From NCBI RefSeq assembly GCF_021245725.1, contig NZ_JAJGSX010000003.1:806001-870000 (forward strand): a stretch of 64,000 nt of DNA. Reading direction: 5' to 3'. The stretch's first letter is position 1; each line of letters begins with the position of its first letter. This document shows, piece after piece, positions 1 through 64,000 of the stretch. The notes under the pieces were generated by a model. It saw nothing but the letters and a program-made list of their open reading frames with translations. It did not search any database and had not been told where the DNA came from. The translations under genes and the position numbers were made by a program. This DNA comes from Pseudonocardia sp. TRM90224 (GTDB lineage: Bacteria > Actinomycetota > Actinomycetes > Mycobacteriales > Pseudonocardiaceae).

Positions 1-1
1 C

Positions 2-229
2 GGCTTCGTGCTGCCGTTCCTGCCGGTCCTGCTGGTGATCGGCGCGATCGTCTGGTACCTGCGGCGGACGATCAAGGCACGTCCGGCGCCGACGCCTGCG
101 CTGGCCGGGGCGGGTGCTGCACCGAGTGGATCGGCACCGAGTGGATCTGCACCGAGTGGATCTGCACCGGGTGGAGCCGCACCTAGTGGCGCTGCACCGA
201 GTGGCCCGGGACCTGACGGGGCGCCATAG
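2..229 (+). CDS. C-terminal end of a membrane-anchored protein (partial)
   Basis: This is the 3' end of a gene that starts before the window. Reading in frame from base 2 gives one hydrophobic segment (PFLPVLLVIGAIVWYL), then two arginines, then a tail of six five-residue units of the APSGS/APSGA type. That suggests a single membrane helix followed by a flexible Ala/Pro/Ser/Gly tail. A GTG at base 8 could open a 73-residue peptide, but the frame stays open and hydrophobic up to the window edge, so a truncated gene is more likely. I do not recognise the family, and the function is unknown. Confidence 0.5.
   Translation, partial: GFVLPFLPVLLVIGAIVWYLRRTIKARPAPTPALAGAGAAPSGSAPSGSAPSGSAPGGAAPSGAAPSGPGPDGAP
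116..205 (+). repeat. Six 15-bp tandem repeats coding APSGS-like units
   Basis: Six consecutive 15-bp units of the form gctgcaccgagtgga or near variants encode the low-complexity tail of the partial gene above. The first three to four units are almost identical and the last two have diverged. Such tracts change copy number by slippage, so strain-to-strain length variation is likely. Confidence 0.8.
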
Positions 230-606
230 GGCCAGGCCAGCCGGGGGGCGGGACGGAGTGGCCCGGGATCTGAGGGGGAGTCATGAACTCGGGCCACTCC
301 GTGTAGTGCCGCCACAGAAACCGTGCGATCGGGGGCATCGGACGGTCTGGGCACCGGCTGTGGCGAGGGGACGCCATGGCCGGTCCGTCCCGGCGAGTGG
401 GGCTCGCCTGCGGACGGAGCCCAACGATGACAGTCGGTGACGGCGATCGACAAGCGTTTCGAGCTACCCCGTTCGGGTGTTTCGGCCGTAGTTTGTGACG
501 GGCCGTGGACGATCAGTGCGATCAAGGGGTGTCGAGTTGTCGATGCCGCCGGGGTTGCACTGGCATGATCCGTCGGCTGGCACAGACGCACGCAAGGGAG
601 CCCGCC
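230..606. other. Intergenic stretch with a 13-bp inverted repeat and a direct repeat
   Basis: I see no convincing gene here. A 25-bp sequence at 199-223 (gagtggcccggga core) recurs with three changes at 256-280. Bases 253-265 (ACGGAGTGGCCCG) pair perfectly with 290-302, giving a 13-bp stem with a 24-base loop that could act as a terminator for the upstream gene. There is no T-run. The rest, up to the ribosome binding site at about 593-600, presumably holds the promoter of the acyl-CoA ligase gene, but no clear -35/-10 pair stands out. Confidence 0.5.
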
Positions 607-2181
607 ATGCCCGTTCGCAGCCCGTATCCGGATGTCGAGATCCCCGACGTGTCGCTCTTCGACTTCCTGTTCACCGACTTCGGTGACCGCGCGGACGCTC
701 CGGCGCTCATCGACGGGAGCACGGGGGCGTCGGTGACGTTCACCGAGCTCAAGGGCGCTGTGCTGAAGATCGCGGCGGCGCTGGCCGAGCGGGGTGTCGG
801 CAAGGGCGATGTCGTGGGCATCTTCGCGCCGAACAACCCGTACTGGGTGGCTGCGTTCCAGGGCGTGTTGCGCGCGAACGGCGTCGTGACCAGTGCGAAC
901 TCCCTCTACACCCCCGGTGAGCTGGCCCATCAGCTGCGCGACTCCGGCGCCAAGATGCTGATCACCGTCTCGCCGTTCCTCGACCGCGCCGTCGCGGCGG
1001 CGAAGGAGGTGGGGCTGGGTGAGGACGCGATCATCACGCTCGACCCCGCGGAGGGGTACACGTCGCTGCGCGATCTGCTCGCCACGACTGCGCAGCCGCC
1101 CGCCCCGGACGTGGCTCCGGGCGACGTCGCTGTTCTGCCCTATTCGTCCGGTACGACGGGCCTAGCCAAAGGGGTAGTGCTCACCCATCGCAACCTGGTG
1201 GCGAACCTGTGCCAGGTGGAGCCCGTCTTCGACGTCACACCCGAGAAGAAGCTCCTCGCGGTGCTGCCGTTCTTCCACATCTACGGGATGACCGTGATGA
1301 TGAACAACGGCCTGCACAACCGGGCGACCGTCGTCACGATGCCGAAGTTCGACCTCCCCGAGTTCCTGCGGATCATCGCCGAGTACGAGGTCGGGAACGT
1401 CTACATCGCCCCGCCCGTCGCCGTCGCGCTGGCGAAGCACCCGATCGTCGACCAGTACGACCTCTCGTGCATCGAGACCGTCTTCTCCGGCGCCGCCCCG
1501 CTCGACGCCGAGCTCGGGCACGCGGTCGCGAAGCGGCTCGGCTGCCGGGTGCTGCAGGGCTACGGCATGACCGAGCTCTCGCCGGTGAGCCACGTGATCC
1601 CGGCCGACCGCCCCGACACCGACCTCAACAGCGTCGGCGTGGCCATCCCCAACGTGGTGTGCAAGCTCGTCGACCCCGAGACCGGTGAGGAGATCGAGCC
1701 GGGCGGCCGCGGCGAGCTGTGGGTGAAGGGCCCGAACGTGATGGTCGGGTACCTGAACAACCCGGAGGCCACCGCGATCACCCTCGACGAGGACGGCTAC
1801 CTGCACACCGGCGACGTCGCGACGGTCACCGACGACGGCATCTTCACGATCGTCGACAGGGTCAAGGAACTGATCAAGTACAAGGGCTACCAGGTGCCGC
1901 CGGCCGAGCTGGAGGCGCTGCTCCTGACGAACGACAAGATCGCCGACGCCGCCGTCATCGGCGTGCGCGACGCGGAGGGCGAGGAGGTGCCCAAGGCGTT
2001 CGTCGTGCGCCAGGAGTCGGCGGCCGACCTCTCCGCCGACGAGGTTATGACGTTCGTGGCCGAGCGGATCGCGCCGCACAAGAAGGTGCGCGTGGTCGAG
2101 TTCATCGACCAGATCCCCAAGTCGGCGTCGGGCAAGATCCTGCGCAAGGACCTGCGGGCGCGGGAGACGCAGCCGGGCTGA
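607..2181 (+). CDS. AMP-dependent acyl-CoA synthetase / 4-coumarate-CoA ligase-like
   Basis: Predicted to activate a carboxylic acid to its CoA thioester through an acyl-adenylate. The adenylate-forming motifs are clear: PYSSGTTGLAKG (phosphate loop, near residue 178), GYGMTELSPVSH, GYLHTGDV, the hinge region KELIKYKGYQVPPAELE, and the C-terminal catalytic lysine motif SASGKILRKDLR. The 524-residue length fits the 4CL/fatty-acyl ligase group. I chose the ATG at 607 (MPVRSPYPDVEIPD) because a GGGAG box lies just upstream. Longer in-frame starts from 505 add an unconserved, cysteine-rich N-terminus. The acid substrate cannot be read from sequence. The 3' neighbour converges on it across a family B palindrome. 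Confidence 0.9.
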   Translation: MPVRSPYPDVEIPDVSLFDFLFTDFGDRADAPALIDGSTGASVTFTELKGAVLKIAAALAERGVGKGDVVGIFAPNNPYWVAAFQGVLRANGVVTSANSLYTPGELAHQLRDSGAKMLITVSPFLDRAVAAAKEVGLGEDAIITLDPAEGYTSLRDLLATTAQPPAPDVAPGDVAVLPYSSGTTGLAKGVVLTHRNLVANLCQVEPVFDVTPEKKLLAVLPFFHIYGMTVMMNNGLHNRATVVTMPKFDLPEFLRIIAEYEVGNVYIAPPVAVALAKHPIVDQYDLSCIETVFSGAAPLDAELGHAVAKRLGCRVLQGYGMTELSPVSHVIPADRPDTDLNSVGVAIPNVVCKLVDPETGEEIEPGGRGELWVKGPNVMVGYLNNPEATAITLDEDGYLHTGDVATVTDDGIFTIVDRVKELIKYKGYQVPPAELEALLLTNDKIADAAVIGVRDAEGEEVPKAFVVRQESAADLSADEVMTFVAERIAPHKKVRVVEFIDQIPKSASGKILRKDLRARETQPG

Positions 2182-2226
2182 GCGCCTCCGCTCACCCTCC
2201 GCAACCACCCGCGGCCGCGGGAGGTT

Positions 2227-2275
2227 CAGGAAAGCCACTTTCATGCAACGTCATTGCAGGAAAGTGGCTTTCCTG
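2227..2275. repeat. Family B palindrome, site 1
   Basis: Two 22-bp arms (2227-2248 and 2254-2275) match with one mismatch around a 5-base loop. Each arm carries the AGGAAAGYSRCTTTC signature of this dispersed family. It sits between the convergent acyl-CoA ligase and GNAT genes, and the stop codon of the GNAT gene (2251-2253) lies inside it, so the last residues of that protein (KATFLQ) are encoded by the repeat. Confidence 0.9.
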
Positions 2276-2805
2276 ACTCCTCGCGGGGGCGACGGAGGGT
2301 GACGGGGGTCCGGCGTCGTCAGCGGGAGCTGCATGAGCGCGGCGCTGAACCCCGGCAGCTCCTTGCGGCCCACCTCGGTGAACCCGTAGCTCCGGTAGAT
2401 CGTCTTGAGCCGCTCGTTGTCCGCCGCGCAGTCGAGTCGGAAGAATTCGGCGCCGGCGTCGAGCCCCATCCGCCCGGCCGCGTCGAGCATCCGCCGGCCC
2501 AGTCCCTTCCCGCTGTGGCCCGGCCCGACCATCAGGCCGTGCACGTACACCGCCGTGCCCGGGGTGTCGTCCCAGAACGCCTCGTCCGACCAGAGCACGC
2601 GCATCGCCGCCTGCAGCTCACCGCCGGGCGCGAGCAGCCACCACTGCCCGGCCAGCACCTGCGCGGCGACGTGCTCGACATCGACCATGCCGATCGGCCA
2701 TTGCCGGATCCCGCGCGCGGCCAGCCAGTCCTCACGCGCTCGGCGCATCGCGAAGATCGCTGCGCCGTCGGCCTCGGTGGCGAGGCGGACGTTCGGCTTG
2801 TTCAC
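2251..2805 (-). CDS. GNAT family N-acetyltransferase
   Basis: A 184-residue acyl-CoA-dependent N-acetyltransferase. The acetyl-CoA-binding motif A is visible in VHGLMVGPGHSGKGLGRRML, followed by RLDCAADNERLKTIYRSYGF, the usual motif B with the N..L...Y...GF signature. The start is the GTG at 2805-2803 (VNKPNVRLATEADG), which overlaps the TGA of the upstream tautomerase gene and so indicates translational coupling. The C-terminus runs into a family B palindrome, so the final residues are probably not conserved. The acceptor substrate is unknown. Confidence 0.85.
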   Translation of the reverse strand: MNKPNVRLATEADGAAIFAMRRAREDWLAARGIRQWPIGMVDVEHVAAQVLAGQWWLLAPGGELQAAMRVLWSDEAFWDDTPGTAVYVHGLMVGPGHSGKGLGRRMLDAAGRMGLDAGAEFFRLDCAADNERLKTIYRSYGFTEVGRKELPGFSAALMQLPLTTPDPRHPPSPPRGVRKATFLQ

Positions 2806-3188
2806 CGCGGCGGGTTGTCCAGGTACTGCGCCTCGCCGTTGCCGAACGACCAGTCGCCCAGCCCGTTCTCGACGAGCGCGACGACGAGGTTGCGCGGGTC
2901 GGTCCCGGCTGCGGCCACGTGCTTCGCCAGCGCGCTGTAGAAGGCGCGCTTCAGCTCGTCGCCGCGCCCCTGCCGCAGGAAGACCTGCACGAACACCACG
3001 CCGTCGTCGCGGGAGACGCCGAGGAAGCCGGGGTCGTAGACGACCTCGCCGCCACTGCCGCGGAGCACCTGGAAGCGGTCGTCCGGCGGGATGCCGATCG
3101 ACTCGACCAGCGCGTTGTGCACGGCGTCGCCGAGCGCGCGCAGGCGCTCCGGGTCGGCGGCGACGGCATCGATCCTGACCAGCGGCAT
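2802..3188 (-). CDS. Tautomerase family protein
   Basis: A 128-residue protein starting MPLVRID. The proline exposed after removal of the initiator Met is the catalytic base in the 4-oxalocrotonate tautomerase/MIF superfamily. The length and features such as GVVFVQVFLRQGR match the longer double-unit form (Tautomerase_2-like) rather than the 60-residue form. A GAGGAG ribosome binding site lies just before the start. It is the gene before, and overlaps, the GNAT gene. The substrate is unknown. Confidence 0.8.
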   Translation of the reverse strand: MPLVRIDAVAADPERLRALGDAVHNALVESIGIPPDDRFQVLRGSGGEVVYDPGFLGVSRDDGVVFVQVFLRQGRGDELKRAFYSALAKHVAAAGTDPRNLVVALVENGLGDWSFGNGEAQYLDNPPR

Positions 3189-3255
3189 GTCGGCTCCTCG
3201 GGTTCGGGACTTCGTTCTGCTGCAACCGCGGCAGGGGCGCAGCCCATCTCAGGCA

Positions 3256-3777
3256 TCAGGTGGCGGCGCGCACCAGGCGGAGCTGCCCGATCTCGGCCAC
3301 GTTCTTGGTCAGCTCCGTGTTCACCCATGCGAGCGTGTGCCCGAGCGTGAATGCGGGGTCGCCCTGCCACGGGAACGTCGCGACCGCGTCGAGGTCGGCG
3401 TCGCTCAGCCCGTCGAGGACGTCGACCCAGTCCTTCCGCAGCTCGCGGAGCCACTCCACCGTCTGGACGGCATCGCCGGGCCACCCGACCTCCCTCCGCT
3501 CGCGGGGCGTGCGTCCGCGCAGGTGATCGATGGTCACCGACCACCACCAGCCGATGTGCCAGGTGGTCCAGGCGATCGTCGGCACCGGGATCGGGTCGAG
3601 GTCCTCCTCCGACCAGTCCGGCACCCAGCTCCCGTCGGCAGCGGGGTGGACGGTCCAGTGCAGCGGCGCGGGCGGCCACAGCGGATCCTCTGCGTCGAGC
3701 CGGTCGAGGTGGAACTCGAAGAGCGACCAGGTCAGGTCGAACTGCCACCGCAGCAGTTCGAGGCGGGATGCCGGCAC
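3256..3777 (-). CDS. DinB-superfamily protein
   Basis: A 173-residue helical protein. Histidines spaced as in the DinB/YfiT metal-dependent fold are visible in the TTWHIGWWW segment and in the late HTLAWVNTELTKN segment. Members include bacillithiol and mycothiol S-transferases and hydrolases, and many of unknown role. The GTG start at 3777-3775 overlaps the last base of the MazG-like stop codon, so the two are co-translated. Thiol-dependent detoxification is a reasonable guess, but nothing here proves it. Confidence 0.75.
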   Translation of the reverse strand: MPASRLELLRWQFDLTWSLFEFHLDRLDAEDPLWPPAPLHWTVHPAADGSWVPDWSEEDLDPIPVPTIAWTTWHIGWWWSVTIDHLRGRTPRERREVGWPGDAVQTVEWLRELRKDWVDVLDGLSDADLDAVATFPWQGDPAFTLGHTLAWVNTELTKNVAEIGQLRLVRAAT

Positions 3778-4118
3778 TACCGGATCTTGTCATCGGGACC
3801 GTCGTCGGCGCTCCCGAGTTCGTAGGACAGCCACTTCCGTTCGACCTCGGCCCGCAGGTCGACGTCGTGGTGGCGGGCGATGAGCAGGGTGTGGCAGAGG
3901 ACGTCGGCGAGCTCCGCCGCGAACAGCGCGTCCAGCTCCGCCTGGCCCATGCCCTTCGCGCGCGCCTGGGCCGTCCGCATCAGGTGCGCCTGCGTGAGCT
4001 CACCGACCTCCTCGTGCAGCTTCATCACGTGCCAGTCGGCGGTGCGGTCGAACCCGAATCCGGCGGCGTAGCGCTGCGAGATCGCCTCGACCCGGTCGGT
4101 CAGCTCACGAAGGTCCAC
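3777..4118 (-). CDS. MazG-like nucleotide pyrophosphohydrolase
   Basis: A 113-residue all-alpha NTP pyrophosphohydrolase. It has the EEVGEL motif followed by AAELADVLCHTL, which together supply the Glu/Asp metal ligands of MazG-type enzymes. Such enzymes hydrolyse non-canonical or regulatory nucleoside triphosphates to monophosphates. It is the first gene of a leftward run that continues into the DinB-like gene with a one-base overlap. Confidence 0.8.
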   Translation of the reverse strand: MDLRELTDRVEAISQRYAAGFGFDRTADWHVMKLHEEVGELTQAHLMRTAQARAKGMGQAELDALFAAELADVLCHTLLIARHHDVDLRAEVERKWLSYELGSADDGPDDKIR

Positions 4119-4149
4119 AGCACGTCAGCGTGCCGAACGCTGCGCTCGA

Positions 4150-4695
4150 TCACGTGAACGGCGGCGTGCCGGCCGCGTTGCGCAGGCGGATCCCGCCGAA
4201 CCCCAGCGTGCTGTCCACCACCGCCGCCCAGAACTCCTGCAGGCGGGGGAGCACCCGCAGCTGGATCCCCGCCTCGTCGTGCAGCGCGAGCAGGTCGCCG
4301 ACACGCTCGGGTGGCCCGAGCGGCCGGACGACCTGCGTCGAGACGTGCGCGTGCGGCTCGGGCTCGCCGAGCGGCTCGAACGGTCCGGCCGGCAGGCGGT
4401 AGGCGAACACCGAGGTGGTGCGGATCCGATCGAGCCACCCGTACTCGACGGCGTGCACCCTGCTCCCGCCGCCGGGGCCGATGACGTGCGCCGCGTCGGC
4501 CGCGATGGTCGTGCCGGTGGTCCACGCCATCACGCGCGGGCACTGCCGCGGGAACCAGTAGCCGGGCGCCCGCTCGGCGTCGACGGCCCACACGTACGCC
4601 GTCTCCTTTCGAGCCGTGGCCGCGACGTGCGGGGCGAACCCGGTGATCGTGGGGTCCTCGGAGAAATGCAGCACCTCGCCGGGCGATGGACGCAT
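4150..4695 (-). CDS. DUF6886 family protein
   Basis: A protein of about 181 residues beginning MRPSPGEVLHFSEDPTITGFAPHVA. The N-terminal HFSEDPTI...F.PHVA block and the later YWFPRQCPRV segment are what I associate with the uncharacterised DUF6886 family. The frame is open back to 4758, but the ATG at 4695 sits right before the conserved block and has a GAGG upstream. It is preceded on the same strand by the nucleotidyltransferase gene, about 120 bases away. Function unknown. Confidence 0.7.
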   Translation of the reverse strand: MRPSPGEVLHFSEDPTITGFAPHVAATARKETAYVWAVDAERAPGYWFPRQCPRVMAWTTGTTIAADAAHVIGPGGGSRVHAVEYGWLDRIRTTSVFAYRLPAGPFEPLGEPEPHAHVSTQVVRPLGPPERVGDLLALHDEAGIQLRVLPRLQEFWAAVVDSTLGFGGIRLRNAAGTPPFT

Positions 4696-4813
4696 GGGGC
4701 TGATCCTCGCGCGCCGGGTCGGGGCTGCCTCTACCGCCAGCCGTGGCCGTTTCGGCACCTCCGCCCGGGCGGCGGCCCGGGTTCAGGTGGCCGCGCGGCC
4801 CTGCAACTCCTCG

Positions 4814-5377
4814 TCACAGGGGCCACGGATCCACGACGAGCCGAGGCCACTCCGACCGCCACCTCCGCGCCTTGCGCTCGTACACCTCCCGCGGCGCGAG
4901 CACGGGGTTGGGCCGCACGCGCATGGCGAAGAGGTCGTCGAAGCCGTGCGGCGCGTAGACCTCCTCCTTCGCTCCGATGCCGAAGCAGCACGTCGTCGAG
5001 GCGAAGTGGTCGATGGCGTCCCGCGAGCCGGTGAACGGAGCGGCGGGCACTCCGAACTTCTCCTCGTACCAGAGGTGCACCCGTGCCTCGTTGCGCACCT
5101 CGATCGTCGCGTCGAGGTCCGCGAACAGCGCCGCGGCCTTTCGGATCACCGCGTCCTCGGCGTCCCAGGAGAGGTCCGAGTCGTCGAAGTAGAAGAAGTC
5201 GTAGTCCGAGATCCCGGCGCGGGGATCACGCCCGTCGAGGACGTTCCACACGGTCTGGAACACCGCCCCTGCCGTCAACCACCAGTCTGGGAGGGCGAGG
5301 TCCGGGGCCCTTCCGAGGACCGCGACGTTGATCGGGTTCCGGCGGACGGCATCGAGGAATCGCGTGTGCTGGTCCAC
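4814..5377 (-). CDS. Nucleotidyltransferase family protein (NTP_transf_6-like)
   Basis: A 187-residue protein with the hallmark DYDFFYFDDSDLSWDAED, the acidic metal-binding stretch of the DUF925/NTP_transf_6 group of the nucleotidyltransferase fold. WWLTAGAVFQTVWN precedes it, and a C-terminal KARRWRSEWPRL follows. The GTG start at 5377 is supported by the conserved beginning. The acceptor is unknown in this family. Upstream lies a 670-base tract of tandem repeats that must hold its promoter. Confidence 0.8.
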   Translation of the reverse strand: MDQHTRFLDAVRRNPINVAVLGRAPDLALPDWWLTAGAVFQTVWNVLDGRDPRAGISDYDFFYFDDSDLSWDAEDAVIRKAAALFADLDATIEVRNEARVHLWYEEKFGVPAAPFTGSRDAIDHFASTTCCFGIGAKEEVYAPHGFDDLFAMRVRPNPVLAPREVYERKARRWRSEWPRLVVDPWPL

Positions 5378-5536
5378 GTCACCATGATCCCGGCGCGGGA
5401 CTGGTCACCGCCCGCCGTATCCGGAAAGCTCGGCACCGTGCAGAAGTCGTCGACATCCAGGAACGTGACCGAGCTCCGCCGCGACCGTCCCTTCGACGGG
5501 GCGGGCGGGGACACCGGCTCCGTCGTCGACAGCGTC

Positions 5537-5698
5537 GGCGTCGCGGGCAGCGTCGCCGTTGCGGGCAGTGCGGGGGTGGCCGGGTCCATCGCCGTCGCGG
5601 GCAGCGCCGGCGTCGCGGGGTCCGTCGCGGTGGCGGGCAGCGTCGCGGTGGCCGGGAGCGTGGCGACGGCGGGCAGCGCCGGGGTGGCCGGGAGCGTC
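5537..5698. repeat. Nine 18-bp tandem repeats
   Basis: Nine consecutive units of about 18 bp follow the pattern gtcgcgggcagcgtcgcc with point changes. Read on the plus strand they give [GA]VAGS[VAI], and on the minus strand an L/D-P-A-T-[AP]-x pattern. The period stays a multiple of three throughout with no frameshift, which hints that one strand is or was translated. Confidence 0.8.
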
Positions 5699-5764
5699 GT
5701 GACGCTGCTCGGGGTCGCGATCCGCGCCTGCATCGCTACGGTGGCGTGCATCAACTGCCGCGGC

Positions 5765-5827
5765 TGCATCGCGTGCGTCGGGTGCGTGGACTGCGTCGGG
5801 TGCATCGGCTGCGTCGGGTGCGTCGGC
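5765..5827. repeat. Seven 9-bp tandem repeats
   Basis: Seven units of the form tgcgtcggg/tgcatcggc directly follow the 18-bp repeats. The plus-strand frame reads C[VI][GAD] repeats and the minus-strand frame reads alternating THP/TQP/MHP triplets. Together with the 18-bp array this makes an approximately 290-bp low-complexity block whose period again preserves frame. Confidence 0.75.
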
Positions 5828-5893
5828 CTGCGCGGCGCGGTGGGCCAGCGCGGCGTGGTCGCAGCCTGAGCCGGCGCGGGCGGCACGCGCGGG

Positions 5894-5953
5894 TGGTGCC
5901 AGGAAAGTGGCTTTCCTGGCACCACAGGACAGGAAAGTGGCTTTCCTGGCACC
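5894..5953. repeat. Family B palindromes, site 2 (double copy)
   Basis: Bases 5894-5907 and 5911-5924 are perfect 14-bp inverted arms around TGG. A second palindrome at 5930-5948 (CAGGAAAG-TGG-CTTTCCTG) follows at once and shares the flanking GGCACC. This is the only site of the family with two tandem hairpins. It lies about 100 bases beyond the 3' end of the crcB pair. Confidence 0.9.
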
Positions 5954-6046
5954 CCGCCGGCCACCCGGATATGACCGGGTGTGACGTGACCGGGTCGGGG
6001 CTGTCGGGCCGCCGCACTACAGTCGGGGGCATGCGCGGATTCGCGG

Positions 6047-6412
6047 TCAGCTCCAGGCCGCCGCAGCCCCGGCCGCCAGGCCCAGCCCGGCCGCGGCCAG
6101 GCCGGCCAGCACCGATCCCATGGCGTTGACCAGCGCCGTCCACCTCCGACCACGCGAAATGAGCTGCACGGTCTCGTAGCCGAACGTCGAGTACGTGGTC
6201 AGCGCGCCGCAGAAGCCGGTGCCCAGCAACGCCGCGACGACGGGCGACGAGCCCGCGCCGAGCACCACCCCGAGCACGAACGAGCCCACGACGTTCACCA
6301 CGAACGTCCCCCAGGGGAAGGCGTCGCCGAGCCGCCGTCGCAGCACCAGGTCGGTCAGGTAGCGCAGCGGTGCCCCGACGGCGGCGCCGAGCACGACCAT
6401 CAGCGCGATCAC
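6047..6412 (-). CDS. crcB: Fluoride channel CrcB/Fluc, second subunit
   Basis: A 121-residue protein with four membrane helices. Family marks are GAAVGAPLRYLTD near the N-terminus, PWGTFVVNVVGSFVLG (conserved Asn lining the pore) and GTGFCGALTTYSTFGYET, which carries the Phe-box and the central sodium-site threonines. CrcB exports fluoride as a dual-topology dimer, and Gram-positive bacteria often encode two paralogues that form a heterodimer. The GTG start (6412-6410) overlaps the TGA of the first crcB gene. No fluoride riboswitch was recognised upstream of the pair. Confidence 0.9.
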   Translation of the reverse strand: MIALMVVLGAAVGAPLRYLTDLVLRRRLGDAFPWGTFVVNVVGSFVLGVVLGAGSSPVVAALLGTGFCGALTTYSTFGYETVQLISRGRRWTALVNAMGSVLAGLAAAGLGLAAGAAAAWS

Positions 6413-6780
6413 GCCCGGCCCCTCTCCGCCACCCGGATGCCGAGCCAGGTCGCGAGCACGGCGGCGAGCAGCGTGCCGGCGACGTAGCCGCCCGCTTCCA
6501 CGTACCGGCCAGCGAGCAGGAGCTGCTGAGCGTCGACCGAGTAAGTGGAGAACGTCGTGAAGCCGCCGAGCACACCGGTCGTGAGGAACGGCCGCGCGAG
6601 CGGATGCCGCTCGCCGAGCAGGACGATCACAACCCCGATCAGGAAGCAGCCGGCGACGTTGATCGCGAACGTGGCCATCGGCCAGGGCAGCGACAAGCCC
6701 ACGCCGTAGCGGGCGAGCGCGCCGGTCGCGCCGCCCGCGGCCACCGCGGCGAAGACGCGCCACTGCCCGCTCGGCACCAT
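6409..6780 (-). CDS. crcB: Fluoride channel CrcB/Fluc, first subunit
   Basis: A 123-residue four-helix membrane protein and the partner of the overlapping downstream crcB. It has GGATGALARYGVGL, PWPMATFAINVAGCFLIG and TTGVLGGFTTFSTYSVDA, the conserved Gly/Arg, pore Asn and Phe-box segments. It is expected to form an obligate antiparallel heterodimer with the second subunit for passive fluoride efflux. The pair is divergent from the XRE regulator, with a 145-base shared upstream region. Confidence 0.9.
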   Translation of the reverse strand: MVPSGQWRVFAAVAAGGATGALARYGVGLSLPWPMATFAINVAGCFLIGVVIVLLGERHPLARPFLTTGVLGGFTTFSTYSVDAQQLLLAGRYVEAGGYVAGTLLAAVLATWLGIRVAERGRA

Positions 6781-6925
6781 GACGTAGGTCTAACACAGCG
6801 GAGCGGCTGGTGATCACGTGCATGCGGTGTGTGAGTGAGGCCACCCCACCAGCGCAAGCAGGGTGCTTGCAAGAGCTAGCACACGGAGGTAGCGTGGTTT
6901 TCGCAAGGGACGGAGGTGAGCGGCA

Positions 6926-7408
6926 GTGACAGAGTCCGGCAAATCGCAGTCGATGGCCGAGAAGCAGGCCGAACGCGTCGTGCACAGGGTCGAGCAGGTG
7001 GGCCAGGTGGTCGAGCAGGCCGGTCACGCCGTCGGGCAAGCGGTCGACGACATCGGTAGCTACATCCGCAGCCAGCGGGAAGGTGCGCAGGTCTCCCTGC
7101 GCCAGCTCGCCAAAACGGCCGGTGTCAGCAACCCCTACCTCAGCCAGATCGAGCGCGGGTTGCGCAAGCCGTCGGCCGAGATCCTCCAGCAGATCGCGAG
7201 GGGCCTGCGGATCTCCGCGGAAGCCCTGTACGTGAAGGCCGGGATCCTCGACGAGAGGCCGGCGAGCGTCGTCACGGACGCCGTGCTCGCCGATCCGACC
7301 CTGACGGAGCGCCAGAAGCAGGTGCTCCTCGACATCTACCAGTCATTCCGCAAGGAGAACGACGCGAACGTCGTCCCTGGCGGTGCAGAAGCTACAGAGA
7401 AGGAGTGA
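6926..7408 (+). CDS. XRE-family transcriptional regulator (Rv0474-like)
   Basis: A 160-residue DNA-binding protein. Residues 7-45 form an amphipathic, probably coiled-coil lead (VVHRVEQVGQVVEQAG). A Cro/CI-type helix-turn-helix follows (LRQLAKTAGVSNPYLSQIERGLRKPSAEILQQIA), then a short C-terminal helix region. It directly precedes the HbhA-like gene, the same order as Rv0474-Rv0475 in M. tuberculosis. The two coding regions nearly touch, so it probably regulates its own operon. A small dyad GTGCT-N10-AGCAC at 6863-6882 upstream is a possible operator. Confidence 0.85.
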   Translation: MTESGKSQSMAEKQAERVVHRVEQVGQVVEQAGHAVGQAVDDIGSYIRSQREGAQVSLRQLAKTAGVSNPYLSQIERGLRKPSAEILQQIARGLRISAEALYVKAGILDERPASVVTDAVLADPTLTERQKQVLLDIYQSFRKENDANVVPGGAEATEKE

Positions 7409-7413
7409 CCATC

Positions 7414-8169
7414 ATGGCCGTATCGCTGCCGACCGCCGCTGACGTCCGCAAGGTCCGTGAGCAGGCTGCCAAGAACGCCGCAGAGCGTGCCGAGATCGCC
7501 CGCACCCCGCTGCTGGCCGTCCTGGGCGCCGGTGACCTCGCGGTCACGTCCGTGTCCAAGGCCGTCATCGAGGCCCGGGCCCGCGCCACCGCGCAGGCCG
7601 AGGGTGTGCAGGCGCGTGTCGCCGAGCTGCCGCAGCGCTTCACCGCCGACGAGCTGCGCAAGATCGTCGCGGAGCTGCGCACGCAGGCCGAGCAGGCCTA
7701 CGTCGACTTCGCGGAGCGCGGCGAGAAGGCGTGGGGCAAGATCCGCACGCAGCCGCAGGTCAAGCAGGCCATCGAGACGCTCGAGGGCTACAGCGAGAAG
7801 CTCGACGCCCGCGTCGACGTCCTGGTGGACGACGCGCACGACGCCGCCGAGAAGGCGCTTGCCGCCGTCACCACCCAGACCCGCTCCACCGGCGAGCGTG
7901 TCGCCCGTGCGACCCAGCGCTTCAGCGGCCAGGCCGCCGAGGCCGTGACGGAGGCGGGCAAGACCGTCGCCGAGAACATCGAAGAGGCCGGTGACGAGGC
8001 GGCGCACGAGACCCGCAGCGCCACCCGCAAGGCCGCCAGCCGCACCGCGCCGAAGACCGCGCCGAAGACCGCGCCGAAGACCGAGGCCAAGGCGCCGGCC
8101 AAGCCGGCAGCCCGCAAGCCGGCCACCCGCTCGACGGGTGCCGCGAACGGGAGCAAGACCACCAGCTGA
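7414..8169 (+). CDS. hbhA: Heparin-binding haemagglutinin-like protein (HbhA homologue)
   Basis: A 251-residue protein. It has a long helical, charged coiled-coil region (about 1-190) and a C-terminal Lys/Ala/Pro-rich tail with APKT repeats and AKAPAKPAARKPATR. This is the architecture of HbhA, the surface adhesin whose lysine-rich tail binds heparan sulphate in mycobacteria. In non-pathogens the family is thought to act in cell aggregation or lipid-inclusion handling. I start at the ATG at 7414, because AAGGAG lies eight bases upstream. A GTG at 7405 would overlap the preceding stop. Confidence 0.8.
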   Translation: MAVSLPTAADVRKVREQAAKNAAERAEIARTPLLAVLGAGDLAVTSVSKAVIEARARATAQAEGVQARVAELPQRFTADELRKIVAELRTQAEQAYVDFAERGEKAWGKIRTQPQVKQAIETLEGYSEKLDARVDVLVDDAHDAAEKALAAVTTQTRSTGERVARATQRFSGQAAEAVTEAGKTVAENIEEAGDEAAHETRSATRKAASRTAPKTAPKTAPKTEAKAPAKPAARKPATRSTGAANGSKTTS

Positions 8170-8188
8170 GCTGGTTCCGCAATACCAT

Positions 8189-8221
8189 GCGCCCCCGAGG
8201 TCTCCCGCGCCTCGGGGGCGC
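8189..8221 (+). terminator. Hairpin after hbhA
   Basis: Perfect 12-bp GC-rich arms (8189-8200 and 8210-8221) enclose a 9-base loop, twenty bases after the hbhA stop codon. There is no T-tract, as is common for actinobacterial intrinsic terminators. It separates hbhA from the DUF2516 gene. Confidence 0.75.
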
Positions 8222-8261
8222 TGCCCTGTCCGGATACGGCCCTTGCACGTAGTCTGAAGGC

Positions 8262-8573
8262 GTGAATCTGCTGTACGACCTCGACGACTACGTGCTGTAC
8301 GGGCTCTGGATACTCGCGATGCCGGTGGGGGCCTACGCGTTCATCCACGCACTCATGCAGCGAGCCGAGGCCTTCACGGCAGCCGACAAGTTGACCAAAC
8401 CGGCGTGGCTCGGGATCACCGGCGCGAGCCTGCTCGTGCTCATCGTCTTCCGCGACGGCCCCGGTGGCAGCGGCACCCTCTTCTGGCTCGCCGCGCTCGT
8501 CGCCGTGCTCGTCTACATCGTCGACGTCAAGCCGGCAGTCGTCGGCGTACAGGGCGGCGGCCAGCGCTGGTGA
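8262..8573 (+). CDS. DUF2516 family membrane protein (Rv0476-like)
   Basis: A 103-residue protein with three predicted membrane helices (LYGLWILAMPVGAYAFIHAL, ITGASLLVLIVF, LFWLAALVAVLVYIVDV). It ends VDVKPAVVGVQGGGQRW, as expected for DUF2516. Its position after the XRE-hbhA pair repeats the Rv0474-Rv0476 order. The GTG at 8262 is the only good start, and its stop overlaps the start of the next gene. Function unknown. Confidence 0.85.
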   Translation: MNLLYDLDDYVLYGLWILAMPVGAYAFIHALMQRAEAFTAADKLTKPAWLGITGASLLVLIVFRDGPGGSGTLFWLAALVAVLVYIVDVKPAVVGVQGGGQRW

Positions 8574-9121
8574 ACGAATGGTCCGTGCTCGGCACCCTCG
8601 TCGCGGTGCCCGCTCTCGATCGTCCTGACCTGCTCGCCGACCCCGTTGCGCATGCTCTGAAGCTGCTCGACCCCGCCGACGCCGCACGCGTCGGCGTCGC
8701 CGAGATCGACCCCGGTCTCGCCGATACCGCGCAGTTCTGCGAGGCGTACGGCTCCCCGATGGACGGCTCGGCCAACTGCGTCGTCGTCGCCGGCCGTCGC
8801 GGCGAGGACACCCGCTACGCGGCGTGCCTGGTGCTCGCGAGCACCCGCGCCGACGTGAACGGGCTGGTCCGCAAGCGGCTCAACGCCCGCAAGGCGTCGT
8901 TCGCGCCGATGGACGACGCCGTCGCGCTCTCCGGCATGGAGTACGGCGGCATCACGCCCGTCGGGCTGCCCGAGGGGTGGCCGGTGCTGGTCGACGCCGC
9001 CGTTGCGGCCGCGCCCGCCGTCGTCATCGGCAGCGGCGTGCGGCACTCGAAGCTGGCGCTGCCCGGCTCGCTGGCCGCCGCCCTCCCGGGCGCCGAGGTG
9101 ATCGAGGGCCTCGCCCGCTGA
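8570..9121 (+). CDS. YbaK/EbsC family aminoacyl-tRNA deacylase-like protein
   Basis: A 183-residue protein. It shows the YbaK/prolyl-tRNA-editing fold in GSANCVVVAGRRG, RKASFAPMDDAVALSGMEYGGITPVGLP and VVIGSGVRHSKLALPG. These proteins hydrolyse mischarged tRNAs such as Cys-tRNA(Pro) in trans. The GTG start at 8570 overlaps the DUF2516 stop (GTGA), implying co-translation. The exact tRNA substrate is not deducible. Confidence 0.85.
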   Translation: MNEWSVLGTLVAVPALDRPDLLADPVAHALKLLDPADAARVGVAEIDPGLADTAQFCEAYGSPMDGSANCVVVAGRRGEDTRYAACLVLASTRADVNGLVRKRLNARKASFAPMDDAVALSGMEYGGITPVGLPEGWPVLVDAAVAAAPAVVIGSGVRHSKLALPGSLAAALPGAEVIEGLAR

Positions 9122-9217
9122 TCGGGAGTCCTACCGCGCGTCACCGCCACGCTCCGCCTGCATCGGAGATGGCGGAGGCGCATCGTGGGATTACCCAACC
9201 CTGGTCCTTGCTTCAGG

Positions 9218-9340
9218 ATGAGCGTCACCGGCACCGTGGTGATCGTGCTGGTCGCGCTCATCGCCGCGATCGATCTCGCCTCAGCCATGCCACTCGTGTG
9301 GAGGGCTGACCTTCTTGGGTCCGTCCCGGCCCGTGAGTAG
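9218..9340 (+). CDS. Possible single-helix small membrane protein
   Basis: A 40-codon frame starts MSVTGTVVIVLVALIAAIDL and continues to a TAG at 9338. It would encode one N-terminal membrane helix and a short polar tail. The ribosome binding site is weak. It lies in the 270-base gap before the DUF4328 gene, in a different frame, so it could instead be the remains of that gene's N-terminus. Unproven. Confidence 0.3.
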   Translation: MSVTGTVVIVLVALIAAIDLASAMPLVWRADLLGSVPARE

Positions 9341-9390
9341 GAGCCCAGCACGGACCTGGTCGTTGCGGGAGCCTGGTCGCAGCCCTCACC

Positions 9391-10152
9391 TTGGGCTGCA
9401 CGTTCGCCTTCATCGCCGCCGACCTGATGTTCGTCACATGGTGCGGGGAAGCGCGCACCAACTCGCTCGGAGCCTTGCGGACCAGCCCTGATTGGGTGGT
9501 CTGGACAAGGTTCCCGCCAGCGGACCTGCACGACATGTGGCGTGTTCTCGCGCGATGGGCGCCGGCCGGGGTGTCGCCGCCGATGATCGGTTGGAACACG
9601 GCCTGGGGATCCGGGGCGTTCGCCCACTTCGTCACGGGACTCTTCGATACGGCGCGGACACCGCTGGAGCTGGACGCAGCGACGGCCGCCTGGACGGTCA
9701 GCGCGATCAGTTACATCGCAGCCGCTTGGCTGGTCGGGCTGGGCCTGCACGTGGTTGCCGGCGTCGCCGTCATCGTGTGGCTGCGCAGGGCGAGGGCGAA
9801 CGCCGAGCAGCTCTACCCGGCCGGGCACTTCCGGTACGGCGCCGGCTGGGCGATCGGTTCCTGGTTCGTCCCGATCATGAACCTGGTCGTCCCCTTCAAG
9901 ATCGTCGGCGAGGTGTGGACGGCCAGCAGGCCCGGCCTCGGCCTGGAGGCCGCCGAGCTGTCCCGTCAGCCGACCGACCCGAGGGTCGGCTGGTGGTGGG
10001 CGTGCTGGCTCGGGTCGTGGGCCGTCAGCTGGATCTCCGCCCGGGTGCCGGGATCGCCCGCGGCGCTCGGGTTGTTGAGCACGGTGTCGGCCCTCTTGGA
10101 GATCGGCGCCGCGGTGCTGCTCATCGTGATCGTCCGCCGGATCAGCAGGTGA
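9391..10152 (+). CDS. DUF4328 domain-containing membrane protein
   Basis: A protein of about 253 residues. It has a membrane helix near the start, another pair at about residues 100-135 (ISYIAAAWLVGLGLHVVAGV), the DUF4328 core (FRYGAGWAIGSWFVPIMNLV with PFKIVGEVW) and C-terminal helices. The start is uncertain: the frame is open from 9337, but its only usual start codons are the TTG at 9391 and the ATG at 9427, and neither has a strong ribosome binding site. The N-terminus may be degraded. Function unknown. Confidence 0.65.
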   Translation: MGCTFAFIAADLMFVTWCGEARTNSLGALRTSPDWVVWTRFPPADLHDMWRVLARWAPAGVSPPMIGWNTAWGSGAFAHFVTGLFDTARTPLELDAATAAWTVSAISYIAAAWLVGLGLHVVAGVAVIVWLRRARANAEQLYPAGHFRYGAGWAIGSWFVPIMNLVVPFKIVGEVWTASRPGLGLEAAELSRQPTDPRVGWWWACWLGSWAVSWISARVPGSPAALGLLSTVSALLEIGAAVLLIVIVRRISR

Positions 10153-10182
10153 CAGGGCGTCTGACAGGGCGTCCGGCGGGTA

Positions 10183-10201
10183 TTGAGCCGAGTAGGCTCA
10201 A
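10183..10201. promoter_or_regulatory. HAIR-type HspR operator upstream of lon
   Basis: TTGAGCCGAGTAGGCTCAA is a perfect 7-bp inverted repeat with a 5-base spacer. It contains TTGAG-N9-CTCAA, which is the core of the HAIR element (CTTGAGT-N7-ACTCAAG) bound by HspR. It lies 75 bases before the lon start codon. Streptomyces lon is a known HspR target, so heat-shock derepression is expected. Confidence 0.75.
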
Positions 10202-10275
10202 AGTTCCTGCGTTCACTCGCAGCGGACTTGCTTGAGCGCTGGAACAAGTTCAACGGTGTAACTGTTGGACGGGGC

Positions 10276-12582
<2,307 letters not shown>

Positions 12583-12600
12583 TCCTGATCACCGCCTGAC

Positions 12601-12632
12601 GGGTGGTCGCGTGGTTCTCCACGCGACCACCC
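12601..12632 (+). terminator. Terminator hairpin after lon
   Basis: Perfect 14-bp arms (12601-12614 and 12619-12632) close a TTCT tetraloop and are followed by GTTTG. The stem starts 18 bases after the lon stop. It is a strong intrinsic terminator candidate separating lon from the BBE oxidoreductase gene. Confidence 0.85.
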
Positions 12633-12706
12633 GTTTGCGTATCGCGGGCCGGTTAATGCTGCTCCTTCCAGCAGCGACGTCACCCCGGACGTCCTGAGGA
12701 GGAGAC

Positions 12707-14107
12707 ATGACCCAGACGATCGGCGACGGGCTCGCGGCACTGCGATCGGCGATGGAGGGGATCGTGCTGATCCCCGGCGACGGCGACGCGTACGACGACG
12801 GCAGGCGGGTGTGGAACGGCGGCATCGACCGGCGTCCCGGCGTCATCGCGCGCTGCGCCTCGACGGCCGACGTCGTGGCGGCTGTCGACTTCGCGCGGGA
12901 GTACAACCTCGAACTGGCCGTGCGCGGCGGCGCGCACAACACGTCCGGCACCGCGGTCTGCGACGGCGGCCTCATGATCGACCTGAGCCGGCTGAACGCG
13001 GTGACCGTCGACCCGGGAGCGCGCACGGCGCTCGTCGGCGGCGGCGCTTTGCTCGGCGACGTCGACGCGGCCTGCCAGGCGCACGGTCTCGCCGTCCCGG
13101 CCGGCGTCGTCAGCCATACCGGCGTCGGCGGGCTCACGCTCGGCGGCGGCATGGGCTGGCTGACGCCCAAGCTCGGGCTGACGATCGACAACCTGCTCTC
13201 GGCGGAGGTCGTCCTGGCCGACGGGCGGGTGGTGCGTGCGGCCGCGGACGAGCACCCCGACCTGTTCTGGGCGCTGCGCGGCGGCGGCGGGAACTTCGGC
13301 GTGGTCACCCGGTTCGAGTTCCGCCTGCACGAGGTCGGCCCGATGATCGACTTCGCGCTGCTGTTCTGGAGCCTCGAAAAGGGCGCCGACGTGCTCACGC
13401 ACGTGCGGGACGTCGTGGCGGGGCTCCCGGAGGACATCTCGTCGGCGATCCTGCTGATGAACGCCCCGCCGGCGCCGTTCGTCCCCGAACAGCACCACTT
13501 CGCCGCCGGGTACGCGTTGGTCCTTCCCGGCTTCGGGGCGTCGCAGGCCCACGCGGAGATCGTGGCCGCCATCCGCGACGCACTGCCGCCGCTGTTCGAG
13601 CTGGTCACGCCGATGCCGTACGTCGCGCTGCAGCAGCTGATCGACGAGGCCACGGCGTGGGGGTTCCACGTCTACGAGAAGGCCACCTACGTGGAGGACC
13701 TGACGGACGACGTCATCGACGTGATCGTCGAGCACGGCCGGCGCAAGAACTCGCCGCTCTCCCTCATGCAGTTGACGCGCCTCGACGGTGCCTACAGCCG
13801 TGTCGGCGACGACGAGACGGCGTTCGGCGGCGGCCGGTCCCCGCGCTACTCCGTCGCGATCGTCGGGATGGCGCCCGACCCGGACCTGCTCGCGCTCGAC
13901 CGCAACTGGGTGCGGGAGGTGTGGGACGCCTTGCGACCGCACGCCATCGGCAACGGCGAGGGGTACGTCAACATGCTGGACCAGTACGGCGAGGAGCGGA
14001 TGCGCGCGACGTACGGCAACGCCAAGTACGAGCGGCTCGCCCGGATCAAGGGCGAGTACGACCCCGGAAACCTCCTCCACCTGAACGCCAACATCAAGCC
14101 GGCCTGA
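12707..14107 (+). CDS. FAD-linked oxidoreductase with BBE domain
   Basis: A 466-residue berberine-bridge-type flavoprotein of the PCMH/VAO superfamily. The FAD domain shows RGGAHNTSGTAVCDGGLMIDL, whose histidine is the usual 8-alpha flavin attachment site, and SHTGVGGLTLGGGMGWL. The second covalent site, a cysteine in bicovalent members, is replaced here by Ser-His, so mono-covalent attachment is expected. The C-terminal BBE motif is YDPGNLLHLNANIKP. Substrates in this group are sugars, alkaloids or polyketides, and the substrate here is unknown. GAGGAG precedes the ATG. Confidence 0.9.
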   Translation: MTQTIGDGLAALRSAMEGIVLIPGDGDAYDDGRRVWNGGIDRRPGVIARCASTADVVAAVDFAREYNLELAVRGGAHNTSGTAVCDGGLMIDLSRLNAVTVDPGARTALVGGGALLGDVDAACQAHGLAVPAGVVSHTGVGGLTLGGGMGWLTPKLGLTIDNLLSAEVVLADGRVVRAAADEHPDLFWALRGGGGNFGVVTRFEFRLHEVGPMIDFALLFWSLEKGADVLTHVRDVVAGLPEDISSAILLMNAPPAPFVPEQHHFAAGYALVLPGFGASQAHAEIVAAIRDALPPLFELVTPMPYVALQQLIDEATAWGFHVYEKATYVEDLTDDVIDVIVEHGRRKNSPLSLMQLTRLDGAYSRVGDDETAFGGGRSPRYSVAIVGMAPDPDLLALDRNWVREVWDALRPHAIGNGEGYVNMLDQYGEERMRATYGNAKYERLARIKGEYDPGNLLHLNANIKPA

Positions 14108-14154
14108 GCGCGACCGCCGGGCATGCGGTGTGCCGGCCCGGGCATTGTCGGTGC

Positions 14155-14580
14155 ATGACCTTCGAGCTGCCTGATCCGGCCACCGAGTTCGGCACCCGCG
14201 TCGCGAAGCGCCTCAGCGACGACGTCGTCGTGTGGCTGACGGTCGTCGACTCGTCCGGTACGCCGCAGCCGGGACCGATCTGGTTCGTGTGGGACGGGGA
14301 GACGGCCCTGCTGTACAGCCGCGCCGACGCGAAGCGGCTCGTGCACATGCGCACCAACCCACGGGTCTCGCTGAACCTCGACAGCGCCGACGGCGACGAC
14401 GTCGTCGTGCTGACCGGCGAGATCGCCGAGAGCCCCGACGACCCGGCCATCCCCGAGAACCCGACCTACCTCGCCAAGTACGGCGAGCGGATCACCAAGG
14501 GCTGGGGGACGGCGGAGCAGTTCGGGTCGATCTACTCGGTGCCGCTGCGCTTCCGCCCCACCCGCGTGCGCGGCTTCTGA
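14155..14580 (+). CDS. PPOX-class, probably F420-dependent oxidoreductase
   Basis: A 141-residue split-barrel flavin/deazaflavin-binding protein. The segments VWLTVVDSSGTPQPGPIWFVWDG, LLYSRADAKRLVHMRTNPRVSLNLD and SIYSVPLRFRPTRVRGF match the TIGR03667/Rv3369-like group, which binds coenzyme F420. It is a standalone gene, convergent with purU across a family A palindrome. The substrate is unknown. Confidence 0.85.
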   Translation: MTFELPDPATEFGTRVAKRLSDDVVVWLTVVDSSGTPQPGPIWFVWDGETALLYSRADAKRLVHMRTNPRVSLNLDSADGDDVVVLTGEIAESPDDPAIPENPTYLAKYGERITKGWGTAEQFGSIYSVPLRFRPTRVRGF

Positions 14581-14600
14581 ACTTGCGGGTGCGGACGCCG

Positions 14601-14670
14601 ACTTCCCCACCGTTTTGCCAACCTGCACGCCGTTTCGCCCGTGCAGGTTGGCAAAACGGTGGGGAACTTC
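14601..14670. repeat. Family A palindrome, copy 1
   Basis: Bases 14603-14629 pair perfectly with 14640-14666 (27-bp arms, 10-base loop). The arms carry TTCCCCACCGTTTTGCC followed by AACCTGCAC. The copy fills the space between the convergent PPOX and purU genes, and the purU stop (14669-14671) begins two bases past the arm. This is the symmetric subtype A1. Confidence 0.95.
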
Positions 14671-15589
14671 AGCGGAAGACGACGGTCTTGTTGCCGTGGA
14701 CGAGCACCCGGTCCTCCAGGTGCCAGCGCAGGCCGCGGCTGAGCACGAGCCGTTCGATGTCGCGCCCGCGGCGCACCATGTCGGCGGCCGTGTCGCCGTG
14801 GTCGACCCGGATCACGTCCTGCTCGATGATCGGGCCGGCGTCCAGGTCGGGCGTCACGTAGTGGCAGGTCGCGCCGATCAGCTTGACGCCGCGCGCGTAC
14901 GCCTGGTGGTACGGCCGGGCGCCGACGAACGACGGCAGGAAGCTGTGGTGGATGTTGATCGCCCGGCGGGCCCACCGCTCGCACAGCTGCGGCGGCAGGA
15001 TCTGCATGAACCGCGCCAGCACGATCGCGTCCGGGCTGTGCTTCTCGACGAGGTCGGTGAGCTCGGCGAACGCCTTCGCCTTCGCCGCCGCTCTGCTGCC
15101 GTTGCCCGGCAACGGGAAGTCGACGTGGTGGAACGGCACGTCGTGGGCGCGCACGATGTCGCCTAGCGAGTCGTGGTTGCCGATCACGGCGTCGAGCTCG
15201 ACGGGCAGCTCACCCGCCGTCACCCGGCCCAGCAGGTCGTGGAGGCAGTGCGACTCCTTGCTGACCAGCACGACGGCCCGCTTCGGTTCGCCGGTGTCGG
15301 TCACCCGCCAGTCGGCGTTGCCGCCCAGCTCCGCCGCGACCTCGGCGAACCGCTGCCGCAGCTCCGTCGCGTCGAACGACAGCGAGTCGGCGCGCACGAC
15401 CTGCCGCGTGAAGAACCAGCCCGTCGCGGGGTCGGAGTGGTAACCGGCCTCGACGATCCAGCCGCCGGCTTCGGCGAGGAACCCGGAGATCCTCGCGACG
15501 ATGCCGGTGGTGTCGGGGCAGGCCAGCGTGATGACGTACTGCCGTTCCGGTGCTGCGTCCACGGGCGTCAGTGCTCCTTCGACATCCAT
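14669..15589 (-). CDS. purU: Formyltetrahydrofolate deformylase
   Basis: A 306-residue enzyme that hydrolyses 10-formyl-THF to THF and formate, balancing one-carbon pools for purine synthesis. It has an N-terminal ACT domain (YVITLACPDTTGIVARISGFL) and a formyltransferase domain with AVIGNHDSL, the catalytic set NIHHSFLPSFVGARPYHQA, and a late TCHYVTPDLDAGPIIEQD. The Asn and His of NIHH and the later Asp are the usual active-site residues. The start region overlaps the end of the DUF2505 gene by 22 bases. Confidence 0.95.
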   Translation of the reverse strand: MDVEGALTPVDAAPERQYVITLACPDTTGIVARISGFLAEAGGWIVEAGYHSDPATGWFFTRQVVRADSLSFDATELRQRFAEVAAELGGNADWRVTDTGEPKRAVVLVSKESHCLHDLLGRVTAGELPVELDAVIGNHDSLGDIVRAHDVPFHHVDFPLPGNGSRAAAKAKAFAELTDLVEKHSPDAIVLARFMQILPPQLCERWARRAINIHHSFLPSFVGARPYHQAYARGVKLIGATCHYVTPDLDAGPIIEQDVIRVDHGDTAADMVRRGRDIERLVLSRGLRWHLEDRVLVHGNKTVVFR

Positions 15590-16071
15590 TCGGTCGCGAA
15601 CTTGACCTCGGCCACCAGCAGGTTCTTGATCTGCTCGGCGACGAATCCCTCGATCCGGCCCCCGAAGATGGGCACGTTGACCGAGACCGCGACGTTCACC
15701 CGGAAGTCCGAGCCGCCCGGGGCGTCCACCAGCTCCATCCCGCCCGACGCCGAACCCGGCATCGCCCGCACCGAGACCTCGACGGTGCCGGCGTAGCTGC
15801 CCGGCCCGCGGCGGCTCCAGGTCTCCGACCGTTCGATCTCCAGGTCGCCCGGCAGGAAGCTGCGCAGCGCCGACGGGACGTCACGCGAGTCGATGCCGTG
15901 CCGCAGCCGGTAGCGGGCGCTCTGCTCATCGGCCTGGTGCTCGAGCAGCGCCGCGTTCTTGCCGCCGAGCTGCGCGAGGCGGGCGTTGAGATAGGCGGGA
16001 TCGACCAAGGTCGCGTAGGCGGCGTCGGCCGGCTTGGGGAACGACGACCGGAAGTCGAGCGGACTGGCCAT
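15568..16071 (-). CDS. DUF2505 family protein (Rv0481c-like)
   Basis: A 167-residue protein starting MASPLDFRSSFPKPADAAYATLVDPAYL. DUF2505 proteins resemble the START/SRPBCC fold and probably bind a hydrophobic ligand, and the alternating beta pattern (VEVSVRAMPG, FRVNVAVSVNVPIFGGRIEG) fits. It is divergent from murB, the order I recall for Rv0481c-Rv0482 in mycobacteria. Its stop lies inside purU (22-base overlap), so the two leftward genes are probably co-transcribed. Confidence 0.8.
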   Translation of the reverse strand: MASPLDFRSSFPKPADAAYATLVDPAYLNARLAQLGGKNAALLEHQADEQSARYRLRHGIDSRDVPSALRSFLPGDLEIERSETWSRRGPGSYAGTVEVSVRAMPGSASGGMELVDAPGGSDFRVNVAVSVNVPIFGGRIEGFVAEQIKNLLVAEVKFATEWMSKEH

Positions 16072-16144
16072 GGGCGCAGACCATACTTGACCACCAGGTA
16101 CCAGCTGCTGACCGCCGCCGACGGGTGCGGACGGCCCGGCTACG

Positions 16145-17194
16145 GTGCATGGCGTGCCTGCTTCCGACCTCGCCGCCGTGCCGCTCGCGCCGCTGACGAC
16201 GCTGCGGATGGGCGGCCCGGCGCGCCGGTTCGTCGAGGCGACCACCGCGGAGGCCGTCGTCGAGGAGATCCGGGCCGCCGACGCCGCGCAGGAGCCGGTG
16301 CTGCTGCTCGGCGGCGGCTCCAACGTCGTGATCGCCGATTCCGGCTGGCCCGGCACGGTCGTCCGGGTCGCGAGCACGGGCCGCCGGATCGACCGCAACC
16401 CCGACGGTGGGCTGCTGCTCACCGTCGAGGCGGGCGAGGACTGGGACGAGGTCGTCGCGGGCTGCGTCGCCGACGGCGTCGGCGGGCTGGAATGCCTTTC
16501 CGGCATTCCCGGGCGGACGGGCGCGACGCCGGTGCAGAACGTCGGCGCGTACGGCGTCGAGGTGTCGGAGCTGCTCGTCGACGTCGACCTCTACGACCGG
16601 CGCGCCGACGTCGTCCGCTCCCACGTCCCCGCCGCCGAGCTGGGCCTCGGCTACCGCACGAGCACGTTGAAGGGTCGGTCCGACGCGATCGTCCTGCGGG
16701 TGCGGTTCGCGCTGCCCGGCGGCGCGCGGAGCGCCCCGATCGCGTATGCGGAACTGGCGCGCACGCTCGGCGTCGAGACCGGCGCGACGGTACCGACGCA
16801 CGTCGCCCGGGAAGCGGTGCTCGGCCTGCGCCAGGGGAAGGGCATGGTGCTCGACGCCGCCGACCACGACACGTGGAGCGCCGGCTCGTTCTTCACCAAC
16901 CCGATCGTTCCCGAGTCGCAGGCGCCGGAGGGCGCCCCGCGGTGGCCGGCCGGCGCGGGCCTGGTGAAGCTGCCCGCGGCGTGGCTCATCGAGCGCTCGG
17001 GGTTCCGCCGCGGCCATCCCGGCCCTGGTGGACGGGTTGCGCTGTCCGGGCGGCATGTGCTTGCGCTCACGAACCGCGGTGCCGGCACGACGGCCGACCT
17101 GTTGGCCCTCGCGACGGAGGTCCGGGACGGCGCCCGCCGCGAGACGGGCATCGAGCTGCGCCCCGAACCGGTGCTGATCGGCTGTGATCTTTGA
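16145..17194 (+). CDS. murB: UDP-N-acetylmuramate dehydrogenase
   Basis: A protein of about 349 residues that reduces UDP-GlcNAc-enolpyruvate to UDP-MurNAc in peptidoglycan synthesis. The FAD-binding region shows TTLRMGGPARRFVEA, LLLGGGSNVVIAD and GLECLSGIPGRTGATPVQNVGAYG. The catalytic serine lies in SAGSFFTNPIV, and the C-terminal IERSGFRRGHPG follows. Start choice is between GTG 16145 and GTG 16154 (VPASDLAAVPLAPLTTLR). It lies beside the L,D-transpeptidase gene as in Rv0482-Rv0483. Confidence 0.96.
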   Translation: MHGVPASDLAAVPLAPLTTLRMGGPARRFVEATTAEAVVEEIRAADAAQEPVLLLGGGSNVVIADSGWPGTVVRVASTGRRIDRNPDGGLLLTVEAGEDWDEVVAGCVADGVGGLECLSGIPGRTGATPVQNVGAYGVEVSELLVDVDLYDRRADVVRSHVPAAELGLGYRTSTLKGRSDAIVLRVRFALPGGARSAPIAYAELARTLGVETGATVPTHVAREAVLGLRQGKGMVLDAADHDTWSAGSFFTNPIVPESQAPEGAPRWPAGAGLVKLPAAWLIERSGFRRGHPGPGGRVALSGRHVLALTNRGAGTTADLLALATEVRDGARRETGIELRPEPVLIGCDL

Positions 17195-17262
17195 CAACGA
17201 TGGTGGCCTCGCGGCGTCGGTAGCCTCGAAGAGAGCCTTCGGGCGAAAGGGGACGACCAACG

Positions 17263-18429
17263 ATGCGCCGCATCCTGCTACTGCTCGCCGTGATCCTCGT
17301 GGGATCGGTCGGCGTGGTCACCGCCGTGGCCGCCGCCGGCGGCAGCGGTCTCCCGCAGGTGCTGCCACCGCCCGTCCCGCCCGCGGTGGTGACCTACACG
17401 CCGGCCGCGGGTGCCGCCGACGTCGATGCCGCCGCGCCGGCGTCGGTCACGGTTCAGGAGGGGACCTTCGAGGAGGTCACGCTCACCGCCGAGGGCGCAC
17501 CCGCCGAAGGCGCCCTCAACGCCGAGCGCACGCAGTGGAGCAGTACGGCGCCGCTCGCCGCCGGCACGTCCTACACCTGGGGCGGCACCGTCAAGGGCCG
17601 CGACGGCAACACCGTGCCGTTGCAGGGCTCGTTCGCGACGAAGGCGCCGTCGAGGCTCGTGCGGGGCACGCTCAACATCGGCGACGGGCGCACGGTCGGG
17701 GTCGCGGCCCCGATCCGCATCCAGTTCAACTCCCACGTCACCGACCGGGCGGCCGTCGAGCGCGCGCTGACCATCACCACGTCGGTGCCGGTCGAGGGCT
17801 CGTGGGGCTGGCTCCCCGACGAGGGCGGCGGCTCCCGGGTCGACTACCGGCCCAAGGAGTACTGGCCCACGGGGACGAAGGTGACGGTCACCGCGAAGCT
17901 GCGCGGCGTCAATTACGGCGACGACGCTGCGGGTGCCGCTGACATCTCCTCGACGTTCCGCATCGGCTCCGCGCAGGTCGTGAAGGCCGACGTGAACAGC
18001 CACCGCATGATCGTCATGCGGGACGGCGTGCAGGTCGCCGACTTCCCCGCCAGCTACGGCCTGGCGTCCGACCCCGAGCGCAACACCCGCTCCGGCATCC
18101 ACGTGGTCAGCGAGAAGTTCACCGACAAGCGCATGGTGAGCGAGCGCTACGACTACGACCTGATCGAGAAGTGGGCCGTCCGGATCAGCAACAACGGCGA
18201 GTTCATCCACGCCAACCCGGCCTCGGCCGGCGCGCAGGGCTCCGCGAACGTCACGCACGGGTGCGTCAACCTCTCGATCGAGGACGCCGAGGCGTACTAC
18301 AACATGGCGCAGTACGGCGACCCCGTCGAGGTCACGGGCACCCCGATCGCGCTCTCGGCGCGCGACGGCGACATCTGGGACTGGACGTTGAGCTGGGAGC
18401 AGTGGAAGGCGCTCTCCGCGCTCGACTGA
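17263..18429 (+). CDS. L,D-transpeptidase (LprQ/Ldt-like)
   Basis: A 388-residue exported enzyme that forms 3-3 cross-links in peptidoglycan. It has an N-terminal signal or anchor helix (residues 1-26), Ig-like beta domains (about 40-230) and a C-terminal YkuD catalytic domain. His316, and the THGCVN motif with Cys334 as nucleophile, are present with normal spacing. Unlike M. tuberculosis LprQ, I see no lipobox cysteine after the hydrophobic stretch, so it is probably a secreted or membrane-anchored protein rather than a lipoprotein. It follows murB by 68 bases. Confidence 0.92.
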   Translation: MRRILLLLAVILVGSVGVVTAVAAAGGSGLPQVLPPPVPPAVVTYTPAAGAADVDAAAPASVTVQEGTFEEVTLTAEGAPAEGALNAERTQWSSTAPLAAGTSYTWGGTVKGRDGNTVPLQGSFATKAPSRLVRGTLNIGDGRTVGVAAPIRIQFNSHVTDRAAVERALTITTSVPVEGSWGWLPDEGGGSRVDYRPKEYWPTGTKVTVTAKLRGVNYGDDAAGAADISSTFRIGSAQVVKADVNSHRMIVMRDGVQVADFPASYGLASDPERNTRSGIHVVSEKFTDKRMVSERYDYDLIEKWAVRISNNGEFIHANPASAGAQGSANVTHGCVNLSIEDAEAYYNMAQYGDPVEVTGTPIALSARDGDIWDWTLSWEQWKALSALD

Positions 18430-18458
18430 ACCGGGGCGCGGGCGGGTACGGATCTGGC

Positions 18459-18674
18459 ATGCGACCCGACGAGCTGGGACAGCAGATCAACAGCCGTGCC
18501 GAACCGCTGCCGGAGGAACGAGCGGCCGAGCACGGCGACGAGGACCGCCGCGCGGAGGCGGCGGAGATCCTGCGCGACTCGGAGGAGCGGGTCGAGGAGG
18601 CCGTCGACGCCCCGACGCCCGGCGACGCGGCCGACGAGTCGCGCAGCAGCGCGGAAACCACCCCACCCCCGTAG
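18459..18674 (+). CDS. Small acidic hypothetical protein
   Basis: A 71-residue, very hydrophilic protein rich in Glu, Ala, Arg and Asp (MRPDELGQQINSRAEPLPEE). It contains AEILRDSEERVEEAVDAP, a motif seen in short actinobacterial proteins of unknown role. It starts 29 bases after the L,D-transpeptidase stop. The ribosome binding site is weak. Its stop codon abuts the first of three family A palindromes. Function unknown. Confidence 0.55.
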   Translation: MRPDELGQQINSRAEPLPEERAAEHGDEDRRAEAAEILRDSEERVEEAVDAPTPGDAADESRSSAETTPPP

Positions 18675-18744
18675 AACTTCCCCACCGTTTTGTGCACCTG
18701 CGCGCCCGTACGGCGCGCATCCGCCCAAAACGGTGGGGAAGTTC
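18674..18744. repeat. Family A palindrome, copy 2 (subtype A2)
   Basis: Outer arms 18674-18691 and 18727-18744 are perfect 18-bp inverted repeats (GAACTTCCCCACCGTTTT). Inside them the sequence differs from subtype A1. The left side reads GTGCACCTG and the right side CATCCGCCC, unpaired, around an inner TGCGCGCC/GGCGCGCA stem. Confidence 0.92.
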
Positions 18745-18790
18745 GGGCCGGCTCGACCCAGTGGGGTGACCGCAAGCACGCCGGAGCGCA

Positions 18791-18862
18791 GAAGTTGCCC
18801 ACCGTTTTGCCAACCTGCACACCCGCAAGGCCGTGCAGGTTGGCAAAACGGTGGGGAAGTTG
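18791..18862. repeat. Family A palindrome, copy 3 (subtype A1)
   Basis: The second of three clustered copies. The arms share ACCGTTTTGCCAACCTGCAC and its complement, with one change in the left outer arm (TTGCCC for TTCCCC). It lies 46 bases after copy 2, in the same convergent gap. Confidence 0.92.
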
Positions 18863-18876
18863 GGGGCCGGCCACGG

Positions 18877-18945
18877 AGTTCCCCATCGTTTTGGGCACTT
18901 GCGCGCCTGCGGAGCGCGCATCCACCCAAAACGGTGGGGAAGTTG
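18877..18945. repeat. Family A palindrome, copy 4 (subtype A2)
   Basis: The third clustered copy. The left arm has drifted (AGTTCCCCATCGTTTTG), while the right arm keeps AAAACGGTGGGGAAGTT. The interior is GGGCACTTGCGCGCC...GCGCGCATCCACCC, as in copies 2 and 6. It ends ten bases before the SDR stop codon. Confidence 0.9.
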
Positions 18946-18955
18946 CGCCTGAGCC

Positions 18956-19693
18956 TCAGGCCTCCCGGTAGGCGCGGGTGGCGCTGGCCTGCGCGCGGGG
19001 CTTCACGACGATCTGGTCGAGGTTGACGTTGCTGGGGCGGGTGGCGGCGAACGCGATGACGTCGGCGATGTCGTCGGCGGTCAGCGGCGTGATGCCCTTG
19101 TAGACATCCGCCGCGCGTTGCGCGTCGCCGTCGAACCTGACCAGCGAGAAGTCGGTCTCCACCATCCCCGGCAGGATCTCCGTCAGCCGGACGGGCTGCC
19201 CGAGCAGCTCGCCGCGCAGAGTGCGGTGCAGAACGCCCTGCGCATGCTTCGCGCCGGTGTAGCCGGCGCCGTTGTCGTAGATCTCGACGCCCGCGATCGA
19301 CGTGACGGTGACGATGTGGCCGTCGCCGGAGGCGATCAGGGCCGGCAGCAGCGCCTTTGTGACCCGCAGCGTGCCCAGCACGTTCGTCTCGAACATCCAC
19401 CGCCAGTCGTCCTCGTCGGCCTGCGCCACCGGTTCGAGACCCTTCGCCCCGCCGGCGTTGTTGACCAGCAGCTTCGCGTCGGGGACGGCCGCAGCGAAGG
19501 CGTCGACCGACTCGTTGTCGGTGACGTCGAGCCGCACCGCCGTGCCGTCGATCTCGGCGGCGATCTCGGCGCAGCGGTCGACCCTGCGGGCCCCGAGCAC
19601 GACGTGGAACCCGGACTTCGCGAGCGCTCGGGCGGTGGCGGCGCCGATGCCCGAACTGGCTCCGGTCACGACAGCGGTGGGGCGCTCAGTCAT
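18956..19693 (-). CDS. Short-chain dehydrogenase/reductase (Rv0484c-like)
   Basis: A 245-residue classical SDR oxidoreductase. It has the TGASSGIG cofactor-binding motif (residues about 10-17), NNAG, the catalytic serine in TVTSIAG, and YTGAKH in place of YxxxK. NADP preference is likely from GARRVDR after the second beta strand. It is convergent with the L,D-transpeptidase gene, the same order as Rv0483/Rv0484c. The substrate is unknown. Confidence 0.9.
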   Translation of the reverse strand: MTERPTAVVTGASSGIGAATARALAKSGFHVVLGARRVDRCAEIAAEIDGTAVRLDVTDNESVDAFAAAVPDAKLLVNNAGGAKGLEPVAQADEDDWRWMFETNVLGTLRVTKALLPALIASGDGHIVTVTSIAGVEIYDNGAGYTGAKHAQGVLHRTLRGELLGQPVRLTEILPGMVETDFSLVRFDGDAQRAADVYKGITPLTADDIADVIAFAATRPSNVNLDQIVVKPRAQASATRAYREA

Positions 19694-19714
19694 GCGACCA
19701 GCCTAGATCGATCG

Positions 19715-19966
19715 CTACTCCACGCCCTGTTGCGCCGTCCGGGACCCGCGCCGCGCCGCCGCCCGCTGCCATGTGAAGACACCCCAGCCGAACGCACCGA
19801 GCCCGGCCCCGGCGACGCACGTGGTGAACCAGATGTCGAGCGGCCACGCCCCCACCAGCCACGCCACCAGCAGCACCACCGCGCCGACCAGCCACACCGT
19901 CGTACCGATGGCGATGACGGTGCTCACGCGGCTGAACCGGGCCGGCAGTGGTGGAGGTTCGATCAC
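19715..19966 (-). CDS. DUF2530 family membrane protein
   Basis: An 83-residue protein beginning MIEPPPLPARFSRVS, with two membrane helices (TVIAIGTTVWLVGAVVLLVAWLVG and IWFTTCVAGAGLGAFGWGVF) and a basic C-terminus. The N-terminal PPPLP motif and helix spacing match DUF2530. It is divergent from the NCS2 permease gene. Function unknown. Confidence 0.8.
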   Translation of the reverse strand: MIEPPPLPARFSRVSTVIAIGTTVWLVGAVVLLVAWLVGAWPLDIWFTTCVAGAGLGAFGWGVFTWQRAAARRGSRTAQQGVE

Positions 19967-20007
19967 GACTCGAGTCTATGGCGCTGATCAGCCCTTACGG
20001 TGTGCGC

Positions 20008-21441
20008 GTGATCGAGAGACTGTTCCGGGTGTCCGAGCGCGGGTCGAGCGTGGGGCGCGAGCTGCGCGGTGGGCTCGTCACCTTCGTCACGATGGCCTAC
20101 ATCGTCGTGCTGAACCCGCTGATCGTCGGCAGCTTCGCCCCGTCGGGCCCGGGCGCGAAGACGGACGCGCTCGGCAACGTCCTGGGTGTGTCGCAGGTGG
20201 CGGCCGTCACGGCGCTGGTGGCGGGCGTGATGACGATCCTGATGGGTCTCATCGCCAACTACCCGTTCGCGATCGCCACCGGCCTGGGCATCAACGCGTT
20301 CGTCGTCTTCACGATCGCGCCGCTGATGAGCTGGCCGGAGGCGATGGGCCTGGTCGTCGTCGACGGCATCATCGTCTTCGCGCTCGCCGCGACCGGCTTC
20401 CGCACCGCGGTGTTCAACGTGATCCCGCCCTCGCTGAAGGCCGCGATCGCGGTCGGGATCGGCCTTTTCATCGCGTTCATCGGGTTCGTCGACGCCGGGT
20501 TCGTCCGCCGCATCGCCGACGCCGCCAACACGACGGTCCCGGTGGGGCTGGGCATCGCCAACTCGATCGCGTCGTGGCCGACCTTCGTCTTCTGCGTCGG
20601 GCTGCTGGTCACGGGGCTGCTGGTCGCCCGCGGCGTCCGTGCCGGCCTGCTCATCGGGGTCGCGATCACGACCGTGCTCGCGATCGTCGTCGAAGCGATC
20701 GTGCAGGTCGGGCCGTCGCGCGGGACCGACCCGCAGGGCTGGTCGCTCTCGGTGCCGACGCTGCCGGAGAGCATCATCGGCCTGCCCGACCTCTCGCTCG
20801 TCGGCTCGTTCTCCTTCGGCGCGTTCATCCACGTCGACCTGCTGACGGTGCTGCTGCTCGTGTTCACGCTCGTGCTCGCCGACTTCTTCGACACGATGGG
20901 CACCGTCACCGGCCTCGGCAAGCAGGCCGAGCTCATGTCGAAGGACGGGCAGCTGCCGGGCATCGGCAAGGTGCTGATGGTCGACGCGGCGGCAGCCGTC
21001 GCCGGCGGCGCCGCGTCGAGCTCGTCGAACACCGTCTACATCGAGTCGGCCTCCGGCATCGCCGAGGGCGCGCGCACCGGCCTCGCGAACGTGCTGACCG
21101 GCGTGCTGTTCCTGCTCGCGATGTTCTTCACGCCGCTCTACACGATCGTCCCGATCGAGGCGGCCGCCCCGGCGCTGGTGGTGGTCGGCGCGCTGATGAT
21201 GCGGCAGATCACCGAGATCGACTTCTCGGAGCTGCGCATCGCGCTGCCGGCGTTCCTGACGATCGTGGTGATGCCGTTCACGTACTCGATCGCCAACGGC
21301 ATCGGCGCGGGCTTCGTCTCCTACGTCGTGATCGCCGCCGCGACGGGCCGGGCGCGCACCATCCACCCGCTGATGTGGGTGATCTCGGTGGCCTTCGTCG
21401 GGTACTTCGCGATCGGCCCGATCCAAGCTCTCTTCGCGTAG
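20008..21441 (+). CDS. NCS2 family permease (AzgA-type purine transporter)
   Basis: A protein of about 477 residues with 12-14 membrane segments. Family signatures are GGLVTFVTMAYIVVLNP near the start, TGLGINAF, DFFDTMGTVTGLGKQAEL and SSSSNTVYIESASGIAEGARTG. Members import adenine, guanine or hypoxanthine with protons. The GTG at 20008 (VIERLFRVSERG) gives the usual N-terminus. An ATG at 19978 would add ten residues and is the alternative. The DUF2530 gene is divergent. Confidence 0.88.
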   Translation: MIERLFRVSERGSSVGRELRGGLVTFVTMAYIVVLNPLIVGSFAPSGPGAKTDALGNVLGVSQVAAVTALVAGVMTILMGLIANYPFAIATGLGINAFVVFTIAPLMSWPEAMGLVVVDGIIVFALAATGFRTAVFNVIPPSLKAAIAVGIGLFIAFIGFVDAGFVRRIADAANTTVPVGLGIANSIASWPTFVFCVGLLVTGLLVARGVRAGLLIGVAITTVLAIVVEAIVQVGPSRGTDPQGWSLSVPTLPESIIGLPDLSLVGSFSFGAFIHVDLLTVLLLVFTLVLADFFDTMGTVTGLGKQAELMSKDGQLPGIGKVLMVDAAAAVAGGAASSSSNTVYIESASGIAEGARTGLANVLTGVLFLLAMFFTPLYTIVPIEAAAPALVVVGALMMRQITEIDFSELRIALPAFLTIVVMPFTYSIANGIGAGFVSYVVIAAATGRARTIHPLMWVISVAFVGYFAIGPIQALFA

Positions 21442-21457
21442 CCCTTGCCATCAGAAG

Positions 21458-21476
21458 AGAGGTTAGGCTAACCTTT
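21458..21476. promoter_or_regulatory. DtxR/IdeR-type iron box
   Basis: AGAGGTTAGGCTAACCTTT matches the iron-box consensus TTAGGTTAGGCTAACCTAA at 15 of 19 positions, including the whole central 15 bases. A possible -35 TTGCCA (21445-21450) and -10 TAACCT (21469-21474), 18 bases apart, would place the box over the -10 element, the usual position for iron-dependent repression. The next gene downstream is the AhpD-like gene at 21647. Confidence 0.75.
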
Positions 21477-21646
21477 GCTCGTCGCTTCGTGGTGGGAGCG
21501 GCGCGTCAGTTCGGGAAACGGTATCGGGGTCCTGGCCTACGGGCCAGGGCCCCGATCCGCGTTTCCGGCGCCTGTCACATCTCCGTCGTGCGTTCCGTCA
21601 GACCAGTAACGGCCGGATCGACCGGCCCAACGGGAGGACAGGAACC
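21477..21646 (+). other. Leader with a long hairpin before the AhpD-like gene
   Basis: These 170 bases between the iron box and the AhpD-like start hold one long imperfect hairpin. GGAAACG (21514-21520) and CGTTTCC (21560-21566) flank an inner stem formed by TCGGGGTCCTGGCC and GGCCAGGGCCCCGA around TACG. It could terminate the permease transcript or attenuate the iron-regulated one. An AGGACAGGAACC sequence before the ATG supplies the ribosome binding site. Confidence 0.5.
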
Positions 21647-22108
21647 ATGGAAGCTCGGATGCAGAACCCGGCGATGGTCGTTCCCGGCGCGATGCAGGCA
21701 CTGCTCGCGCTGGCCAAGTCGGCCGAGAAGGCCGGTGACGTGCCGCACGTGATCCACAAGATGGCGCACCTGCGCGCCAGCCAGATCAACGGCTGCAGCG
21801 TGTGCGTCCACATGCACGCGGCCGAGCTGCGGCAGGCCGGGGAGCCGGCCGAGCGCATCGACACGATCAGCGCGTGGCGCGACGCGCCGTTCTTCACCGA
21901 AGCCGAGCGCGCGGCGCTCGCGCTGACCGAGGAGGTGACGGTGCTCGCCGGCCGCAGCGACGCGGTCTCCGAGGACGTGTGGCTGGAAGCCCGCAAGCAC
22001 TTCGACGAGGAGTCGGTCGCGGGCCTGATCCTCTCGGTTGCCGCCGTCAACGTGTGGAACCGGCTCAACGCCGCCACCCGCCAGGTCGCGGGCGCCTGGA
22101 AGGGCTAG
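21647..22108 (+). CDS. Carboxymuconolactone decarboxylase / AhpD-like protein
   Basis: A 153-residue AhpD-fold protein with the redox motif CSVCVHMHA (residues about 45-53), the CxxC-xxxHA signature of peroxide-reducing family members rather than of the lactone decarboxylase itself. It is expected to act as a thiol peroxidase or disulphide reductase. It stands alone, 205 bases after the permease stop, behind an iron box. Iron-limited induction would link it to oxidative or iron stress. Confidence 0.85.
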   Translation: MEARMQNPAMVVPGAMQALLALAKSAEKAGDVPHVIHKMAHLRASQINGCSVCVHMHAAELRQAGEPAERIDTISAWRDAPFFTEAERAALALTEEVTVLAGRSDAVSEDVWLEARKHFDEESVAGLILSVAAVNVWNRLNAATRQVAGAWKG

Positions 22109-22149
22109 GACGAACCTGCGTCGAGGGCCGGAACCGCGAGGGTGTTGGG

Positions 22150-22208
22150 GAGGGCAGGAAAGCCACTTTCCGGCCCTGTGAGGGCCGGAAAGTGGCTTTC
22201 CTGCCCTC
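22150..22208. repeat. Family B palindrome, site 3
   Basis: Perfect 28-bp arms (22150-22177 and 22181-22208) flank a three-base loop, the best-preserved copy in the window. It lies between the convergent AhpD-like and GH16 genes. Confidence 0.95.
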
Positions 22209-22257
22209 GCACGCGGGCACGTATCCCGGCTGCCCATGACGCGCGCCCAGTAGCCAG

Positions 22258-23388
22258 CTAGCGCCACGAGAAGATGCGACGCACGGTGTCGCTGACGTCG
22301 TCGTCCGCCTCTTCCGCCGGTTCGGCGTCCGGGGCCTCGGTCTCGGGGGTATCGGAGGCCTCGCTCTCCGTCGTTCCGGGTTCGGTCGTCTCAGGTTGCG
22401 GGGTCCGGGTCGGCTCCGGCCGCGCCGCCTGGCCGGGCTCGAACGGGTACTGCCGGACCCAGTCGACCTGCATGCTCGACTCCTTGACGGCCGCGGTGCC
22501 GTCCCCGGGGAACCAGTCGAGCTGGACGCACAGGTGCATCGGGCCGCTGGGGATGATCGCCTTGTCGGTGGTGCGGAACCACTCCTCGCCGTCGAGGTAG
22601 GTGACGATCGCATCGGGCCCCCACTCGACGGCCCAGTTGTGCCAGGTGCTCGCATCGACCTCGACCGAGCCGTCGACCTGCGCGTTCTTCTCGCCGTAGT
22701 GCACGAAGGCCTTCGTCGTGCGGCGGGCGGGATCCTGCATCTCCATGAAGTCGATCTCGCCGCCGGAGGGGAAGTCGTCGGCGTCGGGCCAGAGCAGGAG
22801 CAGCGCGTTGTAGGAGGGGTCGGCCGCGGGCGCCCGCACCCGACCCTCCCACCGGCCGTACTTCTGGCCCGGCATCCACGCCATACCGCCCGTCGTGCCC
22901 TGCGCGTCGCCGGTGATCGTGAGGATCCCGCCCTCGCGCGACACCGCGGCCGGCGACCGCTTGCCCTTCCCGGCGTGCCCCGTGCCGTCGTAGAGGCGCC
23001 AGTCGCCGCCGTCCGCGTCGAAGGTCTCCTCGCGGGAGGGCGCGCCCCAGCCGAGCTTCGCCGCTGCGGTGGAACCTTCCTCCCCGCTGGGTGACGGCGC
23101 GGCGGCGGGATCGGTGTCGGCGGCGCCGGTGTGGTCCTGCTCCGGTTCTGCCGTGGGGGACGGCGGTCCGCTGCGGACGGGCGGCTCCGACCGATCAGGC
23201 TTCTTCCCACGTGAAGTCGGCGTTGTGGATGGACCTGTGGATGGACTTGTCGATGGTTCTGGGGTGATCGTCACCACCGACGGCGCGCCGGCCTCGTTCG
23301 TCGTCCCGTCGCCGGCGAACACGACCACGACGGCGACCCCGGTCGCGAGGTACTTCTTGACCAGCTCCTCGATCTCGTCGAACGTCAT
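22258..23388 (-). CDS. Secreted glycoside hydrolase family 16 protein
   Basis: A 376-residue protein. A short N-terminus (MTFDEIEELVKKYLATGVAVVVVF) is followed by a Thr/Pro/Ser-rich linker (about 35-95), a GH16 beta-glucanase fold, and an acidic Glu/Thr/Pro tail. The catalytic motif is GEIDFMEM near residue 208, with both acidic residues of the ExDxxE signature. Substrates in GH16 are beta-1,3/1,4-glucans, agarose or similar. The N-terminus looks like a membrane anchor rather than a cleavable signal. It is the last gene of a five-gene leftward operon and starts two bases after the previous stop. Confidence 0.85.
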   Translation of the reverse strand: MTFDEIEELVKKYLATGVAVVVVFAGDGTTNEAGAPSVVTITPEPSTSPSTGPSTTPTSRGKKPDRSEPPVRSGPPSPTAEPEQDHTGAADTDPAAAPSPSGEEGSTAAAKLGWGAPSREETFDADGGDWRLYDGTGHAGKGKRSPAAVSREGGILTITGDAQGTTGGMAWMPGQKYGRWEGRVRAPAADPSYNALLLLWPDADDFPSGGEIDFMEMQDPARRTTKAFVHYGEKNAQVDGSVEVDASTWHNWAVEWGPDAIVTYLDGEEWFRTTDKAIIPSGPMHLCVQLDWFPGDGTAAVKESSMQVDWVRQYPFEPGQAARPEPTRTPQPETTEPGTTESEASDTPETEAPDAEPAEEADDDVSDTVRRIFSWR

Positions 23389-23390
23389 CG

Positions 23391-23963
23391 TCAGCCTTCC
23401 CCTGCTGGTAGGTCGGTGGTGGCGGCGGAGTCGACGGCAACGAGCCAGCGCCCGTCCGGCTGCCGGACGAGCACGACGTGGCGGGCCGCCGTCGTGAACG
23501 CGTAGGGCCCGCCCGGCGGCCCGGTGGCCGTGCCGAGCTCGGCGCGGTAGCCGCGACACAGGCCGTCGGGGTCGCTCGCGACCAGCCGCATCGCGGTGAC
23601 GGTGGCGGTGCGTTGCGTCCCTGGCGGCGGCGGGTCGAGCACTACCGTGCCGACCGTCCCGGCGGCGCTGCCCGGCTCGGCGTACGGGGCGCCGCGCAGA
23701 TGGGTACGGCCGCGGTCCGCGGCTTCGACCGTGTGCGCTGCTGCGAGGAACGCCCGCCCGACCGCCTCGGGATCGGACATGTCGACGTCCGGGTCGGCTT
23801 GCGGCGGATCGGCACCGCGCTCGACGGGGATCGCCGCGATGGCGTCGCGGTCCTCGTTGCTCACCACCGGCGGCCGCTCGGCCGGACCTGCGCCGCCGAG
23901 CAGCGCGAGTGCCGCGATCGTGACGGCGAGGGCCGTCAGCGCGGCGAGCACGGGTCGGCTCAT
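23391..23963 (-). CDS. Secreted or anchored hypothetical protein
   Basis: A 190-residue protein with an N-terminal hydrophobic segment (ALTALAVTIAALALLGGAG) and an extracytoplasmic domain that ends VVLVRQPDGRWLVAVDS. The latter resembles the mixed alpha/beta accessory domains found beside conjugation proteins. I do not recognise the family. It lies between the lytic-transglycosylase-like gene (4-base gap) and the GH16 gene (2-base gap), so it is certainly in the same transcript. Confidence 0.6.
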   Translation of the reverse strand: MSRPVLAALTALAVTIAALALLGGAGPAERPPVVSNEDRDAIAAIPVERGADPPQADPDVDMSDPEAVGRAFLAAAHTVEAADRGRTHLRGAPYAEPGSAAGTVGTVVLDPPPPGTQRTATVTAMRLVASDPDGLCRGYRAELGTATGPPGGPYAFTTAARHVVLVRQPDGRWLVAVDSAATTDLPAGEG

Positions 23964-23967
23964 GGCG

Positions 23968-25086
23968 TCACTCCCGGAAGCTCACGTGGACGTGGTCGAA
24001 GTGTCCGCCGGTGGCGTTCGAGGTGTCGTAGACCCCGCCGCCGGTGTAGCGGCGGCCCCACGCGCCGTCGTCGTCCGCGACGCCGGGGTCCCAGTAGCGG
24101 CCCTGCCAGATCAGGTATCCGACGCGGAGCGGTTCGGCGTGCTCCCGGAACCAGCCGACGACCCGCCACCCCGCCTCCAGCTCGGCACCCTTCGCGAACG
24201 TTCCCGGCGCGGTGGCGAAGAGGTCGCAGGCGCGGCCCCGGGAGTGGTCGCTCCTCGGGTTCCACGCGTGCTCGTCCCAGCACCCCGCCGAACGGATCAC
24301 CGGGCCGCCGCTCCAGCTGCCGAACGCGGCCTCGGCCGCTTCGAGACCGTGGCGCGTCGCGCCGGTGAGGCACCCGTCGCCGGTGGGGTCGGGCGGCTGG
24401 CAACCCGTCGCCCCGCCGGTCCAGGCGGCCGGCGCGGCGAGCGATGGCGCATGCAGCGCGGGTGCCGTGGCGGCGGTGAACCGCTCGACGTTGGCCCGCA
24501 CCGCGCCGATGTACCGGGCGATCACGGCGGCGCAGCGCGCGGAGCACCCGGCCTCGCCGGCCACCGGCACGCCCGTCGCGCTGCCGGTGACCCGGCCGCA
24601 GCCGGCGATGTGGCAGACGAGCATCGCGTCGAGCGGGTCGGCCGGCTTGCCCGTAGCGGTGAGGTGCGCGGCGGCGGCGCGCAGGTTCGCGCAGATCCAC
24701 GGCACGGCGACCCGCAGGTGCGCCTCGGTGGTGAGCACGTCGGAGCCGGCCGCGGGCGGATCGCTCGCCCACGGCGTACCCCCGGCGGCCTGCCAGGTGC
24801 GCTGCCCGAACTGGAAGAGCCCCGCCGGTCGACCTGCGGCGTCGCCGTGCAGGCCGGGGTCCCAGCCCGACTCGGCCTGCACGTGCGACACCACCCACAC
24901 CGGCGGCAGCTCGGGACACCCGTCGGAGGTCAGCTCGACGATCAGCGGCAGCATCTCGCGGGCCAGTGCCGGCACCTTCGGGGAGTCGACGCCCGATGCC
25001 GCCACGCCCGTGCCGCCCGGTCCGGGCGGCATCAGGCCGGTCACAGTGGCGACCAGAGCTGCGACCAGGGCCGCGAGCACACGCAC
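23968..25086 (-). CDS. Lytic transglycosylase / peptidase-like secreted protein
   Basis: A 372-residue exported protein. After a signal peptide (residues 1-22), the segment SHVQAESGWDPGLHGDAAG with GLFQFGQRTWQ looks like a goose-lysozyme/SLT-type transglycosylase domain, with Glu in AESGW as the probable catalytic acid. The C-terminal part has a DHSRGRACDLF and HFDHVHVSF pair. This is the metal-binding pattern of the ARB_07466-like/M15-related domain. Such bifunctional wall hydrolases commonly open peptidoglycan for conjugation machines. It is the third gene of the five-gene operon. Confidence 0.75.
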   Translation of the reverse strand: MRVLAALVAALVATVTGLMPPGPGGTGVAASGVDSPKVPALAREMLPLIVELTSDGCPELPPVWVVSHVQAESGWDPGLHGDAAGRPAGLFQFGQRTWQAAGGTPWASDPPAAGSDVLTTEAHLRVAVPWICANLRAAAAHLTATGKPADPLDAMLVCHIAGCGRVTGSATGVPVAGEAGCSARCAAVIARYIGAVRANVERFTAATAPALHAPSLAAPAAWTGGATGCQPPDPTGDGCLTGATRHGLEAAEAAFGSWSGGPVIRSAGCWDEHAWNPRSDHSRGRACDLFATAPGTFAKGAELEAGWRVVGWFREHAEPLRVGYLIWQGRYWDPGVADDDGAWGRRYTGGGVYDTSNATGGHFDHVHVSFRE

Positions 25087-25093
25087 CGGCCGC

Positions 25094-25615
25094 TCACCCG
25101 GCCCGTCCCGGCTGCTCGCGCTCGACCGGTTGCAGCCCTCGCCAAAGCACCGCGGGGCGTGGCCGGATCACCATCGGCGGAACGGCGCTCTCCAGCTGGC
25201 CGGAGCCGAGCACAGCCGCGACGATCCGGCGCAGCGCGTCGGCCAGCACCCGCAGCTGCGGGGTGAGCGTCGCGACGTCGCGGCCGAGGACGAGCGCGGC
25301 GTCCGCGGGCGGCCCGCTCGCCCGGGCCCACTCGGGAATGTGGGGCAGCAGCACAACGGCGCCGAAGCGGTGGCTGAGCGTCTCCAGCGACGGCTCCTCG
25401 GCACCGCGGACCGGCACGACGGCCAGCACAGGACGCGGTCCCGACGGTGGGAAAGCCACCACACGGGCGAGGCGCAGCGCCTCCGGGTGCGCGCCACAGG
25501 CCAGCACGTCGGCGTGCTGGTCGCGATGGCCTGCGTCGACGGCGTGCAGGGCGGCCGCGAGCGTGCTGGCGCCGGAACCCCTGCTGAGGCCGGTCACCTG
25601 CGGGATCCTCGTCAC
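25094..25615 (-). CDS. MinD/ParA-like protein with degenerate Walker A
   Basis: A protein of about 173 residues. VTGLSRGSGASTLAAAL resembles the deviant Walker A of ParA/MinD proteins, but the usual signature lysines are missing (SRGSGAST for KGGVGKT). VVLLPHIPEWAR may correspond to a later strand. Short proteins of this sort accompany actinobacterial conjugation gene sets. The start is GTG at 25615 or 25618, overlapping the preceding gene's stop. ATP binding is doubtful. Confidence 0.55.
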   Translation of the reverse strand: MTRIPQVTGLSRGSGASTLAAALHAVDAGHRDQHADVLACGAHPEALRLARVVAFPPSGPRPVLAVVPVRGAEEPSLETLSHRFGAVVLLPHIPEWARASGPPADAALVLGRDVATLTPQLRVLADALRRIVAAVLGSGQLESAVPPMVIRPRPAVLWRGLQPVEREQPGRAG

Positions 25616-26412
25616 CACGGGCCTCCGGCGAGCTGCTGCTCGGCGATCGGGTCGTCGTCGGCCAGGGCGTGGTCGCTCCGGCCGGGTGCGGGAGGCGGGT
25701 CCGGTTCCTCGCCGAGGGTCTCCTCCCAGGCGTCGACGACGAGCCGGCCGCCGCTGAGCACCACCGGGACGCTCAGCCGGATCCAGTACGCCGCGAGGCT
25801 GCGCCACCCACGTCCGGTCGGCGGCGGCGCGACGGCGGGGACGCCCGCGATGTCCGGTTCGCGCTCCGGCTCGGCAGGGGGCTCCGCGCGCTTCCCGACG
25901 AGGCGGTACGGCGTGACGCGCACCCGCACGTCGACGAGCACCCGCCCGTCACCGTCGGGGCGGACCAGCCCGGTGAGCGCAAAATCGGCCCGCTGCCGGC
26001 CGGTGCCCGACCAGCCCAGCCGGGCGGGGTCGCTGCCGGGTGCGGAGAGGTGGTCGGTGAGCACCCGGCCCCGGCGCTGCGGATCCTCCTCGTCCCACGA
26101 GAGGTAGTCGACGGCGAACGCACCGGCGAGCGCGGCGGCCTCGGCGGGGTCGGGCCTCGGCGCCACCCCGTCGGGCATGCGCGGCGCGGGGATGGGTGGG
26201 AAGCCGGTGGGGTCGGTCGGCGGGTCGGCGTAGGGGTTGTGCGGTGTGGCAGGCCTCGTGGGGCGGACTGCCGGGCCGCTGCCGGGCGGGGGCGGCGGCG
26301 GTCGGTGTGGGGGCGGGCCGGGTGGGCCGACGCGAACCGGGAAGCCCGGTGGCGGCGCGGGCGGTTCCGCCTGCGCGCGGCCGAAGAGGCGGAATCGTGG
26401 CACGGCGATCAT
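25612..26412 (-). CDS. Proline-rich protein, possibly TcpC/conjugation-like
   Basis: A protein of about 266 residues. The N-terminal third is extremely proline-rich (PPPHRPPPPPPGSGP near residues 30-45). The C-terminal half has FAVDYLSWDEEDPQRR, VRVRVTPYRLVG and WIRLSVPVVLSGGRLVVDAWE. That is a cystatin/NTF2-like pattern reminiscent of TcpC-type conjugal transfer proteins. No membrane helix is obvious, which is unlike TcpC itself. The start at ATG 26412 (MIAVPRFRLFG) is uncertain. It is the first gene of the operon that ends with GH16. Confidence 0.5.
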   Translation of the reverse strand: MIAVPRFRLFGRAQAEPPAPPPGFPVRVGPPGPPPHRPPPPPPGSGPAVRPTRPATPHNPYADPPTDPTGFPPIPAPRMPDGVAPRPDPAEAAALAGAFAVDYLSWDEEDPQRRGRVLTDHLSAPGSDPARLGWSGTGRQRADFALTGLVRPDGDGRVLVDVRVRVTPYRLVGKRAEPPAEPEREPDIAGVPAVAPPPTGRGWRSLAAYWIRLSVPVVLSGGRLVVDAWEETLGEEPDPPPAPGRSDHALADDDPIAEQQLAGGPW

Positions 26413-26582
26413 CGCCGGTGCCGGATGCGATGTGCGGACATGGGCTCCCCCGGATGCCGGTGCGGTGGCGGTAGCCACCGCGAACGGCTCGACCGTAGGA
26501 ACGCGCTAGGAGGCCGTGTGCCGGAAACGGGAACAGCGTTTGCGATAGCGAACGGGTGCCGTCAGAAGGTCCGCACGGGGTG

Positions 26583-26637
26583 TGCCTGGAAAGCCACCTT
26601 CCCGGCCTCAGGCGCCTGGAAAGTGGCTTTCCAGGCA
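26583..26637. repeat. Family B palindrome, site 4
   Basis: Fifteen-base perfect outer arms (26583-26597 and 26623-26637, TGCCTGGAAAGCCAC) with a partly paired 25-base interior. It lies 20 bases after the 3' end of the leftward ligase gene and before the five-gene operon on the same strand, so here it separates tandem rather than convergent genes. Confidence 0.88.
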
Positions 26638-26656
26638 ACCCTCGGGGCGCCTCGCG

Positions 26657-28162
26657 CTACGGCAGCTTCCAGGTGTGCACGGGCTCGTTCGCCTCGGAGT
26701 GGTGGAGGTAGCGCTGCAGCATCCCGGCCAGCGCCTTCTCGCGGTCGGCGCCGCGGTCCTCCAGCGCGGCGACGGCGTCGAGCTGCCACGCCGAGCCGGT
26801 GCGGCGCGTGACGCACCGCCGCTCGATGATCGAGAGGTACCGGTTGATCACGCCGGACGCGACGCCCCAGGTCGCGAGCCCCTCGGCGGCCTGTGGCAGG
26901 AGCTTGCGCAGCACGAGCTCGTCGGGCCGGATCCAGCCGCTGCCCGGCCAGTAGAGCGGGCCGTCCATCCCGTGCTTCGCGGCGGTGGTGAAGTTCTCCT
27001 CGGCGGCCTCGAACGACATCGAGCTCCAGAGCGGCCGCTCGGCCTCGACGAGCACCCGCAGCAGGCCGTAGAAGAAGAGCGCGTTGGCGACCATGTCGAC
27101 GGCCGTCGGTCCGGCCGGCAGCACCCGGTTCTCGACGCGGACGTGCGGGACCCCGCCCGCGATGTCGTAGACGGGGCGGTTCCACCGCCAGATCGTCCCG
27201 TTGTGCAGCTTCAGCTCGTCCAGCTCCGGCACCCGGCCGGCGTCGAGGTCCGCCATCGGGTCGGTGTCCTCGGTGACGGGCATCAGGCCTGGGAAGTAGC
27301 GCCCGTTCTCGGAGAAGAGGTCCAGGATCGAGGTGATCCAGCGCTCGCCGAACCACACCCGTGGCCGGACGCCCTGGTTGCGCAGCTCGACCGAGCGGAC
27401 GTCGCACGACTGCTCGAAGAGGGGGATGCGCGTCTCGGCCCACAGCCGCGACCCGAGCAGGAACGGCGAGTTGGCGCCGACGGCCAGCTGCACGCCGGTG
27501 AGCACCTGCGCGGCGTTCCAGTAGGCGGCGAACGAGTCGGGGTGGACCTGCAGGTGCAGCTGCATGGACGTGCACGCCGCTTCCGGCGCGATCGAGTCGA
27601 AGTCGGCGATGAGCCGGTCGGGCGAGACCGAATGCCGGCCGGAGGCGTCGTCGCCGGTGATGTCGAGCCGGATCGGCTCGCCGCGCAGGTTGAGCATCTG
27701 CTCGTTGAGCAGGGCGTAGCGCTGGTCGGACGACAGCGACTCGAAGACGAGGTGGCGGCGCTCGATGGTCGGCAGGATGCCGATGACGGCGAGCCGCGAG
27801 CCGCACTCGGCTGCGGCGTGCCGAGCCAGCCGGAGCTCGTCGACCAGCTGGTTCTCCAGGTGCCGCCACTGCTCGCCCGGCAGCGGCCGCGGCGGGAGGT
27901 TCAGCTCGAGGTTCCACCGGCCCAGCTCCGACTGGAACTCGTCGCTGCCGATGGCCGCGAGCACGTCCGGGCCGGTGAGGGCGGGTTCGAGATCGTCACC
28001 GACGAGGTTGAGCTCGACCTCGATGCCGGTCATCGGCTCGTCCTTGGCGAACGGGTGCTCGCGCAACATCACGGCCAGCGCGTCGAGGCACCGCTGGACC
28101 TTCGCCCGATAGTTCTGGCGATCCCGCCGACTGAACGTGGTCCGGTCGACGTCCTGGCCCAT
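26657..28162 (-). CDS. Glutamate-cysteine ligase family (GCS2-type) protein
   Basis: A 501-residue carboxylate-amine ligase. Features are the MTGIEVELNLV metal-binding Glu segment, NLELNLPPRPL, LQVHPDSFAAYWNAAQV, SPFLLGSRLW and PVYDIAGGVPHVRVENRVLP. The fold belongs to the gamma-glutamylcysteine synthetase superfamily. In actinobacteria, which make mycothiol, such genes may serve ergothioneine synthesis or another gamma-glutamyl or amide ligation, and the true substrate is not determinable here. The ATG at 28162 has GGGAGG upstream. It is divergent from a SPOUT methyltransferase gene. Confidence 0.8.
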   Translation of the reverse strand: MGQDVDRTTFSRRDRQNYRAKVQRCLDALAVMLREHPFAKDEPMTGIEVELNLVGDDLEPALTGPDVLAAIGSDEFQSELGRWNLELNLPPRPLPGEQWRHLENQLVDELRLARHAAAECGSRLAVIGILPTIERRHLVFESLSSDQRYALLNEQMLNLRGEPIRLDITGDDASGRHSVSPDRLIADFDSIAPEAACTSMQLHLQVHPDSFAAYWNAAQVLTGVQLAVGANSPFLLGSRLWAETRIPLFEQSCDVRSVELRNQGVRPRVWFGERWITSILDLFSENGRYFPGLMPVTEDTDPMADLDAGRVPELDELKLHNGTIWRWNRPVYDIAGGVPHVRVENRVLPAGPTAVDMVANALFFYGLLRVLVEAERPLWSSMSFEAAEENFTTAAKHGMDGPLYWPGSGWIRPDELVLRKLLPQAAEGLATWGVASGVINRYLSIIERRCVTRRTGSAWQLDAVAALEDRGADREKALAGMLQRYLHHSEANEPVHTWKLP

Positions 28163-28337
28163 GCGTGTGCTGCCTCCCTGACCCGGGCCTGACCCGGACC
28201 ATGGCTGCCCACGCTCGTGGTGACGAGCGGTGGCCTTCGGTCGGGGTTGTCCACCGTGACACACGGTCGACCTTGCCGCTACGGCTGTCCGGATGACGGG
28301 TACATCGCGCTGATCACAACCTGGAACGATTCGACCT

Positions 28338-29144
28338 GTGGCGTTCGAGACGACGATCGACGACCCGGCGGACCCGCTGGTGGACGACTACCGCGACCTG
28401 ACGGCAGCGGACCGCCGTCCGGATCGGCCCGGCGGGCGTGGGCTCGTCATCGCGGAGGGTGTCGTCGTGGTGCGCCGGCTCATCGACTCGCCGTTCCCGG
28501 TGCGGTCGGTGCTCGGCGTCCCGCGGCGCCTCGCCGACCTGGCTGACGATCTTGCGCCGCTGGACGTGCCGGCGTTCGCCCTCGACGCCGACACGATGGC
28601 GACGGTGGTCGGGTTCCACCTGAACCGAGGGGTGCTCGCGGTCGCCGACCGGGCCGTCCAGCCCGCGGCCGCCGAGCTCGCCCGCACCGCCGGGACGCTG
28701 GCCGTGCTGGAGGGCGTGAACGACCACGAGAACCTCGGGTCGGTCTTCCGCAACGCCGCTGCGCTCGGCGTCGACGGTGTGCTGCTCGGGCCGCGGTGCG
28801 CCGACCCGCTCTACCGCCGCAGCGTCCGCGTGTCGATGGGGCACGTGCTGCGGGTCCCGTTCGCGGAGCTGCCCGGCGAATGGCCCGCCTCGCTCGACGT
28901 GCTGCGTGCGGCCGGGCTGCGTGTTGCGGCGCTCACGCCGGCTGCCGACGCCGTCCCGATCGGTCGGGCGGGCCTCGACGGGCAGCGGGTCGCGTTGCTG
29001 CTCGGCGCGGAAGGCCCGGGGCTGACGGCGGAGGCGCTGGCGGCGGCCGATCTGCGCGTGCGCATCCCGATGGCGTCGGGCGTCGACTCGCTCAACGTCG
29101 CGACGGCCGCCGCCGTCGCGTTCCACGCGGTCGCCACGCCATGA
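28338..29144 (+). CDS. SPOUT family RNA 2'-O-methyltransferase (TrmH/SpoU-like)
   Basis: A 268-residue protein with the three SPOUT motifs: NDHENLGSVFRNAAALGVDGVLL (motif 1), VALLLGAEGPGL (motif 2) and RIPMASGVDSLNVATAAAVAF (motif 3, trefoil knot). It uses SAM to methylate ribose in rRNA or tRNA, and the target is unknown. An N-terminal substrate-recognition segment (about residues 30-85) is present. The start is GTG 28338. The 175-base divergent region upstream shows no clear operator. Confidence 0.88.
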   Translation: MAFETTIDDPADPLVDDYRDLTAADRRPDRPGGRGLVIAEGVVVVRRLIDSPFPVRSVLGVPRRLADLADDLAPLDVPAFALDADTMATVVGFHLNRGVLAVADRAVQPAAAELARTAGTLAVLEGVNDHENLGSVFRNAAALGVDGVLLGPRCADPLYRRSVRVSMGHVLRVPFAELPGEWPASLDVLRAAGLRVAALTPAADAVPIGRAGLDGQRVALLLGAEGPGLTAEALAAADLRVRIPMASGVDSLNVATAAAVAFHAVATP

Positions 29145-29205
29145 AGGCATGCGGTGGGTGTCTTGCGGCTACGCTAGCCCGCTATCCGGTCGGACGGGAG
29201 ATCGT

Positions 29206-29739
29206 GTGGAGCTCGGGGAACGGCTGCCAGGTGATCCACCCCTGCCGGCCGAACTGCGCGCCGCGCTCGACGAATGGAGCGCCTTCTCCACGGCCGTCGC
29301 GGGCGGTGGGCGGCCCGAGGACGTCGACCTGCTCCGCCGCCGCGGCCGCCAGCTCGCCTCCCGCGTCGCCGATGTGCTGGGCCGGCCGGTGGAGTTCGTC
29401 GACCCGGTCACGGGCGCGATCGAGACCGTCCGGGTGAGCCCCGTCGGCCCCATCCCGCGGCTCGCCGTCGAGACCCCCGGCCCGGTGCCCTGGACGACCG
29501 GGCTGACCGTCGCCGCCTTCGTTGCCGTGCTCGTCGGGTTCACCGACATCGTGCTGAGCAACGGGTTCGCCGAGGCGTTCGGGCTGCTGTGGATACCCGC
29601 GAACCTGCTCGTCGGGTTCGGGCTCGCCCCCACCCTCTGGCTGGTGCACGACATGCCGTTCTGGCGGTGGCCCGCGCTCGGCACCGCCGTCGGGCTCGGC
29701 GTCGGGTGGGTCGTCCTGCTGCTCGGGATGCTGGGCTGA
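29206..29739 (+). CDS. Actinobacterial membrane protein, DUF2537-like
   Basis: A 177-residue protein. The N-terminal half is soluble (LPAELRAALDEWSAFSTAV, VLGRPVEFVDPVTGAIETV). It is followed by three membrane helices (TTGLTVAAFVAVLVGFTDIV, FGLLWIPANLLVGFGLAPTL, WPALGTAVGLGVGWVVLLLG). The helix portion reminds me of DUF2537, but the assignment is tentative. The GTG at 29206 follows a CGGGAG box. Function unknown. Confidence 0.65.
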   Translation: MELGERLPGDPPLPAELRAALDEWSAFSTAVAGGGRPEDVDLLRRRGRQLASRVADVLGRPVEFVDPVTGAIETVRVSPVGPIPRLAVETPGPVPWTTGLTVAAFVAVLVGFTDIVLSNGFAEAFGLLWIPANLLVGFGLAPTLWLVHDMPFWRWPALGTAVGLGVGWVVLLLGMLG

Positions 29740-29951
29740 GCCACCGGGTCGGGAGTGGAGTGAATCGCGGCAGCCATCGGCTCCACGGTGCACCGCACGT
29801 TCACGGTCGACCCGGCCGTCGCCGCGCTGACCTTCCGCGCCCGTCGCACCCGGTGGCCGGGTGGGGCGAGCCAGTAAGCCCGGGCGGTCTCCCCGCCATA
29901 TGCCTTGGCCGTGCGCGGGATGGGTGCGAGAGGCATTCCCGCCACCCGTAG
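29740..29951. other. Gap between convergent genes
   Basis: This stretch precedes family A copy 5 at the convergent end of the membrane-protein and sepH genes. A short plus-strand frame ends at a TAA at 29877 and would read GSTVHRTFTVDPAVAALTF, but it has no good start and follows an in-frame TGA, so it may be the remains of a small gene. I saw no recognisable riboswitch or RNA gene. Confidence 0.4.
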
Positions 29952-30021
29952 AAGTTCCCCACCGTTTTGCCAACCTGCATGCCCTGGAAGGTGTGCAGGT
30001 TGGCAAAACGGTGGGGAAGTT
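29952..30021. repeat. Family A palindrome, copy 5 (subtype A1)
   Basis: Perfect 25-bp arms (29955-29979 and 29994-30018) with a 14-base loop. It ends three bases before the sepH stop codon, between convergent genes. Confidence 0.95.
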
Positions 30022-30023
30022 TG

Positions 30024-31172
30024 TCAGCGTTGGCCGCGCACCCCGAGCAGCACCTCGTCCCACGAGGGCATGACGGGCTTGCCCTTCTTGGTGCGGCGGT
30101 TGGCGGCGGGGGCGGTCTCCGGCTGCTCGGTGGGCTGCTCGGCGGCCGGTTCGTCCTGCGGCTCGGGCGCGGGCGCCTGCTCCGCGACCGGCTCCTCGCG
30201 CGGCGGCGGGGCCGGCTCGCGGCGAGGTTCCTTGCGCGGTTCCGCACGGGTTTCCGTACGTGGTTCCGGGCGGGTCTCGGCGCGCGTTTCTGGGCGGGCC
30301 TCGGGCCGCGCCGGCTTGCGCGGCTCCGTGCGCGGCTCGGCCTTGCGCTGCGCGGGTGGTGCGGCTCGGCGCGCGGGCGGCGGCTCGGCGGGCGCCTCGC
30401 GGGGCTGCTCGATCCGGGGTGGCCGGGCGGTCTCGGCGGGGGCGGTCGCCCGCGCCTGCTCGACGACGGGCGCGGCGCCGGAGCCGGTGGCTCGCAGCTC
30501 CTCGCGCGCGTCCGGCTCGGGCGCCGGCGCCGGCTCCTCCTGCCGGGCGATGTCGATCACCGGGCCGACGGTGCGCAGCGGCCGCGCCGGCAGGCCTTCG
30601 ACGAGGTCGCTGGCGTGCTCGTCGACCGCGGTGACGGTCCCGCCGTGCGCGCCGGGCTGGAACGTCCAGTGCGCCCGGTTGTCCGAGCGGCCCGCGCGCC
30701 ACGACAGCGCGACGACCCAGCGGCCGTCCTCGCCCTTCCAGGAGTCCCACTCGGCTTCGGTGTACTCCTGGCCGCGCAGGCCGAACGTGTGCGCGACGAC
30801 GTCGCCGAGCATGCGTGAATCGGGGCCGTCGGCGCGCATCGGATGGGCTCGCTGCGCGACCTCGGCCGTGCGGGATCGTTCCAGCAGCACCGGGTACGCG
30901 AACCGTTCGATCTTCTGCAGCGGGACGCCCGCCATCGACGCGACCTGCTCCACGGACGCTCCGGCGCGGATGCGTGCCTGGATCTCACGTGGGCGCAACT
31001 GGCTCTCCAACTCGATCGAGATCTGTCCCAGCCGGGTCCGGTCTCCCCGTGCGGCAGCGCGCAGCTGCTCGTCGGCCGGCACGGTGAAGCGCTCGCGACG
31101 GTCCGGGTCCTCGAGGATGACGGAGATCTCTCCGCCGCCCTCGGTGATCCCGACGACCCGCAGCGCCCGCAT
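30024..31172 (-). CDS. sepH: Septation protein SepH
   Basis: A 382-residue divisome protein. The N-terminal DUF3071 domain (about residues 1-165) shows MRALRVVGITEGGGEISVIL, LRPREIQARIRAGASVEQVA (the helix-turn-helix-like core), LERSRTAEVAQRAHP and WDSWKGEDGRWVVALSW. The C-terminal half is a low-complexity Glu/Pro/Arg linker with repeats such as ARPETRAETRPEPRTE, ending in a conserved basic tip (KGKPVMPSWDEVLLGVR). SepH of Streptomyces binds FtsZ and stimulates its assembly. It lies downstream of serC, as in Rv0883c/Rv0884c. Confidence 0.93.
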   Translation of the reverse strand: MRALRVVGITEGGGEISVILEDPDRRERFTVPADEQLRAAARGDRTRLGQISIELESQLRPREIQARIRAGASVEQVASMAGVPLQKIERFAYPVLLERSRTAEVAQRAHPMRADGPDSRMLGDVVAHTFGLRGQEYTEAEWDSWKGEDGRWVVALSWRAGRSDNRAHWTFQPGAHGGTVTAVDEHASDLVEGLPARPLRTVGPVIDIARQEEPAPAPEPDAREELRATGSGAAPVVEQARATAPAETARPPRIEQPREAPAEPPPARRAAPPAQRKAEPRTEPRKPARPEARPETRAETRPEPRTETRAEPRKEPRREPAPPPREEPVAEQAPAPEPQDEPAAEQPTEQPETAPAANRRTKKGKPVMPSWDEVLLGVRGQR

Positions 31173-31381
31173 CGGCGGCCTCCCCGCTCTCTTCTCCCCG
31201 TCCGGGTGACGGTAGTTGCCACCGCAGCTCCGCCGTCGGAGGCGCGCCGGGGCTTTCGCACCCCGCCCGACGTCGGATAACTGCGCACCGCGTGCTTTCG
31301 TGCACGCAGCGTTCCATGACCGTGTCGTCAGATAAAGCTGATGCGGATGTTACCGGTGTGACTACAGAGGGATGGCGGCAG

Positions 31382-34769
<3,388 letters not shown>

Positions 34770-35780
34770 GTGCGCCGGTAGGCGATCGGTGCGACGCCGA
34801 TCGCCGCGTGCAGGTGCTGGCGCAGCGACGCCGTGGTGCCGAAGCCGGCGTCGACGGCGATCCGCTCCACCGGCAGGTCGGTCGTCTCCAGCAACCGTCG
34901 GGCGAGGTGCACCCGCTGGGCGATGAGCCAACGTGCGGGGCTCTGGCCCGTCTCGTCGCGGAAGCGCCGCGTGAATGTCCGGACGCTCATCGACGCGTGC
35001 GCCGCCAGCTCGGCCAGCGTGAGCGGCTCGTCGAGGCGCTGCAACGCCCAGGCCCGGGTCGGGTCGGTGCCGGGCCCCGCCGGGTCCGGCGGCGGCTCGA
35101 TGAACTGCGACTGCCCGCCGTCGCGCCACGGTGCGACGACGCTGCGCCGAGCCACCCGGTTCGCCACCGAGGCGCCGTGGTCGCGGCGCACGACGTGCAG
35201 GCACAGGTCGATCCCCGCGGCGTTGCCCGCCGAGGTGAGCACGTCGCCGTCGTCGACGTAGAGCACGTCCGGGTCGACCTTCACCGCGGGGAACAGCCGG
35301 GCGAGCCGCTCGGCGTGCATCCAGTGCGTCGTGGCCGGCCGACCGTCCAGCAGCCCGGCGGCGGCGAGCGCGAACGCGCCTGTGCAGATCGACATCAGGC
35401 GGGCGTCGAGGCTGGTCAGCACCTCGGCGACGGCCGGGTCGAGCACTCCCTCGTCGACGACCCGGTCGCGGTAGATGCCCGGGATCACGACGGTGTCGGC
35501 CTCGTACAGGATCGAGCCGTCGTAGTCCGGGAGCACGCGGTAGCCGGCGGACGTGCGGATCGGGCCGCCGTCGAGCGTGCAGGTTCGCACGCGGTAGAGC
35601 CGGTTGCCCTCGTCGTCGACGGCGTTGCCCATCAGCTTGTGCGGCAGCCCGATCTCGAACGCCATCACCTCGGGGAGGCCCAGCACCGCCACTTCATGGA
35701 CGTCGACCATGGCCGAATTCTTGCACATGATGGCCTTCCGGCCACTGGTGTCGGTCTGCGGCGTCACCGAACCTGGACCC

Positions 35781-37079
35781 GTGACAGAGCTCCGTTCCCC
35801 GGAAAGGGCGCCGCGCGTGCGCCGGATCCACCCGGCGTGGTGGGTCGCAGCAGTGACGTTCCTGGCGCTGGTCGGCGCGGCCGGGTTCCGGGCGGTGCCC
35901 GGTGTGCTGATGGACCCGCTCCAGCAGGAGTACGGCTGGTCGGTCGCGACGATCTCCGGTGCTGTCGCGGTGAACATGGCGCTCTACGGGCTGACCGCGC
36001 CGTTCGCGGCCGCGCTGATGGAGCGGTTCGGGATCCGCAAGGTCGTCAGCGCCGCGCTGCTCGTCGTCGCGGCCGGCAGCGGGCTAACCGTGTTCATGAC
36101 GGCGAGCTGGCAGCTGGTCCTGTGCTGGGGCGTGCTCGTCGGGCTCGGCACCGGCTCGATGGCGTTGGCGCTGGTCGCGACGGTGACCGGGCGCTGGTTC
36201 GTGGCTCGGCGCGGCCTGGTCTCCGGCGTGCTCACTGCGGGCGGGGCGGCCGGGGCACTGGTGTTCCTGCCGCTGGTCGCGATCGTCTCGGAGCGGTTCG
36301 GGTGGCGCCCGGCCGCGCTCGGTGTCGCCGCGGCTGCGCTCGCCGTCGCCCCGCTGGTGATGTGGCTGCTGCGCGACCGCCCGCACGACCTCGGCGTCGT
36401 CCCCTACGGTGGCACCGCCGCCGACGACCCCGAGCCGGTGCGCACGGGTGCCGCGCGGCTCGCGGTCAAGGTGCTGTTCGACGCCGCGCGCACGGCCCCG
36501 TTCTGGTACCTCGCCGCCGGCATGATGATCTGCGGCGCGACCACGATGGGCCTGATCCAGCCGCACTTCATCCCCGCGGCGCACGACCACGGCATGCCGC
36601 ACACCGTCGCGGCCGGGCTGCTTGCGCTCGTCGGGATCTTCGACGTCGCCGGCACGATCGCGTCGGGCTGGCTGACCGACCGGATCGACCCGAGGTACCT
36701 GCTGCTGGCCTACTACGTGCTGCGCGGGCTCTCGCTGCTCGCGCTGCCGGCGCTGTTCGGGCCGGACATCCAGGCCAACATGCTGGCGTTCATCATCTTC
36801 TACGGCCTCGACTGGGTGGCCACGATCCCGCCGACGATGGCGTTGTGCCGGGAGCTGTTCCCGGCGACCGCGCCCGTCGTGTTCGGGTGGGTGTTCGCCT
36901 CCCACCAAGTGGGCGCGGCGCTGATGGCGCTCGGCGCCGGCATCGTCCGCGACGAGCTCGGCGCGTACGACTCCGCCTGGTACATCGGCGGCGCGCTCGC
37001 GGTGGTGGCCGGCCTGCTCTCGCTCATGATCCGGCGCGCCCCCAAAGCGGCCGCCAACCCCGCCGCGCCGGCGATCTGA
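35781..37079 (+). CDS. MFS transporter
   Basis: A 432-residue transporter with 12 predicted helices. Residues GFRAVPGVLMDPLQQEYGWSVATISGAVAVNM and LMERFGIRKVV (motif A-like loop) fit the OFA/monocarboxylate-type MFS group. The start is GTG 35781, and ATGs at 35727 and 35730 are in frame but would overlap the promoter of the divergent GlxA gene. The cargo is unknown. It ends four bases before a family A palindrome. Confidence 0.88.
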   Translation: MTELRSPERAPRVRRIHPAWWVAAVTFLALVGAAGFRAVPGVLMDPLQQEYGWSVATISGAVAVNMALYGLTAPFAAALMERFGIRKVVSAALLVVAAGSGLTVFMTASWQLVLCWGVLVGLGTGSMALALVATVTGRWFVARRGLVSGVLTAGGAAGALVFLPLVAIVSERFGWRPAALGVAAAALAVAPLVMWLLRDRPHDLGVVPYGGTAADDPEPVRTGAARLAVKVLFDAARTAPFWYLAAGMMICGATTMGLIQPHFIPAAHDHGMPHTVAAGLLALVGIFDVAGTIASGWLTDRIDPRYLLLAYYVLRGLSLLALPALFGPDIQANMLAFIIFYGLDWVATIPPTMALCRELFPATAPVVFGWVFASHQVGAALMALGAGIVRDELGAYDSAWYIGGALAVVAGLLSLMIRRAPKAAANPAAPAI

Positions 37080-37082
37080 CCC

Positions 37083-37154
37083 GAACTTCCCCACCGTTTT
37101 GCCTACTTGCACACGTTCCAGGGTGTGCAGGTTGGCAAAACGGTGGGGAGGTTT
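37083..37154. repeat. Family A palindrome, copy 7 (subtype A1)
   Basis: Arms pair with two internal mismatches (TACTTGCA against TGCAGGTT) and one near the end. The last T of the right arm is the first base of the reverse-strand citA stop codon, so coding and repeat overlap. It lies between the convergent MFS and citA genes. Confidence 0.93.
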
Positions 37155-38320
37155 CAGCCGTGCTGGATGTCGGACCAGCCCTCGACGTCCTCGGGCTTGC
37201 GCGGGCCAGGGCCGATGTACTGCGCCGACGGGCGGACGAGCTTGTTCTCGCGCTTCTGCTCCATGACGTGCGCCGACCAACCGGCCGTGCGGGCGCTGGT
37301 GAACATCGCCGGCATCATGTGCGGCGGCACCTGGGCGAAGTCGAGGATGACCGCGGCCCAGAACTCGACGTTCGTCTCGATCGGGTGGTCGGGACGGCGT
37401 TCGCGCAGGATCGCGAGCGCCGCCTGCTCCAACGACGCTGCCACCTCGTAGCGCGGGGCGTTCAGCTCCTTGCAGGTGCGCCGCAGCACGCGCGCGCGGG
37501 GGTCCTCGGCCCGGTAGACCCTGTGCCCGAAGCCCATGAGCTTCTCGCGACGGTCCAGGATGCCGGTGACCAGCGCCTTCGGGTCGTCGGTGCGCTCGAC
37601 CTCCTCCAGCATCGGCAGCACGCGCGCGGGTGCGCCGCCGTGCAGCGGGCCGGACATGGCGCCGATCGCGCCGGAGAGCGACGCGGCGACATCGGCACCG
37701 GTGGAAGCGATCACGCGCGCGGTGAACGTCGAGGCGTTCATGCCGTGCTCGGCGGCCGACACCCAGTAGGCGTCGACGGCACGCACGTGCGCCGGGTCGG
37801 GCTCGCCGCGCCAGCGGACCATGAACCGCTCGGTGATCGTCGTGCACTCGTCGATGCGTTTCTGCGGGACGGCGGGCACGCCGATCCCGCGCGCCGACTG
37901 CGCGACGTAGGACAGCGCCATCACCGACGCGCGCGCGAGCTGGTCGCGCGCCTCCTCCAGCGTGATGTCGAGCAGCGGCCGGTAGCCCCAGTACGGCGCG
38001 AGCATCGCGAGCGCGGCCTGCACGTCGACCCGGACGTCGCCGGTGTGCACCGGGATCGGGAACGGGTCGGCCGGCGGCAGCCCCGGGCCGAACCGGCCGT
38101 CGACCAGCAACGCCCAGACGTTGCCGAAGGTGACCTTGCCGACCAGATCCTCGATGTCGACGCCGCGGTAGCGCAGCGCACCGCCGTCCTTGTCCGGCTC
38201 CGCGATCTCCGTGCGGAAGGCGACGTGTCCTTCGAGCCCTGACTTGAATCCCGGTGGGGGCGGGGGTACCGCCCCGTCGCCCGGTGCGGATGTACCCGAT
38301 TGCGTCGACACGGTCGTCAC
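37154..38320 (-). CDS. citA: Citrate synthase 2 (CitA type)
   Basis: A 388-residue citrate synthase-like protein. It has ALRYRGVDIEDL, SAAEHGMNASTFTARV (catalytic His), GPLHGGAPARVLPML and LMGFGHRVYRAEDPRA (second His). These correspond to the three active-site segments of the family. It is the short type resembling Rv0889c and lacks the N-terminal extension of GltA. It may act in the TCA or methylcitrate pathway. GTG 38320 follows GAGGAGG. It is divergent from pdxH, with which it is often linked in actinobacteria. Confidence 0.92.
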   Translation of the reverse strand: MTTVSTQSGTSAPGDGAVPPPPPGFKSGLEGHVAFRTEIAEPDKDGGALRYRGVDIEDLVGKVTFGNVWALLVDGRFGPGLPPADPFPIPVHTGDVRVDVQAALAMLAPYWGYRPLLDITLEEARDQLARASVMALSYVAQSARGIGVPAVPQKRIDECTTITERFMVRWRGEPDPAHVRAVDAYWVSAAEHGMNASTFTARVIASTGADVAASLSGAIGAMSGPLHGGAPARVLPMLEEVERTDDPKALVTGILDRREKLMGFGHRVYRAEDPRARVLRRTCKELNAPRYEVAASLEQAALAILRERRPDHPIETNVEFWAAVILDFAQVPPHMMPAMFTSARTAGWSAHVMEQKRENKLVRPSAQYIGPGPRKPEDVEGWSDIQHG

Positions 38321-38589
38321 CGCGTCCTCCTCGTCGTGGTCCCCGATTGTCGGCACCTGCCCGGCGGGCCGGTGCGGCGCCGCCCGATCAGGATCGCCCA
38401 CGTGCCGAGCCGAATCAGCCCGGATCGCGTGCTGACCACGACCGCCCGTGACGGCTAACGTGGTTGGCGTCACCCTGCCTCCGCCACCCGCGGTAGGCAA
38501 CGGTGCAGCCGGGTGGCATCGGTCACCGGTGTTGTCGGCAGGTCCGTCGGCCGCTATACGCGGCTGCGGGCCGGGCAGATGGGGGGTCC

Positions 38590-39243
38590 ATGACGGAGCA
38601 GCGGTTGGCCGGGATGCGGGTCGACTACCGCACGGAACGATTCGACGTCGATGCACTTGCTCCGACATGGCACGAGCAGCTGTCGAAGTGGCTCGGTGAG
38701 GCCGAGGCGGCCGGTGTCGCGGAGGCGAACGCCATGGTGCTCGCCACGGCCGATGCCGACGGGCGGGTGTCGTCGCGCACGGTTCTGTGCAAGGGGCTCG
38801 ACGAGCGCGGGGTCGTCTTCTACACCAACTACACGTCGGCGAAGAGCCGCGACCTGCGGGTCACGCGGTTCGCGTCGGTCACGTTCCCCTGGTACGGCGT
38901 GCACCGGCAGGTGCACATCCGCGGGACGGTCGAGCTCGTGGCGTCCGAGGAGACCCGCGCCTACTGGGCCACCCGCCCTCGCGGGTCGCAGCTGGGGGCG
39001 TGGGCGTCGGCGCAGTCGACGGTGGTGCGCGACCGCAGGGTGCTCGACGACGCGCTCGCCAACATCGAGCAGCGGTTCCCCGCCGACGAGCCGGTCCCGC
39101 TTCCCCACCATTGGGGTGGTTGGCGCATCGCGCCGGAGCGGGTCGAGTTCTGGCAGGGCAGCGAGGACCGCATGCACGACCGCCTGCGCTTCGAGGTCGA
39201 CCAGATCACGCGGACGTGGAAGGTGCGCAGGCTGGCGCCGTGA
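38590..39243 (+). CDS. pdxH: Pyridoxamine 5'-phosphate oxidase
   Basis: A 217-residue FMN enzyme that oxidises pyridoxine or pyridoxamine 5'-phosphate to PLP. It has EANAMVLATADADGRVSSRTVLCK, FYTNYTSAKSRDL, VHIRGTVELV, YWATRPRGSQLGAWAS and HWGGWRIAPERVEFWQG, with the C-terminal WKVRRLAP. All conserved FMN and substrate arginines are present. The ATG at 38590 is preceded by a run of six G bases as ribosome binding site. Confidence 0.96.
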   Translation: MTEQRLAGMRVDYRTERFDVDALAPTWHEQLSKWLGEAEAAGVAEANAMVLATADADGRVSSRTVLCKGLDERGVVFYTNYTSAKSRDLRVTRFASVTFPWYGVHRQVHIRGTVELVASEETRAYWATRPRGSQLGAWASAQSTVVRDRRVLDDALANIEQRFPADEPVPLPHHWGGWRIAPERVEFWQGSEDRMHDRLRFEVDQITRTWKVRRLAP

Positions 39244-39280
39244 CCTGCGAATCGCCTCACCCGAGCACCCCATGACTTCC

Positions 39281-39448
39281 TAGGAGCGCCCGGAACAACT
39301 GGAACCTACTGCGCGGCGCCCAGGCGGCGCCCTCGCGGCGTTGCGCGAATACGTCGATACAACAGCGGTATCGCCGAATCCGCGCGCCTTGCGAGGACAC
39401 CACCTGGACGCCGCTCGCTACGGCCCCCAGTTGTTCCGGACCCTCCTA
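39281..39448 (-). repeat. 168-bp near-palindrome (MITE-like or structured RNA)
   Basis: Terminal 22-bp arms (39281-39302 and 39427-39448) match at 20 of 22 positions. The inner arms (about 39314-39360 and 39368-39414) continue to pair, so the whole 168 bp folds as one hairpin with a loop near 39361-39367. At least four arm differences are C in the left arm against A in the right. These are mismatches in plus-strand RNA but G-U pairs in a minus-strand RNA. It fills the gap between pdxH and the MFS gene and encodes nothing evident. Confidence 0.75.
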
Positions 39449-39468
39449 GAGGTGGTAGGTCTGGACGT

Positions 39469-40830
39469 GTGACGCCTCCCGGTCCCGACGATCCCACGCG
39501 GCCCAACCCCGCCCAGGATCCGCGGACGGGAGCGATCGCGGCCGGCCCGGACGCGCCCACGCGCATGCTCGCCGGCGCCCGCCGCCGCCTGCGCGGGGCG
39601 CTGGCCGACACGCGCCCGCTGCGCACCGACTCGTACCGGCGGCTGTGGCTCGCCGGCATCGTGACCGTGATCGGCTCGCAGCTCTCCGTCGTCGCCGTCC
39701 CGACGCAGATCTACGACCTCACCGGTTCGTCCGCGTACGTCGGGCTGACCGGGCTCTTCGGGCTGGTCCCGCTCGTCGTGTTCGGCCTGTGGGGCGGCGC
39801 CATCGCCGACGTCGTCGACCGCAGGGTGCTGCTGCTCGTCACCGGTGCCGGCATCGCGGCGACGTCGCTCGCACTGTGGGTGACGGCCGCGAGCGGCGTC
39901 GGCGGGGTGTGGACGATCCTCGGCCTGTACTCGGTGCAGACGGCGTTCCTCGCCGTGAACCAGCCGACGCGCAGCGCCGTCATCCCGCGCCTGCTGCCCG
40001 TCGAGCAGCTGCCGGCGGCGAACGCGCTGAACATGACGGTCCTGCAGGTCGGCGCGATCGCCGGCCCGCTGCTGGCCGGCGTCCTGATACCGGTGATCGG
40101 GCTGCCGACGCTGTACCTGATCGACGCCGTCGCGCTGCTCGCGACGTTGTGGGCGACGTGGCGGCTGCCGTCGGTGCCGCCGGAGCGCAACCCGACGGGA
40201 CGGCGGAAGGCCGGCGTCCGCGAGGTCGCCGCCGGGTTCCGCTACGCCGCAACGCACACCGTGCTGCTCGTGTCGTTCCTGATGGACGTGGTTGCGATGC
40301 TCGGCATGCCGCGCGTCGTCTTCCCCGAGATCTCGCACACCGTCTACGGCGATCCGCCGAGCGGCGGCATCGCGCTCGGGCTGCTGTTCGCCGCGATCCC
40401 CATCGGCATGGTCGCCGCCGGGCTGCTCTCGGGTTGGCTGCACCGCGTGCAGCGCCAAGGTGTCGCCGTCACGATCGCGATCTGCACCTGGGGCGTCGGC
40501 ATCACGCTGTTCGGGCTGACCAACTCGCTGTTCCTCGCCGTGGTCTTCCTGGCGCTCGCCGGGGCCGGCGACATGGTCAGCGGGGTCTTCCGCTCCTCGA
40601 TGCTGCAGTCCGTCGCGACCGACGAGATGCAGGGTCGGATGCAGGGCGTGTTCATCGTGGTCGTGGCGGGCGGGCCGCGGCTCGCCGACCTCTGGCACGG
40701 CCCGGCGGCCGCCGCGATCGGGCCCGGGCCGGCGTCCGCGGTCGGTGGTGTGCTGGTGATCGTGCTGGCCGTGGTGGTGGTGCTGGTCTTCCCCCTGTTC
40801 TGGAGGTACCGCGCACCGACCGGTTCATGA
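39469..40830 (+). CDS. MFS transporter (EntS/MFS_3-like)
   Basis: A protein of about 453 residues with 12 helices after a basic, proline-rich N-terminus of about 50 residues. YRRLWLAGIVTVIGSQLSVVAVPTQIYDLTGSS and ADVVDRRVLLL resemble the enterobactin-exporter-like MFS_3 group. The second half has GDMVSGVFRSSMLQSVATDEMQGRMQGVF, the typical motif of that group. The start is GTG 39469. The substrate is unknown, and no siderophore genes lie nearby. Confidence 0.85.
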   Translation: MTPPGPDDPTRPNPAQDPRTGAIAAGPDAPTRMLAGARRRLRGALADTRPLRTDSYRRLWLAGIVTVIGSQLSVVAVPTQIYDLTGSSAYVGLTGLFGLVPLVVFGLWGGAIADVVDRRVLLLVTGAGIAATSLALWVTAASGVGGVWTILGLYSVQTAFLAVNQPTRSAVIPRLLPVEQLPAANALNMTVLQVGAIAGPLLAGVLIPVIGLPTLYLIDAVALLATLWATWRLPSVPPERNPTGRRKAGVREVAAGFRYAATHTVLLVSFLMDVVAMLGMPRVVFPEISHTVYGDPPSGGIALGLLFAAIPIGMVAAGLLSGWLHRVQRQGVAVTIAICTWGVGITLFGLTNSLFLAVVFLALAGAGDMVSGVFRSSMLQSVATDEMQGRMQGVFIVVVAGGPRLADLWHGPAAAAIGPGPASAVGGVLVIVLAVVVVLVFPLFWRYRAPTGS

Positions 40831-40899
40831 TTGTTTCGATCGGGAATCAGCACCCTCCCAGCGGGTGACGGGCGTCACCGCGTCCGTCACCATCGGGGG

Positions 40900-42267
40900 A
40901 TGACGGATGTGAGCACAGTCACCGGCCAGCCTCCGCTCAAGCGGGCTATCGGGCCGAAGTTGCTGCTGTTCTTCGTGGTGGGGGACATCCTCGGTACCGG
41001 CATCTACGCGCTGACCGGCTCGGTGGCCGGCGTCATCGGCGGCGCGCTGTGGATCCCGTTCCTGTTGGCGTTCATCGTCGCCTTCATCACGGCGTTCAGC
41101 TATCTGGAGCTGGTGGGCAAGTACCCACGTGCTGCGGGCGCCGCGCTCTACACGCACAAGGCGTTCGGCATCAACTTCCTGACGTTCATGGTCACGTTCA
41201 CCGTGATGTCGTCGGGGATCACGTCGGCGGCCTCGGCGGCGAAGGCGTTCGGCGACACCTACCTGAAGCAGTTCATCGTGCTGCCGACGTGGGCCGTGGC
41301 CGCTGTCTTCATCCTCGGCCTCGCACTGATCAACTTCCGCGGTGTCGGCGAGTCGGTCAAGGCGAACGTCGTGCTGACCTGCATCGAGCTCTCCGGCCTG
41401 CTGCTGATCATCGGCGTCGGGCTCTACGCGGTCGCACGCGGCCAGGGTGAGCCCTCGCGCCTCATCGAGATCAACACCGGCACCCAGCCGGCGTTCTTCG
41501 CGATCACCGCGGCGACCTCGCTCGCCTTCTTCGCGATGGTCGGGTTCGAGGACTCCGTCAACATGGCCGAGGAGTGCCACGACCCGGTGCGGATCTTCCC
41601 GAAAGCGATGCTCTGGGGGATGACCGCTGCCGCGACGATCTACGTGGCCGTGGCGATCCTGTCGTCGATGCTCGTGCCGACGGCCGACCTCGCCGCCGCC
41701 AAGAGCGATGCCCTCTTCCGCGTGCTGCAGGTCGGGGCCCCCGGCTTCCCGCTGGCGGTCTTCGCCGTGATCGGGCTGTTCGCCGTCGTCAACTCGGCGC
41801 TGATCAACATGCTGATGGCGAGCCGGCTGCTGTACGGCATGTCGAACGAGCGGATCATCCCGACGATCTTCGGGCGGGTGCACGAGGGCCGGCGCACCCC
41901 GTGGGTCGCGATCGTGTTCACCAGCGTCATCGCGATCATCCTCGTGGCGAGCGCCGACATCTCCCTGCTCGGCGGCACGACGGCGTTGCTGCTGCTCGCG
42001 GTGTTCACGATCGTCAACATCGCGGTGCTGGTGCTGCGCAAGGACAAGGTCGAGCACGACCACTTCAAGGCGCCGAAGTGGACGCCGTGGGTGGGCATCG
42101 TCCTGTGCGGCTACCTCGTGACCCCGTTCGCCGGTGTCCCGTGGGACCGCTACCTCATCGCGATCATCCTGCTCGGTGTCGGCGTCGTGCTCTGGGTGAT
42201 CAACTACTTCGTCGTCGGCAAGGTGAACGTCGACCCGGCCAAGCTCTCGAGCGCCGAGCCGGAGTAG
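40900..42267 (+). CDS. APC family amino acid permease
   Basis: A 455-residue transporter with 12 helices. KLLLFFVVGDILGTGIYALTG carries the GxGIY-type substrate-binding break in helix 1, and AFFAITAATSLAFFAMVGFEDSVNMAEE carries the conserved F-G-F-E segment of helix 6. An amino acid or polyamine is the likely substrate. The ATG at 40900 is preceded by GGGG. It is followed on the same strand by gltA after 117 bases. Confidence 0.88.
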   Translation: MTDVSTVTGQPPLKRAIGPKLLLFFVVGDILGTGIYALTGSVAGVIGGALWIPFLLAFIVAFITAFSYLELVGKYPRAAGAALYTHKAFGINFLTFMVTFTVMSSGITSAASAAKAFGDTYLKQFIVLPTWAVAAVFILGLALINFRGVGESVKANVVLTCIELSGLLLIIGVGLYAVARGQGEPSRLIEINTGTQPAFFAITAATSLAFFAMVGFEDSVNMAEECHDPVRIFPKAMLWGMTAAATIYVAVAILSSMLVPTADLAAAKSDALFRVLQVGAPGFPLAVFAVIGLFAVVNSALINMLMASRLLYGMSNERIIPTIFGRVHEGRRTPWVAIVFTSVIAIILVASADISLLGGTTALLLLAVFTIVNIAVLVLRKDKVEHDHFKAPKWTPWVGIVLCGYLVTPFAGVPWDRYLIAIILLGVGVVLWVINYFVVGKVNVDPAKLSSAEPE

Positions 42268-42308
42268 TCAGGCAAACCCTGGCGACATCAGCGACATCAC
42301 AGGCTCCA

Positions 42309-42360
42309 GCGGGCGCGACACGCCCGCTGAGCACTAGCGTTGTGCGCAACAAACGCACAA
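42309..42360. promoter_or_regulatory. Hairpin and operator-like dyad upstream of gltA
   Basis: AGCGGGCG-N6-CGCCCGCT (about 42308-42329) could terminate the permease transcript. It is followed by TTGTGCG-CAACAAA-CGCACAA (42340-42360), a perfect 7-bp dyad, 24 bases before the gltA start codon. The spacing does not fit a CRP/GlxR site, so the binding protein is unknown. Confidence 0.6.
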
Positions 42361-42384
42361 ACCTGAGTGTGAGGGAACCTCCAC

Positions 42385-43683
42385 ATGGCCGACGAGAAAA
42401 CCACCGCTGTCCTGCACCACCCCGGCGGTGAGCACGAGATGCAGATCAGCAGCGCCGCCGAGGGAGCGTCCGCCTTCGACATCTCGAAGCTGCTGCCCTC
42501 GACAGGGCTTGTCACACTCGATTCCGGCTACGGGAACACCGCCTCGTGCTCTTCCGCGATCACCTACATCGACGGCGACGCGGGGATCCTGCGTTACCGC
42601 GGGTACCCGATCGACCAGCTCGCCGAGAACTCCACGTTCCTCGAGACGAGCTACCTGCTGATCTACGGGGAGCTGCCGTCGAAATCGGAGCTCGAGGCGT
42701 TCACCACGAAGATCAGCCGGCACACGCTGCTGCACGAGGACCTGAAACGGTTCTTCGACGGCTTCCCGCGTGACGCGCACCCGATGCCGGTGCTCTCCAG
42801 CGCCGTCAGCGCGTTGTCGACCTTCTACCAGGACAGCCTCGACCCCTTCGACTCCGACGCCGTCGAGCTGTCCACCGTCCGCCTTCTCGCCAAGGTCCCG
42901 ACGATCGCGGCGTACGCCTACAAGAAGTCGGTCGGCCAGCCGTTCCTCTACCCCGACAACTCGATCGGGCTGGTGGAGAACTTCCTGCGGCTGACGTTCG
43001 GGTTCCCGGCCGAGCCGTACGAGGTCGATCCCGATTTCGTCCGTGCGCTCGACGTGCTGCTGATCCTGCACGCCGATCACGAGCAGAACTGCTCGACCTC
43101 GACGGTCCGGCTGGTCGGCTCGTCGCACGCCAACCTCTTCGCGAGCATCTCCGCTGGGATAAATGCCCTCTTCGGGCCGCTGCACGGCGGCGCGAACCAG
43201 GCGGTGCTGGAGATGCTGCAGCGCATCCGCGACGAGGAGAACGGCGACGTCGAGAAGTTCGTCGAGCGCGTGAAGAACAAGGAGAAGGGCGCCCGCCTGA
43301 TGGGCTTCGGGCACCGGGTCTACAAGAACTACGACCCGCGCGCGAAGATCGTCAAGCAGAGCGCCGACGAGATCCTCAAGAAGCTCGGCGTGACCGACCC
43401 GCTGCTCGACATCGCGAAGCAGCTGGAGGAGAAGGCGCTCGCCGACGACTACTTCATCGAGCGCAAGCTCTACCCGAACGTCGACTTCTACACCGGCGTC
43501 ATCTACCGGGCGATGGGCTTCCCGACCAAGATGTTCACGGTGCTGTTCGCGCTCGGCCGGCTGCCCGGCTGGATCGCGCAGTGGCGCGAGATGATCAACG
43601 ACCCGACCACGAAGATCGGCCGCCCGCGGCAGCTGTACATCGGCGCCACCGAGCGCGAGTACGTGTCGATGTCGAACCGCTGA
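42385..43683 (+). CDS. gltA: Citrate synthase
   Basis: A 432-residue hexameric-type citrate synthase, the main TCA-cycle entry enzyme. It has the N-terminal beta domain (LLPSTGLVTLDSGYGNTASCSSAITYIDGDAGILRYRGY) and active-site segments LHADHEQNCSTSTVRLVGSS (His), GPLHGGANQAVLEML (His) and ARLMGFGHRVYKNYDPRA. It matches mycobacterial GltA2 (Rv0896) in length and order. A GAGGG box lies upstream of the ATG. Together with citA it gives two citrate synthase paralogues within 7 kb. Confidence 0.96.
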   Translation: MADEKTTAVLHHPGGEHEMQISSAAEGASAFDISKLLPSTGLVTLDSGYGNTASCSSAITYIDGDAGILRYRGYPIDQLAENSTFLETSYLLIYGELPSKSELEAFTTKISRHTLLHEDLKRFFDGFPRDAHPMPVLSSAVSALSTFYQDSLDPFDSDAVELSTVRLLAKVPTIAAYAYKKSVGQPFLYPDNSIGLVENFLRLTFGFPAEPYEVDPDFVRALDVLLILHADHEQNCSTSTVRLVGSSHANLFASISAGINALFGPLHGGANQAVLEMLQRIRDEENGDVEKFVERVKNKEKGARLMGFGHRVYKNYDPRAKIVKQSADEILKKLGVTDPLLDIAKQLEEKALADDYFIERKLYPNVDFYTGVIYRAMGFPTKMFTVLFALGRLPGWIAQWREMINDPTTKIGRPRQLYIGATEREYVSMSNR

Positions 43684-43684
43684 C

Positions 43685-43756
43685 GAACTTCCCCACCGTT
43701 TTGCCAACTTGCACGCCTTTCAGGGTGTGCAAGTAGGCAAAACGGTGGGGAAGTTT
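43685..43756. repeat. Family A palindrome, copy 8 (subtype A1)
   Basis: The copy begins two bases after the gltA stop codon. Arms AACTTCCCCACCGTTTTGCC and complement are perfect except for one internal base. It separates two rightward genes (gltA and photolyase), so it would act as a gltA terminator. Confidence 0.94.
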
Positions 43757-43806
43757 CGTGGGCGCGCCGTGCTGCGGGGTGGTGGAGGCGCGGCTAGCTT
43801 CGGGCG

Positions 43807-45177
43807 ATGGGTACGACCGCTGTCGTCTGGTTCAGGCGTGATCTCCGGGTGCGCGATCAGCCGATCTTCCTCGCCGCCGCCGATGCGGCGGACTCCGCGG
43901 TTGCGCTGTTCGTGCTGGATCCCGCGCTGCTCGGGCCGGCGGGTGGGGCCAGGCTGACGTTCCTGTACCGCACGCTGCGCTCGCTCGACGCCGCGCTCGG
44001 CGGCAAGCTGCACGTCGTCGAGGGTGACCCGGCCGAGGTGGTGCCGGCGGTCGCGCGTGCGGTCGGGGCGGCGACGGTGCACGTCGCCGCCGACTACGGC
44101 CCGTACGGCACCCGTCGGGACGAGGCGGTAGAGCAGGCGCTCGCCGACGACGGCCGCGAGCTGGTCCGCACCGGCTCGCCCTACGCCGTCGCGCCGGGAC
44201 GGGTGCGCAAGACCGACGGCGGCGCGTTCCGCGTGTTCACCCCGTACCGCAGGGCGTGGGACGAGCACGGCTGGCGCGGGCCGGCGCAGACCGACACCGG
44301 CACCGTCGAGTGGCTCGACCACAACGGCGGCGTGGCCATCCCGGACGACGTGCCCGTCGCCGCCGACCTCCCGGAGGCCACCGAGGAGGCCGCGCACGAG
44401 CGGTGGCAGGAGTTCGTCGACGACGGCGTCGCCCACTACGGCGACGAGCGGAACCGACCCGACCGCGACGGCACCTCGCGGATGTCGGTGTACCTCAAGT
44501 TCGGCCTGATCCACCCCAGGACGATGCTCGCCGACCTCGTGCGGCGCCGCTCCGGATCGGCGCAGGTCTACCGCACCGAGATCGCGTGGCGGGAGTTCTA
44601 CGCCGACATCCTGTTCCAGCGCCCCGACTCCGCCCGGAAGAACTACGACACCGCCTTCGACGCGCTGCCGCTCGCTTCCGGGAAGGCCGCGGACGCGCAC
44701 TTCGAGGCGTGGTGCGAGGGCCGCACCGGATTCCCGATCGTCGACGCCGGAATGCGCCAGCTGCGTGCGCAGGCGTGGATGCACAACCGCGTCCGGATGA
44801 TCGTCGCCAGCTTCCTCGTGAAGGATCTGCACCTGCCGTGGTGGTGGGGCGCCCACCACTTCATGCAGCTGCTCGTCGACGGCGACCTGGCCTCCAACCA
44901 GCACGGATGGCAGTGGACGGCCGGCAGCGGCACCGACGCGTCGCCGTACTTCCGGGTGTTCAACCCGATCACCCAGGGCGAGAAGTTCGATCCCGACGGC
45001 GCGTACGTCCGGCGGTTCGTCCCGGAGCTCGCTGGCGTCCAGGGCAAGGCCGTGCACCAGCCCTGGAACCTGCCCGACGGCATTCCCGACGGATATCCCG
45101 AGCCGATCGTCGATCACAAGGCGGAACGCCTCGAAGCGCTCGCGCGCTACGAGGCCGTCAAATCCGCACGTAGTTGA
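43807..45177 (+). CDS. phrB: Deoxyribodipyrimidine photolyase
   Basis: A 456-residue light-dependent repair enzyme of the class I photolyase/cryptochrome family. The antenna domain starts [14 protein letters not shown]. The FAD domain includes [24 protein letters not shown] and [30 protein letters not shown], which hold the FAD- and DNA-contact residues. Splitting of cyclobutane pyrimidine dimers is expected. The start is ATG 43807. Confidence 0.95.
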
Positions 45178-45245
45178 CGGGTGGGCGATTGCTCCCTGTG
45201 CGGGTCGGGAATACTTTCGGTGACTTCGAGGGAGAGGGATGGGTC

Positions 45246-45770
45246 ATGGCTGAGGACTCGACGCCCCGTCGCCGCCGTCGCGGGTGGGCCGTCCTCCTGG
45301 TGGTGGCGGGCGCCGGCGGGTGGTACCTGTGGTCGCGCCGGACCGCCGCGGCCGACGTCAGCCCGTGGCCGGAACGGGAGCCCGTCCGCGTGGTCCCGCC
45401 GGCTGGGTCGACGGGTGCATCGACGAACGGCGCTGTGCGGACCGAGGCGCGGCCCGCCGCCGAGCCCGTGCCGGCAGCGACCCCGAAGCCCTCGCCGAGA
45501 CCGCGGCCCAAGGCGGAGCCGAAGGCCAAGAGCGAGCCGAAGCCCCAGCCGATCGCCGCGACACCCGAGGGTGGCGCTCCGGCCGGTCCGGACGGTGCCG
45601 CCCCCGGCCCTGAGTACACGATCAAGGGCAACGCGGGCTCGATGCTCTTCCACCCGCCGAGCAGCCCGTACTACAAGCGCACGAAGGCGGAGGTGTGGTT
45701 CCGCACCCCGGAGGAGGCCACCGCCGCCGGCTTCACGGAATGGACGCCGAAGAAGCGCGCGAGCAAGTAG
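45246..45770 (+). CDS. Membrane-anchored sunset-domain protein
   Basis: A 174-residue protein. A basic N-terminus (RRRRRG) and one membrane helix ([16 protein letters not shown]) lead into a Pro/Lys/Ala-rich linker (about 70-120). The C-terminal sunset domain follows ([20 protein letters not shown], then [20 protein letters not shown]). This domain is found in ArfC-like and other actinobacterial envelope proteins of unclear function. The ATG at 45246 follows a GAGGGAGAGG ribosome binding site. Confidence 0.8.
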
Positions 45771-45789
45771 CGGGCGCGCCGGGCCGTCG

Positions 45790-46473
45790 TCAGGAAGGCT
45801 CGACGAGCCGGTGCTGATAGGCCAGCGCGACGAGCTGCGCCCTGTCGCGGGCGCCGAGCTTGGTCATGGCACGGCTGACGTGGGTCTTCGCGGTGGCGTG
45901 GCTGATGGTGAGAGCTGCGGCGATGTCGGAGTTGCTCATGCCCTGGGCGACGAGCCCGACGACCTGCCTCTCGCGGGTGGTGAGCTGCTCCAGCGCGCGG
46001 GGGTCGAGGCGTGGGGGCGTCCGCTCGACGAGCCGGGCGATCAGCCGCCGGGTCAGGCCCGGCGACAGCAGCGCTTCGCCGCCGCTGACGACGCGGATCC
46101 CGGCCAGGAGCTGCCGGGGTTCGGTGTTCTTGATCAGGAAACCGGCGGCGCCGGCGCCGAGCGCCTCGATGACGTACTCGTCGTGGTCGAACGTGGTCAG
46201 GATGAGCACGTGGACACCGGCCAGCTCGGGGTCGGCCGCGATCTGCTGGGTGGCGCTCAACCCGTCGACGCCGGGCATCCGGATGTCCATGAGCACGACG
46301 TCGGGGCGGGTCTCCTTGGCCAGCCGCACCGCGGCGGCCCCGTCGGCCGCCTCGCCGACCACGACCATGCCGGGCTCGGTGTCGATGAGCACGCGGAAGC
46401 CGCCGCGGACGAGGGCCTCGTCGTCGGCGATCAGCACGCGGATGGGCTCGGTCGCCGAGCCGGGTGGGTGCAT
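45790..46473 (-). CDS. NarL-family response regulator
   Basis: A 227-residue regulator. The receiver domain has the acidic pair DD in LIADDEALVRG and the phospho-acceptor Asp in VVLMDIRMPGVDG. The C-terminal LuxR-type helix-turn-helix is LTTRERQVVGLVAQGMSNSDIAAAL. It is downstream of and paired with the histidine kinase (8-base gap), so both form one two-component system. The signal and targets are unknown. Confidence 0.94.
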   Translation of the reverse strand: MHPPGSATEPIRVLIADDEALVRGGFRVLIDTEPGMVVVGEAADGAAAVRLAKETRPDVVLMDIRMPGVDGLSATQQIAADPELAGVHVLILTTFDHDEYVIEALGAGAAGFLIKNTEPRQLLAGIRVVSGGEALLSPGLTRRLIARLVERTPPRLDPRALEQLTTRERQVVGLVAQGMSNSDIAAALTISHATAKTHVSRAMTKLGARDRAQLVALAYQHRLVEPS

Positions 46474-46480
46474 GCGGACA

Positions 46481-47683
46481 TCATCGCCGGGGCGGCACCG
46501 GCAGCTCGGCGCGCACTTCGAATCCGCCGTCCGGGTGCGGGGCCGCGGTGAGCCGACCCGACAACGCGCGGGCGCGCTCGCGCATCCCGTCGATGCCGTG
46601 CCCGTCGGTGCCGTGCCCGTCGGCGCCGCTCACGCCGGGGCCGTCGTCGAGGATCTGGATGAGCAGTCGCGAGGGCTCGTGCGTCACCGCGAGCCGCACG
46701 GTGCGCGCGTCAGCGTGGCGCAGCACGTTGGTGAGCGCCTCCTGGATGATCCGGTAGGCGGCGAGGTCGACCGGCGCGGGCAGGCGCCGGGGATCGCCCT
46801 CGACGTCCAGGTCGACCCGCAGCCCCGCGGCCGCCGCGGTGTCGATCAGATCGGCGAGCCGGTGCAGCCCGTTGCGGGGCTCGCGCGGGTGCTCGGGCTC
46901 CTCGCTCGTCACGTCGGTGCGCAGGACGCCGAGGATGGTCCGGACGTCGATCAGGCCCTCGTCGCAGACCTTCTTGATCGTGGTCAGCGCCTCGCGAGCC
47001 TGCTCGGGGCGCTCCTCGACGACGTGCAGGCCCACCCCGGCCTGCACGCTGATCGTGGCCATGGTGTGCCCGAACACGTCATGCAGTTCGCGCGCGATGC
47101 GCAGCCGCTCCTCCGCTGCGAGCCGGCCCGCCCGGTCCTCGCGGTTCTGGGTCTCCCTCAGCAGCCGGGTCCGGGTGGCCGCGAGCACCGCTCGGTGGTA
47201 GCCGACGGCCGCGCCGGCGCTGGCCGCGGTGGCGACCAGCAGCACGGCCTCGGGGACTACGCCGGCGGTCGTGGTGTCGCCGGCCACCACCCGGATCGTG
47301 AGTACCGCGATCGTCGCGGTGGGCACGGCGGCCGCGAGCCCCCACCGCCAGCCCCGGTGCGCAGCGAGCGTGTAGCAGCTGATCAGCGGGGCCACCGTGA
47401 TCAGCCGCCCGGGATAGGCAGCGAGGAACCAGGCGACCGGGACGGCATTGAGCAGGATCAGCGCTGCGACCTGGTACCGGCGGCGCACCGCGACCGCGGC
47501 CACCACCACGACGGCGAGGGCGACCGCCCCGCCGTCCAGCGGGCGAGGGGCCGCCGTCACCACCGGCCCGACACCGACGGACGCGGCGACGAGGATCGCG
47601 AGCGCCACCACCCCGCCGAGTGCCGCGTCGGCGGCGGCCGGCCGCAGCGCGCCGCGGCGGGCCGGCTCACGCGTGGTGTTCAC
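46481..47683 (-). CDS. Sensor histidine kinase (NarL-partner type)
   Basis: A 400-residue HisKA_3 kinase. Four to six membrane helices occupy residues 20-165. The dimerisation and phosphotransfer motif is ERLRIARELHDVFGHTMATISVQAG (His in ELHD), and the ATPase part includes ALTNVLRHADA and LDDGPGVSG followed by GIDGMRERA. A short GADGHGTDGHG insertion near the G box is unusual. The start is GTG 47683. Confidence 0.92.
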   Translation of the reverse strand: MNTTREPARRGALRPAAADAALGGVVALAILVAASVGVGPVVTAAPRPLDGGAVALAVVVVAAVAVRRRYQVAALILLNAVPVAWFLAAYPGRLITVAPLISCYTLAAHRGWRWGLAAAVPTATIAVLTIRVVAGDTTTAGVVPEAVLLVATAASAGAAVGYHRAVLAATRTRLLRETQNREDRAGRLAAEERLRIARELHDVFGHTMATISVQAGVGLHVVEERPEQAREALTTIKKVCDEGLIDVRTILGVLRTDVTSEEPEHPREPRNGLHRLADLIDTAAAAGLRVDLDVEGDPRRLPAPVDLAAYRIIQEALTNVLRHADARTVRLAVTHEPSRLLIQILDDGPGVSGADGHGTDGHGIDGMRERARALSGRLTAAPHPDGGFEVRAELPVPPRR

Positions 47684-47885
47684 GGACCCATCGTCGCGGC
47701 CGACCGGCGGCACCGCATCCACTGACGGGCGTGGCCCTCCACTACCGCGCCGGTAGCAGGTGGATACCACCAGCGGCGGACGGTACGCCGAGCGCGTCAG
47801 CCCGAAGACACCTCCGCGGCCCGACGCGCCGGCCCGTCCCGCCGCGCACGATCGCTGCCATCGTTCCGCCGACGAAGGGATCGTC

Positions 47886-48260
47886 ATGTTCATCGATCAC
47901 ATGGTCGCTGCCACCGGGGCCGTCCTGCTCGAAGCGCAGCTCGCCGCCCCTGCGGTGGGCGGGGGCTCCGGGCGACTCGGGGCCATTGCGGCCGGGCTCG
48001 TCGGGTTGGTCGGCGTGGTCGCCGGCGGGCTGGCGCTGGCCCGAGCCTGGGGGCGGATCGGTTCCGGCCGGTCCGGCGCCGCCGTGGCGTTCGTCGTGGG
48101 TCCGATCGGGATGGCGCTCGCCGGCCTGCACCTGGCGACCTCCACCGGTGGCATAGGGACCGGCAACGGGCGGGCCGGAGCCATCGTCGCGCTGGGGATC
48201 GGGCTGGTCGCCGTCGTGCTCGGCCGGCTCGCCGTGGCCCGATCGCGCCGCACGGGCTGA
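47886..48260 (+). CDS. DUF6223 family membrane protein
   Basis: A 124-residue protein with four short hydrophobic segments rich in Gly and Ala. It contains two similar halves (SGRLGAIAAGLVGLVGVVAGGLALARA and NGRAGAIVALGIGLVAVVLGRLAVARS), the internal duplication typical of this family. It is divergent from the kinase gene. Function unknown. Confidence 0.75.
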   Translation: MFIDHMVAATGAVLLEAQLAAPAVGGGSGRLGAIAAGLVGLVGVVAGGLALARAWGRIGSGRSGAAVAFVVGPIGMALAGLHLATSTGGIGTGNGRAGAIVALGIGLVAVVLGRLAVARSRRTG

Positions 48261-48268
48261 ACCGGTCG

Positions 48269-48793
48269 TCAGGCGTGCCCGACCCGCAGGCCGGGCCAGC
48301 GATCCGCCGCCCACCGCCCCCAGTCCGGGTGCGGCGGTGGTGGCTCGTCGAGCGGCGCGCCGTCGACCTCGTCCGGCTTCGGTTCCTCGAAGAGCATCCG
48401 GCCCTCGGCCAGCTCGGCGTCGGTGAGGTCGGGGCCGGCGCCGGTGAGCGCCCTGGCGCGCACGCGGCGCCGCTGCTCCTGCTCGTCGACGGCCAGGTAC
48501 TCGACGTGGCACTCGACCCCGGCCTGCGCCGCGAGCCAGCGCAGCGCCGTGCGCTCGTCGCGGCTCCAGAGCCCGAACTCGACGACGACCGGCGCCCCGG
48601 CCCGCAAGGCCGTGATCCCGAGGTCGAGCAGCAGTCCCTCGAGGGTGTCGCGCAGGTCGCCGATGTGCAGCGTGCCGAGCAGCGGTGCGGCCCAGTCGTC
48701 GGGGCACAACCGCAGCGCCCCGTGGGCCTGGGCGATCTCCCGTGCCCTGGACGTCTTGCCGGCACCCGGCAGCCCGACGATCAACCAAAGCAC
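48269..48793 (-). CDS. P-loop AAA ATPase / kinase-like protein
   Basis: A 174-residue P-loop protein with Walker A GLPGAGKTSRAREI at the very N-terminus, LCPDDWAAPL (likely the nucleotide-kinase-type second motif) and VVVEFGLWSRDERTALR. It resembles zeta-toxin/chloramphenicol-phosphotransferase-like small kinases that phosphorylate a metabolite. The substrate is unknown. It lies downstream of the large LuxR regulator on the same strand (18-base gap). Confidence 0.8.
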   Translation of the reverse strand: MLWLIVGLPGAGKTSRAREIAQAHGALRLCPDDWAAPLLGTLHIGDLRDTLEGLLLDLGITALRAGAPVVVEFGLWSRDERTALRWLAAQAGVECHVEYLAVDEQEQRRRVRARALTGAGPDLTDAELAEGRMLFEEPKPDEVDGAPLDEPPPPHPDWGRWAADRWPGLRVGHA

Positions 48794-48811
48794 GACCGGA
48801 CCCTACGGGAG

Positions 48812-51535
48812 TCAGATGGTGAAGCGGGACAGCTCCATCCGCTTCGTGATGCCGAGCTTCGGGTAGGCCCGGTACAGGTGGTGGCCGACCGTCCGCGGGC
48901 TGAGGAAGAGCTGCGCGGCGATGTCGCTGTTGCTGAACCCGGCGGCGGCCAGCCGCGCGACCTGCCGTTCCTGGGGCGTGAGCCGGGCGACGGGATCCGC
49001 GTCGAGACTCCGCGCCACCGGTCGGTCGCCCAGCGCGGCCAGCTCGGTCCGCGCGCGTTCGGCCCATGTGGCCGCGCCGAGCTGGTCGAACGCGGCGAGG
49101 GCCTCGGTGAGCCGCGCCCGCGCGTCCGTGCGGCGCCGCTGGCGTCGGAGCCACTCGCCGTACAGCAAGGACGTCCGCGCGAGGTCGTACAAGCGGGTGC
49201 CGCGGCGGTGCATCTCCAGGGCGGCGACGTAGTGCTTCTCGGCGTCCTCGCTGTTCGCGAGCATCGCGTCGCAGCGGTGCAGGAGCGCGATCGAGTGCGG
49301 CTGCGCCGTCCGGTGTGCCCATTCGCGGAAGGCGGCCAGATGCCGTTCGGCCTGTTCCGGCTGCCGGTTCCGGATCGTCGCCTCGACGTGGTCGGGCACT
49401 GCCCGGATCGGGAAGTCGTTCGCGGCCGGCCCGCCGCACACGCCGTCGAGGTCCTCGGCCGCCGACTCGTACCGGCCCTCGGCGAGGTCGAGCAGGCCGA
49501 GGGCCCACGAGGCCAGCGCTGCGTTCGTGGGGTGCGAGTCGCGGGCCTGCAGCGCGGTGCCCGCCTGGCTCGCGCATCCGGGCGCGTCGCCGGCGACGGC
49601 GGCCAGCCAGGCCGGGATGGCGTTCATGATGCCGACCTGGGTGTCCTGCCCCAGCTCGGTGGCCAGCGCGATGGCCTCGGCGATCGTCGTCTCGGCGTCG
49701 CGCAACTCGCCGCGCAGCAGCTGGGCGATCGCGAGCGGTTCCTGCGCGTACGGCAGCCAGCTGAGCGACCCCTGCTGGCGGGTCTCGGCGACGAGCGCCT
49801 CCATCAGCTGGGTGGCGTCGTCGTCGGCGGCGATCATCAGCGCGAGGTAGGCGGCCAGGACGCGCTCGACGAATCCCGTGACCCGTCCGGCCTGTGCCGC
49901 GTCCACGAGCTCCTGGGTCGCGGTGACGGCCTGCGGGGTGGCCCGGCCGTCGATCAGCTCGCCCACTGCGATCATGCCGGCGAGGACGGGCGCCTGCGCG
50001 GAGCTGCGCGGGAGAGCCACCGCCGCCAGCAACCGGCTCGCGTCGCGGGCGATGTCGTGGGCACCGGCGTCCTTCGCGCATCCGATGGCGTCGGTGAGGA
50101 TCGAGACGGCGAGCTCAGGGTGCGATTCGACGATCGGCTCGGCGGCCTGCAAGCACAGCGCGGCGCAGGCCGCCGGCGACTCCCGCTCGTAGGCGATCTG
50201 GGCCCGGATCCAGACGGCTTCGGCCACGAGCCGGGTGTCGCTGGTCAGCCGGCCGCCCTCCGCGGCGAACTCCGCGGCGCGGTCCAGCCGGCCGGCGTCG
50301 AAGGCCGCGCGGGCCGCGCCGACCAGCCGCTCGGCGCGGAGCGCGGTGTCGGTGCTGAGGCGGGCGGCACCCTCGAGCGCGGCGGCGACGGCCGCGGACC
50401 CGCCGCGCTGCCGGGCGCGTCGTGCTGCCCGGTCGAGCTCGCGGGCGACGGCCTCGTCCGGCTCGGCCGAAGCGGCGGCGAGGTGCCAGGCACGCCGATC
50501 GTCCTCCTGGCCACCGGTCGTCGAATCGGCCAGTGCCCTGTGCACGTCGGCCGTCCACGCGCGTGGCGCGCCCTGGTAGACGGCGGCCCGGATCAGCGGG
50601 TGCCGGAAGCTCAGCGCGTCGCCGGTGACCCGGACGAGGCGCGCCCGCTCGGCAGGCTCCAGGTCGCCGGCCGCCAGCCCGAGCCGCCGGGCCGCCTCCA
50701 TGATCAGCTCGACGCTGGCGGTGCCGTCCGCCGCCGCGATGAGAAGCATCCGCTGGGTCGCCTCGGGCAGGGCGTTGACCTGGGCCTGGAACGTGTTCTG
50801 CACACGTTCGGCCACCGGCAGCGGTTCGTACGGCACCGACCAGGTGCGGTCGGTGCGCTGCTCGGTGGCGGCCGTCGTGAGCTCCACGATGGCGAGCGGG
50901 TTGCCCCGCGCCTCGCTCAGGATCCTTGCCCTGAGGTGCTCGGCCAGCCCGCTCGCGTGCTGGTTCAGCAGGTCGGCGCAGCTCTCCCCGTCGAGGCGGC
51001 GCAACGGGAGTGCCTCGATCCCGCGGGCGGGGAACCGTCCGGTGTCGTCGCGGGCGGCGAACACCATCGCGATCGGTTCGGCCTCCAGCCGGCGCCCGGC
51101 AAACAGCAACGCCTCGGCCGACGCCTGGTCGAACCACTGTGCGTCGTCGATGAGGCAGGCGAGCGGCCCTTCCTTGGCCAGCTCGGAGAGCAACGACAAG
51201 GTCGCGGCGCCGACGAGGAACCGCTCTCCGGCCGGGCCGCCGACCAGGCCGAACGCGATCCGCAGCGCGGCCGCCTGCGGCGCGGGCAAGGCGTCGATGA
51301 GATCGAGATGCGGATACAGCAGGAGGTGCAGCCCCGCATAGGGCACCTCGGCCTCGGACTCGATCCCGACGCCCCGCAGCACCCGCACATCGGCGGCCTC
51401 CGCGACGTGCCCGAGCAGCGCGGTCTTGCCGATGCCCGCCTCACCGTGCACGAGCAGCGAGCCGCCCTTGCCGGCGCGCGCTCCGGCGAGCAGCTCGTCG
51501 AGACGGGCGCGCTCCGCGACCCGGCCCAGCATCAT
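48812..51535 (-). CDS. Large LuxR-family regulator with AAA ATPase (LAL type)
   Basis: A 907-residue regulator. The N-terminal STAND/AAA ATPase has Walker A GEAGIGKTALL (about residues 34-44) and a Walker B-like ACLIDDAQWFD. A long helical, TPR-like middle follows (about 350-830), then a C-terminal LuxR helix-turn-helix, LTPQERQVARLAAAGFSNSDIAAQL. LAL regulators act as ligand-controlled switches for catabolic or antibiotic clusters. It is divergent from the lipoprotein hydrolase gene, the likely target. Confidence 0.92.
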   Translation of the reverse strand: MMLGRVAERARLDELLAGARAGKGGSLLVHGEAGIGKTALLGHVAEAADVRVLRGVGIESEAEVPYAGLHLLLYPHLDLIDALPAPQAAALRIAFGLVGGPAGERFLVGAATLSLLSELAKEGPLACLIDDAQWFDQASAEALLFAGRRLEAEPIAMVFAARDDTGRFPARGIEALPLRRLDGESCADLLNQHASGLAEHLRARILSEARGNPLAIVELTTAATEQRTDRTWSVPYEPLPVAERVQNTFQAQVNALPEATQRMLLIAAADGTASVELIMEAARRLGLAAGDLEPAERARLVRVTGDALSFRHPLIRAAVYQGAPRAWTADVHRALADSTTGGQEDDRRAWHLAAASAEPDEAVARELDRAARRARQRGGSAAVAAALEGAARLSTDTALRAERLVGAARAAFDAGRLDRAAEFAAEGGRLTSDTRLVAEAVWIRAQIAYERESPAACAALCLQAAEPIVESHPELAVSILTDAIGCAKDAGAHDIARDASRLLAAVALPRSSAQAPVLAGMIAVGELIDGRATPQAVTATQELVDAAQAGRVTGFVERVLAAYLALMIAADDDATQLMEALVAETRQQGSLSWLPYAQEPLAIAQLLRGELRDAETTIAEAIALATELGQDTQVGIMNAIPAWLAAVAGDAPGCASQAGTALQARDSHPTNAALASWALGLLDLAEGRYESAAEDLDGVCGGPAANDFPIRAVPDHVEATIRNRQPEQAERHLAAFREWAHRTAQPHSIALLHRCDAMLANSEDAEKHYVAALEMHRRGTRLYDLARTSLLYGEWLRRQRRRTDARARLTEALAAFDQLGAATWAERARTELAALGDRPVARSLDADPVARLTPQERQVARLAAAGFSNSDIAAQLFLSPRTVGHHLYRAYPKLGITKRMELSRFTI

Positions 51536-51681
51536 CCGAGGACGCTAACAAACGCGGCTACGTCGTTCGTCCGATACGGCACAGCGGTACCGACGGTAGC
51601 GATACCGATTCGAGCAGCTCCTTCCCTCCCATAACGTCGCCGCCGCGCTGGAACGGCGCAGCAGCGGAGGGGAGATTCGAC
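51536..51681. promoter_or_regulatory. Divergent promoter region with three CGRTACSG boxes
   Basis: Between the LAL regulator and the hydrolase, the boxes CGATACGG (51572-51579), CGGTACCG (51585-51592) and CGATACCG (51600-51607) recur at 13- and 15-base steps. This suggests a shared operator. The middle box is a perfect 8-base palindrome. Confidence 0.5.
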
Positions 51682-52626
51682 ATGGTCAGGACGGTTCCAG
51701 CCCTGAAGGGCAGCCGGCGAGGTCTTCTGGCGTCCTCGGCGGGGATCGCCGCGCTCGGGATCCTGCTGGCCGCGTGCGCGACGCCGAGCCCGGCACCACC
51801 GGGCCCGGAACCGGCACCGGGCTCGGCGCCGCGCACCACCGGCTACCTGCCCGTCGACGGGATCGACGTCTACTACGAGGTGCACGGAGCTGCGCGCGAG
51901 GGCAAGGCCCCGCTGGTGCTGCTGCACGGCGGGCTCGTCGCGATCGACATGTCGTTCGGCGGGATGATCCCCCGGCTGGCCGCGGACCGCCAGGTCATCG
52001 CGATCGAGCAGCAGGGCCACGGCCACACGGCCGACCGCAGCGGCCCGCTCAGCTACGACCGGATGGCCGCGGACACCGTGGCCGTGCTCAGGCACCTCGG
52101 GGTCGGCCGGGCCGACGTGTTCGGCTACAGCATGGGCGGCGTGACCGCGCTGAAGCTGGGGATCCAGCACCCGGACCTCGTCCGGAAGCTGGTGGTCGCC
52201 TCCGCGGCCTTCGACAAGGCCGGGTACTACCCGGGCGTGCTCGAAGGGATCGCCGCCATGAGCCCCGACAACTTCGCGGGCTCGGGGCTGCCCGAGATCT
52301 ACGCGAGCGTCGCGCCCGACCCCGGCGCCTGGACCGGGCTCGTGGAGAAGGTCAAGCAGCTCGACCTGCAGTTCCAAGGTGTGCCGCCGGAGCAGATCGC
52401 CTCGATCGCCGCCGCCACGCTCGTCATCGTCGGCGACTCGGACGACGTCAGCATCGCCCACGCCGCTCGGCTCTTCGAGCTGCTGGGCGGCGGGACTCCG
52501 GGCGACCACAAGGGCCTGCCCGACGCGCAGCTGACCGTGCTCCCCGCAACCGGGCACCTCGGCGTGCTCACCGAGCGCAGCGACGCGGTCGTGGCGACCA
52601 CAACCGCGTTCCTGGACCGGCCATAG
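51682..52626 (+). CDS. Alpha/beta hydrolase lipoprotein
   Basis: A 314-residue exported hydrolase. A signal peptide ends with the lipobox LLAAC (Cys near residue 32), so it is probably lipid-anchored outside the membrane. The fold shows LVLLHGGLVAIDMS, the nucleophile elbow GYSMGG (Ser), Asp in VGDSDDV, and His in PATGHLG. Esterase or haloperoxidase-like activity is likely. It is controlled, by position, by the divergent LAL regulator. Confidence 0.9.
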   Translation: MVRTVPALKGSRRGLLASSAGIAALGILLAACATPSPAPPGPEPAPGSAPRTTGYLPVDGIDVYYEVHGAAREGKAPLVLLHGGLVAIDMSFGGMIPRLAADRQVIAIEQQGHGHTADRSGPLSYDRMAADTVAVLRHLGVGRADVFGYSMGGVTALKLGIQHPDLVRKLVVASAAFDKAGYYPGVLEGIAAMSPDNFAGSGLPEIYASVAPDPGAWTGLVEKVKQLDLQFQGVPPEQIASIAAATLVIVGDSDDVSIAHAARLFELLGGGTPGDHKGLPDAQLTVLPATGHLGVLTERSDAVVATTTAFLDRP

Positions 52627-52655
52627 GGGCGGGGCTGCTCCGTCCGGTCGGCTGG

Positions 52656-52714
52656 GAGGGCAGGAAAGCCACTTTCCGGCCCTCACAGGGCAGGAAAGTG
52701 GCTTTCCTGCCCTC
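52656..52714. repeat. Family B palindrome, site 5
   Basis: Arms GAGGGCAGGAAAGCCACTTT and complement pair along about 28 bp with two internal mismatches near the loop. It lies between the convergent hydrolase and ABC permease genes, and is almost identical in sequence to site 3. Confidence 0.93.
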
Positions 52715-52749
52715 GCGTGCGGGCCGCACACATCCCGGGGAACGCCGAC

Positions 52750-53949
52750 TCAGCTGCCGCGCAGCGCGTCCCGCAGGCTCACGCGCGCGCCGGTGCGCAG
52801 GATCGAGTTGCGGTACACCCGCCCGGCCAGCCGCACGACGACGGCGATCGCGATCAGCGCGAGCACGGCCGACACCACGACCTCCCAGACCGACGCGACG
52901 CCGAGCGCGTAGCGGGCCGGCATGACGGTCTGGGAGAAGAACGGCACGTAGGAGAGCACGGTCGCGACCTGGTTGCGCGGGTCGTTCGGCAGCAGGTTCA
53001 GCGTGAGGATGAACGGGATGATGATCACGAAGATCATCGGGGCGATGACGGAGTTCAGCTCCTCCTGGCGCGAGACCGTCGAGCCGATCGCCGCGTACAG
53101 CGCCGCGAACAGGAAGAACCCGAGCAGGTACCAGACGATCACCATCACGAACATGCCGAACGCCGCGCCGGGCACCGTCAGCATCCCGGTCAGCGACGCG
53201 CCGACCACCCCGATCGCCCCGAGGATCACCAGCTGCAGCAGCCCGACCGCGCCCAGCCCGAGGATCTTGCCGCCGAGCAGCTGCCACGGCTTGATCGTCG
53301 CCAGCAGCAGCTCGACGACCCGGCTCTGCTTCTCCTCGACGACGCCGGTTGCGACGAGCTGGCCGTAGCCGCTGAAGGAGATGAAGAGCAGGATCGTGCC
53401 GACGATGGCGAGCACGAGCTGCTCCCCGCGGTGCGGGTCGACCGGTTCGGTCGTCGTTGTCGCCACCTGTGAGCCGGCCGCCAGCTGGGCGGGGTCGACG
53501 CCGGCGCTGGCCAGCGCGGTGCGCAGCGCCTGCTGCTGTACCGCTGTCGCGACGATCGCCTCCAGGCCGGAGTCGACGGTGTCGCGTCCGACCAGCTCGT
53601 AGCTGCCTGCGGTGCCGACCAGCAGCGCGGAGCGCCGGTCGCCTTGGACGTCGGCCCGTCCGGTGGCCTCGTCGACCTCCGTGATCTGCAGGTCCAGGCC
53701 CTGCGTGCGGGCCGCCTCCTCGATGCCCGCCCGCAGCGGGGCGGCCGCCGCGACGATGCCGAGCGACTTGCTGGAGCTCTGGCTCGCGAGGAAGCCGCCC
53801 AGCAGCGCGCCGCCGGCGAACAGCGCCAGCGTGATCACCAGCCCGATCACGAAGCTGCGCGACCTGACCTGGCTGACGAACTCCCGACGCGCGACCAGCA
53901 GCACAGCCTGGTTGGCGCTGATGGGCCCGGACCGGACGGCGGTGCTCAT
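52750..53949 (-). CDS. ABC-2 type transporter permease (NatB-like)
   Basis: A 399-residue permease. One N-terminal helix (SRSFVIGLVITLALFAGGALLG) is followed by a large extracellular domain (about 55-180) and then five to six helices (LAIVGTILLFISFSGYGQL, EEKQSRVVELLLATIKPWQLLGGKILG and others). This is the ABC2_membrane_3 layout of Na+ or drug exporters such as NatAB. Its ATG overlaps the ATPase gene stop by four bases, so the two are translationally coupled. The cargo is unknown. Confidence 0.9.
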   Translation of the reverse strand: MSTAVRSGPISANQAVLLVARREFVSQVRSRSFVIGLVITLALFAGGALLGGFLASQSSSKSLGIVAAAAPLRAGIEEAARTQGLDLQITEVDEATGRADVQGDRRSALLVGTAGSYELVGRDTVDSGLEAIVATAVQQQALRTALASAGVDPAQLAAGSQVATTTTEPVDPHRGEQLVLAIVGTILLFISFSGYGQLVATGVVEEKQSRVVELLLATIKPWQLLGGKILGLGAVGLLQLVILGAIGVVGASLTGMLTVPGAAFGMFVMVIVWYLLGFFLFAALYAAIGSTVSRQEELNSVIAPMIFVIIIPFILTLNLLPNDPRNQVATVLSYVPFFSQTVMPARYALGVASVWEVVVSAVLALIAIAVVVRLAGRVYRNSILRTGARVSLRDALRGS

Positions 53950-54854
53950 GCCGGCGCCTCCTCGGTGTGCGCGTCCTGCACGACGTCGCGGTAGAGCTCG
54001 GTGAGCGGTGGTCGCCAGCGCCGGAACTCGTGCACGGGCCCGGCCGCCAGCGCGGCGCGCAGCACGTCCTGGTCGTCGGTGCCGTCGGCGAGCTTGATGC
54101 GTGTGCGGGTGCCGTTGCTCTCCAGCACGTCGACACCCGTGGTGGTCTCGGCCCAGCCGGAAGGCGGCCCGTGCACGTCGACGACGGTGGAGCCGTCGCG
54201 TGCCCGCAGCTCCTCGACGCTGCCGGTGGCGACCATCCGGCCCGTCGCGATGATCCCGATCCGGTCGCACAGCCGCTCGACCAGCTCCAGCTGGTGGCTG
54301 GAGAAGATCACCGGGACGCCGGCGTCGGCCTTCTCCCGCAGTACCCCGCTCATCACCTCGACGGCGGTCGGGTCGAGACCGGAGAACGGCTCGTCGAGCA
54401 CCAGCACCTCGGGGTCGTGCGCGAGCGCCGCACACAGCTGCACGCGCTGCTGGTTGCCGAGCGAGAGCTTCTGCACCTCGTCGCCGGTGCGCGCGGCGAT
54501 GCCGAGCCGCTCCGTCCAGTGCTCGATCGACGCCCTGGCCTGCGCGGCGGACAGCCCGTGCAGCCTGGCGAGGTAGCGCAGCTGCGAGCCGACCTTCATC
54601 TTCGGGTAGAGCCCGCGCTCCTCCGGCATGTAGCCGATGCGCCTGCGCAGCTCGGCGTCGACGGGCTTGCCGTTCCACCGCACCTCGCCTGCGTCGGCGG
54701 CCAGCACTCCCAGCACGATCCGCATGGTCGTCGTCTTGCCGGCGCCGTTGCCGCCGACGAAACCGAACAACTCACCGGGCCGCACGGAGAACGTGACGCC
54801 GTCCAACGCCTGCCGGTCGCCGAAGCGCTTGGACACGCCGTCGATGTCGAGCAC
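53946..54854 (-). CDS. ABC transporter ATP-binding protein (NatA-like)
   Basis: A protein of about 302 residues. It has Walker A GGNGAGKTTTMRI, signature motif LSLGNQQRVQL, Walker B VLVLDEPFSGLD and the switch His in FSSHQLELVERL. A C-terminal accessory domain of about 80 residues follows. The signature LSLGN replaces the common LSGGQ, as in NatA-like exporters. GTG 54854 (VLDIDGVSKRFGD) fits the family start, and an ATG at 54881 is the alternative. Confidence 0.92.
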   Translation of the reverse strand: MLDIDGVSKRFGDRQALDGVTFSVRPGELFGFVGGNGAGKTTTMRIVLGVLAADAGEVRWNGKPVDAELRRRIGYMPEERGLYPKMKVGSQLRYLARLHGLSAAQARASIEHWTERLGIAARTGDEVQKLSLGNQQRVQLCAALAHDPEVLVLDEPFSGLDPTAVEVMSGVLREKADAGVPVIFSSHQLELVERLCDRIGIIATGRMVATGSVEELRARDGSTVVDVHGPPSGWAETTTGVDVLESNGTRTRIKLADGTDDQDVLRAALAAGPVHEFRRWRPPLTELYRDVVQDAHTEEAPA

Positions 54855-54915
54855 GCCAGCGACCCTAGTAGGCCCGACCATCCCGGCCGCGACGCCGCGC
54901 AGGCCGGACCGAGTG

Positions 54916-54982
54916 ACCGTCGACAACGACGTTCTGGCTGTTGTTAGCGCTCACAAACAGCCATTACGTCGTTGTCGACGGT
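54916..54982. repeat. 67-bp palindrome between LuxR and ABC genes
   Basis: Arms 54916-54942 and 54956-54982 match at 25 of 27 bases (ACCGTCGACAACGACGT outer part perfect) around a 13-base loop. It is unrelated in sequence to families A and B. It starts six bases after the LuxR gene stop on the minus strand, so it is a terminator candidate for that gene. It could also lie in the ABC promoter. Confidence 0.85.
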
Positions 54983-54988
54983 GTCCGC

Positions 54989-56068
54989 TCAGGACGCGAA
55001 CAGGCGCGCGACCAGCTCGCCGCGGCTGGAGACGTCGGCCTTGGCGAAGATCGTCTTGAGGTGGTCGCGCACGGTGTGCGGTGAGATGGACAGCGCCGCC
55101 GCGATCTCGGCGGTGGCCAGCCCGCGCGCGACGAGCCGGGTGATCTCCAGCTCGCGCGGCGTCAGCCCGTCGGCCTCCGCGATGAGCACTGCCAGGTCGG
55201 CGGCCGGCGCCTGCTCGATGACGAGCGCCACCGGGCCGGGCCGTCCGTCCGGCCCGCTGAGGCAGGACGCGTGGCAGGTCAGCCACCGGCCGTCGACGGT
55301 CCGGATGCGCATCTTCGCGCCATCGCGCTCGCGTCCGGTGGCGACGGCCCGGGCCTGCAGCGCCGTGGCGACCACCCAGATCGGCAGCCGCAGGCCCAGC
55401 GGGGACGGCACGGACGGGCCGGCCGGGAGCAGCGCGAGGAACCGCCGCGCCTCCTCGTTGATCGACGTCGGCTCGCCGGCGGGATCGAAGAGCACCAGCC
55501 CGGGTGCCTGCGAGCCGTCGGGACCGCCGGTCGTGGACGGCCGGGCGAAGCCGCGCAGCAGCGTCGCGAGCGGACCGGACAGCTCGGCGAGCAGCGCCGT
55601 CTCGGCCGGGACGAACGCGGCGCCACCACCACGACCACCGTGCATGCGGAACAGGCTCACCACGGCCCACGGCCGGTCGCCGATCCGCAGCACCGCCCGC
55701 AGCTCGTCGTCGACGCCCTGGCGCTCCAGCAACCGTCGGAAGCGGGCGCTGCGTGCGGGCAGGTCGCGGGTGGCCGCGCGCAGGCCGGCCGCCGGGACGT
55801 CGGCGCGGGCGAGGTCGCGGAACGGGACGACGTTCTCCTCCAGCAGCTCGCTCGCCCAGTAGGCAGCGCAGTCCTCGCGCGAGCCGAGGTCCTGCACCAG
55901 CATCGGCGCGGTGATGAGACCGGTCTCCGGATCGGTTGCCGCCCACACCGCCGAGTCGAACGGCACGAGCCGCCGCAGCCGGGCGGACGTCCGGCTGAAG
56001 AGCCCGAGCGCGTCGGTGGCGCGGCCGGCGCTCGACAGCACCTCGGCGCGGCCTCTCATCACGGACAT
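54989..56068 (-). CDS. LuxR-family transcriptional regulator
   Basis: A 359-residue regulator with a GAF/PAS-like N-terminal part (FDSAVWAATDPETGLI, VDDELRAVLRIGDRPWAVVSLFR, LVLFDPAGEPTSINEEARR) and a C-terminal LuxR helix-turn-helix, LTPRELEITRLVARGLATAEIAAAL. No receiver domain is present, so it is not a classical response regulator. It is divergent from the FAD oxidoreductase gene and upstream of the ABC genes; either could be regulated. Confidence 0.9.
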   Translation of the reverse strand: MSVMRGRAEVLSSAGRATDALGLFSRTSARLRRLVPFDSAVWAATDPETGLITAPMLVQDLGSREDCAAYWASELLEENVVPFRDLARADVPAAGLRAATRDLPARSARFRRLLERQGVDDELRAVLRIGDRPWAVVSLFRMHGGRGGGAAFVPAETALLAELSGPLATLLRGFARPSTTGGPDGSQAPGLVLFDPAGEPTSINEEARRFLALLPAGPSVPSPLGLRLPIWVVATALQARAVATGRERDGAKMRIRTVDGRWLTCHASCLSGPDGRPGPVALVIEQAPAADLAVLIAEADGLTPRELEITRLVARGLATAEIAAALSISPHTVRDHLKTIFAKADVSSRGELVARLFAS

Positions 56069-56202
56069 CCGGCTACCTCCCCACCCGTCAGGGTGCCCGG
56101 CCCCCTGTTCGGCCCCAACCCCCCGTTTGAGGGGGTGATTCCCGGCCGCTCACCGCATGCGGGGGATGGGCGGCGGCTCCGGTGTCGAACAGGCTCGGAC
56201 CC

Positions 56203-57639
56203 ATGGACATCACCATCGTCGGAGCGGGCGCCGCCGCGGTCGGTCTGCTGGACGCGCTCGCCGCTTCCGCGAGCGGCCCCGGCACCATCACGGTCGTCGA
56301 GCCGTCCCCGCACCTGTGGAAGGGCCGCCCGTACGGCCCCGATTCGGACTCGGTGCTGGTCAACGTGCCACCGGCGATCATGTCGATCCGGGGCGGCGAC
56401 ATGGCGCACTACGCGTCGTGGCTGGGCGCCCGCGGCGCCGCCCACATGGACGACCTGCTCGGACAGCCGCTGGTCCCACGCGCGCTCTACGGCGAGTACC
56501 TCGTCGACACCGCCGAGAAGGCGATGGCCATGCTGCGCGAGAACGGCCGGGACGTGCGGGTCGTCCCCGCCGGCCTGACTGCGGCGAGCAGATCGGGAGC
56601 CCGCTGGTCGCTGCGCACCCGCGACGGCCGTGCTCTCGAAACCGATCATCTTGCGCTGTGCGTGGGCGGCGGGACGCCCCACGACCACTACGGCCTGAGC
56701 GGAGCCGCCGGCTTCATCGCCGACCCGTACCCGCTGGCCACGACGCTCGACGAGGTCCCGCCCGGCGCCGACGTCACCGTCATCGGCAGCGGCCTGACCG
56801 CCGTCGACGTCGTCGTGACGCTCGCTGCGCGAGGCCACAGCGGGCGGATCACGCTGCTGTCCCGCAGCGGCGTGCTGCCCCACGTCTGGCAGCGTCCGAC
56901 GGGCCACCGGCCGCGGCACGTCACCGCCGAGCGCGTGGCGGCGCTGCACCGCGAGCACGGCGTCGTCACCCTCGACGACCTGGTCGGGCTGCTGCGCGCC
57001 GAGCTGGCCGAGGCGGGCGAGTCGTTCGACGAGTTCGCGGCCGAGCTGCTGGCGACCTCGACCGACGACCCGGCCCGGCGCCTGCGGGCGCAGCTGGCTG
57101 CCGTCGACGACCCGCGCATCGGCCGGCGGGTGCTCCAGGAGACGGCGCACAGCGTCGGCCCGTTCGCGTGGCGGCTGCTGCCCGAAGCCGACCGCGAGCG
57201 GTTGCGGCAGCACTTCCGTGTGGCGACCAGCGTCGCCTCACCGATGGTCCCGGTGAACGCCACCGTCGTGATGCGGCTGCTGGACTCCGGGCAGCTCGTC
57301 CTCGCCGCGGGCGCGCACCGGATCGAGGCGGTGGACGGCCGGTTCCGGGTGCGCGGCTCCCGCATCAGCAGCACCACCGACGTCGTCGTCAACGCCGTGA
57401 ACCCGCCACCGCGGTCGGTGCCACAGGGGGCGCGGCAGCTGGTCGACTCGCTGCTGGCCGACGGCGCGGCCGAGCCGCACCCGTCGGGCGGGCTGGTGGC
57501 GCTCGATCCGCGCCTGCACGTGGTCGGCGACCTCGCCGGGGGCGGGTCGTTCATCACGTCCAGCATCCCGGGCGTCGCCGCGCAGGCAGCCGGTGCCGCG
57601 CGGGCGATCGTCGACGGCCCTGATCGTCGACGGCCCTGA
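56203..57639 (+). CDS. FAD/NAD(P)-binding protein (NAD_binding_9 type)
   Basis: A 478-residue flavoprotein. The N-terminal dinucleotide fold is ITIVGAGAAAVGLLDAL, followed by SVLVNVPPAIMSI, which is typical of the group, and a second nucleotide fold, VTVIGSGLTAVDVVV. The C-terminal PRLHVVGDLAGGGSFITSSIPGVAAQA is the FAD-proximal motif. These proteins are annotated as hydroxyacylglutathione-reductase-like, but their function is unknown. The start is ATG 56203, and GTG 56182 is in frame. Its last codons lie in a 16-bp tandem repeat. Confidence 0.82.
   Translation: MDITIVGAGAAAVGLLDALAASASGPGTITVVEPSPHLWKGRPYGPDSDSVLVNVPPAIMSIRGGDMAHYASWLGARGAAHMDDLLGQPLVPRALYGEYLVDTAEKAMAMLRENGRDVRVVPAGLTAASRSGARWSLRTRDGRALETDHLALCVGGGTPHDHYGLSGAAGFIADPYPLATTLDEVPPGADVTVIGSGLTAVDVVVTLAARGHSGRITLLSRSGVLPHVWQRPTGHRPRHVTAERVAALHREHGVVTLDDLVGLLRAELAEAGESFDEFAAELLATSTDDPARRLRAQLAAVDDPRIGRRVLQETAHSVGPFAWRLLPEADRERLRQHFRVATSVASPMVPVNATVVMRLLDSGQLVLAAGAHRIEAVDGRFRVRGSRISSTTDVVVNAVNPPPRSVPQGARQLVDSLLADGAAEPHPSGGLVALDPRLHVVGDLAGGGSFITSSIPGVAAQAAGAARAIVDGPDRRRP
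57606..57637. repeat. 16-bp tandem duplication at the end of the FAD gene
   Basis: The unit GATCGTCGACGGCCCT occurs twice, with a partial third copy following. It covers the last codons of the FAD protein (DGPDRRRP) and touches the stop of the convergent regulator gene at 57643. Confidence 0.85.
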
Positions 57640-57642
57640 TCG

Positions 57643-59463
57643 TCAGCCGGTGCCCGCGCCGGTGGTTATGCCGTACCCGCGGATCTTGCGGTAGATCGTC
57701 GCGCGGGACATGCCCAGGTGGCGGGCCGCCTCGGCCTTGTTGCCGTTGTTGTCCAGCAGCGCGTCGACGATCGCGTCGCACTCGATCGCCTCCAGGGGCG
57801 TGAGCACCCGGCGGGTGATCGCGTGCGTCTCCGGTGGCAGGTCGGCCGGCACGACGACGCCGGCGCGGCGGCGCGCCACGACCTTGCGCAGCACCTGGTA
57901 GAGCTGCTCGACGTTGCCGGGCCAGCGGTTGCGCATCAGCACCCGCAGCGCTTCGGGCGAGCAGGTCAGCTCCGAACCGCGGGTGAGCCGGGCGATCAGG
58001 TGCGGCACCAGCTCCGCGACGTCCTCGACGTGGTGGCGCAGCGGTGGCACCTCGACCGTCCGCGGGAACGACTCCAGCAGGTTGGCGGCCTCGCCGCCGG
58101 CGAGACCGCCGCTGCTGACGGTCGCGACGACCCACGGCCGATCGGGGTCGGTCGACTCGCGGTGCGGCTCGAGCGCGTCGGCCAGCGTCTGCATGCCCTC
58201 CGTCGTCAACCGGTCGACGTGGGTGAGCACCAGCGTGCCGCCACCGGTCTCCAGCTCCTCGATGACGTCGGCGATCCAGCGTGGGCCGTAGTCGTCGGCG
58301 TCAAGTATCCGCAGGTGGGCGGCCGGCGAACGCATCTGGTGGGTGGCCTTGGCGACCGTCGTCTTGCCGGTGCCCGCTTCGCCCTCCAGCACCAGCCACT
58401 CGCGGCTCTGGAAGTGCCGGTCGATCGCCTGGCAGCACTTCGCCCACAGCATGCTGGAGCCGACGGCGGCCGACAGCGGCGAGGCGTGCCCGCCGGCGAG
58501 GCTGCGGGGCTTCTGGGCGATCTCCGGGGGCGCGAGCTGGACGTGCAGCACGCCGCCCGCGATGCCCTGCCGGATCCAGCTCGGCCGCACCTGCACGCGC
58601 GCGACGGCCCCGCTGGGCAGGTCGAGCATCAGCAGGCGGCGCCCGGTGTTCATGGCCTCGCTGGCGCCGGCGATGAGCGCGACCTGGTCGGCGGGGTCGA
58701 TCAGCTCCCGCGCCTTGTCGTTCATCATCACCAGGTCGGGGCTGATGCCGAAGACGGCGCCGCGGTGCCGCCGGCACGCCGTGAGGTAGTCGTGCAGCAG
58801 CGCCAGCTCACGCGGCCCCGACTGGTCGAGCAGTGCGCCCTCGATCTGGCGGGCGATCCGGGCGACCGCAGTGGACATGAACCGGCCGGCGTCGCGACGC
58901 CAGCACGTCAGGTCGACGACGCCGAGCAGCTTGCCGCTGACCGGGTGCCAGATCGGGGCGCCGGCACAGGCGAGGTCGGCGAGGTTCTCGACGTAGTGCT
59001 CGTGGCCGAACACCTGGGCGGGCCCGCGGCCCTCCAGCGCGGTGCCGATGCCGTTGGTGCCGATGAACTTCTCCGCATAGCTGAACCCGGGCGCCAGCCA
59101 CACCTTGTCCAGGTGCTGGTGCAACGCCGAGTCGCCGGTGCGGCGGTCGAGCACCACGCCGTCGGCATCGGTGAGGATGACGCTGACGGGCTCGGTCGCC
59201 ATTTGGTCGGCCACGTCGGAGAGAATCGGCGAAGCGGCCCGCGACAGCGGCGAGTCCGGTTCGAGATCGAAGTCGTTCGAGAGCTCGATGTTGTCTGATG
59301 TGACGTGCCATTCTCGCGATCGCGTCCAGGACGCGAGAATGGAGTCGCGGACGACGCCGGCTTCGATCTTGTTCTCGACGATGAAGGACGTACGGGCGCG
59401 CACGAGACTCTCGGCGGTCCCGTCGGGCCGTCGAAGTACTGGGCCTTGGTTGGCGAGTGCCAA
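57643..59463 (-). CDS. MimR/AcoR-like regulator of the monooxygenase operon
   Basis: A 606-residue activator. A GAF-containing sensor region (about 60-330) is followed by an AAA+ module with Walker A GEAGTGKTT (about 360) and a Walker B-like TLVLTHVDRL (about 408), then a Fis-type helix-turn-helix, EAARHLGMSRATIYRKIRGYGI. The GAFTGA loop that contacts sigma-54 is absent, and the segment between Walker A and B is too short to hold it. The start is TTG 59463 with GAGGAGGG seven bases upstream. The gene is divergent from the monooxygenase operon, like mimR next to mimABCD in mycobacteria. Confidence 0.88.
   Translation of the reverse strand: MALANQGPVLRRPDGTAESLVRARTSFIVENKIEAGVVRDSILASWTRSREWHVTSDNIELSNDFDLEPDSPLSRAASPILSDVADQMATEPVSVILTDADGVVLDRRTGDSALHQHLDKVWLAPGFSYAEKFIGTNGIGTALEGRGPAQVFGHEHYVENLADLACAGAPIWHPVSGKLLGVVDLTCWRRDAGRFMSTAVARIARQIEGALLDQSGPRELALLHDYLTACRRHRGAVFGISPDLVMMNDKARELIDPADQVALIAGASEAMNTGRRLLMLDLPSGAVARVQVRPSWIRQGIAGGVLHVQLAPPEIAQKPRSLAGGHASPLSAAVGSSMLWAKCCQAIDRHFQSREWLVLEGEAGTGKTTVAKATHQMRSPAAHLRILDADDYGPRWIADVIEELETGGGTLVLTHVDRLTTEGMQTLADALEPHRESTDPDRPWVVATVSSGGLAGGEAANLLESFPRTVEVPPLRHHVEDVAELVPHLIARLTRGSELTCSPEALRVLMRNRWPGNVEQLYQVLRKVVARRRAGVVVPADLPPETHAITRRVLTPLEAIECDAIVDALLDNNGNKAEAARHLGMSRATIYRKIRGYGITTGAGTG
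59308..59342. repeat. 11-bp inverted repeat inside the regulator gene
   Basis: CCATTCTCGCG (59308-59318) and its perfect complement CGCGAGAATGG (59332-59342), 13 bases apart, lie near the 5' end of the regulator's coding sequence. They could be an autoregulatory operator or an mRNA hairpin affecting translation. Confidence 0.55.
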
Positions 59464-59790
59464 GCGATGCCCTCCTCGGCGCAGTGGTGGGACTCCGCTG
59501 CAATGCGGAGCCTGCGCCATTGGAAGGTACCGGGTACGGCCGCGCAGAGGCACAGCCAACTGCGCACAGTCTCATATTGAGACCTCGGCGCCTCATCCGG
59601 GGCGGTGTGATTCCCAGCACGAGGCAACGGCGCGCGTTCGGAATCTGCGTCGAGGTCTCGGGTCACCTCCGCTGCCGGCGCCACCCGCGCCACGGTCCGG
59701 CACCGCGGACGGGGGCAGACCACGGGGGACGTCCCGCGCACCGCGCAGCACGGACGCGTCTCCCGGCCCACCACCACGTGAGGAGACACC
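59464..59790. promoter_or_regulatory. Divergent control region of the monooxygenase operon
   Basis: Between the regulator and the hydroxylase gene lies GTCTCA-TAT-TGAGAC (59569-59583), a perfect 15-base dyad in an otherwise GC-rich stretch. The half-site GTCTC recurs at 59655 within CGAGGTCTCGGG. No sigma-54 -24/-12 pair (GG-N10-GC with TGGCAC/TTGC) was found. The dyad is about 208 bases from the hydroxylase start and 106 from the regulator start, as expected for an activator site. Confidence 0.6.
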
Positions 59791-61443
59791 GTGAGTCGGC
59801 AGAGTCTGGCTAAGGCTCACCAGAAGATCCAGGAACTCGCCTGGGAGCCGCAGTATCACGAGCCGTACATGAAGTACGGCACCGACTACACCTTCCGGAA
59901 GGCCTCCAAGAAGGATCCGCTCAAGCAGGTTCTTCGGTCCTACTTCCCGATGCAGGAAGAAAAGGACCACCGCGTTTACGGCGCTTCCGACGGCGCTATT
60001 CGCGGCAACATGTTCCGGCAGGTCCAAGAGCGTTGGCTGGAGTGGCAGAAGCTCTTCCTGTCGATCATCCCGTTGCCGGAGGTATCGGCAGCGCGTTCGA
60101 TGCCGATGCTGTTCCACGTGGTTCCGAACCCGGAGCTGCACAACGGCCAGGCGATCCAGATGATCGATGAGGTTCGGCACTCGACGATCCAGCAGAACCT
60201 CAAGCGCCTTTACATGAACAACTACATCGACCCAGCGGGCTTCAACAACAGCCTGCGCAACTTCCACAACGACTACTGCGGCACCATCGGCCGGCAGTTC
60301 GCCGAAGGATTCATCACCGGTGACGCGATCACCGCGGCGAGCATCTACCTGACGATCGTCGCCGAGACGGCGTTCACGAACACCCTGTTCGTGGCCATGC
60401 CGGCCGAGGCGGCCGCAAACGGTGACTACCTGCTGCCCACCGTGTTCCACTCGGTGCAGTCGGACGAGTCGCGACACATCTCGAACGGCTACGCGACGCT
60501 GCTGATGGCACTGTCCGACGAGGACAACCGCCAGCTGCTGGAGCGCGACCTGCGCTACGCGTGGTGGAACAACCACCGCGTGGTCGACGCCGCGATCGGC
60601 ACGTTCATCGAGTACGGCACCAAGGACCGGCGCAAGGACCGCGAGTCCTACGCCGAGATGTGGCGCCGTTGGATCTACGACGACTACTACCGCTCGTACC
60701 TGGTACCGCTCGAGAAGTACGGCCTGGTCATCCCGCACGACCTGATCGAAGAGTCGTGGAAGCAGATCTGGGAGAAGGGCTACGTCCACGAGGTCGCGCA
60801 GTTCTTCTGCACCGGTTGGCTCGCCAACTACTGGCGCATGGACGGCATGACCGACACGGACTTCGAGTGGTTCGAGTACAAGTACCCGGGTTGGTACGAC
60901 AAGTACGGTGCGTGGTGGGAGAACTACAACCGGCTCGCCACGCCGAACGGGCACAACCCGATCGTTTTCGAGCCCGTCGACTACGTCTACCCGAACCGCT
61001 GCTGGACCTGCATGGTGCCGTGTCTGGTCCGTGAGGACATCGTCACGGCCGAAGTGGACGGCGTGCACCGCACGTACTGCCACGAGGTCTGCCGCTGGAC
61101 CGACGTCGAGGCGTTCCGCCCCACGTACATGGGCCGGGAAACCCCGAACATGGGCCGGCTCGTCGGCAAGCGGGAATGGGAGACGCTCTACCACGGCTGG
61201 AACTGGGCCGATGTGGTCGCCGACATGGGCTACGTCCGTGACGACGGCAAGACGATGACGGCACAGCCCCACCTCAACTTGGACCCCAAGAAGATGTGGA
61301 CGCTGGACCACCTGCGGCGCTGCCCGCCGCTGCAGAGCCCGAACGTGCTGTTCAACGAGATGACCGATGAGCAGCGCACGGCATTCGTCGAGGACTACCG
61401 GCGTCAGGGGCCGGCAGGCCGACCGGCGCCCGCCAGCGCCTGA
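59791..61443 (+). CDS. prmA: Propane-type di-iron monooxygenase, hydroxylase large subunit
   Basis: A 550-residue catalytic subunit of a soluble di-iron monooxygenase. All six iron ligands are in place at MMO-like spacing: Glu97, Glu127 and His130 (IDEVRH), Glu192 (VAETAF), Glu226 and His229 (SDESRH). The sequence fits the group that holds PrmA, MimA and ThmA, which hydroxylate propane and other small alkanes, ethers, ketones or phenol. The substrate cannot be fixed from sequence. GTG 59791 has AGGAG upstream. It is the first gene of the operon. Confidence 0.95.
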   Translation: MSRQSLAKAHQKIQELAWEPQYHEPYMKYGTDYTFRKASKKDPLKQVLRSYFPMQEEKDHRVYGASDGAIRGNMFRQVQERWLEWQKLFLSIIPLPEVSAARSMPMLFHVVPNPELHNGQAIQMIDEVRHSTIQQNLKRLYMNNYIDPAGFNNSLRNFHNDYCGTIGRQFAEGFITGDAITAASIYLTIVAETAFTNTLFVAMPAEAAANGDYLLPTVFHSVQSDESRHISNGYATLLMALSDEDNRQLLERDLRYAWWNNHRVVDAAIGTFIEYGTKDRRKDRESYAEMWRRWIYDDYYRSYLVPLEKYGLVIPHDLIEESWKQIWEKGYVHEVAQFFCTGWLANYWRMDGMTDTDFEWFEYKYPGWYDKYGAWWENYNRLATPNGHNPIVFEPVDYVYPNRCWTCMVPCLVREDIVTAEVDGVHRTYCHEVCRWTDVEAFRPTYMGRETPNMGRLVGKREWETLYHGWNWADVVADMGYVRDDGKTMTAQPHLNLDPKKMWTLDHLRRCPPLQSPNVLFNEMTDEQRTAFVEDYRRQGPAGRPAPASA

Positions 61444-61458
61444 GCGCGGGTCAGGCGA

Positions 61459-61496
61459 GGGGAGAGGCCGGCGGTGCGTTCCGCCGGTCCTCTCCC
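61459..61496 (+). terminator. Hairpin between the hydroxylase and reductase genes
   Basis: A 15-bp stem with one bulged base (61459-61474 with 61481-61496) and a TGCGTT loop lies 15 bases after the large-subunit stop. Inside an operon it is more likely a transcript-stabilising or partial-termination element that keeps hydroxylase mRNA in excess over reductase mRNA. Confidence 0.65.
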
Positions 61497-61555
61497 TGCC
61501 ATGCCCGCACCAGGTTGTCCTGTCGTCACAATCGGAAAGGGTCCGAAGGTTCCCC

Positions 61556-62614
61556 ATGGGCGAGAAGCACATAGTGCGGTTCGAGCCTGTCGGCATCGAG
61601 ATCGAGGTCGACGAGGACCAGACGATCCTGCGCGCCGCGGCCGAGCAGGGCGTGCAGCTCATGCACGGCTGCAAGGAAGGGCAATGCGCGGCGTGCAAGT
61701 CGTTCGTGCTCGAAGGCGAGGACATCGAACTCGACAAGTACTCGACGTTCGCGCTGCCCGATTACGAAAAGGAGGAAGGGTCGACGCTGCTCTGCAGGGC
61801 GCATGCCTATGAGGATCTGGTGATCGAGCTCCTCAATTACGACGAGGAGATCATCCGATCCGGGCTGCCGCTGCGGAAAGGCGTGGCCGAGGTCGTCTCG
61901 AACGAGCCGGTGACGCACGACATGCGGCATCTGGTGCTGCGGCTCGTCGAGCCCGAGGAGATCAAGTTCTTCCCCGGGCAGTACCTCGACCTCACCGTGC
62001 CGGGCACGGACGAGTCGCGCTCGTTCTCGATGGCCAACACCCCCGGTCGGGAGGGTCGGTTCGAGTTCGTCATCAAGGTCTACCCGAACGGCCTGTTCTC
62101 GGAGTTCCTGGCGAACACGCTGGCCGTCGGCGACCGGCTCGACGTCGAGGGGCCGTTCGGCACCTTCACGCTCCGCGAGAGCAGGACGTCGGAGATCGTG
62201 TTCGTGGGGGGCGGCGCGGGCATGGCGCCCGTGCTCGGCCTGCTGCGCTCGATGGCCGAACGCGGCGTGGAGCGCAAGGCGACCTTCTTCTACGGCGCAC
62301 GCACCAAGCGCGACCTGTGCTTCGAGAAGGAGCTGCAGGCGCTCGAGGAGGAGCTGCCCGGGTTCACCTACGTCCCGGCACTCTCCGAGCCGTCCGACGG
62401 CGACGAGTGGGACGGCGACGTCGGTCTCATCACCGAGGTCGTGAAAAGCAAGTGCACCGATCTGAAAGGAATGGACGCCTACGTCTGCGGACCGCCGCCC
62501 ATGGTGGACGCGGCAATTCCGATGCTCACAGAACTTGGCGTGCGCGAGGAGAACATCTTCTACGACAAGTTCACCACCACTGGTGAACAAGGAGAAGGCG
62601 AGGACGGTCAGTGA
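61556..62614 (+). CDS. prmB: Propane-type monooxygenase, NADH reductase component
   Basis: A 352-residue electron-transfer protein that passes electrons from NADH to the hydroxylase. It has an N-terminal plant-type 2Fe-2S domain with Cys39, Cys44, Cys47 and Cys80, an FAD-binding domain with RSFSMANTP, and an NAD domain with GGGAGMAPVLGLLRSM and CGPPPMVDAA. The ATG at 61556 is in frame after a longer open stretch, and GAAGGT serves as ribosome binding site. Its last codon overlaps the start of the small-subunit gene. Confidence 0.95.
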   Translation: MGEKHIVRFEPVGIEIEVDEDQTILRAAAEQGVQLMHGCKEGQCAACKSFVLEGEDIELDKYSTFALPDYEKEEGSTLLCRAHAYEDLVIELLNYDEEIIRSGLPLRKGVAEVVSNEPVTHDMRHLVLRLVEPEEIKFFPGQYLDLTVPGTDESRSFSMANTPGREGRFEFVIKVYPNGLFSEFLANTLAVGDRLDVEGPFGTFTLRESRTSEIVFVGGGAGMAPVLGLLRSMAERGVERKATFFYGARTKRDLCFEKELQALEEELPGFTYVPALSEPSDGDEWDGDVGLITEVVKSKCTDLKGMDAYVCGPPPMVDAAIPMLTELGVREENIFYDKFTTTGEQGEGEDGQ

Positions 62615-63810
62615 CTACCGAGACGACCACAGAGCGCCCAGAACGCAGCGTTCCCAAACCACAGTTCACCGATGCTGAGGCCGGTGCTCGGGAGTTTCCG
62701 GACTCGGGTGCCAGCGCACGGCGCTACAACTATTACAAGCCGGCCAAGCGCAAGCAGACGCACTACGAGGACGTGACCGTCGACGTCCAGCCCGACCCGC
62801 GGCACTACCTGTCGCAGGGCTGGATCTACGGCTTCGCCAACGGCGACGCGGGCTACCCGCTGCACTGGACGAAGTTGAAGGCGTGGGGCGTCGACCTGCC
62901 CGAACCCGAGCGCGGCCCGGGCACCGGTGGCGGCGGCAAGGACCTCGAATGGCCCGCGCACGGCTGGCACGAGTTCCGCGACCCCAACGAGGAGTGGGAG
63001 CTCACCTTCTACCGGTACAACGCCAACGTCGTCCGGCAGGTGAACCAGAACATCGAGAACGCGAAGCAGGCGAAGGCGTTCGATCAGTGGACGCCGAACT
63101 GGATCAACTTCGTCGAGCGCAACGTCGGCGCGTGGATGCACATCGAGCACATCCTCGGGCTCTACGTGTTCGCCGCGTGCAACCGGTCCGGCCCGACCAA
63201 CATGCACAACACCGCCATGGCGGTGAACAGCATGCACAAGATCCGGTTCGCGCAGGACCTCGCGCTCTACAACCTGACGCTCTCCGAAGAGATCGAGAGC
63301 TTCGACGGTGCTGCGCACGTCGAGGCCTGGAACTCCGACGCCGAGTGGCAGGGCGTGCGGAAGGTGACCGAGGCGCTCACCGCCGTCGACGACGACTGGG
63401 GCGAGTCGATCTTCGCCACGAACGTCGTCTTCGAGCCGCTGCTCGGCGAGCTGTTCCGCAGCAACCTCGTGCAGCAGTGCGCGGCCGCCAACGGCGACTT
63501 CGTCACCCCGACCGTCATGGGTGCCGGCGAGTACGACTACGCACAACGCGACCTGCGCTGGACGCAGGCGTGCTTCGGCCCGCTGACGTCGGACCGCGAG
63601 TTCGCCGACCACAACAAGGCGCTCATGCAGGGCTGGCTCTCGCACTGGGTGCCGCAGTGCCTCGACGCGGCCCGCACGTTGCAGCCGCTCTGGTCGCAGC
63701 CCGACCAGAAGCCGCCGCGGTTCGAGGACGCGCTCGACCGCGCGAAGAACAGGTTCGCCGGAATCCTTTCCGATCTTGGACTCGACGCACCCGAGGAGCT
63801 GAAGCAGTGA
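62611..63810 (+). CDS. prmC: Propane-type monooxygenase, hydroxylase small subunit
   Basis: A 399-residue beta subunit of the hydroxylase, structurally like the large subunit but without the iron site: the position of the ExxH motifs is not conserved. It has [23 protein letters not shown] and [16 protein letters not shown], typical of this subunit. The GTG start overlaps the reductase TGA (GTGA), and the next gene starts the same way, so subunits are translationally coupled. Confidence 0.95.
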
Positions 63811-64000
63811 CCGCTTTCAAGACATCCGAAAGCCCGTTCAAGTCGAACAACACCTCGTCGAACCTCTGCGGCGTGACCTTGATGAACAACCAGGTCGGCG
63901 CGGTGGTGGCCGAGGTGATGGACCGGCAGGAGCAGGTCACCATCACGCACCTGCCCTCGATGATCCGCGTCGATGCGGTGAACCGGATGGACTTCGTCTA
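63807..64000 (+). CDS. prmD: Propane-type monooxygenase, coupling protein (partial)
   Basis: The first 65 residues of the small coupling (effector) protein, cut by the window end. [18 protein letters not shown] and [20 protein letters not shown] match the MmoB/PrmD fold start, which docks on the hydroxylase to control substrate access. The GTG start overlaps the small-subunit stop (GTGA). Confidence 0.93.

Follow-up and report, generated by a model that had tools for sequence, protein, structure and literature searches.

Why does a 64,000-nt stretch of the Pseudonocardia sp. TRM90224 genome (contig NZ_JAJGSX010000003.1, positions 806,001 to 870,000; hereafter the window) carry eight palindromes built on one core, and why do most of them sit where genes end? 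The explanation that we favor, at a probability of roughly 0.55, is that they belong to a REP/BIME-like family, here called family A, that is probably mobile without the usual transposase and is kept at gene ends as a two-way 3'-end hairpin. Searching the window with TTCCCCACCGTTTT at up to two mismatches returned 16 matches forming eight inverted pairs, all where an initial annotation had placed palindromes, whereas 100 shuffles of the window gave a mean of 0.11 matches. That annotation had also described arms of 16–27 bp; the perfect runs span 14–26 bp in seven of the eight elements, the copy at 18879 being left out of this list for a mismatch within its arm.

The eight elements, to which we assign no strand, comprise five of type I (64 bp) and three of type II (63 bp). 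One type I element (14603..14666) lies in the convergent gap 14581-14668. The convergent gap 18675-18955 holds a II-I-II triplet, with type II copies first (18678..18740) and last (18879..18941) and a type I copy in the middle (18795..18858). Another type I element (29955..30018) is in the convergent gap 29740-30023, with the stop codon of the minus-strand gene 30024-31172 lying 5 nt away and that of the opposing gene some 215 nt away. The remaining type II element (32597..32659) is in the divergent gap 32519-32723, where no stop codon adjoins it. A type I element (37087..37150) fills the convergent gap 37080-37153, which separates an MFS gene from a citrate-synthase-family gene. The last one (43689..43752) is co-directional, following gltA and preceding a photolyase-family gene; its core is 5 nt, and its extended arm 2 nt, past the gltA stop. 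Our own gene calls, made with an in-house codon-usage script for which starts and short genes are uncertain and stop codons are fixed by frame, thus reproduced the annotated contexts of six convergent copies, one copy 2 nt past the gltA stop and one divergent copy. Nine of ten nearby proteins matched Pfam families (an oxidoreductase, a formyltransferase, an L,D-transpeptidase, one DUF and others) and one matched none. An Rfam search of the window at gathering scores gave no match.

In the 9.38-Mb draft assembly (113 contigs, 96.7% complete), the exact 14-mer core occurs 351 + 348 times and a reversed control not once, a copy number far above chance, which the initial annotation had made one test of its proposal. 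The exact arm pair is present 341 times; scaling this number by the ratio of 102 to 76 seen in a sample puts the whole family at an estimated 458 copies or so. By exact matching, the arm pair was absent from all 389 other genomes of the family (390 genomes, 46 genera) and the core from all 61 sampled congeners, so that the suggestion of a genus-specific family did not hold: among the genomes sampled, family A is found in this one only. By gltA comparison and database grouping, the genome falls with Pseudonocardia; among the 80 gltA loci retained, the closest named relatives were Pseudonocardia sp. CNS-004 at 90% and P. oceani at 86%, and a Pseudonocardiales MAG reached 87%. Viral contigs lacked the exact arm pair, and plasmids and phages gave no match to the sole query used, one type I copy.

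The anatomy of the family was worked out on 1.19 Mb (~13% of the 9.38-Mb genome) drawn from portions of two contigs, which contained 102 paired copies, 54 of type I and 48 of type II. Their lengths are nearly fixed, at 64 bp (51 copies), 63 bp (47), 62 bp (3) or 65 bp (1), so that 98 of the 102 measure 63 or 64 bp. Type I copies have inner arms such as GCCAACCTGCAC, while those of type II are mixed, starting mostly with GTGCAC, GGGCAC or GGGTGG and continuing into a GCGCGC inner stem. A 12-bp arm core (positions 4–15) is unchanged in 184 of 204 halves (105/108 for type I, 79/96 for type II), a conservation that is partly a selection effect, as the sample admits at most three mismatches per 15-nt arm and misses decayed copies. 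Among ungapped copies, diversity at the 24 core sites is 0.000 for type I (n = 50) and 0.023 for type II (n = 43), against 0.56 and 0.66 at the center. In all ten tandem clusters (copies less than 250 bp apart) the two types alternate (seven II-I, one I-II, two II-I-II); outside clusters, alternation along the chromosome is weak (47/78 vs 39.0; 421/10000 permutations).

The palindromes are imperfect: across 28 pairs, not one of the 93 ungapped copies matches throughout, and the arms of one copy differ more than randomly paired halves (3.5 vs 2.96, 0/5000; 3.91 vs 3.30, 81/5000). The copies are also polar: 47 of the 54 type I copies have a GCCAACC half and 35 of the 48 type II copies a GGGTGG half, each usually facing a different half. 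Selection for pairing alone would not produce such polar, unlike arms, and sequence-specific recognition, either now or at the time of copying, would. The excess of within-copy differences over random pairing, not predicted by base-pairing selection alone, counts against the explanation that we favor. Covariation was not seen in family A.

In the 1.19 Mb we found 12 unpaired arm-like matches, five inside elements and seven elsewhere, all seven with three mismatches, and none at up to two mismatches outside paired elements. A few unpaired arms may exist elsewhere in the genome, since there are 2.05 exact halves for every exact pair in the whole genome, compared with 1.87 in the sampled part. 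DNA uptake sequences are mostly single sites, and inverted pairs at gene ends are also possible, so the placement by itself would suit them; the lack of single half-sites at up to two mismatches in the 1.19 Mb led us to reject them as candidates. Together with chance palindromes of a GC-rich genome, which the 0.11 matches expected per window against 16 found speak against, uptake sequences make up an alternative so improbable that we give it almost no weight.

We then considered where the copies lie relative to genes. Of the 102, 53 are between convergent genes, 41 between co-directional genes and seven between divergent genes, and one is within a called gene. Convergent gaps are clearly over-used, holding 53 of 101 intergenic copies with only 14.8% of the intergenic bases outside family A (P about 1e-18), and the enrichment at convergent 3' ends expected from the initial annotation was thus borne out; divergent gaps are under-used (7 of 101 copies, 28.8% of intergenic bases). 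The distance from stop codon to core has a median of 8 nt and is at most 23 nt in 116 of 147 cases. Among co-directional copies, 31 of 41 are closer to the upstream stop than to the downstream start. For 40 of these 41 the placement could be simulated (one was dropped for lack of room): 32 copies are no more than 20 nt from the upstream stop, where simulation gave 11.0 (0/10000 simulations), and three are equally close to the downstream start, again with 11.0 expected. The association of family A is thus with stop codons and goes beyond a preference for non-coding DNA. Orientation in co-directional gaps showed no clear preference, the constant half being stop-proximal in a ratio of 10:7 for type I and 5:9 for type II. 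The conserved arm sequence and this lack of a clear orientation preference would both fit a site in DNA for a nucleoid protein, gyrase or a chromosome-organizing protein, tolerated at gene ends; a DNA site, however, would require neither the proximity to stop codons nor the scarcity in divergent gaps, and we hold this possibility to be highly doubtful.

What might such an element do behind a stop codon? Predicted RNA folds of the eight copies in the window (both strands for two copies, the plus strand for six) have energies of -45.6 to -61.2 kcal/mol, with z of -7.0 to -13.2. None of the six copies in window positions 14000-33000 overlaps a terminator-like match with a U-tract. We propose that a copy forms a 3'-end hairpin that would work in both directions and would be of the kind lacking a U-tract, and it is plausible, from the geometry, that a single copy ends both convergent transcripts. 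Comparable structures in GC-rich bacteria come from Term-seq data on Streptomyces clavuligerus, in which transcripts end at 'I-shaped' hairpins without a U-tract and in which some ends are bidirectional (PMC8269248). Family A resembles these in being a strong hairpin near gene ends, without a U-tract and in principle acting on two strands; it differs in that the I-shaped ends are not described, in the parts of that report dealing with them, as one conserved-core family repeated hundreds of times.

Of 197 convergent junctions here, 107 have a hairpin with perfect arms of at least 11 bp; in eight congeners the figure is 47 of 215, and their median convergent gaps run from 16.5 to 55, compared with 70 and 74 here. 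Most convergent junctions of the congeners thus do without such a hairpin, so it is not needed there. After gltA, a perfect hairpin arm of at least 12 bp lies within 120 nt in 11 of 29 examined congeners (of 61), in several sequences, none of which can hold the exact family A core, as that core is absent from all 61. These results bear on the idea that the elements are dedicated bidirectional terminators, in which a sequence-specific factor would bind the conserved arms, as DNA or RNA, and stop polymerase arriving from either side, with uniformity maintained by selection. The near-invariant core beside a variable center, the fixed length, the short stop-to-core distance and the mutual exclusion described below all agree with this idea. 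It does not by itself explain the origin of hundreds of copies, no factor was identified, and the absence of the exact pair from 389 relatives, the mostly hairpin-free junctions of the congeners and the lack of a clear co-directional orientation preference argue against it; we consider it rather unlikely.

The same genome contains three further palindrome families. Family B (GGAAAGTGGCTTTCC) has 402 + 419 exact sites here and 1 to 58 in 15 congeners. Family C has 110 exact pairs here and none in 61 congeners. Family D (CGAACGGCACT pairs) has 41 exact pairs here and occurs in 32 of 62 genomes of the genus including this one, with up to 146. Among 121 convergent gaps of at least 50 bp, A is present in 44, B in 29, C in 20 and D in one, so that 93 hold at least one family; ten of the other 28 have some other hairpin. 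In these gaps A, B and C never coincide, with coincidences expected 10.5, 7.3 and 4.8 times (0/5000 permutations), although A may adjoin A and one gap holds both B and D. Co-directional gaps contain A and B together four times, which is the chance level (4.1 expected). The exclusion suggests either that A, B and C have a common function at convergent junctions or that one insertion destroys the target for the next; the second possibility and the chance-level coincidence in co-directional gaps weigh against our favored explanation. Another reading is that the three are interchangeable two-way terminators, each with its own lineage-specific trans-acting factor that binds the arms, swapped wholesale between species, and this we judge distinctly unlikely.

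Family D offers a view of hairpin selection in a related design. Like A, it has a near-fixed length with an outer core and a variable inner part, and it too is found after gltA in some congeners; unlike A, it is 45 bp long in most listed copies, is spread over about half of the genus genomes, and has an inner stem that covaries in a selected set. In 28 sequences that we selected, whose outer 11 pairs were dictated by the pattern searched for, changes were seen on both sides of seven of eight inner pairs, and 91.1% of cells were paired compared with 73.9% in shuffles. The apparent compensatory changes support selection for a hairpin in this similarly designed family, not in family A itself.

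How would family A have reached its present number? At convergent junctions with a family A copy, the gap was longer here than in the relative in 18 of 18 comparisons, which involve only four gaps of this genome (medians 88 and 30). The relatives' gaps ranged from 6 to 109 bp, some hairpin-free and some with other palindromes. In control convergent gaps without A, our genome had the longer gap in only seven of 17 comparisons (seven own gaps). These lengths support, in a small sample of four gaps, a gain by insertion into short convergent gaps. With only 47 of 215 congener junctions having a hairpin, such a hairpin is not essential. At the three co-directional junctions compared, insertion was not supported (own gap longer in four of seven comparisons; medians 168 and 228). 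The failure of this co-directional test, the lack of a U-tract in the six of eight copies scanned and the dispensability of hairpins in congeners all count against our favored explanation.

The Y1 transposase (PF01797) of a RAYT, which the initial annotation had led us to expect, was not found in the draft genome; it occurs in five of 62 genomes of the genus, and the five genomes with most family D pairs all lack it. Conserved ends, a variable interior and a near-fixed length would be expected of a MITE moved by a DDE-type transposase whose own ends share the arm core, and the shorter gaps of relatives at four convergent junctions fit this as well. No longer, autonomous element with family A-like ends was found in the 1.19 Mb, in keeping with the lack there of outside arms at up to two mismatches. 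Nor was there a consistent target duplication over all 101 copies (permutation 39/100); among the 48 copies outside convergent gaps there was an excess at 2 nt (10 vs 3.6, permutation 1/100) that was not significant over the full 101. A MITE seems to us unlikely. That neither a consistent duplication, nor an autonomous partner in the sampled 1.19 Mb, nor a mobilizing enzyme was found also weighs against our favored explanation.

The REP/BIME-like reading, by comparison, draws on a close likeness in anatomy and placement, and the resemblance first proposed stands in these respects. As in the REP and BIME systems treated in PMC3733652 and PMC2817692, family A consists of high-copy imperfect, polar palindromes, several families are species-specific and clusters are made of alternating units. 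The copies lie mainly in convergent and co-directional gaps and close to stop codons, with most convergent copies near both 3' ends; for two REP families, section 15 of PMC3733652 likewise reports that the majority of REPs in convergent gaps lie no more than 20 bp from the 3' end on each side. The clusters differ from BIMEs in that they alternate two inner types, the alternation scored here being one of type. The resemblance fails for length, tags and RAYT linkage. REP elements measure 20–40 bp (PMC3733652), family A 63–64 bp. A GTAG is present at -7..-4 in only 20 of 202 family A flanks, in eight of which it is the TAG stop of the gene, so that a GTAG foot as a RAYT mark is not general, and CGTC is found at any offset in six of 202 12-nt flanks. 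REP-like repeats are usually RAYT-linked and known mainly from Proteobacteria (PMC2817692, PMC3733652), whereas the draft genome has no Y1 transposase; CGTC REPs are themselves said to have no dedicated transposase (PMC3733652), and a 2025 survey also names Actinomycetota species with REP-like repeats (PMC12306157). Given these three mismatches, we regard family A as REP-like in placement, and probably in its working, but not as a member of the tagged REP families.

On this REP/BIME-like reading, family A would have spread within its lineage by insertion into short gene-end gaps, without detectable base duplication, driven by some copying or mobilizing activity other than a Y1/RAYT transposase. 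Copies would persist at gene ends because they are harmless there and probably useful. RNA transcribed across a copy would fold into a hairpin of about 25–33 pairs a short distance past the stop codon. The most likely effect of this hairpin is to halt or pause RNA polymerase, to block 3'-exonucleases, or both, and one copy could serve both convergent genes. What the data show directly is the copy number in this genome, the absence of the exact pair from the other sampled family members, the placement, the anatomy, the predicted hairpin stability and the exclusion of other families from convergent gaps with A; mobility and RNA function are inferred. A literature search limited to titles and abstract openings in a restricted collection returned no account of these palindromes. 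Some 450 RAYT-less copies in a single actinobacterial genome, with exact pairs absent from 389 relatives, and two further families never found in the same large convergent gap as family A or as each other, make this organism a natural system for asking how such repeats spread and whether they end transcripts.

Outside tandem clusters (neighbouring copies <250 bp apart), the two types of family A palindrome, type I (64 bp) and type II (63 bp), alternate along the chromosome marginally more often than expected by chance in the stretches sampled on contigs C1 and C37 of the TRM90224 genome, with 47 of 78 neighbours differing in type vs 39.0 expected (421/10000 permutations). Five II-I tandems of this genome, at C1 335892, 497132 and 586215 and at C37 681826 and 873310, carry GTCCCC in place of TTCCCC at the start of the type I copy.

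Palindromes of family B, which have the GGAAAGTGGCTTTCC core or one close to it, lie in the window at 2226-2276, 5893-5925, 22150-22208, 26583-26637 and 52656-52714. Counted as exact sequence, there are 821 sites in the TRM90224 genome, and 15 of 61 congeners hold 1-58 exact sites each. Family C, found in the window at 54919-54979 (GTCGACAACGACGTT...), has 110 exact pairs across the genome, and no exact pair was found in any of the 61 congeners. The family C centre, TTGTTAGCGCTCACAA, may resemble a LacI-family operator. Among the matches listed, a CGTTTTGG segment is common to family A type II and many family C copies.

Family D, consisting of CGAACGGCACT pairs mostly spanning 45 bp, is genus-wide, occurring for example 3' of gltA at three loci (L098, L103 and L119), with 0 to 146 exact pairs per genome. 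Its inner stem varies among species, and a selected group of sequences shows compensatory pairs there.
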